From: an uncultured Eubacterium sp.
GTDB lineage: Bacteria > Bacillota > Clostridia > Lachnospirales > Lachnospiraceae
Direction of reading: 5' to 3'
Length of the DNA: 43,102 nt
Assembly (NCBI GenBank): GCA_947089855.1
Contig: CAMUML010000037.1
Coordinates: 1 to 43,102, forward strand
Shown: positions 1 through 43,102 of the stretch, piece by piece
How the letters are laid out: the number at the start of each line of letters is the position of its first letter
Position numbering within the stretch: the stretch's first letter is position 1
Program-made: the position numbers and the translations under genes
Notes under the pieces: generated by a model
Databases searched by the model: none
Seen by the model: only the letters and a program-made list of their open reading frames with translations
What the model was told of the DNA's origin: nothing

Positions 1-55
1 AACTTATTAACTCTATAGCTCTTGTGGCTATATCATTATTATACTAGGAGGGTTT

Positions 56-514
56 ATGTTATTTATCAGTATTATCTTATTTATCTTCTGTTTCGAGTCT
101 ATGATCAAACAGCATATGGATCAGACCTTACCCTTAAATGGCAGCCGTCAAATATCCGGCGGTTTGGTTGTTTTGAAAAAATACTACAATACCGGGGCGG
201 CCGGGAATTTTTTGCAGCGCCATCCAGGCGGGATGCGCGGCATCCATGCAATAGCATTATGCCTGGCTGCTGCTTGGGCAGCGGCTTTGCCAAAAAAAGG
301 GCAGGCAATGGCAAAGGTCGGCCTGTCATTCCTTGTTGGGGGAGGGGGAAGCAACCTGCATGACCGTATCACAAAGGGGCATGTAGTTGATTATTTCCGT
401 TTCGGTTTTGGGCCGCTATGGTTCCGCAGGCTTGTTTTTAACCTTGCAGACCTTTTTATCTTTGCAGGTATGGCGTTGTGCGGTATCGCGCTGTTAAAAA
501 AGGATAAGGAATAA
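56..514 (+). CDS. lspA: Signal peptidase II (lipoprotein signal peptidase), LspA-like
   Basis: A 152-residue membrane aspartyl peptidase that would cleave prolipoprotein signal peptides after lipidation. Hydrophobic stretches lie at about residues 1-15, 60-80, 86-96 and 133-147, matching the four-helix LspA fold. The family blocks are visible: N45-T-G near 45-51, a GGGGSNLHDR stretch at about 95-104, then HVVDY with D112 and FNLAD with D132, the expected catalytic aspartate pair. An AGGAGGG site at 46-52 lies 3 bases before the ATG, so the spacing is short; internal ATGs at 101 and 116 are less likely starts because they would remove the first membrane helix. A MATE gene follows after 39 bases, probably in the same transcript. 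The conserved blocks are slightly divergent (four Gly before Ser-Asn), so a paralogue of the main LspA is possible. Confidence 0.85.
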   Translation: MLFISIILFIFCFESMIKQHMDQTLPLNGSRQISGGLVVLKKYYNTGAAGNFLQRHPGGMRGIHAIALCLAAAWAAALPKKGQAMAKVGLSFLVGGGGSNLHDRITKGHVVDYFRFGFGPLWFRRLVFNLADLFIFAGMALCGIALLKKDKE

Positions 515-553
515 GAAGGGAAAACTAAATATTATAATAAGGAAGGGACAGTA

Positions 554-2005
554 ATGACAGCACTTAAGACAAAGGGCGGCCAGGCAGGCTTGCCGCGGGG
601 GACAAAAGCACATGGCAGCGAGCCGTCGCCTAGCCCTGGGCCACAAAATCCGCTTGGCACGAAGCCGGTTGGAAAGCTGCTGGTGCAATTTGCAGTGCCA
701 AGCATTATTGCGATGCTGGTCAGCGCCTTGTATAATATCGTTGACCAGTTTTTTATCGGGCATTATGTCGGTATGCTTGGCAATGCGGCGACCAATGTGG
801 CGTTTCCGCTGACTATGAGCTGCACGGCAATCTCGCTGATGTGCGGTATTGGCGGGGCCGCCAATTTTAACCTAAATATGGGCCGCGGGGATCAAAAAAA
901 GGCGGCGGATTATGCAGGGAATGCAATTACGATGACGTTTGCTATTGGAGTGGCGCTCTGTATCGTTACAAAATTGTTTTTGGAGCCAATGATGGTTTTA
1001 TTTGGGGCGACAGACCAGACTTTGGACTATTCACTTGTTTATACTGGGATCACTTCATTGGGCTTTCCATTTTTGATTTTTACGACGGGCGGCTCCAACC
1101 TGGTCCGGGCAGATGGCAGCCCGCTTTTTTCCATGTTGTGTACGTTGGCTGGTGCAGTAGTAAATACGGTGCTGGATGCTTTGTTTATGATCGTGCTGCA
1201 TATGGGTATTGAGGGTGCGGCATGGGCGACTGTAATCGGGCAGGTGGTATCTGCGGTGCTGGTTGCGCTGTATTTGATGCATTTTAAAACTGTGCGGCTG
1301 GAGCGCAGGGCTTTAAAGCCAAAAGCTGCCTGCTGGGGGAATATTGCAAGGCTTGGCATGTCGCCATGTATCAACCAGCTGGCCATGATGGCCGTTCAGA
1401 TTGTTTTGAATAATGTATTGACATTTTATGGGGCACAGTCCCAATATGGCAGCGACATCCCGCTTGCCTGTGCCGGGATTATTTCTAAAGTAGGCATGAT
1501 GTTTTTTTCGATTGTAATTGGGATTTCACAGGGGATGCAGCCAATCGTCAGCTTCAACTATGGAGCCAGGCAGTACCAGCGCGTGCTTGAGGCGGTCTGG
1601 AAATCTATTGCTTGCGCAACGGTTATTTCCATTATAGCATTTTTGTGTTTTCAGATATTCCCGCGCCAGATCATTGGCGTATTTGGGCAGGAGAGTGAGG
1701 AGTACTTCCGGTTTGCGGAACGTTATTTTAAAATCTATATGTTTTTTACGTTTGCTAACCAGTTCCAGCCAATCGTAGCAAATATGTATACTTCGATCGG
1801 CAAAGCAGCAGCCGGGGCATTTATGTCGCTGACCAGGCAGATTTTGTTTTTAATGCCGCTGCTTATCCTGCTGCCAAAGTTTTTTGGGCTGGATGGGGCT
1901 ATGTACGCAGCACCGATTGCCGATTGTGTGGCATTTGTACTTGCCAGCGGGATGCTGCTTCGCGAAACACATCTCCTGCAAAGGGAAATACGGGGCCAAA
2001 AATGA
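554..2005 (+). CDS. MATE family efflux transporter (MepA-like)
   Basis: A 483-residue polytopic membrane protein of the multidrug and toxin extrusion family, which exports cationic compounds using Na+ or H+ gradients. After a hydrophilic, Gly/Pro-rich tail of about 40 residues, the first helix carries FAVPSIIAMLVSALYNIVDQ, typical of MATE repeat one. A second-half block reading GISQGMQPIVSFNYGA (residues about 320-335) is a hallmark of the MepA branch. About twelve hydrophobic segments are present. The start has a good site, AAGGAAGGG, 6 bases ahead. The 39-base gap from lspA suggests cotranscription. The substrate cannot be read from sequence. The unusually long polar N-terminus could be an extension or a sign that translation starts further in, but no better-supported internal start is seen. 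Confidence 0.9.
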   Translation: MTALKTKGGQAGLPRGTKAHGSEPSPSPGPQNPLGTKPVGKLLVQFAVPSIIAMLVSALYNIVDQFFIGHYVGMLGNAATNVAFPLTMSCTAISLMCGIGGAANFNLNMGRGDQKKAADYAGNAITMTFAIGVALCIVTKLFLEPMMVLFGATDQTLDYSLVYTGITSLGFPFLIFTTGGSNLVRADGSPLFSMLCTLAGAVVNTVLDALFMIVLHMGIEGAAWATVIGQVVSAVLVALYLMHFKTVRLERRALKPKAACWGNIARLGMSPCINQLAMMAVQIVLNNVLTFYGAQSQYGSDIPLACAGIISKVGMMFFSIVIGISQGMQPIVSFNYGARQYQRVLEAVWKSIACATVISIIAFLCFQIFPRQIIGVFGQESEEYFRFAERYFKIYMFFTFANQFQPIVANMYTSIGKAAAGAFMSLTRQILFLMPLLILLPKFFGLDGAMYAAPIADCVAFVLASGMLLRETHLLQREIRGQK

Positions 2006-2102
2006 GTTCAGGAGTTGAGAAATTTTCCAAGAAGTGTTATGTTATTAACAGAAAGGCTGTAATAAGTTTCATCAGTATAAAAAAGAAAGAGGAGAAAGAC
2101 AA

Positions 2103-3644
2103 ATGAGCAAAAAACCTACCGTATTAATGATTCTCGACGGCTTTGGCCTGAATGAAAAAGAAGAAGGCAATGCGATCGCAAAAGGGAATACGCCTGTAAT
2201 CGATAAATTGATGCAGGATTACCCATTTGTAAAAGGCTATGCAAGCGGGCTTGCTGTTGGGCTGCCGGATGGGCAGATGGGCAATTCCGAAGTAGGGCAT
2301 TTAAATATGGGTGCAGGGCGTATCGTTTATCAGGAACTTACCAGAATCTCCAAGGAAATTGAAGACGGGGAGTTCTTTAAAAATGAGGCATTGCTGGCAG
2401 CAGTAGAAAACTGCAAAAAGAATGGTTCAGACCTGCATTTATTCGGGCTGGTATCCGACGGCGGTGTACACAGCCATAATACGCATATTTACGGCCTGCT
2501 CGAACTTGCGAAAAAAGAGGGCCTGCAGAATGTGTATGTACACTGTTTTATGGATGGGCGCGATACGGCACCGACATCTGGAAAAGGGTTTATACAGGAA
2601 CTTGTAGATAAAATGGCGGAAATTGGCATTGGCCGGATTGCTTCGATTTCCGGGCGCTATTATGCAATGGACCGCGACAACCGCTGGGATAGGGTAGAAA
2701 AAGCCTATGTGGCATTAACCAAAGGGGAAGGCGTAAAAGCACAGGATCCAGTAGCGGCTATGCAGGCTTCTTATGATGATGATAAGACGGATGAGTTTAT
2801 ACTCCCAACCGTTATTGAACAAGATGGCGCGCCGACGGCAGTTATAAAGGACAATGATTCGGTAATCTTTTTCAATTTCCGTCCAGACCGTGCAAGGGAA
2901 ATGACCCGGGTATTTTGCTGCGACGATTTTAGTGGATTTGACCGCGGGCCGCGCAAGCAGGTGAAGTATGTCTGCTTTACAGAGTATGACGTGACGATCC
3001 CGAACAAAGAGATTGCATTTAAAAAAGTAGAATTGGAAAATACATTCGGCCAGTTCCTTGCGGCAAACGGCAAAACCCAGGCAAGGATTGCAGAAACTGA
3101 AAAATATGCGCACGTAACCTTTTTCTTTAACGGCGGCGTAGAAGAGCCGAACCCGGGCGAAGAACGCATCCTGGTAAATTCGCCGAAGGTAGCGACGTAT
3201 GATCTGCAGCCGGAAATGAGTGCGCCTGAGGTTTGCGGGAAATTATGCGACGCCATCCGTTCGCAGAAGTACGATGTGATCATTATTAATTTCGCAAACC
3301 CAGATATGGTAGGGCATACCGGTGTTTTAGAAGCTGCAATTAAAGCAGTGGAAACTGTGGATACTTGTGTAGGCAAAGCAGTGGAAGCGCTTTTGGAAGT
3401 GGATGGGCAGATGTTCCTTTGTGCTGACCATGGAAATGTAGAGCAGCTGATTGATTATGAAACGGGTGTTCCGTTTACTGCACATACGACGAACCCGGTT
3501 CCATTTATCCTGGTCAACTATGACCCGGCTTATACCTTGAAAGAAGGCGGCCGGCTTGCAGATATTGTACCTACTATGATTGAAATGATGGGAATGGAAA
3601 AACCGGCTGAGATGACAGGGGAATCTCTGTTGATCAAAAAATAG
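2103..3644 (+). CDS. gpmI: 2,3-bisphosphoglycerate-independent phosphoglycerate mutase
   Basis: A 513-residue cytosolic glycolytic enzyme that interconverts 3- and 2-phosphoglycerate using two Mn2+ ions. The alkaline-phosphatase-fold residues are visible: D12 in LDGFG, the nucleophile S62 in MGNSEVGHLNMGAGR, the HSH motif in the GVHSHNTH stretch, the GRDTAPTSG and GRYYAMDRDNRWDR blocks, FNFRPDRAREM, and the C-terminal CADHGNVEQ and FTAHTTNPVPF metal ligands. Length matches the family (510-515). An AGAGGAGAAAG site precedes the ATG. The gene follows MATE by 97 bases, which could hold its own promoter, and is followed by a strong hairpin terminator. In most Firmicutes gpmI sits with gap/pgk/tpi; here it is separated from them. 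Confidence 0.98.
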   Translation: MSKKPTVLMILDGFGLNEKEEGNAIAKGNTPVIDKLMQDYPFVKGYASGLAVGLPDGQMGNSEVGHLNMGAGRIVYQELTRISKEIEDGEFFKNEALLAAVENCKKNGSDLHLFGLVSDGGVHSHNTHIYGLLELAKKEGLQNVYVHCFMDGRDTAPTSGKGFIQELVDKMAEIGIGRIASISGRYYAMDRDNRWDRVEKAYVALTKGEGVKAQDPVAAMQASYDDDKTDEFILPTVIEQDGAPTAVIKDNDSVIFFNFRPDRAREMTRVFCCDDFSGFDRGPRKQVKYVCFTEYDVTIPNKEIAFKKVELENTFGQFLAANGKTQARIAETEKYAHVTFFFNGGVEEPNPGEERILVNSPKVATYDLQPEMSAPEVCGKLCDAIRSQKYDVIIINFANPDMVGHTGVLEAAIKAVETVDTCVGKAVEALLEVDGQMFLCADHGNVEQLIDYETGVPFTAHTTNPVPFILVNYDPAYTLKEGGRLADIVPTMIEMMGMEKPAEMTGESLLIKK

Positions 3645-3690
3645 CACGTTGAGCGGACGATTCCAGGAAAGAAACACAATAGGGTAGGAA

Positions 3691-3732
3691 AACGCTTCCG
3701 GCATGGTTGTGGCATGGCCGGAAGCGTTTTTT
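3691..3732. terminator. Bidirectional rho-independent terminator between gpmI and the PucR-like gene
   Basis: A perfect 12-bp stem, AACGCTTCCGGC (3691-3702) with GCCGGAAGCGTT (3717-3728), has a 14-base loop and continues into TTTT on the plus strand. The A-rich start (AA before CGC) gives a shorter U tract for the opposite strand. It lies between the convergent gpmI and PucR-type genes. Confidence 0.85.
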
Positions 3733-3748
3733 CATTGCCATAACAGGT

Positions 3749-4888
3749 TTATTCGCGCGCATGGGCCAGTACCATCATGGCTAGTTTGAATGTCATGGCA
3801 TCTTCAAATTTGCGGATGTCCAGGCCGATGGTTTTTTCCAACCGTTCCAGCCGGTACACAAGCGTATTCCGGTGCAGGTAGAGCTGCCTGGCTGTTTCTG
3901 AAATGTTCAGGTTATTTTCATAAAATTTTTGGATCGTATTTTGTGTCTCATCATCCAGGTCGTCCGGAATATGTGTACCAAATACTTCATATAGGAAGAC
4001 ATTGCACAATTCTACCGGCAGCTGCGCAATAAGCCGCCCAATGCCTAGCTTGTCATAGGCAGCGGTGTCGCGTTCTGCAAAAAAGGTATGCCGTATTTTA
4101 AGTGCTGTGCCAGCTTCCTGGTAGATTTTAGGAAGGGTGAGGAAACTGTCAGTAGTGGTGCTGTAGCCTATATGTGTTTCGATCATGGCTTCGGCACGCA
4201 ACGTATCTACCAGTGTCTGTGCAAAAAGTTTTAGGCTGGAAGCAAGCTGTATGGAATCGGCAGGGCCAAGGCTTTTTTTCTTACGTGTGTTTTTTAATTT
4301 TATGGAAGTATCAGGAAATTCTTTCAGGATATTTGAAATGTCTTTTATGAGCAATATCCGGTTATCGTCCAAATCGCAGCAGAAATCCAGTTTGTGACCT
4401 GCAAAAGCACGGTCCAGCATCTGGTAGGCATACGAATCGGCATAGCCTTCTTCGCATTCGATGATAAATGCCGCCCATGTGGCAGCAGATAATTTTAGTT
4501 TTTTTATCTGCCGGTTCATTTCTGCAGGTGTAAGGGTGCCGTTGATCACACTGCGTATAAAAACAGATTTTGTGATGGAATCCTCTTGTGCTTCCAGCAG
4601 GTTTTTTAACTGGCATACGGTCAGACGCCCAACTGTAAAAGCATCTGGTGTAAAATTTGATACCAGAAGCACAAAAGAAAGCGTATCCTGGCAGATAATT
4701 TTGAAGTAGTAATAAGTGCCAAGCAGCTGGCTATCTGCGTCAGAGTTAATAAATTGCTGTACATTGTCGGATAAAGATTCATTGACATTCATCGAAGATG
4801 CTGCGCGGCTTCCATCTGTATTGTATAAAGCCATAGGAATCCGCGAAATGTCCATAACCTCTTCGAGTATTGCCTGAAATTTTTTCAT
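3749..4888 (-). CDS. PucR/CdaR-type helix-turn-helix transcriptional regulator
   Basis: A 379-residue cytosolic protein with the C-terminal PucR-family helix-turn-helix at about residues 315-372. Its pattern NISETARQLYLHRNTLVYRL followed by RLEKTIGLDIRKFEDAM is highly characteristic. The N-terminal about 100 residues look like a ligand-sensing domain; the middle is the divergent region often found in this family. Relatives control purine, sugar-diacid or amino-acid catabolism, and the ligand here is unknown. The start has AAGGA about 10 bases upstream. It lies downstream of, and parallel to, the sugar-ABC ATPase gene, but a terminator separates them, so it is probably a single-gene unit. Whether it regulates that ATPase is inference from proximity only. 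Confidence 0.85.
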   Translation of the reverse strand: MKKFQAILEEVMDISRIPMALYNTDGSRAASSMNVNESLSDNVQQFINSDADSQLLGTYYYFKIICQDTLSFVLLVSNFTPDAFTVGRLTVCQLKNLLEAQEDSITKSVFIRSVINGTLTPAEMNRQIKKLKLSAATWAAFIIECEEGYADSYAYQMLDRAFAGHKLDFCCDLDDNRILLIKDISNILKEFPDTSIKLKNTRKKKSLGPADSIQLASSLKLFAQTLVDTLRAEAMIETHIGYSTTTDSFLTLPKIYQEAGTALKIRHTFFAERDTAAYDKLGIGRLIAQLPVELCNVFLYEVFGTHIPDDLDDETQNTIQKFYENNLNISETARQLYLHRNTLVYRLERLEKTIGLDIRKFEDAMTFKLAMMVLAHARE

Positions 4889-4914
4889 GTAGGCTCGTTC
4901 CTTTCCGGGAGTAT

Positions 4915-4968
4915 ATGAAAAAGAAAGGAAGCCAATACCGGGTTGGTGATATTGTGTGCTTCCTTTCT
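4915..4968 (-). terminator. Rho-independent terminator after the UgpC-like ATPase gene
   Basis: Perfect 11-bp arms AGAAAGGAAGC (4922-4932) and GCTTCCTTTCT (4958-4968). Read on the minus strand, the stem is followed by a T-rich run (TTTTTC). It would end the transcript of the 5137-6246 gene after about 170 untranslated bases, just ahead of the PucR-like gene. Confidence 0.7.
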
Positions 4969-5136
4969 AATAACTGATTCGCATCAGCATATAATCAATC
5001 TCCAAAGAGACCAATTATATTAAATTTTATGTAAACACCAGCTAAATGAAATACCGGCAGCTGCTGTTTCAATGGAAACGGGAAGTAGGTGCGAAGGTTT
5101 CTGCCTGCGCATCATACTTCCTGCTGCCTGTGTATA

Positions 5137-6246
5137 TTAGTTTGTAATTGTAAGTTCGGTTTCGTGGTCAAATACATGGATCTTTTCTGGATTCAGGGCC
5201 AGTGTTACATGGTCGCCCAAACGTGCTGGAGTAGAAGATTCTACCTTTGCGCTCATATTTGCGCCACCAATTGGGAAGTACAGGATAACTTCAGAACCAA
5301 GCAATTCATAGCCGGAAACAGTAGCATCAACCTTTGCTGCATAGTTGCTCATTTCATATTCGGAGTCACCCAGATCTTCTGGACGGATACCCATAATAAC
5401 TGTTTTGCCATTATATCCGCCATCAATTAATTTCTTTGCTTTTGCAGGCGGAAGGGCAATCGAGAATTTATCAAAGTTCAATGTTACATCAGAGCCGCTT
5501 GCTTTACAGGTCGCGTTTACGAAGTTCATCTGCGGGGATCCAATGAAACCAGCTACGAATAAGTTATTTGGCTGGTTGTATAATTTCTGTGGAGAATCAA
5601 CCTGCTGGATAACACCGTCTTTTAATACAACGATCCTGGTACCAAGCGTCATAGCTTCGGTCTGGTCATGCGTTACGTAGATGATCGTAGCTTTTAATTT
5701 CTGGTGCAGTGCAGAAATTTCCGTCCTCATCTGTACCCTTAATTTTGCATCCAAGTTGGATAATGGTTCGTCCATCAGGAATACTTTTGGACTACGGACA
5801 ATTGCACGCCCCATAGCAACACGCTGCCTCTGGCCACCGGATAAAGCCTTTGGTTTACGGTCTAACAACTGTGACAGGTCAAGGATCTTTGCAGCTTCTT
5901 TTACTTTCTGGTCGATCTCGCCCTTTGGAACTTTCCTCATTTTCAACCCGAACGCAATATTGTCATACACGGTCATATGCGGATACAGAGCGTAGTTCTG
6001 GAAAACCATTGCAATATCCCTGTCCTTTGGCTCTACATCGTTCATGCGCTTTCCATCGATGATCAGATCGCCAGAAGAGATGTCTTCCAGGCCGGCTACC
6101 ATACGCAGAGTAGTAGATTTTCCGCAGCCGGATGGACCTACAAAGATGATAAATTCCTGATCCTGAATTTCAAGATTGAAATCTTTTACTGCCTCGAATC
6201 CATTTGAATATTTCTTGCAGATGTTTTTTAATGATACGCTTGACAT
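5137..6246 (-). CDS. ugpC: Sugar ABC transporter ATP-binding protein, UgpC/MsmX type
   Basis: A 369-residue ATPase that energises CUT1-type carbohydrate importers at the inner face of the membrane. Seen: Walker A GPSGCGKST at residues 38-46, Q-loop in VFQNYALYPHMTVYDNI, signature LSGGQRQR, Walker B VFLMDEPLSNLD, switch His in VTHDQTEAMTL, and a C-terminal TOBE/regulatory domain with GIRPEDLG. Length is typical of MsmX/UgpC. No permease or sugar-binding gene is adjacent, so it is probably a shared ATPase serving several importers elsewhere, as MsmX does in Bacillus. The start has TTAGGAGGACTAATC, a strong site. A possible extended -10 (TGTTATAGT on the minus strand, hexamer 6391-6396) lies about 145 bases upstream of the start. 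Confidence 0.92.
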   Translation of the reverse strand: MSSVSLKNICKKYSNGFEAVKDFNLEIQDQEFIIFVGPSGCGKSTTLRMVAGLEDISSGDLIIDGKRMNDVEPKDRDIAMVFQNYALYPHMTVYDNIAFGLKMRKVPKGEIDQKVKEAAKILDLSQLLDRKPKALSGGQRQRVAMGRAIVRSPKVFLMDEPLSNLDAKLRVQMRTEISALHQKLKATIIYVTHDQTEAMTLGTRIVVLKDGVIQQVDSPQKLYNQPNNLFVAGFIGSPQMNFVNATCKASGSDVTLNFDKFSIALPPAKAKKLIDGGYNGKTVIMGIRPEDLGDSEYEMSNYAAKVDATVSGYELLGSEVILYFPIGGANMSAKVESSTPARLGDHVTLALNPEKIHVFDHETELTITN

Positions 6247-6656
6247 GATTAGTCCTCCTAATTTTTATTTTTTTATTGTGTATACAACTCCTGCGGCGGG
6301 AAAACGTCCAGCCGGTAAGTCCTTAAAATGGAAATATGCAATTCGTAAACCGGAGGGATACAAGGTTGTTGTATTCCTTCTACATGTCATACTATAACAA
6401 ATTTGGAGGCATCTTGCCATACTGTGTTTTTCTAAAAATTTATTTGCTGCTTAGGCAGTTTGACGAAATATAAAGGCTATAGAAAGCAGATTCGGCGAAA
6501 TGATGAAAAATCGAGTGTGTTTTAATGGTTTTGACGGGATTGATAATGGTGTTTTTGCACGGATACAATAGAAAATCTGCAAAAATTGGGGGTGTGTATA
6601 GGAAAATGTTACAGTTTTTGCACGCAGCCTGAATTGACATACCAGCAAAAGCATGT

Positions 6657-6734
6657 TATACTCACGAGCGATAAAGTTTACCATATGATTCAAGATAATG
6701 ACGCTCGTGAGTCGGCATTATTTGGCAAACTTTA
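6657..6734. repeat. Structured repeat, copy 1, with interleaved stems (pseudoknot-like)
   Basis: Stem 1 is CTCACGAGCG (6661-6670) with CGCTCGTGAG (6702-6711), perfect over 10 bp and extending by one A-T pair. Stem 2 is TAAAGTTTACCA (6672-6683) with TGGCAAACTTTA (6723-6734), with one A/C mismatch that would be a G-U wobble in minus-strand RNA. The arms interleave in the order 1-2-1'-2', an H-type pseudoknot arrangement. The first 46 bases recur at 26943-26988. Confidence 0.55.
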
Positions 6735-6780
6735 GTGTTTGTCAGTATAGTATATCAGCATTATATTGTCTGAAAGAATC

Positions 6781-6844
6781 GTTACTATTTACAGCCTCAT
6801 AACTTAGAATATTTGTCAAGAGCAAATTGGCTGTGAATAGTAAT
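6781..6844 (+). repeat. 64-bp terminal-inverted-repeat element, copy A
   Basis: Begins GTTACTATTTACAGCC and ends GGCTGTGAATAGTAA followed by T (the other copies have C), giving 16-bp terminal inverted repeats with one internal mismatch. Apart from that last position it is identical to the reverse complement of copy B (23230-23293), and it differs from copy C (31451-31514) at one further base. It contains no coding capacity. The size and ends fit a small MITE-like palindrome. Confidence 0.85.
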
Positions 6845-6897
6845 AAAGAACCAGTTATTTCTTTATTATATATAGATTAGGATGAATCAGGTAAAAT

Positions 6898-7845
6898 ATG
6901 GTTTATATAGTTGCCGCTTTCTATTGGGAAGCACATATGATAATAGAAGCATATGGATTAAAAAAGGTTTTGGAAAGCACGCATTTCCAGCAATTCTATA
7001 GCAAAGAAGCGGGCATGTGCCTGACAATCAGCGGTGCGGGCGAAATTGCAGCTGCGGCTGCCGTCAGCAGCATGTGTACGCAATACCAGCCAGGGGCAGG
7101 TGATATGCTGCTCAATATAGGTATTTGTGCGGGTATGGGCGGCCAGGAAGGGGTATTCGTGGTTCATAAGCTAACAGAGCAGGCGACAGGGAAAACTTTT
7201 TATCCGGATATGCTGTACCGCTGCCCATTCCCGGAAGCAAGCCTGATGACAGGTATGGCCCCGCAAGTAGGCGTGGGGCCGCAGGCTGGGGTATTACAGC
7301 GGAGCAGGGCGCTGGGGGCTGTGGAGCTTCCGGGCAGGCAGGAAGAGGCACAAAGGGCACGTGGATACCGTGGGCTTTATGATATGGAAGCAGCCGCTGT
7401 GTATCAGGCTGGGGCGTATTACTTTGGCCCGCATCAGATGGTATTTATAAAAGTTGTATCAGATAATGGGGGTGCGGATGCAAAAGATATTGCGGGGCAT
7501 CAGGTAGAACAGTTGTTTGCTAAGTATAAAGGAAGTATTTTGGGCCATATCCGCTTTTTGCAGTCAGTACAAAAAAGCCTATATCGGCAGGGGAAGGGGG
7601 ATCTAAGAATCGGGCGCAGCGCGCAGGGGGATAAAAAACAGGAACGGATTCAAGCACTGTGTGCCGATATGCATTGTTCTAAGGCGATGAAGGATGGGCT
7701 TTTGGAGTATATCCGTTATCTGGAATTGGCGGGTATTGATTATGAAGCTGCCATTCAAAGGATGTATGATGAGAAAAAACTGCCCTGTAAAGATAAAAGG
7801 GAAGGGAAAAAGTGTTTTGCGCAGTTAAAAGAATACTTATTGTAA
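6898..7845 (+). CDS. Purine nucleoside phosphorylase / MTA-SAH nucleosidase-like protein
   Basis: A 315-residue protein of the nucleoside phosphorylase-I fold (PNP/UDP family). Seen: an N-terminal VYIVAAFYWEAHMI strand, a central glycine-rich MLLNIGICAGMGG at about residues 70-83, the ligand-binding YDMEAAAVYQAG at about 161-172, and the FIKVVSDNGG segment at about 183-192, whose Asp corresponds to the purine-activating acid of this family. A helical C-terminal extension of about 100 residues follows the catalytic domain and is unusual. It starts a tight three-gene set with an SDR (44-base gap) and a spore photoproduct lyase-like radical SAM protein, so it may clean up 5'-deoxyadenosine or an SAM-derived nucleoside. 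That role is inference. The ribosome binding site is weak (CAGG, 7 bases upstream). Confidence 0.75.
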   Translation: MVYIVAAFYWEAHMIIEAYGLKKVLESTHFQQFYSKEAGMCLTISGAGEIAAAAAVSSMCTQYQPGAGDMLLNIGICAGMGGQEGVFVVHKLTEQATGKTFYPDMLYRCPFPEASLMTGMAPQVGVGPQAGVLQRSRALGAVELPGRQEEAQRARGYRGLYDMEAAAVYQAGAYYFGPHQMVFIKVVSDNGGADAKDIAGHQVEQLFAKYKGSILGHIRFLQSVQKSLYRQGKGDLRIGRSAQGDKKQERIQALCADMHCSKAMKDGLLEYIRYLELAGIDYEAAIQRMYDEKKLPCKDKREGKKCFAQLKEYLL

Positions 7846-7889
7846 AATGATTTGCGGCAGCTACGTGGGTAGGGGAGGTGTGAAACGGT

Positions 7890-8633
7890 ATGGTAAAAAC
7901 TGGGAAGGATAAACAGGCACAAGCCCAGGGGCAAAAAGAAGCAGCTATTATTACAGGAGCATCTTCCGGTATCGGGCTTGCGGTCAGCAAGGCCATCGGC
8001 GCTATGGGCTATGAAGTGTTTGGGGTTGGGCGGGATTTTGCCGGCAATCCGCTGTGGCAGCAGGAGGGGTTCCATCCAGTTGTTTGCGATGTAATGGATA
8101 CGGAAAAACTATGTGCAAGTGCAAGGCAGATTGCTGCGGACTACTGTGTGCGGATTTTGGTCAACAATGCAGGGGTTGGCTATTATGGGCTTCATGAGGA
8201 ATTAAATCCGAAGAAGGTCAAAGAAATGGTGCGTACCAACCTGGAGGCGCCAATGGTTTTGACACAGCAGCTATTGCGCCAGTTAAAAAAACATGCAGGG
8301 TATATTATCAATATTGCATCCGTTACCGCTCATGGGTCCAATCCACATGGATGTGCTTACGGTGCAACCAAAGCCGGGCTGGCCAGCTTTTCACGCAGCC
8401 TTTTCGACGAAGCACGCAAGTATGGGGTGAAAGTAGCAGCTGTTTATCCAGATATGGCGAAAACAAACCTATACCGCAATGCGGATTTTAGAGAAGGCGA
8501 CGAACCGGATGCATATCTGCTTCCAGAAGAAATCGCAGCCGCAGTAACGTTTATTTTAAGCCAAAGGGACGGGATGGTTATCTCAGAGGTTACTGTCAAG
8601 CCGCAGATACACCGGATTAAAAAGCGTAGGTAG
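7890..8633 (+). CDS. Short-chain dehydrogenase/reductase (SDR)
   Basis: A 247-residue NAD(P)-dependent oxidoreductase of the classical SDR family. The cofactor motif TGASSGIG is at about residues 22-29 after a short polar leader, NNAG is at about 92-95, the catalytic Ser region is in INIASVTAHG, and the YGATK catalytic Tyr-Lys pair is at about 153-157. Substrate cannot be predicted. It lies between the phosphorylase-like and SPL-like genes on the same strand with short gaps (44 and 54 bases), so it is likely cotranscribed. A GGGAGG site lies about 11 bases before the ATG, which is long; a nearer non-ATG start is possible but not better supported. Confidence 0.88.
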   Translation: MVKTGKDKQAQAQGQKEAAIITGASSGIGLAVSKAIGAMGYEVFGVGRDFAGNPLWQQEGFHPVVCDVMDTEKLCASARQIAADYCVRILVNNAGVGYYGLHEELNPKKVKEMVRTNLEAPMVLTQQLLRQLKKHAGYIINIASVTAHGSNPHGCAYGATKAGLASFSRSLFDEARKYGVKVAAVYPDMAKTNLYRNADFREGDEPDAYLLPEEIAAAVTFILSQRDGMVISEVTVKPQIHRIKKRR

Positions 8634-8687
8634 CCGTACTGGCCCGCAGGGCAGGTGGATGCCGGCCACAGAAAGGAAATGATATAG

Positions 8688-9722
8688 TTGCAAGACGTAA
8701 CACACGGTTATTTCAATCCATTTTTTTCACATATTTATATAGAGGAACGGGTGTGCGGCCATCCGCGTGCAAAAGCCATCCTTGCAAAATATCCATCTGC
8801 ACAAGTGGTTGAAATTGGCCATTATAAAGATGTTTTTTGCCGAACGAGGCAAAGCCATGCCCTGCAGCAGCGTTCACAGAGCTTAATTTTGGCGGCAAAG
8901 GAAGGGGAGCTGCTTTATAAAGGTGCTCCGGTGTGCCAGGATTTTGGGTATCCATATTTTTATTATACTTCCTGTGTAATGAACTGCGTGTATAACTGTG
9001 CTTACTGTTATTTAAAAGGCATGTACCCTTCTGCGAATATTGTAATATTTGTCAATATTGAAGATATTTTTGGCCGGGTGCAGCAAATATTAAAACGCCA
9101 TCCGTTGTACCTGTGCGTTTCTTATGATACTGACCTGGCGGCCTTGGAACCGGTGGCAGGGTATGCAAGGGAATGGAGCCGGTTTGTAGAAAACCAAGGG
9201 GGAAGATTGACAGTGGAAATACGTACAAAATGTGCAAGTAAGCATTTTTTTGCACCCAAACCCCCCGCGCATGGGGTCATCTATGCTTTTACGTTATCGC
9301 CACAGCCGGCCATAGATGCCTATGAACAATATACGCCATCCCTGCAAGAAAGGGTCCTTTGTGCAGCATGGGCTGTAAAGGCAGGATATGCGGTGCGGCT
9401 ATGTTTTGACCCTATGCTGTATATCCCAGGATGGGAATATGAGTATGGCAGGATGCTCGATATGGTGGCTTCACAGATTCCGATGGAAAAGCTGGTTGAT
9501 GCCAGTATTGGGTCGTTCCGTATCCCGCAGGACTATTTAAAAAGGATGCGCAGGCAGGAACCAGATTGTGCAGCGGTATGGTTCCCGTTCCAAAGGGATC
9601 ATGGAGTTTGCCATTATCCAGATGGTTTGATGGGCCAGATGGAAGGATATTTGTTCCGCAGGCTAAAAGAAAAGATGCCGGAAGAAAAGATTTTTTTATG
9701 GGGTCCTGGGCAACTGGTATGA
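8688..9722 (+). CDS. splB: Spore photoproduct lyase family radical SAM protein
   Basis: A 344-residue protein. SPL repairs the UV thymine dimer called spore photoproduct during germination. The radical SAM cluster motif is seen as C100-VYN-C104-AY-C107 followed by YLKG, which is the SPL-type CxxxCxxCYL. C143, in LYLCVSYDTD, lies where the hydrogen-donating cysteine of characterised SPL (Cys141 in Bacillus) is expected. The chain then shows VEIRTKCAS and FTLSPQ segments typical of SPL. The start codon is TTG, preceded by GAAAGGAAAT. The gene closes the operon that begins at 6898 and is followed by spo0A 396 bases on. Length is close to SPL (about 340). The spacing to C143 is shorter than in Bacillus, so a divergent SPL-like enzyme cannot be excluded. 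Confidence 0.85.
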   Translation: MQDVTHGYFNPFFSHIYIEERVCGHPRAKAILAKYPSAQVVEIGHYKDVFCRTRQSHALQQRSQSLILAAKEGELLYKGAPVCQDFGYPYFYYTSCVMNCVYNCAYCYLKGMYPSANIVIFVNIEDIFGRVQQILKRHPLYLCVSYDTDLAALEPVAGYAREWSRFVENQGGRLTVEIRTKCASKHFFAPKPPAHGVIYAFTLSPQPAIDAYEQYTPSLQERVLCAAWAVKAGYAVRLCFDPMLYIPGWEYEYGRMLDMVASQIPMEKLVDASIGSFRIPQDYLKRMRRQEPDCAAVWFPFQRDHGVCHYPDGLMGQMEGYLFRRLKEKMPEEKIFLWGPGQLV

Positions 9723-10118
9723 AAGATGTCATTTTAATAGTTGCCCGGCTGCATCCAGAAGGCCAGCCGAAACATCTGTATGCAGCGTGCGTGCGGTCTG
9801 TTTTGACTTCGATATGTCCGTGTCCAGGCGGCTATTGCGGCCAGAAAGCCATTTTTTTGTATCTTTCAATTTTCAAACATATTTCTTTTTTTCTTTACAA
9901 ATCCCTATTTATAAACTATTATATTAAGATGATTACTGCTGTCATGTTAAAAACATATAAAACTGGAAAATTCTTGAAAAAGACAGAGTTAGTGACAATA
10001 TTCGACATTTTTCAATGAAATCGTTTCATATGATATTGGAACGGAGGAAATTCGTCTTTTTCACAGGATGCTGTTGATTTTGTGGATTTTCTGCCGATGA
10101 TGACAGGAGGTTAAAGTC
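9723..10118 (+). other. 396-bp intergenic region upstream of spo0A
   Basis: No gene seen. A GC-rich segment ending in a T run at about 9849-9857 may weakly terminate the splB transcript, but its stem is imperfect. The second half is AT-rich and holds the spo0A promoter and a 0A box (9974-10007). The spo0A ribosome site is in GACAGGAGGTTAAAGTC just before 10119. Confidence 0.5.
9974..10007 (+). promoter_or_regulatory. Candidate spo0A promoter with overlapping 0A box
   Basis: TTGAAA (9974-9979), a 16-base spacer and CAATAT (9996-10001) give a plausible sigma-A promoter. TTCGACA at 10001-10007 is the exact reverse complement of the 0A box TGTCGAA and overlaps the downstream edge of the -10, as expected for autoregulation. 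The promoter match is moderate; the 0A box match is exact over 7 bases. Confidence 0.5.
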
Positions 10119-10916
10119 ATGACTCAATTGAATGTGGCGATTGCAGATGATAATGAAAAAATGGTACAGCTTTTAGGAGATATTGTCAAAAGCGATAAAG
10201 AACTTAATGTTGTAGGTACAGCCAAGGATGGCGTAGAAGCCTGTGAGATGATCCGGGCTAAGGAACCAGATGTAGTACTTTTGGACATTGTAATGCCGAA
10301 ACTGGATGGGTTGGGTGTATTGTCAAAAATCAATAATGACCATTCACTGAAAAAACATCCGGCATTTATTATCATCAGTGCCATCGGTCAGGAGAAAATT
10401 ACCGAGGATGCATTTAATCTGGGCGCAGATTATTATATTATGAAACCTTTTGATAACGATATGGTAGTAAATCAAATCAAGCTGATCCGTGACCGTAATA
10501 TGAAAAAGCCGAATGAACAAAAGAAGGCGAATGCATATGAAAAATATCAGGAGCCAGTAGAGCGTGACCTGGAAACCGATGTTACCAATATTATCCATGA
10601 GATTGGGGTACCGGCCCACATTAAGGGGTACCAGTATTTGCGTGTAGCGATTATGATGTCCGTAAACGATATTGAAATGCTCAATTCCATAACAAAAATC
10701 TTGTACCCAACCATTGCCAAGCAGTTCCAAACGACGCCAAGCAGGGTGGAGCGGGCAATCCGGCACGCGATTGAAGTCGCATGGTCAAGGGGAAAAATGG
10801 ATACGATTGACGAATTATTTGGCTATACGATCAACAACGGCAAAGGGAAACCGACAAATTCGGAATTTATTGCATTGATTGCAGATAAAATAAGGTTGGA
10901 ATACCGCGCGAAATAG
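10119..10916 (+). CDS. spo0A: Sporulation transcription factor Spo0A
   Basis: A 265-residue response regulator that, when phosphorylated, starts sporulation by binding 0A boxes. The receiver domain (1-125) shows D10/D11 in IADDNEK, phosphoacceptor D56 in [14 protein letters not shown], Thr/Ser-equivalent in IIISAIGQ and the conserved Lys in YIMKPFD. A linker of about 25 polar residues follows, then the Spo0A-specific DNA-binding domain (about 150-265) with [11 protein letters not shown] and the [17 protein letters not shown] recognition region, which is essentially diagnostic. Ribosome site AGGAGG is well placed. In many Clostridia and Bacilli spoIVB lies immediately upstream; here the upstream gene is splB and the downstream gene is glgA (54 bases away). 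Confidence 0.98.
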
Positions 10917-10970
10917 AGTATAATGTCTTTACAGGCAGTAAATGCCATTATACGTTCCGGAGGTTTTTCA

Positions 10971-12437
10971 ATGAAAAAAGTGTTATTTGTAACATCGGAA
11001 GCGGTGCCTTTTATTAAAACAGGGGGGCTTGCAGATGTAGCCGGTTCCCTGCCGCGCTATTTTGACAAAGCAAAATATGATGTGCGCATTATCCTGCCGA
11101 AATACGTCTGCATGGATGACAGTTTAAAAACACAGATGCGGTTTGATTGCCGGTTTTATGTCAATTTAAGCTGGCGCAGCCAATATGCAGGCGTACTGGA
11201 GTCAAAGGCAGACGGGATTACGTATTATTTTATCGACAATGAATATTATTTTGCCGGGCCGAAGCCCTACAACAATATATACGAAGATGTTGAGAAGTTT
11301 GCTTATTTTTCAAAAGCGGTGCTGGAAGCCCTGCCCAAGATTGGCTTTTGCCCGGATATTATTCATTGCCATGACTGGCAGACTGGGCTGATACCAGTGT
11401 ATTTAAAAAATGAATACGTTAAGGATGCTTTTTACCAGAATATAAAAACGGTCTTTACGATCCATAACCTCCAATTCCAAGGGCGCTGGATTATGCAGGC
11501 TGTCAAGGATATTACTGGGCTGCCAGAGTATTTATTTACGTCGGATAAGCTGGAATCCTATGGGGAAGCAAATTATTTAAAGGGCGGTGTCGTGTATTCT
11601 GATATAATCACAACAGTCAGCAAAACTTATGCCTATGAGATTACAACGCCAGGCAGCGGGGAAGGATTGGATGGCCTGATGAATGCCAGGCGGCAGGATT
11701 TATATGGTATTGTCAATGGGATTGATGATACAGAATACAATCCGAATACGGACCCGTTCCTTGCTTTTCCATTTGGACAGGCAGATATGGTATCACAGAA
11801 ATGTAAAAATAAACTGCATTTACAGCACCAGCTTGGATTTGAGGAAGATGCAGATACCATGATGATCGGTATGGTATCACGGATGACAAACCAAAAGGGC
11901 TTTGATCTGGTGGAAGCGGTGCTGGATGAACTGCTTGCAGAGGCACGTATCCAAATTGTAGTGTTAGGGACTGGCCAGGCGAATTTTGAAAATATGTTCC
12001 GGCATTTTTCTTGGAAATACGAAGACAAATTATCAGCAAATATTTTCTATTCAGAAGAGCTGGCGCATCAGATTTATGCTTCCTGCGATGCGTTCCTGAT
12101 GCCGTCGCTGTTTGAGCCGTGTGGGTTGAGCCAGCTGATCAGTATGCGTTATGGTACGGTTCCGATTGTGCGTGAAACGGGAGGGCTAAAAGATACGGTA
12201 GAAGCATATAACCGTTATGACCAGACAGGGACAGGCTTTAGCTTTTGTAATTACAATGCAAAGGAGATGCTGTCGACCTTGTACTATGCAATGGATATTT
12301 ATTATAATTGCAGGCAGGACTGGAATGCTATCGCGGCCAGAGGGATGCAGTGTGATTTCTCATGGAGCCGTTCCGCTGGTGCATATGAGAAAATTTATGA
12401 CAGTTTCTTTGAAAGCAGCGCATCCGAAAAACAGTAA
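10971..12437 (+). CDS. glgA: Glycogen synthase (ADP-glucose, GT5)
   Basis: A 488-residue glycosyltransferase that extends alpha-1,4-glucan from ADP-glucose in the cytosol. The family's N-terminal KTGGLADVAGSLP block (nucleotide-sugar binding) is at about residues 15-27, and IHCHDWQTGLIPVYL, GIDDTEYNPNTDPF and the C-terminal MPSLFEPCGLSQLISMRYGT with ETGGLKDTV are all present. An upstream in-frame ATG at 10923 exists, but the ATG at 10971 has CCGGAGG 7 bases ahead and gives the normal GlgA N-terminus MKKVLFVTSEAVPF, so I chose it. It follows spo0A by 54 bases without a terminator, so cotranscription is likely. No other glg gene is in the window. Confidence 0.97.
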   Translation: MKKVLFVTSEAVPFIKTGGLADVAGSLPRYFDKAKYDVRIILPKYVCMDDSLKTQMRFDCRFYVNLSWRSQYAGVLESKADGITYYFIDNEYYFAGPKPYNNIYEDVEKFAYFSKAVLEALPKIGFCPDIIHCHDWQTGLIPVYLKNEYVKDAFYQNIKTVFTIHNLQFQGRWIMQAVKDITGLPEYLFTSDKLESYGEANYLKGGVVYSDIITTVSKTYAYEITTPGSGEGLDGLMNARRQDLYGIVNGIDDTEYNPNTDPFLAFPFGQADMVSQKCKNKLHLQHQLGFEEDADTMMIGMVSRMTNQKGFDLVEAVLDELLAEARIQIVVLGTGQANFENMFRHFSWKYEDKLSANIFYSEELAHQIYASCDAFLMPSLFEPCGLSQLISMRYGTVPIVRETGGLKDTVEAYNRYDQTGTGFSFCNYNAKEMLSTLYYAMDIYYNCRQDWNAIAARGMQCDFSWSRSAGAYEKIYDSFFESSASEKQ

Positions 12438-12476
12438 CCTATATATTCGGTGATTGAATACTACACAATAAACCCG

Positions 12477-12530
12477 ATAAACGGCGGGCCAGAAATAAAG
12501 GATATTGCGCTGAAACTTTACGCCGTTTAT
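12477..12530. repeat. Inverted repeat between convergent glgA and DUF5688 gene, possible terminator
   Basis: ATAAACGGCG (12477-12486) pairs exactly with CGCCGTTTAT (12521-12530) across a 34-base loop. There is no clear T run on either strand, so termination is uncertain. It may instead protect transcript ends. Confidence 0.4.
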
Positions 12531-12548
12531 ATAGATCTACGGCAAATG

Positions 12549-13445
12549 CTAAGTTTGTCCGCCGCAAATGCGTAGTGCCTGGCCAGCCCGGGAATAACAG
12601 TAAACATGGCTGCTTAAGATTTCATCGGCTGCCAGTTCCGTCTGATTGACCTGGCTAACCAGGCTGGCAAGCTTATCCGGCTGGCAGCAGCTGGAAACAG
12701 GCAGCAAGATGACTTCATGGATACTGCTTGGCAGCAGGAAAAGGTCAGATTGCAAATATGCGGAAATATTGCTTAAAAGGCCGGGGTAGAGTATACAGCC
12801 AGCTCCATACAGCCGGCTGGTATTGGTCAATACGTACATGGGGCAGGCAGTATCCGGCGGGCTGCTATATGCCGTCAAGGTATCCGAAAGTATAGCAGAC
12901 ATTGGGGTTAGCTCATAAGGGAGCAGCAGCGGCGTTGTCAGGCACGTAAGTTCATATAGGTCATCCGCGGTGGCCTCCCACGTATCCAGGTGGCCCGAAT
13001 GGATAAGGATTGTTGCACTGTTTTTGCCGGAAATATCTAGCAGGCAGAAAAAGACAACCGCAAGGTCAAGATAACGGATATAAGGGACTGTCTGGAGCAG
13101 TTCCTTATTTTTTTCATAATTTACCAGGCGGTAGGCAAGACGCTTCCTTACCTGTTTATAATCATAAAAAAAGTCAATATTGACCGGTTCCTCGGATTTA
13201 TTATGTTCATAAGTAAGCAGGATGTCCTGGCAGATTGCTTCGAAACTAGGAAAATAATGCCGTTTTTCATAATAATAATCCAGCAAAATAGTTGGGGAAA
13301 CGTTGCTCTTGCTGCTGGAAATCGTCAGCCCATCCAGGACAAGCCCGTTATTTTTACAAATTTTCTGCAAACAGACACTTGTCCCAGCAGGCAAAGCATC
13401 TTTGAGGTGCTGGTAAACCGTCATTTTAAAGTCTTCATAAGTCAT
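12549..13445 (-). CDS. DUF5688 family protein
   Basis: A 298-residue protein with no signal peptide or membrane segment. Its opening, a short helix (MTYEDFKMTVYQHLKDAL), then a block resembling NGLVLDGLTI followed by NVSPTILLDYYYE, then SFEAICQDILLTYE, is the recurrent N-terminal pattern of the DUF5688 proteins common in Lachnospiraceae. Function is unknown. Relatives often occur in several copies per genome. A strong GGAGGAATACT site precedes the ATG. It is transcribed toward glgA and lies downstream of the polyamine operon on the same strand, but with a 361-base gap. Confidence 0.65.
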   Translation of the reverse strand: MTYEDFKMTVYQHLKDALPAGTSVCLQKICKNNGLVLDGLTISSSKSNVSPTILLDYYYEKRHYFPSFEAICQDILLTYEHNKSEEPVNIDFFYDYKQVRKRLAYRLVNYEKNKELLQTVPYIRYLDLAVVFFCLLDISGKNSATILIHSGHLDTWEATADDLYELTCLTTPLLLPYELTPMSAILSDTLTAYSSPPDTACPMYVLTNTSRLYGAGCILYPGLLSNISAYLQSDLFLLPSSIHEVILLPVSSCCQPDKLASLVSQVNQTELAADEILSSHVYCYSRAGQALRICGGQT

Positions 13446-13806
13446 AGTATTCCTCCATAATATAAACTATATGGGAAATGAAGAAAAAACGGATGCCATA
13501 AGGCAGTTTTCAGGGCAAGCCCGATAGAAAAGGATATACTCTGTAATAAGAAAATGCATGCAGAAGTGCGGTATTGAAATCTGCTTGAAGCTAATGTAAC
13601 ATGTTTTGTAAAATAATGCAAGGGTTTTTGCAAAGAAAATCAGAATAAACCATAATTGGTATTACCTTCCGCCATGGCGTGGAGGTCGGCACAAAGATTT
13701 GAAGGCAGCAGCAGACAGGATAACCGAAAATCTCCGGAACCTGCCCGCTGTATTTGTGTATGGAAATATAGTATGATGCTGGGGTCAAAAGTCCTACCCA
13801 AATCCC
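13446..13806. other. 361-bp intergenic region with a GC-rich unexplained block
   Basis: No gene called. The part next to 13446 is AT-rich and carries the DUF5688 promoter region (for example TTGCAT on the minus strand near 13621). The stretch from about 13655 to 13800 is richer in GC and open in several frames at once, but lacks ribosome sites and recognisable protein content. It sits at the 3' end of the potD transcript. It could be a repeat or RNA known from related genomes; a search would decide. Confidence 0.4.
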
Positions 13807-14859
13807 TTAATAGGACTTTAACGCTTCCCACAATTCCGTATAGTAATTGGTCGTAATCTCATCCAGCGGCTGGAAAAACTCACAGTTATCCAGCGTCTTG
13901 GTACTAGGGAAAATCGTTTCGTCGTTTTGGACCTTTGGATCTAACTGGTCAAATACAGCTTTATTTGGCGTAGCATAATAAACATATTCAAAATTAGCCA
14001 TCCCGACGTCTGAGCGGCATAAATAGTTTAAAAACAGTTCTGCATTTTTTTTGTTTTGGCAGGTTTTCGGGATAAACCAGGCATCCACCCACATATTGGA
14101 GCCTTCCTTTGGTACGGAAAATGCAAGGTCGCTGTTCATCGTTTGTGCATAGGCGGCTTCACCGGAGTAGACTTCTGCAAGCGCAGCGTTGCCAACCGCC
14201 ATAAGGTCTGCGGTTTCATCGGTCAGGTAAGCCTGCACAAGCGGCTTTTGGGCCAGCAGCAAGTCAAGGGAACGGTCTAGAATATCCATATCGGTTGTAT
14301 TGCAGGAAGCGCCTAATAATTTTTGGGCGACCATATACGTATCGCGCACGCTGTTTTCCATAATGATCTGCCCGCTGTAGGTGTCGTCCCACAGGATATT
14401 CCAGGTGTCTGCCTTGGTAGGGTCTACTTGTTTGGTATCGTATAAAATGCCGACAGTACCAAAGAAATATGGGAGGGTATAACAGTTCTGGCGGTCGAAG
14501 TTTTTGCAGTAATTGATATAGACCGGGTCAATATTGGAGTATTCTGGTATATTGTTGAAATCTATTTCCAGTGTTTCCTTTTCCTGGATCAGTTTTTGGA
14601 TAATATAATCGGAAGTACATACAACATCGTAGTGGATCGAACCTGCTTTGTATTTTGCATACATCTCTTCCGGGCTTTCGTATTCTTCGTATTTGACGGT
14701 TATACCAGTTTCTTCTTCGAAGCGGTCGATCATATCCGGATCAAAATATTTTCCGTAATTTAGTACTACGACGGAATTTGGGTCATTGCCAGTGCCGCAT
14801 CCTGCTGCCAGGCATACGGCAAACAGGAAAAGAAACAGTGCAGCAGTCCATTTTTTCAT
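13807..14859 (-). CDS. potD: Spermidine/putrescine ABC transporter substrate-binding lipoprotein
   Basis: A 350-residue extracellular lipoprotein with a signal peptide ending in the lipobox LAAGC (Cys21). The mature part begins VVVLNYGKYFDPDMIDRFEEETGI, the PotD/PotF opening, and contains the polyamine-pocket region PYFFGTVGILYDT and NILWDDTYSGQIIMENSVRDT. The late WVDAWFIPKTCQNK segment carries the Asp/Trp typical of polyamine binding. It is the last gene of the xre-potABCD set, 17 bases after potC, with GGAGG 8 bases before the ATG. Confidence 0.93.
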   Translation of the reverse strand: MKKWTAALFLFLFAVCLAAGCGTGNDPNSVVVLNYGKYFDPDMIDRFEEETGITVKYEEYESPEEMYAKYKAGSIHYDVVCTSDYIIQKLIQEKETLEIDFNNIPEYSNIDPVYINYCKNFDRQNCYTLPYFFGTVGILYDTKQVDPTKADTWNILWDDTYSGQIIMENSVRDTYMVAQKLLGASCNTTDMDILDRSLDLLLAQKPLVQAYLTDETADLMAVGNAALAEVYSGEAAYAQTMNSDLAFSVPKEGSNMWVDAWFIPKTCQNKKNAELFLNYLCRSDVGMANFEYVYYATPNKAVFDQLDPKVQNDETIFPSTKTLDNCEFFQPLDEITTNYYTELWEALKSY

Positions 14860-14876
14860 GGCAGGGGCCTCCTTTC

Positions 14877-15671
14877 TTATACGTGTTCCGAGTGTTCCGC
14901 CTGTTTGACGGCACGGCTGGATTTCATGTTCATTAAAAGCAGCAGTGCGAATGCCATAAGGAATAGGATGGTGGATAGGGCATACATTTCCGGCATAATA
15001 CCTTTGCGCAGTTCGGTATAGATCATAGTCGATAGGGTATTGACACCGGCGCCCTTGGTAAAATACGTAATGCTGAAATCATCCAGCGACATGGTAACGG
15101 CCATTAAAAAACCGGATAGTACGCCGGAGCTGATTTCTGGCCATACAATTTTGAAAAAGGCGTACAGCGGTTTTGCGCCAAGGTCAAGGGCGGCCTCGTA
15201 AGTGGAGCGGCTGGTTTGGTTTAGCTTTGGCATCACATTTAATATCACATAAGGGATATTGAATGTGACATGGGAAATCAATACCGTATGGAACCCTAAA
15301 CTAGTAAAACGTACAAATAGCAGCATCATAGAAATTCCAGTTACTATATCTGCATTTAATAATGGGATATTTGTTGCGCCCAACATAATAGCGCGGCTGT
15401 TTTTGCGCATCGAGTGGATGCCGATGGCTGCCATTGTGCCAAGCAGGGTCGCTAGGATAGATGCCGTCAGTGTCAATATTAGGGTAGTTTTGAATGCGTC
15501 CATAATCATGCTGCTGGTAAACAGTTCCTGGTACCAGCGCAAAGTAAAGCCGCCCCAGATAACCCTGGATTTTGAGTTGTTAAAGGACAGCACGATTAAG
15601 ACTACAATAGGAAGATATAGGAATAAAAAAATTAGGATTAAATAAAAACGCTCAACACCCTTTTTTATCAT
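14877..15671 (-). CDS. potC: Spermidine/putrescine ABC transporter permease PotC
   Basis: A 264-residue inner-membrane permease with about six hydrophobic segments. The family opening FYLILIFLFLYLPIVVLIVLSFN is seen, and the ABC permease EAA loop is at about residues 168-190 (YEAALDLGAKPLYAFFKIVWPE). SMSLDDFSITYFTKG-like text near 205-220 is typical of PotC. It pairs with PotB to form the channel. It starts 45 bases after potB ends; the start has GAGGTAATG upstream. Confidence 0.93.
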   Translation of the reverse strand: MIKKGVERFYLILIFLFLYLPIVVLIVLSFNNSKSRVIWGGFTLRWYQELFTSSMIMDAFKTTLILTLTASILATLLGTMAAIGIHSMRKNSRAIMLGATNIPLLNADIVTGISMMLLFVRFTSLGFHTVLISHVTFNIPYVILNVMPKLNQTSRSTYEAALDLGAKPLYAFFKIVWPEISSGVLSGFLMAVTMSLDDFSITYFTKGAGVNTLSTMIYTELRKGIMPEMYALSTILFLMAFALLLLMNMKSSRAVKQAEHSEHV

Positions 15672-15716
15672 ATTACATTACCTCAGTATTCATGATGATG
15701 GCTGGGGTGGGGCAGG

Positions 15717-16541
15717 CTACCATACGGCCGCCCCGCCTGCATCGCTGGAATGTTTGTTCATCAGCGCCATGCTTGCTATGACAAATACCATAAGGACCAG
15801 CGATAGCCCGGCTCCTAAGTTCCAGTTAAAAAACTGCATAAAATCAGCTTCAATAATATTTCCGATCAGCAGCACTTTGCCGCCGCCTAACAGGTTAGAA
15901 ATTACAAACGATGTAAGGGCGGGAACGAATACCATGATAATGCCGCTCATAACCCCGGAAAGGGTCAACGGAAAAATAATCCGGGTAAAAATAACATGGT
16001 TTTTTGCGCCCAAATCTTGCGCGGCTTCGATAACGTCCTGGCCGATCCTAGCCATAGAGTTGTAAATTGGAAGGATCATATAGGGCAGGAAATCGTATAC
16101 CATACCAAATACCACAGCAGTCGGCGTATTTAAGATCTGGATATTTGGCAGGTGTAAAAAATCCAAAACGGCATTGATGATCCCATTGTTGGATAGCAGC
16201 AGCTGCCATGCCAGGATGCGGAGCATAAAATTCATCCACATCGGCAGTACAAATAGGAAGACAACAAAGCTTTGCCGCTTTAAGTGCAGTTTGGCCAAAA
16301 TCATAGCCAGCGGGTAGGAAAGCAGCAGGCAAATGGCGGTACACTGCAATGCGATTTTCACGGAAAGCCATAGCGCCTTTAAATGGACTTTGTGGAATAT
16401 GGATATAATATTTGCCATTGTAAAGCTGCCTGCGGAGTTTGTAAAGGCATAATAAACGATTAGTAAAAGCGGCAGAAGGATAAAGCCTGCCATCCATATT
16501 AGGTATGGGCCTGCCAGCAGCTGTTTTTTTAATTTAAGCAT
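15717..16541 (-). CDS. potB: Spermidine/putrescine ABC transporter permease PotB
   Basis: A 274-residue permease. It opens with a hydrophobic segment, [23 protein letters not shown], and has [16 protein letters not shown] and [17 protein letters not shown], standard PotB blocks, followed by the EAA loop [21 protein letters not shown]. The coding region overlaps the end of potA by 8 bases (ATGCTTAA), so translation is probably coupled. Confidence 0.93.
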
Positions 16542-17607
16542 CCAGTTCCACCATCCTTTCGTCGCTTGATTCCGGTTTATTCATAATCTGGATATTAAAC
16601 GGAATGACACGCAGGCCGACATGTTTGCCAGGTTCGTGGTATTCGGTCGTATGGATCAGCCATTCATATCCGTCTGCGACTACTTCAATTTCATAATGCA
16701 CGCCTTTAAAGATGACGGAAGTAATGACGCCTTGGAAAAACCCGTCAGCAACATCCGTGATCAATAGGTCTTCCGGCCGGATAACGACATCTACCGGCTG
16801 GTTGGTGCCAAACCCGGTATCTACGCATTCCAGTGCCACATCTGATACTTTTACCAGTTTATCATGGATCATAAGGCCGTCGATAATATTGCTGTCGCCG
16901 ATAAAATCTGCAACAAAGGCGTTGACGGGTTCATTGTAAATATCTTCCGGCGTGCCGATCTGCTGGATATAGCCTTGGTTCATAACGACGATCGTATCAG
17001 ACATTGTAAGCGCCTCTTCCTGGTCATGCGTAACATAGATAAATGTAATGCCGAGTTCATTTTTTAGGCGGATTAGCTCATATTGCATATCCTGGCGCAT
17101 TTTCAAATCCAGAGCCCCAAGTGGTTCGTCAAGGAGGAGCACTTTTGGCTCATTGACGATCGCCCGCGCGATCGCGATGCGCTGCTGCTGCCCACCGCTT
17201 AAGGAGTCAACGCTGCGCTGTTCAAATCCTTCCAAATTTACAAGCTTTAATGCATATTTAATTTTATCTTCAATATAGCTTTTGCTTTTTTTATTGATTT
17301 TTAACCCAAATGCGATGTTTTCCGCAATGGACATATGGTTAAATAAGGCGTATTTTTGAAATACTGTGTTGAGCTTTCGTTCGTTTGGCGCAAGTGCGGT
17401 TATATCTGCCCCGTCAAAAATGATCCGGCCTTCATCTGGCGTTTCAAAACCGCCAATCAGCCGTAATGTTGTTGTTTTACCGCAGCCGGATGGGCCAAGC
17501 AGGGTAACAAACTCGTTTTCGTGGATGGTAAGGTCAAGGTCATCCAAGATTACGGTTCCGTTGTAAGATTTTGTAATATGTTCCAACTTTATCAGTTCTT
17601 TTTCCAT
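16534..17607 (-). CDS. potA: Spermidine/putrescine ABC transporter ATPase PotA
   Basis: A 357-residue ATPase. Walker [10 protein letters not shown] is at about residues 38-46, Q-loop in [12 protein letters not shown], signature LSGGQQQR, Walker [13 protein letters not shown], switch THDQEEALT, and a TOBE domain ending in a HEVP-like C-terminus. It is the first transporter gene of the operon, 30 bases after the regulator, with GGAGG 8 bases before the ATG. Confidence 0.95.
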
Positions 17608-17637
17608 ATTTAGGGCCTCCAGGGTGTTGGCGGATAA

Positions 17638-18174
17638 TTAAAAGCAGGGTGGGTTGCTGATCCAGATTACTTTTGCTTCTGTTTTGTATGCTTCGATATA
17701 GTGTTTTTTGCCTGCGGTAAAATAAAAGGATTCGCCAGAGTGGACAATATAAGTCCTTGTACCGTAGTGCAGGCGGATGCTTCCGCTTAATACATAGCCA
17801 AATTCTTCGCTTTCTACTGGCGGGAGCGTTTCGGATTTTCCACCGGGGGCTAAGGTTACAAGGACCGGTTCCATAGCATTTTTTTGTGCGTTTGGGATCA
17901 GCCATTCCACGGTGCAGCTCCTTTTTTTATAATTTTTTTCAAAATAATCCTCTGGGGAAAACACAATCTGCTCTGGTTCGTCATCCGTAAAAAATTCAGC
18001 CGGCGTCGTTCCGAGGCATTGGATAATATCCAGCAGCGTCCCAATGGATGGGGTGGTCAGGTTGCGTTCCAGCTGCGAAATAAACCCTTTGGATAATTCG
18101 GAACGGTCAGCCAGCTCCTGCTGTGTCAGCCCATATTGGATACGCAGTTCTTTCATACGGTGGCCGATGTCCAT
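17638..18174 (-). CDS. XRE-family regulator with cupin domain (likely polyamine-responsive)
   Basis: A 178-residue protein with an N-terminal XRE helix-turn-helix (about 5-62: GLTQQELADRSELSKGFIS then QLERNLTTPSIGTL) and a C-terminal cupin_2 barrel (about 105-172, LPPVESEEFGYVLSGSI). This architecture matches PuuR-type regulators, which sense putrescine or spermidine. It is the first gene of the potABCD operon, so it is probably an autoregulator of polyamine uptake; the ligand is inferred from context. The start has AGGAGG 6 bases upstream. Confidence 0.9.
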   Translation of the reverse strand: MDIGHRMKELRIQYGLTQQELADRSELSKGFISQLERNLTTPSIGTLLDIIQCLGTTPAEFFTDDEPEQIVFSPEDYFEKNYKKRSCTVEWLIPNAQKNAMEPVLVTLAPGGKSETLPPVESEEFGYVLSGSIRLHYGTRTYIVHSGESFYFTAGKKHYIEAYKTEAKVIWISNPPCF

Positions 18175-18215
18175 AGGCTGCCTCCTGTTTTAGTAATGAT
18201 AATAATGAATTTTGA

Positions 18216-18232
18216 GTTTACTAATAATAAAC
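18216..18232. promoter_or_regulatory. Candidate operator upstream of the xre-pot operon
   Basis: GTTTACTAATAATAAAC has 5-bp inverted arms (GTTTA/TAAAC) around an AT-rich core, 42 bases upstream of the regulator start. Related text, TAGTAATGATAATAATG, lies at 18191-18207. It is a plausible binding site for the XRE-cupin protein, but this is inference from position and symmetry. Confidence 0.35.
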
Positions 18233-18285
18233 AAACTGAAGACTATTATGTAAGAAATCAATAGAAAAGTCAATATATTTTTTGC

Positions 18286-18316
18286 AAAAAAAAGAGAAAC
18301 ATGCAATGCATGTTTC
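18286..18316 (-). terminator. Rho-independent terminator of the 145-residue protein gene
   Basis: On the minus strand, GAAACATGC and GCATGTTTC form a 9-bp stem (18296-18316) with a 3-base loop, followed by CTC and a run of eight T. It lies immediately after the stop of the 18324-18761 gene. Confidence 0.85.
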
Positions 18317-18323
18317 CCAAGCG

Positions 18324-18761
18324 TTATTCATATGGGTCATGGACCTTTAAAGATACATGGCCGTCTTTATTCTTATGGGCTTCCATAAGCAGCGTATACA
18401 GCTGATGGATGCGGTCAAGCAGTACGGCGTCTGCTTGAACAATATAAGGGGAGAGGATGCCGACATCAAAATAACGGATGCTGCTTGGCGGCATAAACAA
18501 GAGGTTGCTGGTACGCACTTTGTTTCCATGCGTTTTAATATATTCGTAGGTAATTAAAAGCCAGTTTTTTTCATGGTATTTGCAAAAAAAAGAAAGAAAG
18601 CACTCATCGACAGCCCAATCGATACCATCTTCCGATACATGGTGCTTGAGGGAATCGGCTAGGCCATCCGTAGACTGAAGTTCTAACTGCCAATCCAAAC
18701 GGCCTTTTTTAGTTTCGCTGATCATTTCATCAAGGGTATTGGTAAGGACTGCAGGCTTCAT
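18324..18761 (-). CDS. Hypothetical protein, 145 residues
   Basis: A small soluble protein that I do not recognise. It has no signal peptide and no membrane segment; it reads as mixed helix and strand, with a tract WLLITYEYIKTHGNKVRTSNL and a helical C-terminus ending KVHDPYE. A strong AGGAGGTATAC site 5 bases before the ATG and a clean terminator just after the stop make it a genuine gene, despite its short length. It stands alone between the polyamine operon and tRNA-Thr. Confidence 0.7.
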   Translation of the reverse strand: MKPAVLTNTLDEMISETKKGRLDWQLELQSTDGLADSLKHHVSEDGIDWAVDECFLSFFCKYHEKNWLLITYEYIKTHGNKVRTSNLLFMPPSSIRYFDVGILSPYIVQADAVLLDRIHQLYTLLMEAHKNKDGHVSLKVHDPYE

Positions 18762-18817
18762 GTATACCTCCTGTGTATAAGCAAATCATTAAAGACGCTA
18801 CTATTGGACAAAAAGAA

Positions 18818-18890
<73 letters not shown>

Positions 18891-19025
18891 AACTCTGCGC
18901 AGTTTTTATCATATATTGCCTGCGACTTAAATACTTTAACATAAAAAATGGGATATGGCAAGCGTTTTTTATAAAAATATCCATATTATATTTTATGGGA
19001 ATTGTTTAATAAATCACAATTCTTG

Positions 19026-19055
19026 TTGACATAAAAAGAAGGGTAGGGTTATAAT
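19026..19055 (+). promoter_or_regulatory. Strong sigma-A promoter for the histidine kinase operon
   Basis: TTGACA (19026-19031), an 18-base spacer, and TATAAT (19050-19055) match both consensus hexamers. Transcription would begin near 19062, about 250 bases before the kinase start. Confidence 0.85.
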
Positions 19056-19086
19056 AAACTTGCAGTTGTATATTTACGGAGGAATC

Positions 19087-19317
19087 ATGTAAATAAAGGA
19101 TTGCGTGGATGAAAATAATTGCAACATTAAAAATAGCAAGTCAAAAGAATTTGTCATAAAAATCTGGAAATATATTTCTTATGCATGGTATTGTAACATA
19201 TTTATTTGGCAGGGGTTGTTGTTTAACGGAAGGGAATCCTTTTTGCCTGCCGGATATGTTTGGCCGTGCGGCCTGGAAGCAGTAACCCAAAGCATCAGAA
19301 TGGAGATTGATAAATGA
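19087..19317 (+). other. Small frame with an in-frame stop at codon 2, upstream of the kinase
   Basis: An excellent GGAGG (19078-19082) is followed after four bases by ATG at 19087 whose next codon is TAA. The same frame then stays open from 19093 to 19317, ending in an ATGA overlap with the kinase start. A GTG at 19105, with AAAGGA four bases ahead, could restart translation and give 70 residues with one hydrophobic region (about residues 17-40). Either this is a small membrane leader gene with a nonsense mutation or a restart, or a start-stop minimal frame that controls translation of the kinase. I do not recognise the product, and it may not be translated. Confidence 0.35.
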
Positions 19318-21893
19318 AAAAGCAGCGCAAAGGTAACGGAAATAAAAAAAATATTTCGTTGCTTCTTTCTATTATATTAGTTTTTAGTATTTTAGGGGCG
19401 GTTGTATTTTCAGTGGCCAATAAAATATCCGCAGAGATGTCTGCGTCAGCCATTCAAAACTTGAGTGAAAGTTTGGATTTAATGAAAGGTACAATAGAAG
19501 CAATTCTAAGGAAGGAAGCGGAATTCCAAAAACTGATGGCGCTGGAAATTGCGCAAGTGGAGGATATGGAGGAATTTATATGTGTTTATAATAGGAACCA
19601 GACGATGGCCAAAATTTCTTTGATCTTGTCTGGGGAGGCGGAAGGCATTTCGGATTCTGGGGAAGTTTTTACAGAAGAAGGCCTGGATTTTTCCGCAGGA
19701 AGGCAGGTAGAAGGGCTGCCAGTTTCAATTTCATATGTAAATTATATGGGGGCTTGGGCATATACGATGAAATGCCCGGTGGTAAAAGACGGCCGGGATG
19801 CGGGGGTTTTGTATATCGAGTATATTTATGAAACCTTGGACGAATCGTTGCCGGATGGGTTTTACAACGGGCGTGCAATGTTGTATATTATGGATTCCGT
19901 CAGCGAACGCCTTGTATTAAATCCGAAAGGGATGGGGGAGCGCAATGCCGGGCATTTAAACCTGGAGGATTTTTACCGGGCAAACCGTATTGAGGAAGAG
20001 GAGCTGCAAGCTGAGGTAAAAAGATGCGTGGAACATGGGGATAATGTTATGTTTTACCATAAGATACAGCAAAAGGATGCCTTGGCTTATATGTGGGCGG
20101 TAAATGAAGGGACGGTTTATCTGATCGGATATGTTCCGGTTGAAGCGGTCCAGCAGGAAGGGAGGACAGTAAACCAGAATATTTTTATCGTTGTGGCTGT
20201 TATGCTGGTGGCTTTTTTCTTATGCTGTGTGTTATATTATTTTAACCAAAGGCAGCAGAACCGTATCAGGCGGGAGCGGGAGGCAGAACGGGAGGTGCAT
20301 AACAAGCGGCTGGCAGAAGCCTTACAGGCAGCACAGGCAGCAAGCAATTCCAAGACTATGTTCCTTTCCAATATGTCGCATGATATACGTACTCCGATGA
20401 ATGCAGTCCTTGGGTTTACGGCGCTGCTTGACAAAGATGCGGAAAATCCGTCAAAAGTGAGGGAATATACAAAAAAAATTACAGCGTCGGGCCAGCACCT
20501 GCTTGGGTTGATCAATGATATTTTGGATATCTCTAAAATTGAAAGCGGGAAAGTTGTGCTTACAGTAGAAGAGTTTACGTTAAGTAACCTAGTATCTTCC
20601 ATCGATGCTATTATACGCCCGATGGCAAAGGCTAAAAAACAGACGTTCCATGTGGAAGCTGCCGGTGTGAAGCATGAGTATTTTATCGGTGATGAGACGC
20701 GTATGAACCAGGTTTTGATCAACCTATTGTCCAATTCTGTAAAATATACGCCGGAAGGCGGCGATATATGGCTACGTATTATGGGGTTAAAACAACGGTC
20801 TAGCCAATATGGGCATATCCGTATCGAAGTGGAGGACAATGGATATGGAATGACGCCGGAATATTTAACAACCGTTTTTGATGCATTTACCCGGGCGGAA
20901 AACAGTACGACAAATAAAGTGCAGGGTACGGGCCTTGGGATGGCTATTACCAAAAACATTGTAGAACTTATGGGCGGGTCGATCGATGTATCCAGCGAGG
21001 TAGGCAAAGGGAGCAAATTCCGAGTGGAATTGGAGCTGCGGATACCGCAGGCGCAGGTAGATAACCAGTTTTGGGAGGCAAATGGCATTTCCAGGATTTT
21101 GCTTGGAAATCAAGATATGCAGGATGCCCAAAATTTGAAGCAATTGATGGAAGGTGTGGGTGTCCAGGTGGATATAGCCCAGGATACACAAGCAATTTTG
21201 CGGATGGCGAAGGATAACGGGGAGCGTTATGGGGCTGTGCTGCTGGAATATGGCGTAGCAGGTACGCAAAGCGCGCATCTGGCAGAAAAAATACGTGCGG
21301 CGTTGCCGGAGGCGGTACCAGTGCTGCTTTTGGCTGACTATGATGCGGAAGGGGTAGAAGAAACACTTGTTATAGCAAATACAGGTGCCCTTTCGAAACC
21401 GTTTTTTGTATCGGCGTTTCAGGAAAAACTGTTGGAGATGCAGGAAGGGCGCCAGGAAGAAGCAGAGGCGGGAACAGAAACAGCAGGGGGCGTGAATCTG
21501 GAAGGGATGCATTTCCTTGCCGCAGAGGATAATGAAATAAATGCTGAAATCCTCTCGGAAATATTAAAAATCGAAGGGGCAAGCTGTGAGGTTGCTGAAA
21601 ATGGCCTGTTGGCGCTGGAACGTTTTCAGGATGCGCCGCAGGGTACGTTTGACGCAATCTTAATGGACGTCCAAATGCCGGTAATGAATGGCTATGATGC
21701 AACAAGGGCAATCCGTGCGCTGGATAGGGAAGACGCGTGTACCATCCCGATTATTGCAATGACAGCGAATGCATTTGCGGAAGATGAAAAAGAAGCATTG
21801 GATGCCGGTATGGATGTCCATTTGGCGAAGCCAATTGATGTGGAACTACTAAAAGAGGTTTTAATAAAATATGTTGAAAGGGATAGGCTATGA
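19314..21893 (+). CDS. Hybrid sensor histidine kinase with two receiver-like domains
   Basis: An 859-residue membrane protein. TM1 (about 14-34) and TM2 (about 289-310) enclose an extracellular sensor of about 250 residues. A coiled coil of arginine/glutamate-rich text (about 315-345) follows, then the HisKA domain with H356 in SHDIRTPMNA, and HATPase with N-box LINLLSNSVKYTP, DNGYGM and GTGLGMAI. A first receiver-like domain (about 591-700) lacks the usual phosphoacceptor, reading VLLEYG at that site. The second (about 731-855) is complete, with EDNEIN, D785 in ILMDVQMPVMNG, MTANAF and LAKPID. There is no output domain. The ATG has GGAG 8 bases upstream. Its stop overlaps the start of a solute-binding lipoprotein gene by four bases, suggesting they form one sensing unit. 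Confidence 0.95.
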   Translation: MKKQRKGNGNKKNISLLLSIILVFSILGAVVFSVANKISAEMSASAIQNLSESLDLMKGTIEAILRKEAEFQKLMALEIAQVEDMEEFICVYNRNQTMAKISLILSGEAEGISDSGEVFTEEGLDFSAGRQVEGLPVSISYVNYMGAWAYTMKCPVVKDGRDAGVLYIEYIYETLDESLPDGFYNGRAMLYIMDSVSERLVLNPKGMGERNAGHLNLEDFYRANRIEEEELQAEVKRCVEHGDNVMFYHKIQQKDALAYMWAVNEGTVYLIGYVPVEAVQQEGRTVNQNIFIVVAVMLVAFFLCCVLYYFNQRQQNRIRREREAEREVHNKRLAEALQAAQAASNSKTMFLSNMSHDIRTPMNAVLGFTALLDKDAENPSKVREYTKKITASGQHLLGLINDILDISKIESGKVVLTVEEFTLSNLVSSIDAIIRPMAKAKKQTFHVEAAGVKHEYFIGDETRMNQVLINLLSNSVKYTPEGGDIWLRIMGLKQRSSQYGHIRIEVEDNGYGMTPEYLTTVFDAFTRAENSTTNKVQGTGLGMAITKNIVELMGGSIDVSSEVGKGSKFRVELELRIPQAQVDNQFWEANGISRILLGNQDMQDAQNLKQLMEGVGVQVDIAQDTQAILRMAKDNGERYGAVLLEYGVAGTQSAHLAEKIRAALPEAVPVLLLADYDAEGVEETLVIANTGALSKPFFVSAFQEKLLEMQEGRQEEAEAGTETAGGVNLEGMHFLAAEDNEINAEILSEILKIEGASCEVAENGLLALERFQDAPQGTFDAILMDVQMPVMNGYDATRAIRALDREDACTIPIIAMTANAFAEDEKEALDAGMDVHLAKPIDVELLKEVLIKYVERDRL

Positions 21894-23227
21894 ATAAGAA
21901 AATGAAAACAGTGGCTGCGGTATGTTTGGCAGGGGTGGCTGCAGTTTTGGCTGCTGGCTGCGGTGCAACAAGTAGGGCCGAATTAGATAAAAACCTAATT
22001 AGTCAAGAGGACAGTATAGAAAAAGTCGTAAATTTATTCGGCCCTATGGAAAAAGTAAATCCAGATGCAGAAAATACTGCAAGAAGTGCATTTGATCTGA
22101 CAATTATCATGGCAGAAGAAGAACTGGGTTTGACGGTAGACTATAGGACTTATACGGCCGATAATTACCAGGAAAAAACGTATGATGATGTTGCATTAGA
22201 GAGGGCGCGTAACCATATGGATGACTTCTACTTATTAAATCCAGATACTATCCAATCCTTGGGTTCGCAAGGGGAACTGATGGACCTGTCGGTGTTAGAA
22301 AGCGCAAATAATTTGAGGGAAGTTGTGAAAACGGCAAATGTTGTGGATGGCAAACTGGTTGCGATACCGCAGGAAGTAGTTGCATATGGTTTGTTTGTGA
22401 ATAAAGATATGTTTGATAAATATCATTTGGAATTGCCGGAAACACCACAAGACCTAATGGACTGCTGCAGAATGTTTAAAGAACATGGAATTGAGACGCC
22501 AATCGGCGCAAACCGCTGGTGGCTGGAGAATTTTGTGTTTGCTATAGCATATGCGGATTTGTACAATGGCGGGGATACACAGGCACAGGTCGACGCACTC
22601 AATAAAGGGGAGCGCAGATACAGCGACTATATGCGCCCTGGTTTTGAATTTTTGCAGGAGTTGATCGACCATGGGTATATTGATGCAAAGGCCGCTTATA
22701 CTTATGAAGCAATTGAAGGGGAAGGCCCGGATTTCTTGGCTCAGAAGACCCCGGTCGTAATGGCGTATTGGGGAGCGGCCAATTCAGAAACGGCTTATGG
22801 AAAACCGGATTTTAACTTGCAGGTTATTGGATTCCCAAGCAGCCTTGGGCCGATGCCTGTGGTCTCCATGACAGGGTATGGCGTCAGTGCGCAGGCAGAG
22901 CATGCCCAAGATACCTTGGATGTTTTGGATATTATCCTTTCAGATGAGGCATTGCAACTGTATTCAGAAAAAAATAAAGTCATTTCACCGTCCAAAAATG
23001 TTGAGGTTGACTGTATCCCGGCATTACAGCCGTTAAATGACAAGATGAAAGAGGATGTGTATGTACTTGGGTCAAATGCTGGCATGGATTTAGAACAGTG
23101 GGGGAACACATGTTTAATTGTCAGGGAACTGATGGCCGGTGCTACGGTAGAGGAATGCATGGAAGAATTTGATAAGCTGCAGGATGAATTGCTGCAAAAA
23201 CAGGATGAAAATTCTAGTAAAAAATAA
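21890..23227 (+). CDS. Extracellular solute-binding lipoprotein (family 1), kinase-coupled
   Basis: A 445-residue lipoprotein. The signal peptide ends in LAAGC with Cys24. The mature part has the family 1 solute-binding fold: DDFYLLNPDTIQ, a hinge strand, VVDGKLVAIPQEVVAYGLFVNKDMFDKY (the usual AVPQ...YGLFVNKD motif), then PIGANRWWLENFVFAIAYADLY and VVMAYWGAAN. It is probably a carbohydrate binder, though the ligand is not predictable. The start overlaps the kinase stop by four bases (ATGA). No permease or ATPase gene is nearby, so it is more likely a sensor partner of the kinase than a transporter component. After the stop comes a repeat region and a new promoter. Confidence 0.9.
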   Translation: MNKKMKTVAAVCLAGVAAVLAAGCGATSRAELDKNLISQEDSIEKVVNLFGPMEKVNPDAENTARSAFDLTIIMAEEELGLTVDYRTYTADNYQEKTYDDVALERARNHMDDFYLLNPDTIQSLGSQGELMDLSVLESANNLREVVKTANVVDGKLVAIPQEVVAYGLFVNKDMFDKYHLELPETPQDLMDCCRMFKEHGIETPIGANRWWLENFVFAIAYADLYNGGDTQAQVDALNKGERRYSDYMRPGFEFLQELIDHGYIDAKAAYTYEAIEGEGPDFLAQKTPVVMAYWGAANSETAYGKPDFNLQVIGFPSSLGPMPVVSMTGYGVSAQAEHAQDTLDVLDIILSDEALQLYSEKNKVISPSKNVEVDCIPALQPLNDKMKEDVYVLGSNAGMDLEQWGNTCLIVRELMAGATVEECMEEFDKLQDELLQKQDENSSKK

Positions 23228-23229
23228 TT

Positions 23230-23293
23230 GTTACTATTCACAGCCAATTTGCTCTTGACAAATATTCTAAGTTATGAGGCTGTAAATAGTAAC
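23230..23293 (-). repeat. 64-bp terminal-inverted-repeat element, copy B
   Basis: Reverse-orientation copy of the 6781-6844 element. GTTACTATTCACAGCC (23230-23245) and GGCTGTAAATAGTAAC (23278-23293) are its ends. It is identical to copy A except for A's last base. It forms the left half of a longer composite. Confidence 0.85.
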
Positions 23294-23403
23294 ATTCGCA
23301 GGCTCATTGAAAGAATTTGCCTTGCAAATTGGAGCCTGCTCACTCCTGAATCAGCTTGGCAGCCACCTGGACAGCGGGGTGTTCAGGTGGCTGTGAATAG
23401 TAA
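23294..23403. repeat. 110-bp right half of the composite element
   Basis: Contains nested and tandem hairpins: GCAGGCTC (23298-23305) with GAGCCTGC (23332-23339), the inner AATTTGC/GCAAATT (23314-23330), and CAGCCACCTG (23360-23369) with CAGGTGGCTG (23384-23393). It ends GGCTGTGAATAGTAA (23389-23403), the same terminus as the 64-bp element. CCTGAATCA at 23345-23353 is the reverse complement of TGATTCAGG at the window's right end. Confidence 0.7.
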
Positions 23404-23433
23404 AAAATAATTCTTAAAAAGAGAAAGATTTTC

Positions 23434-23462
23434 TTGCTTATCCCCAAAAACCAGAGTATAAT
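23434..23462 (+). promoter_or_regulatory. Sigma-A promoter upstream of the MATE gene
   Basis: TTGCTT (23434-23439), a 17-base spacer and TATAAT (23457-23462). It lies just after the composite repeat. Confidence 0.7.
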
Positions 23463-23592
23463 ACCCCTTACTTCCCATATCAGGGTGTTTTTGCCAAAAT
23501 ATGGGCTGCGGGTTTTAAGATTGCCGCCCCTATCAACTGGCTACAGCACCCGTATGGGTTTTATCATAAGGTAGGAAAAGGGGGAGGGGAAA

Positions 23593-24981
23593 ATGGGTAT
23601 CCTAAAAAAATTTGTAGGCGATAAGGCCTTTTATAAGATGGTACTGTTCATCGCTGTGCCGATTATGGTGCAAAATGGGATTACAAATTTTGTAAGCCTT
23701 TTGGACAATATTATGATCGGGCAGATTGGCACTGAGCAGATGTCTGGCGCCGCGATTGTCAACCAGCTGCTGTTTGTGTATAATCTTTGCATTTTTGGAG
23801 GGGTATCCGGTGCAGGGATTTTTACAGCACAGTTTTATGGCCAGGGCAACAAGGAAGGTGTGCGCCAGACCATGCGTTTTAAACTGTGGATGACAGCAGG
23901 TATTACGGTGCTAACGGCCCTGCTGTTTATTTTTTTCGGGCAGGCACTGGTGGGTGCTTACCTTAAGGGGGATGGAAGGGCAGAAGATGCCACGGCGACC
24001 CTCCGGTTCGGGCAGCAGTACCTATTGATTATGCTGGCCGGCCTACCGGCATTTGCTGTTGTGCAGACATATTCCAGTACCCTGCGCGAATGTGGGCAGA
24101 CAATCCTTCCAATGAAAGCGGGCATTGCAGCAGTTTTTGTAAATCTTGTTTTAAATTATTTACTGATTTATGGAAAATTTGGGTTTCCAGCATTGGGGGT
24201 AAGCGGTGCGGCTGCGGCAACTGTTATATCGCGGTATGTGGAAATGCTGGTGGTCACGCTGCAGGTACATAGGAAAAAAGAAGCTTATCCTTATATGGAA
24301 GGGCTTTACCGTACGATGAAGGTGCCAAAAAGTTTGACGGTGAAAATTTTGAAAAAGGGGAGCCCGCTGCTATTTAACGAAACGCTATGGGCTGCCGGTA
24401 TGGCAGTGTTGACACAATGCTACTCTATCCGGGGGCTAAACGTAGTAGCAGGTTTAAATGTTTCCAATACGATCAATAATGTGTTTAATATTGTCTTTAT
24501 TGCATTGGGGGATTCCGTAGCGATCGTAGTCGGGCAGCTGCTTGGCGCAGGGAAAATGGATGAAGCGCGCGATACGGATAATAAGATGATTGCGTTTTCG
24601 GTAGCCTGCTGTACCTGCGTAGCTGCGGTTATGTTTTTGCTCGCACCGCTGTTCCCACGGCTTTATAAGATAGATGATGGGGCACGGCTGCTTGCAGGCC
24701 AGTTTATTATGGCGACAGCGGTATTTATGCCGCAGAATGCATTTCTCCATGCCGCCTATTTTACGCTCCGCTCAGGCGGGAAAACCGTGATTACTTTTTT
24801 GTTTGACAGCGTATTTATCTGGTGCATCAGTGTGCTGATTGCCTATACGTTAAGCCATTTTACTGCACTTCCAGTAATTGCGGTGTATGTGATGGTACAG
24901 CTTGGGGATATTTTAAAATGTATCATAGGGTTTGTGCTAGTAAAAAAAGGTATTTGGCTTCAGAATATAGTGGAAAAGTAA
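23593..24981 (+). CDS. MATE family efflux transporter
   Basis: A 462-residue polytopic exporter of the MATE superfamily. The opening, FYKMVLFIAVPIMVQNGITN followed by FVSLLDNIMIGQIGTEQM, is the standard first repeat. FNETLWAAGMAVLTQCYSIRG and IVVGQLLGAGKMDEAR mark the second repeat. About twelve hydrophobic stretches are present. It is divergent from the MepA-like protein at 554 and closer to the NorM/DinF-like branch common in Clostridia. Start ATG follows AGGGGGAGGGG. Substrate unknown. The next gene is a secreted protein under its own promoter. Confidence 0.92.
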   Translation: MGILKKFVGDKAFYKMVLFIAVPIMVQNGITNFVSLLDNIMIGQIGTEQMSGAAIVNQLLFVYNLCIFGGVSGAGIFTAQFYGQGNKEGVRQTMRFKLWMTAGITVLTALLFIFFGQALVGAYLKGDGRAEDATATLRFGQQYLLIMLAGLPAFAVVQTYSSTLRECGQTILPMKAGIAAVFVNLVLNYLLIYGKFGFPALGVSGAAAATVISRYVEMLVVTLQVHRKKEAYPYMEGLYRTMKVPKSLTVKILKKGSPLLFNETLWAAGMAVLTQCYSIRGLNVVAGLNVSNTINNVFNIVFIALGDSVAIVVGQLLGAGKMDEARDTDNKMIAFSVACCTCVAAVMFLLAPLFPRLYKIDDGARLLAGQFIMATAVFMPQNAFLHAAYFTLRSGGKTVITFLFDSVFIWCISVLIAYTLSHFTALPVIAVYVMVQLGDILKCIIGFVLVKKGIWLQNIVEK

Positions 24982-25000
24982 CTGGAAAATATGTTACAAT
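24971..25000 (+). promoter_or_regulatory. Candidate promoter for the DUF4358 gene
   Basis: TGGAAA (24971-24976), an 18-base spacer and TACAAT (24995-25000), preceded by TGT as an extended -10. It overlaps the end of the MATE coding region. A second TATAAT at 25071-25076 has no matching -35. Confidence 0.4.
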
Positions 25001-25096
25001 AAAAACAGCGGTTCCCTGTGCCAAGTTCCAGCCAGACAGGAAGCCGGCTGGCAGTGTTCCATTTTGCAAATATAATTTCAGGAGGGTTTACAGATT

Positions 25097-25690
25097 ATGA
25101 ATAAGAAGGTCACAGCAGTTTTATTGGCTACAGCAATCGGGGCTTGCGGTATATCCGCAGGCACACAGGTACCGGCCCAGCCATCCGCCCAGGGGGGCTT
25201 TCTGGCTTCGCCGCAGCCAGTCCAGGCGGCAGCTGCATCCGCTGCGGCGAAGCTGGCAAAAGAGGTCGAAGCGGCATACGGTGAGGACTATGTGCCAAAC
25301 TATAAATTAAGTGGAGATGAAATAAAGAACCGGTACGGCGTATCTACGTCCTGGTATTCTTCTGCTTTTGCGCAAGTGCCGATGGTCAGCGCACATGTGG
25401 ATGAGGTTGCAATTTTCAAAGCTAAAAATGCAACTTCAAAAAAGAAGATCTTAAAAGCGGTCAAAGCATACCAAAAGTCGTTAAAGGAAAGTACGATGCA
25501 GTATCCAATGAACCTGCTAAAGATCCAGGGAAGCAAAGTATATACGAATGGAAATTACGTCTGCTTTTTTATGCTCGGCCAGATCAGTAAAAGTACAGAG
25601 GAAAATGGATCTGACGAGGATATTATTAAGGCATACCAGCAGCAGAATAAGAAAGCCGTAAACGCTGTGAAAAAGAAATTAAAAAAATAA
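25097..25690 (+). CDS. Secreted DUF4358 domain protein
   Basis: A 197-residue exported protein with a signal peptide (MNKKVTAVLLATAIGACGIS...) followed by a low-complexity Ala/Gln/Pro stretch. The remaining 140 residues match the DUF4358 pattern: YGEDYVPNYKLSGDEIKNRYG, then MVSAHVDEVAIFKAKNA, a KKKILKAVKAYQKSLKES helix, and KVYTNGNYVCFFML. The C-terminus is very Lys-rich. The function is unknown. Relatives in Lachnospiraceae often lie beside MBOAT acyltransferase and DHHW genes; here the DHHW gene follows after 24 bases but no MBOAT gene is present. Ribosome site AGGAGGG is 10 bases ahead. Confidence 0.72.
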   Translation: MNKKVTAVLLATAIGACGISAGTQVPAQPSAQGGFLASPQPVQAAAASAAAKLAKEVEAAYGEDYVPNYKLSGDEIKNRYGVSTSWYSSAFAQVPMVSAHVDEVAIFKAKNATSKKKILKAVKAYQKSLKESTMQYPMNLLKIQGSKVYTNGNYVCFFMLGQISKSTEENGSDEDIIKAYQQQNKKAVNAVKKKLKK

Positions 25691-25714
25691 TTAACAAATA
25701 GGCAGGGGCAGGGA

Positions 25715-26872
25715 ATGAAAGTTGGCATCAATGGAAAAAACGGGGCAAACCGCATCGCTGGTTTCTGCTTTGCCGTAGCCTGCCTGCTATTTTTGGCAGG
25801 CTGCAGCATATATATATATGTAATGCCAGACCAGTCGTATTCGGCTGCAGAACGCCGGATGCTGGCAAAACGGCCGAAAGTTACAAAAAAGCGTGTACTT
25901 TCTGGAAAATTCCAGAAGGATTATGAAGTTTATTTAAGCGAGCAGTTTCCAGGGCGCACCCGGTTTGTATCACTGCAGGCCAGGCTGTCCCGCCTGTTAG
26001 GGGAAAGGGACGCAAACGGTGTTTATTTTGGCTCAGGCCAGTATTTATTAGAACGGTACCAGGAACAGGATTTTGATTGGAAGCTGGCCAAAAAAAATGT
26101 ACGCAGGGCCAGTAAGTTTTTGCAGGAATATCCGAATGCGCGGATCTTGTTCGTACCGGTGAAAAGCAGCGTGCTTTCCGAAAAACTGCCGATGTTTGCA
26201 GAAATATCAGGGGAGGGCCGCTTTTTTGAGCTTGTGGCCAAACAAATTCCCAAAAACAGCCAGATTCCGGTGGCAGATGCCTTGGTTTCGCATAACAGCG
26301 AATATATTTACTACCGCACCGACCACCATTGGACAACGCATGGCGCTTATTATGCTTATGTGGAATGGGCGCGCAGCATGGGGTTTGACGCATTGCCAAA
26401 GGAAAATTTTACGGTTACCGATGTGTGCAGCACCTTTTTGGGGACAACCTATGCCAAAGTGCGTACCGGAGGGCAGGCCGATACGATTTCCCTGTATGAG
26501 CCAAAAGAAGGGCCAAGTTTTTCGCTGGATTATAATATGGGGGAATTTCAGTCAGACAGTTTTTATGACCTTTCAAAACTGGAAGGGGACGATGCTTACA
26601 GCGTTTTTTTTGGAGGCAACCAGGCATTTGTCGATATACGTTCAAACGCGGATAATACGGATGGCCGGACACTGATGATCATTAAGGATTCGTTTGGAAA
26701 TTGTTTTGCGCCGTTTGCGGCAAACCATTATGAACGGACGATTGTGGTCGACCTTAGGCATGTAAATATCCCAGTGGGCAGGCTGCTGCAGGCATACCCG
26801 GCAGATGATATTTTGATTTTATATAACAGCGTGCAGTTTATGGAAGATAAGAACTTAAGCAAATTACAATGA
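25715..26872 (+). CDS. DHHW family protein (SGNH/AlgX-like)
   Basis: A 385-residue exported protein with an N-terminal hydrophobic segment ending in LAGC (Cys30, possibly lipidated). The diagnostic D203-H-H-W206 lies in YRTDHHWTTHGAYYAY. Other seen blocks are FPGRTRFVSLQARLSRLLGERDANGVYFGSGQYLLER near the start and LMIIKDSFGNCFAPFAANHY near the end, where the Ser of an SGNH-like site would sit. The family resembles acetyl-transfer accessory proteins of exopolysaccharide or alginate O-acetylation. The adjacent DUF4358 gene supports the usual Lachnospiraceae context, but the partner MBOAT enzyme is missing here. The ribosome site is weak (AGGGGCAGGGA). Confidence 0.85.
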   Translation: MKVGINGKNGANRIAGFCFAVACLLFLAGCSIYIYVMPDQSYSAAERRMLAKRPKVTKKRVLSGKFQKDYEVYLSEQFPGRTRFVSLQARLSRLLGERDANGVYFGSGQYLLERYQEQDFDWKLAKKNVRRASKFLQEYPNARILFVPVKSSVLSEKLPMFAEISGEGRFFELVAKQIPKNSQIPVADALVSHNSEYIYYRTDHHWTTHGAYYAYVEWARSMGFDALPKENFTVTDVCSTFLGTTYAKVRTGGQADTISLYEPKEGPSFSLDYNMGEFQSDSFYDLSKLEGDDAYSVFFGGNQAFVDIRSNADNTDGRTLMIIKDSFGNCFAPFAANHYERTIVVDLRHVNIPVGRLLQAYPADDILILYNSVQFMEDKNLSKLQ

Positions 26873-26942
26873 CGGGCAAACATCTGCCGCCAACACCAAA
26901 CGATAGGGTATCAATGAAATAAGCAGGCATTTGCTGCATAGA

Positions 26943-27019
26943 TATACTCACGGGCGATGAAGTTTGCCATATGGCTTGAGGCAGTAACTAGAGTTTTGTG
27001 CTGGCTGCCATAACTCTAA
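26943..27019. repeat. Structured repeat, copy 2
   Basis: The first 46 bases (26943-26988) align with 6657-6702 with 35 identities and 11 mismatches, every mismatch being a transition. The downstream sequence differs: TAGAGTT (26989-26995) and AACTCTA (27013-27019) form a different hairpin. It lies in the 199-base gap before the FAD-dependent oxidoreductase gene. Confidence 0.55.
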
Positions 27020-27071
27020 TTTCTGCCCGGATGGAGCACCAGTATAAGTCAGGAAGAAAGGAATATGGTAC

Positions 27072-28499
27072 ATGAAATATGACGTGATCATTGTCGGCGC
27101 AGGCCCGGCAGGGATATTTACGGCAATGGAGTTAATAAAGCATAACAGCAGGAAAAAAATACTGCTGGTAGAAAAAGGCAAGGCGATTGAAGAGCGCAGC
27201 TGCCCGAAAAATAAAACAAAAAAATGCGTAGGCTGCAGCCCATGCAATATTACCACCGGATTTTCCGGGGCAGGGGCATTTTCGGACGGCAAGCTGTCGT
27301 TAAGCTATGAAGTAGGCGGCGATTTCCCGCAGCTGGTCGGTGCAGATTTTGCGCAGGAACTGATCCATTATACGGACCGTATTTATCTGGAGTTTGGCGC
27401 AGATACCCATATCGAAGGGGTAAGTGAGCCGCTAAAAGTCCGTGAGATCCGAAAGCGGGCAATACAGGCTGGGCTAAAGCTTGTCGACTGCCCGATCCGC
27501 CATTTGGGTACGGAAAAGGCACAGCATATTTATGGCGCAATTGAAAAATATCTGGCCGATAAAGGCGTAGATATGCTGTTCGGGTACAGCTGCCAGGATT
27601 TAATCATGGAAGAGGACTGCTGCAAAGGCGTTATCTTGGCAAAAGAAACCTATGGCCGAAAAGATGCTTTGCCTGGCAATGTACAGGAACGCTATGAGGC
27701 CCCGCATGTCGTAGTGGCAGCCGGGAGGCGTGGTGCGGATTGGCTGCAGACGCTGTGTGCAAAATACGACATTGCCCACAAGCCTGGAACTGTAGATATA
27801 GGCGTACGTGTGGAAGTACGCAACGAGATTATGGAGGAAGTTAACCATGTCCTGTATGAATCCAAACTAATCGGATACCCAGGGCCGTTTAAAAATAAAG
27901 TGCGTACCTTTTGCCAGAATCCAGGCGGGTTTGTCAGCCAGGAAAATTACGACAATGGCCTTGCAGTCGTCAATGGGCACTCTTACAAGGATCTAAAATC
28001 CGACAATACCAATCTGGCAATTTTGTGTTCCCACAATTTTACAGAACCATTCAACCAGCCGATTTCCTACGCGCAAAAAGTCGGGGAATTGACAAATATG
28101 CTTGGCGCTGGGCAGATACTGGTACAGCGGTATGGAGATATTTTAGACGGCAAGCGCACCTGGCCAAAAGAGCTGGCGCAGTCCAATGTGCGCCCGACAC
28201 TGCCGGATGCAGTAGCCGGGGACATTACAGCGGCGATGCCGTACCGTGCGATGATGAATATCATTAATTTTATCCAGGCAATGGACCATGTAGTGCCGGG
28301 GTTTGCGAGTACAGAAACGCTTTTGTATTCGCCGGAATTAAAATTTTACAGCAATAAAGTGCGGATGGATGAAAACCTTGTGACCAATGTCAAAGGGCTT
28401 TATTGCCTGGGGGATGCAAGCGGATGGACGAGGGGGCTTATGATGGCGTCGTCTATGGGGGTGCTGATGGGGCGTAAGCTGATGGAGTTTGACCGTTAA
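27072..28499 (+). CDS. NAD(P)/FAD-dependent oxidoreductase (COG2509-type)
   Basis: A 475-residue flavoprotein. The Rossmann motif VGAGPAG is at residues 8-14 with the acidic strand end VEKGKAIEERSCP. Two Cys pairs follow, KKCVGCSPC, in the position typical of this uncharacterised FAD-dependent dehydrogenase family, and GAFSDGKLSLSYEVGG. Later, VDIGVRVEVRNEIM and GWTRGLMMASSMGVLMG, with GDASG, complete the FAD site. Substrate is unknown. The ATG is preceded by AAAGGAATATGG. It appears to be a single-gene unit with a terminator at 28703-28730. Confidence 0.9.
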   Translation: MKYDVIIVGAGPAGIFTAMELIKHNSRKKILLVEKGKAIEERSCPKNKTKKCVGCSPCNITTGFSGAGAFSDGKLSLSYEVGGDFPQLVGADFAQELIHYTDRIYLEFGADTHIEGVSEPLKVREIRKRAIQAGLKLVDCPIRHLGTEKAQHIYGAIEKYLADKGVDMLFGYSCQDLIMEEDCCKGVILAKETYGRKDALPGNVQERYEAPHVVVAAGRRGADWLQTLCAKYDIAHKPGTVDIGVRVEVRNEIMEEVNHVLYESKLIGYPGPFKNKVRTFCQNPGGFVSQENYDNGLAVVNGHSYKDLKSDNTNLAILCSHNFTEPFNQPISYAQKVGELTNMLGAGQILVQRYGDILDGKRTWPKELAQSNVRPTLPDAVAGDITAAMPYRAMMNIINFIQAMDHVVPGFASTETLLYSPELKFYSNKVRMDENLVTNVKGLYCLGDASGWTRGLMMASSMGVLMGRKLMEFDR

Positions 28500-28702
28500 A
28501 TGGGGTGGCTGACCACCCCGCCATCCGGCTGGTTTCCACAAGCTTTACGGACGGTTGCCGTATACGCTGCGGCAAAGCAGCAGGCTGGTGGTTCCGCGGT
28601 TGTCCGAAGTTCTACAAGCCTGGTATAGATGCCTGTTAAATGGCTAATTTTTTTGTTGCGCTTGAGCGTGTTTGAAATTTGTACTATTTGCATGAAAATA
28701 AG

Positions 28703-28730
28703 AAAAGGGCTGTTAACAGGCTCTTTTTTT
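28703..28730 (+). terminator. Terminator of the FAD-dependent oxidoreductase gene
   Basis: AAAAGGGCT and GGCTCTTTT form a short stem with two G-U pairs around a 7-base loop, followed by a run of T. An alternative longer pairing, GGGCTGTT (28707-28714) with AACAGCCC downstream, also exists. Confidence 0.5.
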
Positions 28731-28954
28731 ATGTTCAGAACACCTGGAGCCTAATGAACAGCCCCGCAACAATCTGCAGGGTATTAAAAGGCCAACCCCG
28801 CTTTGCCCGGTATTAATTTGTTGCGCAGCAAAGCTGTGGGCAATCAGCCCGGAGAGATTGAATGCTTGCTGCTTTGCCACAGTGTTCAGTGGAAGTGAAC
28901 TACCCATTGTCTAAAGCCAATACATTATTTCAAAGTAAAGCATGACAAAACCAG

Positions 28955-29192
28955 CCGGAGGATGGGGCGGTGGGCTGGGTTGCAGCGACGTTTGGAAGAA
29001 TGTCTAGAAGCCCTTAGTATTCTGCAAGGAAACCAGGCGGCGAAGCCGAAGCGGCGCCTGTAGCTGCTGGCGTAAGCCAGGGCGGACAAGGTGCCGCGCC
29101 CGTCCGGTACCACTGTGTAAATGCAGAATACTTAGTGCTTCTTAACATTCTGGAATAGGAGCCGCAACCCAGCCCACCGCCCCATCCTCCGG
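28955..29192. repeat. 238-bp structured palindrome upstream of the topoisomerase operon
   Basis: The outer arms, 28955-28983 and 29164-29192, are perfectly complementary over 29 bp. An inner stem pairs 29006-29026 with 29122-29142 (21 bp, 2 mismatches), and AGAATGT (28997-29003) with ACATTCT (29145-29151) joins them. The core (29027-29121) is GC-rich and holds small hairpins, including CTGGC-GTAA-GCCAG with a GNRA loop. It could be a structured RNA or a large non-autonomous element. No promoter directly ahead of it was recognised. Confidence 0.65.
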
Positions 29193-29240
29193 CGTCCCCC
29201 ATCCAAATTGCAATCCGCGAATAAACGTTCGAAAAAATTC

Positions 29241-29270
29241 TTTACATATTTTAGGAAAATGTGATATACT
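29241..29270 (+). promoter_or_regulatory. Promoter of the topoisomerase-dut-thyX operon
   Basis: TTTACA (29241-29246), an 18-base spacer and TATACT (29265-29270). The first likely transcribed base is near 29278. Confidence 0.75.
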
Positions 29271-29277
29271 ATAGCGT

Positions 29278-29362
29278 GATTCCATTTGTAAAGCCATATA
29301 AGCTACCGCCCATCCCGCCAAACCGGCTGTACAGCGGTACTTACAAAGCTAAAAATGGAATC
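29278..29362 (+). promoter_or_regulatory. Long stem in the topoisomerase leader
   Basis: GATTCCATTT (29278-29287) pairs exactly with AAATGGAATC (29353-29362). An offset alternative, TTTGTAA (29285-29291) with TTACAAA (29341-29347), shares part of the left arm. The 5' arm starts at the predicted transcription start, so the stem would sit at the very 5' end of the mRNA. The remaining leader to 29519 is GC-rich. Confidence 0.4.
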
Positions 29363-29519
29363 CCCAGCCAGCCATCCACAGCAGGCCGTAGGGCATTCCA
29401 GCCAGTACAGGCAGCAGCCGGTGCCAATATGCCGGCCTTAAGGCAGCAGCCCTGTCCGCCTGGGCGGTTGCCTACGCTGCACCGGAGGCTGGCTTACAGG
29501 AATAAAGGGGTATTGTAAA

Positions 29520-31442
29520 ATGGCAAAGAATCAAGTATACGATGAGGGCAGCATTTCGATCTTAGAAGGGCTGGAGGCTGTCCGAAAAAGGCCGGGCATG
29601 TATATTGGAAGTGTTTCCAGAAAAGGGCTGAACCATTTAATATACGAAATTGTAGATAATTCGGTTGACGAACATTTGGCCGGGGAATGTGATACGATAT
29701 GGGTAACGCTGGAAAAGGACGGTTCCTGTACGGTGGAAGACAATGGGCGCGGCATTCCAGTCGGTATGCATCAAAAGGGTATACCAGCGGCGCGCGTCGT
29801 ATTTTCTACCCTCCATGCAGGGGGGAAGTTTGACAGCACGGTTTATAAGACCAGCGGCGGCCTGCATGGCGTCGGTTCTTCGGTTGTAAATGCGTTGTCC
29901 GTGTACCTGGATGTGGAAATCAGCAGGGACGGGTACATCCACCATGACCGCTATGAACGCGGCAATCCGGTGGTTGCGTTAGAGCAGGGCTTGTTGCCGA
30001 AGGTGGGAAAAACCAAAAAGACTGGTACAAAAATTAATTTCCTGCCAGACCCAGAGATTTTTGAAAAGACACGGTTTAAAGAGGATGAGGTCAAAAGCAG
30101 GATGCATGAGACGGCCTATTTAAATCCGGCGCTTACTATTATCTATGAAGACCGGCGTGGGGAAACCGTTGAACATCTAGAGTACAGGGAGCCGGACGGT
30201 ATTATCGGGTTTGTCAAAGATATTAACCGCAACAACGAGACGATCCATGATGTCGTATATTTGAATGGGGAATCTGACGGCATTACGGTAGAAGCGGCGT
30301 TCCAGTATACCAATGAATTCCATGAAAATATTTTGGGGTTCTGCAATAATATTTACAATGCCGAAGGCGGTACGCATATTACAGGGTTTAAAACTATATT
30401 TACGACAATTATAAACCAGTATGCGCGGGAACTTGGGGTATTAAAGGAAAAGGACGCTAATTTTACCGGGACAGATGTGCGCAACGGCATGACGGCAGTC
30501 GTTTCGATCAAACACCCGGACCCGCGTTTTGAAGGGCAGACCAAGACCAAACTGGACAACCAGGATGCGTCGCGTGCAGTTGCAAAAATTGCCAGCGAAG
30601 AAATACAGCTTTATTTTGATAAAAACCTGGAATCTTTAAAAGCGGTGATCAGCTGTGCGGAAAAGGCGGCCAAGATCCGCAAAACGGAAGAAAAGGCGAA
30701 GACGAACCTTTTGGCAAAGCAGAAGTTTTCTTTTGATTCCAATGGGAAGCTGGCGAACTGCGAGTCAAGGGACGCGGACAAATGCGAGATTTTTATTGTC
30801 GAAGGGGATTCTGCGGGAGGCTCTGCCAAAATGGCAAGGAACCGTATGTACCAGGCCATTATGCCAATCCGCGGCAAGATCTTGAATGTAGAGAAGGCAA
30901 GTATTGACAAGGTACTTGCGAATGCGGAGATTAAGACGATGATCAACGCATTTGGCTGCGGGTTTTCGGAAGGTTATGGAAATGATTTTGACATTGGCAG
31001 GCTGCGTTATGGGAAGATTATTATTATGGCGGATGCCGATGTGGACGGCGCGCATATTTCAACGTTGTTGTTAACACTGTTTTACCGGTTTATGCCGGAA
31101 CTGATCTTTGAGGGGCATGTGTATATTGCAATGCCGCCATTGTATAAGGCGATGCCAAATAAAGGCCCAGAAGAATACCTTTATGATGACGAAGCGCTGA
31201 AAAAGTACCGGAAAAGGCACAAAGGGCCGTTTACGTTGCAGCGGTACAAAGGGCTTGGGGAAATGGATGCGCAGCAGTTGTGGGAAACGACGCTAAACCC
31301 CGAAACACGCATGCTAAAAAAGGTTGAGATCGAAGACGGGCGTATGGCATCCGATGTGACGGAAATGCTGATGGGCAATGACGTGCCGCCAAGGCGGGCA
31401 TTTATTTATAAACATGCGAAGGATGCACAGCTTGATATATAG
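29520..31442 (+). CDS. parE: Type IIA topoisomerase subunit B (ParE/GyrB-like)
   Basis: A 640-residue ATPase subunit. GHKL motifs are EIVDNSVDE, VEDNGRGIPV and TSGGLHGVGSSVVNALS (about residues 40-120). The transducer domain follows, then the TOPRIM domain with IVEGDSAGGSA (about 428-438) and MADADVDGAHIS (about 502-513), and the C-terminal LQRYKGLGEMDAQQLWETT with PPRRAFIYKHA. It heads a long plus-strand gene set. I call it ParE-like because its partner lacks a GyrA box, but GyrB and ParE are hard to separate from one sequence. An AAGGGG site lies 8 bases before the ATG. Confidence 0.85.
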   Translation: MAKNQVYDEGSISILEGLEAVRKRPGMYIGSVSRKGLNHLIYEIVDNSVDEHLAGECDTIWVTLEKDGSCTVEDNGRGIPVGMHQKGIPAARVVFSTLHAGGKFDSTVYKTSGGLHGVGSSVVNALSVYLDVEISRDGYIHHDRYERGNPVVALEQGLLPKVGKTKKTGTKINFLPDPEIFEKTRFKEDEVKSRMHETAYLNPALTIIYEDRRGETVEHLEYREPDGIIGFVKDINRNNETIHDVVYLNGESDGITVEAAFQYTNEFHENILGFCNNIYNAEGGTHITGFKTIFTTIINQYARELGVLKEKDANFTGTDVRNGMTAVVSIKHPDPRFEGQTKTKLDNQDASRAVAKIASEEIQLYFDKNLESLKAVISCAEKAAKIRKTEEKAKTNLLAKQKFSFDSNGKLANCESRDADKCEIFIVEGDSAGGSAKMARNRMYQAIMPIRGKILNVEKASIDKVLANAEIKTMINAFGCGFSEGYGNDFDIGRLRYGKIIIMADADVDGAHISTLLLTLFYRFMPELIFEGHVYIAMPPLYKAMPNKGPEEYLYDDEALKKYRKRHKGPFTLQRYKGLGEMDAQQLWETTLNPETRMLKKVEIEDGRMASDVTEMLMGNDVPPRRAFIYKHAKDAQLDI

Positions 31443-31450
31443 CCCAGATG

Positions 31451-31514
31451 GTTACTATTTACAGCCTCATAACTTAGAATGTTTGTCAAGAGCAAATTGG
31501 CTGTGAATAGTAAC
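31451..31514 (+). repeat. 64-bp terminal-inverted-repeat element, copy C
   Basis: GTTACTATTTACAGCC (31451-31466) to GGCTGTGAATAGTAAC (31499-31514), with one extra complementary G/C pair outside. It differs from copy B at one base. It lies in the 162-base gap between subunit B and subunit A, so the RNA hairpin would be inside the operon's mRNA. Confidence 0.85.
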
Positions 31515-31604
31515 CCTAGATGAAATTTGGCAGGCAGCATCTAGATATTAAAAAGAAGGGAGGCGTTGCTGCAAAACCTATTGTTTTCAGTAACGGGCAG
31601 AAAT

Positions 31605-33890
31605 ATGCAGACACAAGACCGCCTGATCCGTACCGAATATTCGGAAGTAATGCAAAAATCCTATATTGACTATGCGATGAGCGTCATTGTTGCGCGTGCA
31701 CTGCCGGATATACGGGATGGCTTAAAGCCGGTACAGCGCAGGACACTGTACGATATGTATGAACTGGGCATCCGCTATGACCGGCCATACCGAAAATGTG
31801 CACGTATCGTCGGCGATACTATGGGTAAATACCATCCGCATGGGGATTCTTCCATTTATGATGCGCTTGTTGTTATGGCGCAGGAGTTTAAGAAAGGGCT
31901 GCCGTTAGTAGATGGCCACGGCAACTTTGGCTCTATCGAAGGGGACGGTGCCGCCGCTATGCGTTATACGGAGGCGCGGCTGGAAAAAATTACACAGGAG
32001 GTATATCTGGCTGACCTTGATAAAAATGTAGTGGATTTTATCCCCAATTTTGACGAAACGGATAAAGAGCCGCAGGTTTTGCCGGTGCGGGTGCCAAATA
32101 TTTTAATAAACGGTGCAGAAGGGATCGCGGTCGGCATGGCCACCAGTATCCCGCCTCATAATTTCGGCGAAGTCATCGACGGTGTGGTTGCCTATTTGAA
32201 AAACCCTGATATAAATACCGCGCAGATGATGGAATATATCAAAGGCCCGGATTTCCCGACGGGAGGTATTGTAACAAACCGCGATGCCCTGCTTAGTATC
32301 TATGCGTCGGGGACAGGCAAAATAAAAATCCGCGGCAGGGTAGAGGTGGAAAAAGGGAAAGGGGGCAGGGACCGCCTGGTCATTACCGAAATCCCCTATA
32401 CAATGATCGGCGCTAATATCGGGAAATTTTTAAACGATGTGTTTGCGCTTGTGGAAACGAAAAAGACCAGCGATATTGTAGATATTTCGAACCAGTCCTC
32501 CAAAGAGGGGATCCGGATTGTTCTGGAACTGCGGCGCGGTGCAGATGTGGATAACTTGTGCAGCCTTCTATATAAGAAGACAAAGCTGGAAGACACGTTT
32601 GGCGTAAATATGCTTTCCGTTGCAGACGGCAGGCCGGAAACAATGGGGCTTGTCCCGATGGTACGCCACCATGTAAACTTCCAGTATGAGATTACTACGA
32701 GGAAATACCAGACCCTTTTAACAAAAGAGCTGGAAAAAAAAGAAGTGCAGGAAGGGCTGATGAAAGCCTGTGATGTAATAGACTTGGTTATTGAAATCCT
32801 GCGTGGGAGCAAAAATATAAAAGATGCAAAAAACTGCCTGGTTAACGGCGAAACAAGCAAGATCACGTTCCGCCGCGCGAGGTCAGAAAAACAGGCCACA
32901 AAGCTGCGTTTTACCGAGCGGCAGGCTACCGCGATCCTGGAAATGCGCCTGTACCGCCTGATAGGGCTGGAATTGGATGCGCTGATAAAAGAACACGAAG
33001 AAACGTTGAAAAAGATTGCCCAATACGAAGCAATCTTAAACGACCGCGGCACAATGACAAAAGTAATTATCAAAGAACTGCGCGCCTTTAAAAAGCAATA
33101 TGGCAGGCCGCGCCGTACATCGATTGATAATCTGGCAGAAGCCGTATATGTGGAAAAACAGCTGGAAGAAAAAGATGTGATATTCCTTATGGACCGTTTT
33201 GGGTATGCCAGGACAATCGATATTGCGGCCTATGAGCGGAATAAGGAAGCGGCAGACAGCGAAAGCAAGGTTGTGCTGCAATGCAAAAATACGGGCCGCA
33301 TCTGCATCTTTACGGATAAGGGCCAGCTGCATATGATGAAAGTACAAGACCTTCCTTATGGAAAATTCCGTGACAAAGGCCAGCCCATTGACAATATCAG
33401 CAATTATGACAGCAGCCAGGAACAGTGCCTTTACCTTGCGCCGCTTGCGTATGTCAAACAGCAGGTGCTGCTCTTTGGGACTACAGCCGGCATGGTCAAG
33501 CTGGTCGCAGGCAGCGAATTTGATGTATTAAAGCGGACGACGGCTGCTACAAAGCTGGCCGATGGGGATACCGTTGTATTTGTCCAGCCATTGGTTGGCA
33601 CAGGGGATGGGGCTTCCAGCGGTGCCGGTTGTGGCCATACAGGCAAACAAACGCTGGTTATACAGTCAGAAAAAGGGATGTTCCTGCGTATAGAAGCAGA
33701 TTCTATACCGGAAAAGAAAAAAACGGCAGCTGGCGTGCGTGGCATCCGGCTGGATGAAGATGATAAAGTAACGCATATGTACTTGCTTGGAGTGCAGGAG
33801 GAAGGGCGGATAGCAGACTACGGGCCGTCCGAAGTAGTATTAAACCGCCTGCGTATAGGCTCCCGGGATACGAAAGGTGTGAAACGGTAA
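31605..33890 (+). CDS. parC: Type IIA topoisomerase subunit A (ParC/GyrA-like)
   Basis: A breakage-reunion subunit of 761 residues from the ATG at 31605. SYIDYAMSVIVARALPDIRD opens the winged-helix region. Quinolone-determining positions are GDTMGKYHPHGDSSIYD with S82 and D86, the susceptible-type residues, and the catalytic tyrosine is Y121 in AAAMRYTEARL. The C-terminal beta-pinwheel is present, but the canonical QRRGGKG GyrA box is not seen, which favours a topoisomerase IV-type enzyme. An in-frame TTG at 31566 with GGGAGG just two bases ahead would add 13 residues, but homologues begin near the 31605 ATG. The stop TAA is immediately followed by the dut ATG. Confidence 0.85.
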   Translation: MQTQDRLIRTEYSEVMQKSYIDYAMSVIVARALPDIRDGLKPVQRRTLYDMYELGIRYDRPYRKCARIVGDTMGKYHPHGDSSIYDALVVMAQEFKKGLPLVDGHGNFGSIEGDGAAAMRYTEARLEKITQEVYLADLDKNVVDFIPNFDETDKEPQVLPVRVPNILINGAEGIAVGMATSIPPHNFGEVIDGVVAYLKNPDINTAQMMEYIKGPDFPTGGIVTNRDALLSIYASGTGKIKIRGRVEVEKGKGGRDRLVITEIPYTMIGANIGKFLNDVFALVETKKTSDIVDISNQSSKEGIRIVLELRRGADVDNLCSLLYKKTKLEDTFGVNMLSVADGRPETMGLVPMVRHHVNFQYEITTRKYQTLLTKELEKKEVQEGLMKACDVIDLVIEILRGSKNIKDAKNCLVNGETSKITFRRARSEKQATKLRFTERQATAILEMRLYRLIGLELDALIKEHEETLKKIAQYEAILNDRGTMTKVIIKELRAFKKQYGRPRRTSIDNLAEAVYVEKQLEEKDVIFLMDRFGYARTIDIAAYERNKEAADSESKVVLQCKNTGRICIFTDKGQLHMMKVQDLPYGKFRDKGQPIDNISNYDSSQEQCLYLAPLAYVKQQVLLFGTTAGMVKLVAGSEFDVLKRTTAATKLADGDTVVFVQPLVGTGDGASSGAGCGHTGKQTLVIQSEKGMFLRIEADSIPEKKKTAAGVRGIRLDEDDKVTHMYLLGVQEEGRIADYGPSEVVLNRLRIGSRDTKGVKR

Positions 33891-34331
33891 ATGGAACAAG
33901 TAACCTTAAAAATAAAATATCATTCCAAAGAAATTGCAAAATTGGACTACATAGCAGGAAAAAGCGACTGGATCGACCTGCGCAGCGCACAGGAAGTAGA
34001 CTTGAAAAAAGGGGAATCCTGCCGTATCAGCCTGGGGGTATCGATCGAACTGCCGAAAGGCTATGAGGCTATTGTAGTCCCAAGAAGTTCTACATTCCAA
34101 AACTTTGGGATTATCCAGACTAACCATATGGGCGTGATCGATGAAACCTACTGTGGGGACAACGACTTGTGGATGGTGCCGGTGCTTGCGGTGCGTGATA
34201 CGCATATCAGCGTCAATGACCGCATCTGCCAGTTCCGTATCCAAAAACACCAGCCGCAGATCGTATTTGAAGAAACACAGGCGCTGGGCCATGCAGACCG
34301 CGGCGGGTTCGGCAGCACAGGCAGGCAGTAG
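33891..34331 (+). CDS. dut: dUTP diphosphatase
   Basis: A 146-residue trimeric dUTPase that converts dUTP to dUMP, preventing uracil misincorporation and supplying ThyX. The five motifs are visible: DLRSAQ (I), VPRSSTFQNFGII (II), GVIDETYCGDNDLW (III), RICQFRIQKHQP (IV) and RGGFGSTG (V). The ATG follows the subunit A stop with no gap, so translation is probably coupled. Confidence 0.95.
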   Translation: MEQVTLKIKYHSKEIAKLDYIAGKSDWIDLRSAQEVDLKKGESCRISLGVSIELPKGYEAIVVPRSSTFQNFGIIQTNHMGVIDETYCGDNDLWMVPVLAVRDTHISVNDRICQFRIQKHQPQIVFEETQALGHADRGGFGSTGRQ

Positions 34332-34506
34332 GCATCGTATTAACCCGGCAGCCAGAATGGAAACAGCATGGAAGCGGTCCGGCGGCCGGTGCGTAAAAAG
34401 GAAAGCGATCCGGTAAACGGCAGGGAATGGGCATGGAAGCGATCTTGTGGACCGGTGGGGAAATGGGTTGTGAGAAAAGATCCAAAGAAAGGAGTACCTA
34501 TCGAAT

Positions 34507-35148
34507 ATGGAAAAACGCATGATTAAATTTTATGCAAAAGAAAGCAGCCTGCTTGCACTGCACGCCATGCAGGGCCATTTTGTGACTAGTAACTCCCATA
34601 TCAATTTTTATATTGACGTGACCGGCATCCGGGCAAATATCCAGGAAGCGGAAGAAGCAGCAAAGATTTTTGCACGCAAGTTTGGGCATTTAAGCTATGT
34701 GGATACGATTGTATGTATGGATGGGACGGAAGTGATCGGGGCATTTCTCGCAAAGGAATTTAAAAAGGAAAAAATATCATCGACAAACCAGGATAAAACG
34801 GTATATGTGATTTCGCCGGAACAAAGCCGCGACAACCAGATAATCTTTAGGGATAATACAAAACATATGGTTGCGGGACGGCATATCGTACTGCTGCTTG
34901 CTACAACAACGACAGGGGAGACAGTCCGAAAAAGTATGAAAGGGCTGCGGTATTACGGCGGCGTAATCGAAGGGGTTGCTTCTGTGTTTAGTATTGTCAA
35001 AATGGCGGACGGCATTAAGATACAGTCTTTGTTTGACGGTATGGATATTCACGGCTACCAGGCATATCCAAAAGCAGACTGCCCGATCTGCCGGCAGGGC
35101 ACAAAGATAGAAGCGGTCGTGAATGGGTTTGGATATTCCAAATTATAA
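34507..35148 (+). CDS. Phosphoribosyltransferase-like protein (orotate PRTase-like), degenerate PRPP loop
   Basis: A 213-residue protein with the PRTase fold. The N-terminal half has DTIVCMDGTEVIGAFLAKEF, as in orotate phosphoribosyltransferase, and a long basic loop. At the PRPP-binding strand it reads HIVLLLATTTTGETV, where a true enzyme would have two acidic residues before TTGxT. This suggests lost or altered PRPP chemistry. The C-terminus has CPICRQG, a zinc-finger-like pair, and a short conserved tail. It lies between dut and thyX, which fits nucleotide metabolism or regulation. AGGAG lies about 11 bases before the ATG. Confidence 0.75.
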   Translation: MEKRMIKFYAKESSLLALHAMQGHFVTSNSHINFYIDVTGIRANIQEAEEAAKIFARKFGHLSYVDTIVCMDGTEVIGAFLAKEFKKEKISSTNQDKTVYVISPEQSRDNQIIFRDNTKHMVAGRHIVLLLATTTTGETVRKSMKGLRYYGGVIEGVASVFSIVKMADGIKIQSLFDGMDIHGYQAYPKADCPICRQGTKIEAVVNGFGYSKL

Positions 35149-35167
35149 GGAGGAGGAAAGGACGGGA

Positions 35168-35830
35168 ATGATTATTGAAAAAGCATCCGTGGCGGTGGTT
35201 GCGGGCAGCCCTTATCAGGATATGCTGAAAAAAATAGAAACCATTGGCCGGGTTTGTTACAAAAGTGAAGATAAGATAACAGAAGGGTCTGCGGAAACAT
35301 TTATCAAAGGCATTATCAAACGCGGGCATGAATCAGTGATTGAACATGAAAGCATCAGTGTCCGGTTTATCTGCGACCGCGGGGTATCGCATGAACTGGT
35401 GCGGCACAGGATTGCGAGCTATTCGCAGGAAAGTACGCGTTACTGCAATTATGTCCGGGAAAAGTTTGGGGAGCAGATTACCTGTATAGATATAGCGACT
35501 GGTTTCCAATATGACTTTGAAAAGGAAAACGACTGCAAAAAATATGAGGTCTGGCGCAATGCGATGGAGCGGGCGCAGGAGAGCTATTTTGAGTTGATAA
35601 AGCTGGGGGCTTCGCCGCAGGAGGCACGCAGCGTCCTGCCAAATTCCTTAAAGACCGAGGTTGTCGCAACGATGAACCTGCGGGAATGGAGGCATTTTTT
35701 TAAGCTGCGGGCAGCAAAGGAGGCACATCCGCAGTTTCGGGAAGTTGCCTGTGCCTTATTGCAAAAATTTGCGGGAGAATACCCTGCCTTTTTTTCAGAT
35801 TTATTGGAACCGGCCGCTGGGCCTGCATAG
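35168..35830 (+). CDS. thyX: Flavin-dependent thymidylate synthase
   Basis: A 220-residue FAD enzyme that makes dTMP from dUMP using NADPH and methylene-tetrahydrofolate. The ThyX signature RHRIASYSQESTRY is at about residues 80-93, EHESISVRFICDRGVSHELVRHR precedes it, and MNLREWRHFFKLR ends the active-site region. An upstream in-frame ATG at 35123 overlaps the previous gene; the ATG at 35168 is preceded by AAAGGACGGGA and gives the normal N-terminus, so I chose it. Together with dut it forms a dUTP-to-dTMP module. Confidence 0.93.
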   Translation: MIIEKASVAVVAGSPYQDMLKKIETIGRVCYKSEDKITEGSAETFIKGIIKRGHESVIEHESISVRFICDRGVSHELVRHRIASYSQESTRYCNYVREKFGEQITCIDIATGFQYDFEKENDCKKYEVWRNAMERAQESYFELIKLGASPQEARSVLPNSLKTEVVATMNLREWRHFFKLRAAKEAHPQFREVACALLQKFAGEYPAFFSDLLEPAAGPA

Positions 35831-35948
35831 GACGGCATAACGGACCGGTGCAGGAGCCGTAAAAGCAGGCCGCGCCAGAAGGGCGAAACGGGGAATGCAG
35901 CCTGTTTGGCAGCAAAATAGGAAGAAAAAGGGATAGGAGGGAGAACCA

Positions 35949-37196
35949 ATGCCATTAGTAAAAAAACCAGTAAACGGTATGAAGGATATTTTGCCGGCAG
36001 AAATGCAGATACGTGATTATGTGCAGTCGGTGGTCAAAGATACGTACCGTATGTTCGGCTTTACGCCGATAGAGACCCCTTGTATGGAAAATATTGCAAA
36101 CCTTACCAATAAGCAGGGGGGAGAGAATGAAAAACTGATCTTTAAAGTGATGAAGCGCGGTGAAAAACTAAACCTGGATACGGCAAAGTCGGAGGCTGAC
36201 CTGGCGGATTTTGGGATGCGCTACGACCTGACGGTGCCGCTTGCACGGTTTTATGCAAACCATGCAAATGACCTGCCGGCTCCATTTAAGGCGCTCCAGA
36301 TCGGGAATGTATGGCGTGCAGACCGTCCGCAGCGGGGGCGTTACCGCCAGTTTATGCAGTGCGATATAGATATTTTGGGCGAACCGTCGAACCTTGCGGA
36401 GATCGAGCTGATCCTGGCGACGACGCAGACGCTTGGCAGGCTGGGTTTTCAAGGGTTTGAGATCCGTATTAATGAGCGGCGCATTTTAAAGGCAATGGCG
36501 CTCTACAGCGGATTCCCAGAAGAAAGCCTGGATACGGTATTTATTATCTTGGATAAAATGGATAAAATAGGTATGGAAGGCGTAGCCGCAGAGCTGGGGA
36601 AAGAAGGGTTTGCCAAGGAAGCGGTAGATACGTACCTGGATTTGTTCCACGGCGTAAAATCCGCCCAGGATGGAGTTGCCTACCTTGCACAGACGCTTGG
36701 CGGATTTTTGGAGGCGGATGTAGTAACCAATATGCAGGAGATCGCAGCAAGCGTGAATGCCTGCAAAGCGGCGGAATTTACGCTTGTTTTTGACCCGACG
36801 CTGGTGCGTGGCATGTCCTATTATACGGGTACGATTTTTGAGGTCTCCATGCCGGAATTTGGCGCAAGCTGCGGCGGGGGCGGCCGTTATGACAAGATGA
36901 TCGGGAACTTTACAGGCAAAGATGTCCCGGCATGCGGTTTTTCGATTGGATTTGAGCGGATCATCCTGCTGCTTTTGGAACGTGGGTTCCAGATTCCAGA
37001 ACAGCCGAAAAAGACGGCCTACCTGGTGGAGAAAGGATACCCTGGAAAGAAGCTTGGGCAGGTCATTGTGCAGGCTGGACAGGCAAGGCAGGCCGGTCAG
37101 CAGGTGCTGCTGGTTTACATGAATAAAAACAAAAAGTTTCAAAAGGAACAGCTTGCAAAAAACGGGTATGAGGAATTTGTAGAATTTTTTAAATAG
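35949..37196 (+). CDS. hisS: Histidine-tRNA ligase
   Basis: A 415-residue class II synthetase that charges tRNA-His. Motif 1 is near KDTYRMFGFTPIETP, motif 2 is GNVWRADRPQRGRYRQF, the histidine-specific loops are LVRGMSYYTGTIFEV and GGGGRYDKMIG, and motif 3 is ACGFSIGFERI. The C-terminal anticodon-binding domain follows. Ribosome site GGAGGGAGAACC is close to the ATG. It is paired with aspS, 11 bases downstream, as in many Firmicutes. Confidence 0.97.
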   Translation: MPLVKKPVNGMKDILPAEMQIRDYVQSVVKDTYRMFGFTPIETPCMENIANLTNKQGGENEKLIFKVMKRGEKLNLDTAKSEADLADFGMRYDLTVPLARFYANHANDLPAPFKALQIGNVWRADRPQRGRYRQFMQCDIDILGEPSNLAEIELILATTQTLGRLGFQGFEIRINERRILKAMALYSGFPEESLDTVFIILDKMDKIGMEGVAAELGKEGFAKEAVDTYLDLFHGVKSAQDGVAYLAQTLGGFLEADVVTNMQEIAASVNACKAAEFTLVFDPTLVRGMSYYTGTIFEVSMPEFGASCGGGGRYDKMIGNFTGKDVPACGFSIGFERIILLLLERGFQIPEQPKKTAYLVEKGYPGKKLGQVIVQAGQARQAGQQVLLVYMNKNKKFQKEQLAKNGYEEFVEFFK

Positions 37197-37207
37197 GAGG
37201 GATCATT

Positions 37208-39001
37208 ATGGGAGAATCCATGCAGGGGCTGCACAGGACCCACAGGTGCACGGAAATATCAAATAAAAATATTGGGGAAACCGTAACCGTTATGGGATGG
37301 GTGCAAAAAAGGAGGAACCTGGGCAGCCTTATATTTATCGATCTAAGGGACCGCTCCGGCCTGCTGCAGATTGTGTTTGACGAAGAGAGTGTCGGTACGC
37401 AGGGGTTTGAAAAGGCTGGGCAGTTAAGGAGTGAATATGTAATCGCTGCCGAAGGTACCGTCCAAAAACGCAGCGCAGCGGTTAATGAAAACTTAAAGAC
37501 CGGGGATATTGAAGTGTTGGCCAAAAGCCTGCGCATCTTATCGGAATCAGAAACGCCTCCATTCCCGATCGAGGAAAATAGCCAGACCAAAGAGGAGCTG
37601 CGCCTAAAATACCGTTACCTGGATCTGCGCAGGCCAGACCTGCAGCGCAATATTATGATGAAAAGCCGTGTCACTTCATTGATCCGTAGGTTTATGGAGC
37701 AGGAAGGGTTTTTGGAGATTGAAACGCCAATCCTGCAAAAGTCTACGCCGGAAGGCGCAAGGGACTATCTGGTGCCAAGCCGTGTGCATCCGGGCCATTT
37801 TTATGCGCTGCCGCAATCGCCGCAGCTGTTTAAGCAGCTTTTGATGTGTTCCGGCTATGACCGTTATATCCAGATCGCGAGGTGCTTTCGGGACGAAGAC
37901 TTGCGGGCGGACCGCCAGCCGGAATTTACCCAGGTGGATATGGAGCTGTCGTTTGTCGATGTGGATGACGTGATCGATGTGAATGAGCGTTTGCTGCAGT
38001 ACGTATTCCGGGAAGCCATTGGAGTTGAATTGCAACTGCCGTTTCCAAGGCTCCCTTGGCAGGAAGCAATGGACCGTTTTGGCTCGGACAAGCCGGATAC
38101 CCGCTTTGGAATGGAACTAGTGGATGTATCGGAAACAGTGGCTGGCTGCGGGTTTGGCGTATTTACGGGTGCATTGGGGCAGGGCGGGTCTGTCCGGGGC
38201 ATCTGCGTTGCCGGGCAGGGCGCGATGCCGCGTAAAAAGATCGATAAATTAGTAGAATTTGCCAAGGGGTATGGCGCAAAAGGGCTTGCATATTTATGCA
38301 TTCTGGAAGATGGCACCTATAAGTCTTCCTTTGCAAAGTTTATGGCACCGGAAGGCTTGCAGGCGCTGGTTACCAAAATGGACGGAAAGCCAGGGGATTT
38401 GCTGCTGTTTGCGGCGGATTCCAATAAAACTGTATGGAACGTATTAGGCGCGCTGCGTGTAGAATTGGGCAGGCAGCTTGGCCTTATTGACGAGGGGCGG
38501 TACGATTTTTTGTGGGTGACGGAATTTCCGTTATTAGAGTGGTCCGAAGAAGAAAACCGTTTTATGGCCATGCACCATCCGTTTACCATGCCAATGGAAG
38601 AAGACTGGGGTAAAATTGACGCTGCACCAGGCCAGGTGCGGGCAAAGGCATATGATATTGTATTAAATGGTACCGAGCTGGGCGGCGGGTCCGTGCGTAT
38701 CCACCGAAATGATATTCAGGAAAAGATGTTTGAAGTGCTTGGCTTTACAAAGGAAAAGGCATGGGAAAATTTCGGTTTCCTGCTGGGCGCGTTCCAATAT
38801 GGCGTACCGCCGCATGCAGGGCTTGCCTATGGGCTGGACCGTATCGTGATGCATTTGGTAAAAGCAGAGTCGATCCGGGATGTGATCGCCTTCCCAAAAG
38901 TAAAAGACGCTTCCGACCTTATGTCCAATGCGCCGGATAAAGTGGATGAAAAACAGCTGGAAGAGCTTGGGATACGGATTGCTGCACCAGCTTCAGAATA
39001 A
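37208..39001 (+). CDS. aspS: Aspartate-tRNA ligase
   Basis: A 597-residue class IIb synthetase. The N-terminal OB-fold (about 20-110) reads TVTVMGWVQKRRNLGSLIFIDL. RDYLVPSR, motif 2 FRDEDLRADRQPEFTQVDME, the bacterial GAD insertion in the middle, and motif 3 GLAYGLDRIVMHL are all present. Length is usual for the bacterial type. It follows hisS by 11 bases with AGGAGGG ahead, so they are cotranscribed. Confidence 0.97.
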   Translation: MGESMQGLHRTHRCTEISNKNIGETVTVMGWVQKRRNLGSLIFIDLRDRSGLLQIVFDEESVGTQGFEKAGQLRSEYVIAAEGTVQKRSAAVNENLKTGDIEVLAKSLRILSESETPPFPIEENSQTKEELRLKYRYLDLRRPDLQRNIMMKSRVTSLIRRFMEQEGFLEIETPILQKSTPEGARDYLVPSRVHPGHFYALPQSPQLFKQLLMCSGYDRYIQIARCFRDEDLRADRQPEFTQVDMELSFVDVDDVIDVNERLLQYVFREAIGVELQLPFPRLPWQEAMDRFGSDKPDTRFGMELVDVSETVAGCGFGVFTGALGQGGSVRGICVAGQGAMPRKKIDKLVEFAKGYGAKGLAYLCILEDGTYKSSFAKFMAPEGLQALVTKMDGKPGDLLLFAADSNKTVWNVLGALRVELGRQLGLIDEGRYDFLWVTEFPLLEWSEEENRFMAMHHPFTMPMEEDWGKIDAAPGQVRAKAYDIVLNGTELGGGSVRIHRNDIQEKMFEVLGFTKEKAWENFGFLLGAFQYGVPPHAGLAYGLDRIVMHLVKAESIRDVIAFPKVKDASDLMSNAPDKVDEKQLEELGIRIAAPASE

Positions 39002-39093
39002 TTTTTCATTGGTTGAAACTTTATGCCTCCGTATGCGTCTAACGTTTAAATGGGCAATATCCATTACATTATAGAAAACGGAGGGTCTTAGTA

Positions 39094-39948
39094 ATGAAGA
39101 AAAACAACCTTGCAACAACATTTGGTATCGTTATCCTGGCAGCAGGCTTGGTGCTGTCCGGAGCGAAACCGGCAGCAAATGCAGCGGGCAAAAGCCAGGC
39201 GGCTGCAGGCAGCCAGGTAAGCACAGCCAGTGGTGCAGCAGGCAGCCTAAAAAGCAAAACGGCAAGTACTGCAAAAGCAGAGGATGGTTCAAACAGTGCA
39301 GGCACAAAGGGCCAGACGCAGGATGGCATTACGGTTACAGAGAAAAAATACGAGCGTGAATTTAAGAAAAAGGACGGCACAGTATACAAAACCATTTCAT
39401 TTTCCTATCCATATGCCAAAGGTACCGGGAAAGCAGAAGAAGAATTTAATCAATTTTATCAAAGGCTGCTGCGCAAATGGAAAAAAGGTGTGGAAAATAA
39501 CCTGGACGATGCAAAAGAAGTGGTAGAGGATGTAAGCTATTCCGATTCGGTAGATTTCGAAGTGGCAAGCAATGACGCCAATTATATCAGCATCCTGCAG
39601 ACCGGCTATGAATATACGTTAGGCGCACATGGGATGCCATACCGCTATTCCTATATTTTTGATGCCAAAACAGGAAAAAAAGTATCCGCTGCCAGTGTGC
39701 TTGGGGTTAGCAAAAAGCGGTTAAATACTATGGTGCGCGGCCTGTTTTTAAAGAAATACGATAAGCTGGAAGGGACAGAGGAATCCCCATTTTTTGCAGA
39801 CCGCGCATATGTAGTAGATTCGTTAAATAAAATGGATTTTAACCGGAACCTTTCGTACCTGAAAAATGGAAAAGTGTACTTTTATGCTGACCCTTATGCA
39901 GTTGGGCCGTATTCTTCCGGATTTGTAGAAGTGGCCGTGAAACTTTGA
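39094..39948 (+). CDS. Secreted DUF3298 (RsiV-like) domain protein
   Basis: A 284-residue exported protein. A signal peptide (to about residue 30) is followed by a Ser/Ala/Thr/Gly-rich linker of about 50 residues, then a globular domain. The C-terminal pattern LKNGKVYFYADPYAVGPYSSGFVEVAV is typical of DUF3298, seen in RsiV and related surface proteins, and the preceding FEVASNDANYISILQTGYEYTLGAHGMPYRYSYIFDAKTGK fits the associated DUF4163 portion. No transmembrane helix other than the signal is seen, so it is not a complete RsiV anti-sigma factor. CGGAGGG lies 7 bases before the ATG. It is preceded by 92 bases with no clear promoter. Confidence 0.75.
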   Translation: MKKNNLATTFGIVILAAGLVLSGAKPAANAAGKSQAAAGSQVSTASGAAGSLKSKTASTAKAEDGSNSAGTKGQTQDGITVTEKKYEREFKKKDGTVYKTISFSYPYAKGTGKAEEEFNQFYQRLLRKWKKGVENNLDDAKEVVEDVSYSDSVDFEVASNDANYISILQTGYEYTLGAHGMPYRYSYIFDAKTGKKVSAASVLGVSKKRLNTMVRGLFLKKYDKLEGTEESPFFADRAYVVDSLNKMDFNRNLSYLKNGKVYFYADPYAVGPYSSGFVEVAVKL

Positions 39949-40269
39949 CCTGGCATATATGTACCAGTATAGATAGTATAGGTAACATAGGTAGTATAGG
40001 GTAACAGTTCAGGCAGGTCTGCGCATTTACTGCGCTGAACGTATGAAAATGTAGTGGCTGCAGGTATCCAGCCCATCGCGAAGCGATTTTCAATGGCTGG
40101 ATACGTAACAGTTCAATGGGTTATCTGAACTGTTACAGTATAGGTAACATAATCACGTAGGTGGGCTTTTGGCAGCATGCCCGTTTGTAGCGTTTCATGC
40201 AGCTGGTGGATAAACGCAGAAATATGCAAACGTATCAAACAGGTATGCTGCCGGGGCAATATGCTTGGG
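39949..40269. other. 321-bp intergenic region with an inverted-repeat element
   Basis: No gene. It begins with a simple repetitive stretch (GTATAGG and TAACATA units, 39970-40000), continues into a 136-bp element with terminal inverted repeats (40001-40136), and ends with about 130 unremarkable bases before the stop of the minus-strand M20 gene. No clear terminator for either neighbour was found. Confidence 0.5.
40001..40136. repeat. 136-bp element with GTAACAGTTCAG terminal inverted repeats
   Basis: Ends GTAACAGTTCAG (40001-40012) and CTGAACTGTTAC (40125-40136) are exact inverted repeats, and an internal GTAACAGTTCA is at 40105-40115. Inside, GTATCCAGCC and GGCTGGATAC form a hairpin. The element is flanked by the 15-bp direct repeat AGTATAGGTAACATA at 39975-39989 and 40137-40151. 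Confidence 0.7.
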
Positions 40270-41430
40270 TCAGCCCAGTATGCCTGGGTTTTGAAACACA
40301 TCAAAGGCCGTTGCCGCCATAGCTTTTGCCGCGGTATGCAGTGTATCCGCTGCCAGTTTTCCATGCACATAAGGAAGGAACGCCTCGTTGTGTGCATGTA
40401 CTTTTGGCCTTGCCCCAGTGTCCAGTTCGCAGTATACAACAGGGCATACATGGGAAACATTTCCTATATCGCTGGAGCCGCTGGCTTCGGCATCGCTTTC
40501 TACAAACGAATCTGTACCCAGTTCCTTTAGGTTTGCAAGCAGCAGCTGCCGTAAGCCGTCGTGGTATACAAGGTTGTCAAAGGAATTTTCAAAATAGGAA
40601 TAGGACATTTTGGCACCGGTCATCAGCTCTGCACCCTTGGCACAGTTGATGGCTTTTTGTGTCAGCTCTTTTAAATAGGCACGGTCTTTGGCACGGATAT
40701 AAAACCGGCAGGCCGCTGAATCAGGGACAATGTTGCAGGCAGCGCCGCCTTCGGTAACGATTCCGGCTACCCTGGCATCGCTTCGCATATGCTGGCGCAG
40801 GGCATTGATCCCGGCGAAGGTAAGCTGGACGCCGTCCAAGGCATTGACCCCCAGCTGCGGGTAGGCTGCGGCATGGGCTGCGGTGCCTTGAAAACGGAAT
40901 TCTATGGAATCCATCGCCAGGGTGAGGATATTGCAGTTATTTTCTGCGCCCAAATGCATTTGGATAGCAGCATCTACCTGGCCAAAAGCGCCTTTTTTTA
41001 CCAGTTCGCATTTCCCTCCGGTAGTTTCTTCGGCTGGAGTCCCAATTACAATAACTGTTCCAGAAAACGTATCTTTTAACTTGGCCAGGGTAACGGCTGC
41101 GCCCAGCGTGGAGGCGGCAATCCAGTTATGTCCGCAGGCGTGGGCGTTTTGGTTTTTAGATGGCCCGTAGCCAGGCAAGGCATCGTATTCGGCCAAAAAT
41201 GCAACTTTTGGACCATCGCCGCAGTATAGCTGCGCGTAGAATGCGGTATCCATACCCAGGTAAGGATAAGTTACATCAAAACCATGCGCGGCCAGTTTGC
41301 CGGCCAGGAACTGGCTGGATGCAAATTCCTGGTTGCCAAGTTCTGGGTGTGAAAATATAAATTCGCTGATAGACTCGATTTCTTCGGAAAGCTGGCCTTC
41401 CATTTCATATAGTTTGTTTTTAGCATCCAT
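40270..41430 (-). CDS. M20 family amidohydrolase/peptidase
   Basis: A 386-residue metal-dependent hydrolase of the M20 (AbgB/HipO-like) family. The metal-binding blocks are AFLAEYDALPGYG, HACGHNWIA and GTPAEETTGGKCELV; the dimerisation domain follows, with HAAAYPQLGVNALDGV. Relatives cleave acyl-amino acids, indole-acetyl or p-aminobenzoyl-glutamate conjugates. The frame is open upstream to 41580, but the ATG at 41430, with AAAGGGCATAATACT ahead, gives the normal MDAKNKLYEMEGQL start, so I chose it. The upstream transporter gene ends 89 bases ahead on the same strand, so they are probably cotranscribed. Confidence 0.9.
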   Translation of the reverse strand: MDAKNKLYEMEGQLSEEIESISEFIFSHPELGNQEFASSQFLAGKLAAHGFDVTYPYLGMDTAFYAQLYCGDGPKVAFLAEYDALPGYGPSKNQNAHACGHNWIAASTLGAAVTLAKLKDTFSGTVIVIGTPAEETTGGKCELVKKGAFGQVDAAIQMHLGAENNCNILTLAMDSIEFRFQGTAAHAAAYPQLGVNALDGVQLTFAGINALRQHMRSDARVAGIVTEGGAACNIVPDSAACRFYIRAKDRAYLKELTQKAINCAKGAELMTGAKMSYSYFENSFDNLVYHDGLRQLLLANLKELGTDSFVESDAEASGSSDIGNVSHVCPVVYCELDTGARPKVHAHNEAFLPYVHGKLAADTLHTAAKAMAATAFDVFQNPGILG

Positions 41431-41452
41431 AGTATTATGCCCTTTCGTAATG

Positions 41453-41462
41453 GAAACGTTTC
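41453..41462. promoter_or_regulatory. Perfect palindrome GAAACGTTTC upstream of the M20 gene
   Basis: A 10-bp perfect palindrome in the 89-base gap between the transporter stop and the M20 start. It has a CG centre as in cre or LacI-family sites, but the flanks match the cre consensus only partly (TGGAAACGTTTCTG). Function is a guess. Confidence 0.3.
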
Positions 41463-41519
41463 TGTTTGAGCGTTTTTTGAGTTTTTTATAGTTTTTGGTT
41501 ATCACGCAAAGCTTTATGG

Positions 41520-42908
41520 CTAGTATCCAATGACTACTGCAATACAGAGCAATAGGACGGAAGCGGCAAATAACAGGCAAAACAGTGGCGTAACAAATTT
41601 ATACCATTTATTAATTGGCACACGCATAATGCCGCACATCATAAATACACTTGTAGGCCAGAAGATATTGGAAAATCCGTCGCCAAACTGGTAGGCAAGT
41701 ACGCTGACCTGGCGGCTGACGCCTACTAATTCGCCGACCGGGGCTAAAATCGGCATTGTTACAAGCGCTTGCCCGGCTCCGCTTGGGATAAAGAAGTTAA
41801 TGATATTTTGTACAATCAGCATCCCAAACGCACTTGCCATGCCCTGGAAATTTTGCAGGATACCGGCCAGCCAGTTGACAATGGTATCAATGATCATGGC
41901 GTTTTCCATAATAATTGCGATGCTGCGGCTGACGCCTACAAGCAGCGCCCCATACATCATTTCCTTGCTCGCATCGATAAAGATTTCAGCAATCTGGCTG
42001 GCGTTATAGCGGGAAAGGAAGCCGGACACAATGGTCATAATAATAAATAACGTTGCAATTTCATCAATATACCAGCCCCAGCGGATTGTCCCAACAAGCA
42101 GCAGTACGATGGTAAGTACAAAAAGCAGGCAGCTTATTTTGTGGATCGGTTCCATTTTCTTTTTAGCCAATTCTTCTTTGGAGGCAACTTCCAGCGTTTC
42201 GACCGTTTCCCCATACAGCACAGAAGCAGCTGGGTTGGCCTTAATCTTGTGCGCATAACGCCAGACATACCAGATGCTGATGCCCATAAAGACGGCAAAG
42301 CATACGATCCGGTAAGCCAGGCCGGAAAATAAAGCGACGCCGGAAACCTCCTGTGCGACTCCGATTGTAAATGGATTAATCGTAGCCGCCGCAAACCCGA
42401 TAGCGACGCCTAGGTAAATAACGCTGCTGCCGACTACCGCATCGTAGCCAAGGACGACAGCGATTGAGATAAATACCGGGATCAGGCCATAGGTTTCTTC
42501 GAATAGGCCCATAGTAGAGCCAAGCAGGCCAAATAAAATCATGCAGACAGGGATGATCAGTTCAATGCGGTCGCCGACTTTTCGTAAAATCCCGCCGACC
42601 AGGGCATCGAACGTACCGTTTTTTAATAAGACATAGACGAACGCATAGGCAAATATAATGAAAAATATGATTTGTGCGCTGTCTACAAACCCAAGCTGTA
42701 TAGATTTGAACATATCAAAAATGCTGCAGCCGATTTTATCAACAAAATGGAAGCTTCCTGCAACGACAAGCGAATTGCCGGATGCATCTTCCACCCGGTC
42801 AAAAGTTCCTGCGGGGACGATATTTGCGAGGATTGCGGTAAGGATGGTCATAATAAAAATAATGACGTAGGCGTGTGGCATTTGGAATCGTTTCTTTGGT
42901 TTTTCCAT
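41520..42908 (-). CDS. YfcC/DcuC-type membrane transporter
   Basis: A 462-residue polytopic transporter of the YfcC family (DcuC superfamily), probably carrying amino acids, peptides or carboxylates. Seen: FQMPHAYVIIFIMTILTAIL near the start, then AGTFDRVED, GSTMGLFEETYGLIPVF, GFAAATINPFTIGVAQEVSG, and the C-terminal IPSGAGQALVTMPILAPV and FGDGFSNIFWPTSVFM. About twelve hydrophobic segments are present. An upstream in-frame ATG at 42947 lacks a ribosome site, whereas the one at 42908 follows AAGGAGG. The M20 hydrolase gene downstream suggests uptake of a conjugate that is then hydrolysed, as with AbgT/AbgB. That role is inference. Confidence 0.88.
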   Translation of the reverse strand: MEKPKKRFQMPHAYVIIFIMTILTAILANIVPAGTFDRVEDASGNSLVVAGSFHFVDKIGCSIFDMFKSIQLGFVDSAQIIFFIIFAYAFVYVLLKNGTFDALVGGILRKVGDRIELIIPVCMILFGLLGSTMGLFEETYGLIPVFISIAVVLGYDAVVGSSVIYLGVAIGFAAATINPFTIGVAQEVSGVALFSGLAYRIVCFAVFMGISIWYVWRYAHKIKANPAASVLYGETVETLEVASKEELAKKKMEPIHKISCLLFVLTIVLLLVGTIRWGWYIDEIATLFIIMTIVSGFLSRYNASQIAEIFIDASKEMMYGALLVGVSRSIAIIMENAMIIDTIVNWLAGILQNFQGMASAFGMLIVQNIINFFIPSGAGQALVTMPILAPVGELVGVSRQVSVLAYQFGDGFSNIFWPTSVFMMCGIMRVPINKWYKFVTPLFCLLFAASVLLLCIAVVIGY

Positions 42909-42969
42909 AGATTTAGGGTCCTCCTTAAAGTTAATATGCATAGACATGCAGGGTTGTGCATAAATATAT

Positions 42970-42975
42970 ATTATA
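42970..42975 (-). promoter_or_regulatory. Candidate -10 box for the transporter-M20 operon
   Basis: TATAAT on the minus strand at 42970-42975. The nearest -35-like hexamer, TTGTAA (42996-43001), lies 20 bases further upstream, which is too far to be ideal. Confidence 0.35.
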
Positions 42976-43041
42976 GTACCATTTTGGAGTGCATTTTACA
43001 AGAATTTGATTGGGGGATATGCGGGGCGGAGTGGAAGGAGG

Positions 43042-43102
43042 GTTACTATTCACGGGTCAGGAATGCGCATAAACTGCGCATTCCGTGAGAACATGATTCA
43101 GG
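43042..43102. repeat. Truncated copy of the composite palindromic element family, at the window edge
   Basis: Begins GTTACTATTCAC (43042-43053), the same terminus as copies A-C and the composite. Then comes a perfect 10-bp hairpin GGAATGCGCA/TGCGCATTCC (43060-43084). The final TGATTCAGG (43094-43102) is the reverse complement of CCTGAATCA in the composite. The element runs off the end of the window. Confidence 0.6.

What the first reader, a model, noticed from the sequence alone, without database searches (positions are those of the whole stretch)
6781..31514. Three near-identical 64-bp palindromic elements with 16-bp terminal inverted repeats
Copies at 6781-6844, 23230-23293 (reverse) and 31451-31514 match over 64 bp. 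A and B differ only at A's last base, and C differs from B at one base. The ends are GTTACTATT(T/C)ACAGCC. This much identity between three unrelated intergenic sites points to recent spread, like a MITE or REP element moved by a transposase encoded elsewhere. The internal sequence is also conserved, so it may have its own function.
Basis: seen in the sequence. Interest (0 to 1): 0.7.

Follow-up and report, generated by a model that had tools for sequence, protein, structure and literature searches.

The report
Structured mobile mini-elements in gut bacterium
The three 64-base repeats are recently inserted copies of short, non-coding jumping DNA elements that belong to a wider group in gut Lachnospiraceae whose folded shape is conserved although the sequence of its stems changes; the enzyme that moves them was not found.

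Summary
The 64-bp repeats are at the stated places, and each window insertion is flanked by an 8-bp target duplication (7/8, 8/8, 7/8 letters). Copy B is only the end module of a 175-bp element (23230-23404). Two more relatives lie in the window: 136 bp at 40001-40136 and a truncated 144-bp type at 43042-43102. The genome has 247 matches to the terminal repeat (reversed-pattern control: 1). Insertions avoid genes, and 12 of 12 same-genus species lack copy C at the parE-parC-like junction. So these are MITEs that spread recently. In scattered other Lachnospiraceae, full-length relatives (about 195 bp) share the ends and a three-hairpin interior with strong compensatory change, so they look like a structured clan rather than debris of one insertion sequence. 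No partner transposase was found. IS1634 was tested and rejected; searches for IS66, IS256, ISL3 and ISLre2 gave no intact gene in this genome. A second mini-element family (9-bp duplication) sits at one exact position inside the ends of the first family in 7 complete cases. Call: new variant of a known kind. The transposase, and any RNA role, remain open.

The parts
6781..6844 (+). 64-bp MITE, copy A; 53 bases lie between it and the start of ORF 6898-7845
6773..6780 (.). left target duplication of A (aaagaatc; right copy aaagaacc at 6845-6852, 7 of 8)
23230..23404 (-).
23222..23229 (.). left target duplication of the 175-bp element (aaataatt; right copy 23405-23412, 8 of 8); covers the stop codon of ORF 21890-23227
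31451..31514 (+). 64-bp MITE, copy C, between a parE-like (29520-31442) and a parC-like (31566-33890) ORF (names from reading the translations, not from a call)
31443..31450 (.). left target duplication of C (cccagatg; right copy cctagatg at 31515-31522, 7 of 8)
40001..40136 (.). 136-bp relative with ends GTAACAGTTCAG and, by eye, the same module order; flanked by AGTATAGG at 39993-40000 and 40137-40144 (8 of 8)
43042..43102 (+). left part of a 144-bp relative (GTTACTATTCACGGG end) cut by the end of the contig

Best explanation
The repeats are MITEs: non-coding elements with 16-bp terminal inverted repeats that insert, mostly between genes, with an 8-bp target duplication (shown). The pattern implies movement in trans by a DDE transposase that recognises GTTACTATTCAC-type ends (inferred; enzyme not found). 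The elements are modular: an outer left end, a hairpin, a linker, a second hairpin and a palindromic end module that itself begins with GTTACT. A transposase could therefore use either the outer or the inner left end, giving 144-175 bp or 64-bp units; units of 64, 144 and 175 bp all carry their own target duplications in this genome (shown; the choice-of-end mechanism is inferred). Relatives in other Lachnospiraceae genera keep the fold by compensatory changes, so the folded form is probably selected, either as DNA during transposition or as RNA in the transcripts it lands in (inferred).
For: 8-bp duplications: 32 of 82 candidate end pairs are exact at 8 bp, 0 at 4-7 and 10-12 bp, 2 at 9 bp, 2 at 3 bp; at least 7 of 8 letters in 39 of 82 against 145 of 16,400 mispaired flanks (82 of the 93 pairs had an expected length, and they include inner ends that are not element ends). 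Copy number: 247 end matches, control 1. Empty site: 12 of 12 same-genus species. Gene avoidance: 7 of 53 insertions in a mechanical ORF of 200 aa or more against 778 of 1060 random points. Fold: 38 of 64 pairs change on both sides, covariation 0.477 against 0.199 in shuffles, 0 of 500 as high, slid versions 0.09-0.13.
Against: No transposase with matching ends was found in about 0.65 Mb of this genome read directly (each covered part of it), nor near the unpaired end matches fetched from nine other genomes (a few of these lie at contig ends). A and C have one mismatch in the duplication. The own-genome types match the cross-genus model only weakly (26-49 bits, against 63-149 for longer relatives that were not in the model), and palindromic ends alone give up to about 31 bits on either strand, so kinship of the own types rests mainly on ends and module order. 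No orientation bias relative to transcription (8 same, 10 opposite), which does not help an RNA role.
Confidence: 0.88

Rival explanations
1. REP-type palindromes moved by a RAYT (tyrosine/HUH) transposase.
For: Short intergenic palindromes in high copy number; REPs are described as such in the abstract of PMC3733652.
Against: Exact 8-bp target duplications; 64-200 bp units with 16-bp terminal repeats rather than 20-40 bp hairpins. RAYT genes were not searched for.
Confidence: 0.03
2. The partner is an IS1634-family element: the 575-aa transposase at G000:C82 lies beside an exact terminal repeat.
For: Exact GTTACTATTCACGGGC about 230 bp upstream of the gene, in both tandem copies; NCBIfam IS1634 hit, 362 bits.
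Against: In the 80 related loci kept (of 158) no terminal repeat within 3 mismatches lies at the IS boundaries; 7 loci have a stray site elsewhere, the closest in L240 with 1 mismatch about 600 bp outside. Many of these loci are cut near one end. Four copies in one named genome fix the boundaries about 136 bp upstream and 99-104 bp downstream, with other end sequences. In C82 the IS appears to sit inside such an element.
Confidence: 0.02
3. The partner is an IS66-type element: 8-bp duplications and ends starting GTAA (both recalled for IS66) resemble the 136-bp member's GTAACAGTTCAG.
For: 8-bp duplications; GTAA start of the 136-bp member; degraded IS66 pieces in the own genome.
Against: No fitting end beside the IS66 pieces read: only weak sites (4 mismatches to the 16-bp end, wrongly placed or oriented) were seen; IS66 in only 2 of 8 other genomes; the intact gene in G206 lies between inverted repeats starting AGTAAGCGTC.
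Confidence: 0.12
4. The elements are resident structured RNA regulators or terminators fixed at functional sites, not mobile DNA.
For: Conserved fold across genera; GU cells exceed AC cells 17 to 5 outside the terminal repeat on one strand; several copies close to gene ends and starts.
Against: Target duplications, empty sites and near-identical copies at unrelated sites; no Rfam match at gathering score over an element; no orientation bias.
Confidence: 0.05

Closest known systems
bcr1-bcr3 repeats of the Bacillus cereus group
   Same: High-copy intergenic MITE-like elements (the 18 bcr families range from 100 to 400 bp), often part of UTRs or of intergenic regions in operons (passages of PMC3446304 and PMC6542083); a conserved RNA fold of bcr1 is recalled.
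   Different: [quoted passage not shown] described as restricted to the B. cereus group. No sequence comparison was made here.
Bacterial MITEs such as MITEAba12 of Acinetobacter
   Same: A short nonautonomous IS-derived element in a bacterium (search listing and start of the abstract only).
   Different: No partner IS found here; the interior fold is conserved between genera, which is not expected of a simple internal deletion of one IS.
BOX, RUP, ERIC and Correia elements (recalled)
   Same: Modular or palindromic intergenic repeats that can sit in transcripts.
   Different: Other ends, duplications and hosts; recalled, not compared.
Insertion sequences that target repeats such as REPs (recalled)
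   Same: A second element uses a repeated palindromic element as its target.
   Different: Here a family with 9-bp duplication (a weak IS4-type gene match in one copy) lies at one exact position inside the ends of another MITE family.

Membership tests
MITE | terminal inverted repeats | tested here: met
   16-bp ends
MITE | target site duplication | tested here: met
   8 bp
MITE | short and non-coding | tested here: met
   units of 64, 136, 144 and 175 bp
MITE | multiple dispersed copies and empty sites | tested here: met
   (empty site tested for copy C only)
MITE | partner transposon with matching ends | tested here: inconclusive
   not found; the assembly is 89.7% complete and only five Pfam transposase families were searched
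REP/RAYT | no target duplication (recalled) | tested here: not met
   8-bp duplications
REP/RAYT | RAYT gene in the genome | not tested
IS1634 derivative | ends shared with IS1634 | tested here: not met
IS66 derivative | ends shared with a resident IS66 | tested here: inconclusive
   only degraded own copies and no fitting ends
Rfam RNA family | match at gathering score over the element | tested here: not met
   window (only a tRNA); 8 loci at E up to 1: over an element only a microRNA model far below its cut-off (L106, E 0.09)

The most novel reading that the evidence does not exclude
A Lachnospiraceae-wide clan of 'structured MITEs' whose three-hairpin fold is selected at the RNA level (or needed as folded DNA for transposition), keeps moving without any element-encoded enzyme, and is itself the preferred landing pad of a second mini-element that inserts at one base position inside its ends: a two-tier parasite system.
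Probability: 0.3. Interest if true: 0.7.

Novelty: new variant of a known kind. Interest (0 to 1): 0.47.

Why it matters
MITEs are usually read as debris of one insertion sequence. Here related elements from seven genera and a proviral contig keep the fold while the stem sequences change, which debris should not do. That makes two things testable: whether the fold matters for movement or for host transcripts, and which transposase serves such elements. The copies also lie at several contig ends of this assembly, the window's own end included, and put hairpins into gene junctions such as the parE-parC-like one.

Tried and rejected
Partner search. IS66 (PF03050): own genome has degraded pieces only; in their loci one site with 4 mismatches to the 16-bp end, wrongly oriented; 2 of 8 other genomes have it. 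DDE_Tnp_1 (PF01609): 4 of 6 genomes, own included; gave the IS1634 lead, rejected. IS256 (PF00872): 3 of 6, not the own. ISL3 (PF01610): 2 of 8, not the own. ISLre2 (PF06782): 2 of 8, not the own. Thirteen ORFs beside end matches in other genomes were scanned with Pfam: none is a transposase, two have no family. Long pairs of ends in 402 kb of own contigs (330-6000 bp apart, at least 6 of 8 duplication letters): one 387-bp unit, a nested MITE. A 2.1-kb pair in C81 is two unrelated ends on either side of an ORF that reads by eye as a translation factor.

Viral and phage collections. The exact 16-bp end occurs in 11 viral stretches: L130 and L133 hold true elements, L127, L128 and L132 have single ends near contig edges, the rest look like chance. 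Plasmids: no match for two queries. Phages: no match for L146; four gut phage records match 37-42% of the 175-bp element at 79-82%. I read three of them; two (L323, L324) have both ends, GTTACAGTTCAC-type, 144 bp long, with exact 9-bp duplications. A viral scan for that variant gave 15 stretches that I did not examine.

In print: 0 papers hold the exact 16-mer; the searches listed nothing that I recognised as these elements. I saw listings and abstract starts, passages of PMC3446304 and PMC6542083 and the outline with abstract of PMC3733652. Only open-licence PMC papers are covered.

Also: no orientation bias to transcription. One of the 8 'internal side' rows (L071) is a chance match misfiled by my pattern, so I count 7. 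My notebook says 'eight genera' for alignment A1; the recount is seven plus a proviral contig.
Full report
WHAT IS THERE. Each insertion is flanked by a direct duplication of 8 bp, but for copy B the duplication lies around a longer unit: 23230-23404, 175 bp, of which the 64 bp are one end. The duplications are aaagaatc/aaagaacc for A, aaataatt/aaataatt for the 175-bp unit and cccagatg/cctagatg for C. Two further relatives lie in the window: 136 bp at 40001-40136 with ends GTAACAGTTCAG and duplication AGTATAGG, and the left part of a 144-bp type at 43042-43102, cut by the contig end.

COPY NUMBER AND TYPES. In the own genome (4.08 Mb, 101 contigs, 89.7% complete) the 16-bp end has 247 matches with up to 1 mismatch; the reversed control pattern has 1 (only part of the places are listed). 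Stretches around listed places show 64-, 175- and 144-bp types, plus nested forms. Of 93 pairs of ends less than 340 bp apart, 82 had an expected length. Of these 32 have an exact 8-bp duplication; lengths 4-7 and 10-12 give none, 9 gives 2 and 3 gives 2. At least 7 of 8 letters agree in 39 of 82, against 145 of 16,400 mispaired flanks. The 82 include inner ends of 175-bp units, which are not element ends. In a wider set without repeats of the same site, 53 elements have at least 7 of 8 letters: 22 of 175 bp, 10 of 144 bp, 7 of 64 bp and 14 of other lengths. So the 64-bp unit moves on its own as well as inside the 175-bp unit.

SITES. 7 of these 53 lie in a mechanical ORF of at least 200 aa, against 778 of 1060 random points in the same stretches. 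With non-overlapping ORFs of at least 120 aa, 9 of 53 are inside, 23 between genes in tandem, 15 divergent, 2 convergent and 4 undecided at an edge; of 530 random points 432 are inside, 47 tandem, 12 divergent, 6 convergent and 33 at an edge. The ORFs are mechanical, not curated. In the window A lies 53 bases upstream of ORF 6898, the 175-bp unit starts 2 bases after the stop of ORF 21890-23227, and C lies in a parE-parC-like junction (names from reading the translations).

EMPTY SITE. The parE-parC-like region was found in 13 of 13 genomes of the genus. In the 12 others the intervening stretch is 16 to 594 bases and holds no such element. A search for the ends with up to 3 mismatches gives one lone site in each of the two longest stretches and none in the other ten. 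Sites A and B were not tested. With the 64-mer, 3 of 60 other genomes have a match, all among the 12 same-genus ones.

THE CLAN. The exact end GTTACTATTCACRGSC occurs in 17 of 200 family genomes, own included; the reversed control occurs once, in one other genome. Single matches may be chance. In the loci read from other genomes, 24 distinct paired elements of 97-297 bp were found, 15 of them with at least 7 of 8 duplication letters. Several unpaired ends are truncated elements (by eye). Ten full-length elements from seven genera and one proviral contig (L130) align over 215 columns with few gaps. They share the ends, a first hairpin with a conserved cap, a small middle hairpin and a second long hairpin. 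38 of 64 predicted pairs have a change on both sides; standard pairs fill 89.4% of cells against 73.6% in shuffles; the covariation score is 0.477 against 0.199, with 0 of 500 shuffles as high; sliding the partner by 1-3 columns gives 0.09-0.13. The structure was predicted from the same alignment, which favours it over the slid versions, and related sequences can exceed shuffles without structure. Arms of a DNA hairpin can also be made alike by template switching (recalled), so covariation alone does not prove an RNA. On an alignment of 15 elements, the pairs predicted on both strands and outside the terminal repeat have 17 GU against 5 AC cells (binomial 0.008, cells not independent); inside the terminal repeat 2 against 5. 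This hints at RNA-level selection on one strand. Against it, 18 own elements between tandem genes show no orientation bias (8 same, 10 opposite).

A covariance model of the ten finds longer relatives that were not in it: 149 down to 77 bits in genomes that mostly also gave model sequences, 72 bits in another genus of the family and 63 bits in another family of the class. Truncated ones score less. The own 175-bp types score about 40-49 bits, the 64-bp copies of the window 36-43 and the 144-bp types about 26-32; 36-bp units alone reach 28-31 bits, on both strands. So the own types are relatives by ends and module order rather than by close sequence. In a draw of 245 genomes of the class, 3 have a match: the own genome, one of the same family, one of another family (stricter filters that lose weak matches). 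Rfam gives only a tRNA in the window at gathering score; in 8 loci at E up to 1 the only match over an element is a microRNA model far below its cut-off.

MODULES. The 175-bp and 144-bp own types read: outer end, short hairpin, linker with TGATTCAGGAGTGAG, second hairpin, then a palindromic module that begins again with GTTACT and ends with the outer right end. The module is 64 bp in the 175-bp type and 36 bp in the 144-bp type. In G147 a 36-bp version also appears alone (its duplications were not tested). The simplest reading is that the transposase can use the inner or the outer left end. This is inference.

THE MISSING ENZYME. Five transposase families were sought in the own genome and in five to eight others. 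One lead appeared: an IS1634-family gene beside an exact terminal repeat. I rejected it. In the 80 related loci kept (of 158 found) no end within 3 mismatches lies at the IS boundary; 7 loci have a stray site elsewhere. Four copies in one named genome (Parablautia sp. Marseille-Q6255) fix the boundary about 136 bp upstream and 99-104 bp downstream of the gene. In C82 the IS appears to sit inside such an element, and a stretch of period 2136 is repeated (1759 of 1800 positions), either a real tandem or an assembly artefact. No long pair of ends was found in 402 kb of own contigs other than a nested 387-bp unit. The genome is incomplete, several transposase families were not sought, and most of the genome was not read directly.

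A SECOND TIER. A family with ends CAATGTCATT(T/A)A(C/G)TTA(A/G)G sits inside the ends of the first family, between GTTACT and the rest. Of 24 distinct ends in the own-genome loci, 10 abut GTTACT-ATTCACRGS, 7 abut the second copy of the nine bases and 7 lie elsewhere (one row refiled by eye). That makes 7 complete insertions, six of 113 bp and one of 1001 bp, all at the same position; the nine-base duplication is exact in 6 and has 8 of 9 letters in the seventh. Most loci were fetched by the first family's ends, which biases this count. In the contigs, taken without regard to the ends, the 5 complete copies are all in such ends, and 4 further single ends lie elsewhere. The 1001-bp copy (L189) carries a broken gene with a weak IS4-type match (32 bits, cut-off 115).

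VERDICT. An ordinary kind (MITE) in an unusual form: modular, structured, spread across genera, and used as a target by a second family. The partner enzyme and the meaning of the fold are open.

Noticed in passing
6657-6749: A 93-bp element TATACTCACGAGCG...CAGTATA that looks like a TA-target (IS630-like, recalled) MITE, with relatives in 14 own-genome loci; similar elements sit inside 64-bp copies in L056 and L064 at the same TA.
   Followed up: partly
L172 362-474; L189 1359-2359; L367 10296-10408; L371 4761-4873 and 5005-5117; L374 3034-3146 and 6101-6213: A second MITE/IS family inserted at one exact position inside the ends of the first family with a 9-bp duplication.
   Followed up: partly
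L194 (G000:C82) 1-4400: IS1634-family gene in a repeat of period 2136 that includes part of a MITE and about 70 bp of flank; long target duplication or assembly artefact.
   Followed up: partly
28935-29197: A palindromic repeat of about 260 bp (33-bp arms at 28954-28986 and 29161-29193) with 85-88% matches in 3 own-genome loci.
   Followed up: no
12434-12534 and 1-62: Further repeats shared with other contigs of the genome (96% to 1 locus; 97-100% to the ends of 3 contigs).
   Followed up: no
L323 3894-4037 and L324 125-268 (gut phage records MT839507, MT836555): 144-bp relatives with GTTACAGTTCAC-type ends in gut phage sequence, flanked by exact 9-bp instead of 8-bp duplications.
   Followed up: partly
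L135 495-791: A 297-bp relative in which the first hairpin looks elongated by tandem repetition of its own stem (by eye).
   Followed up: no
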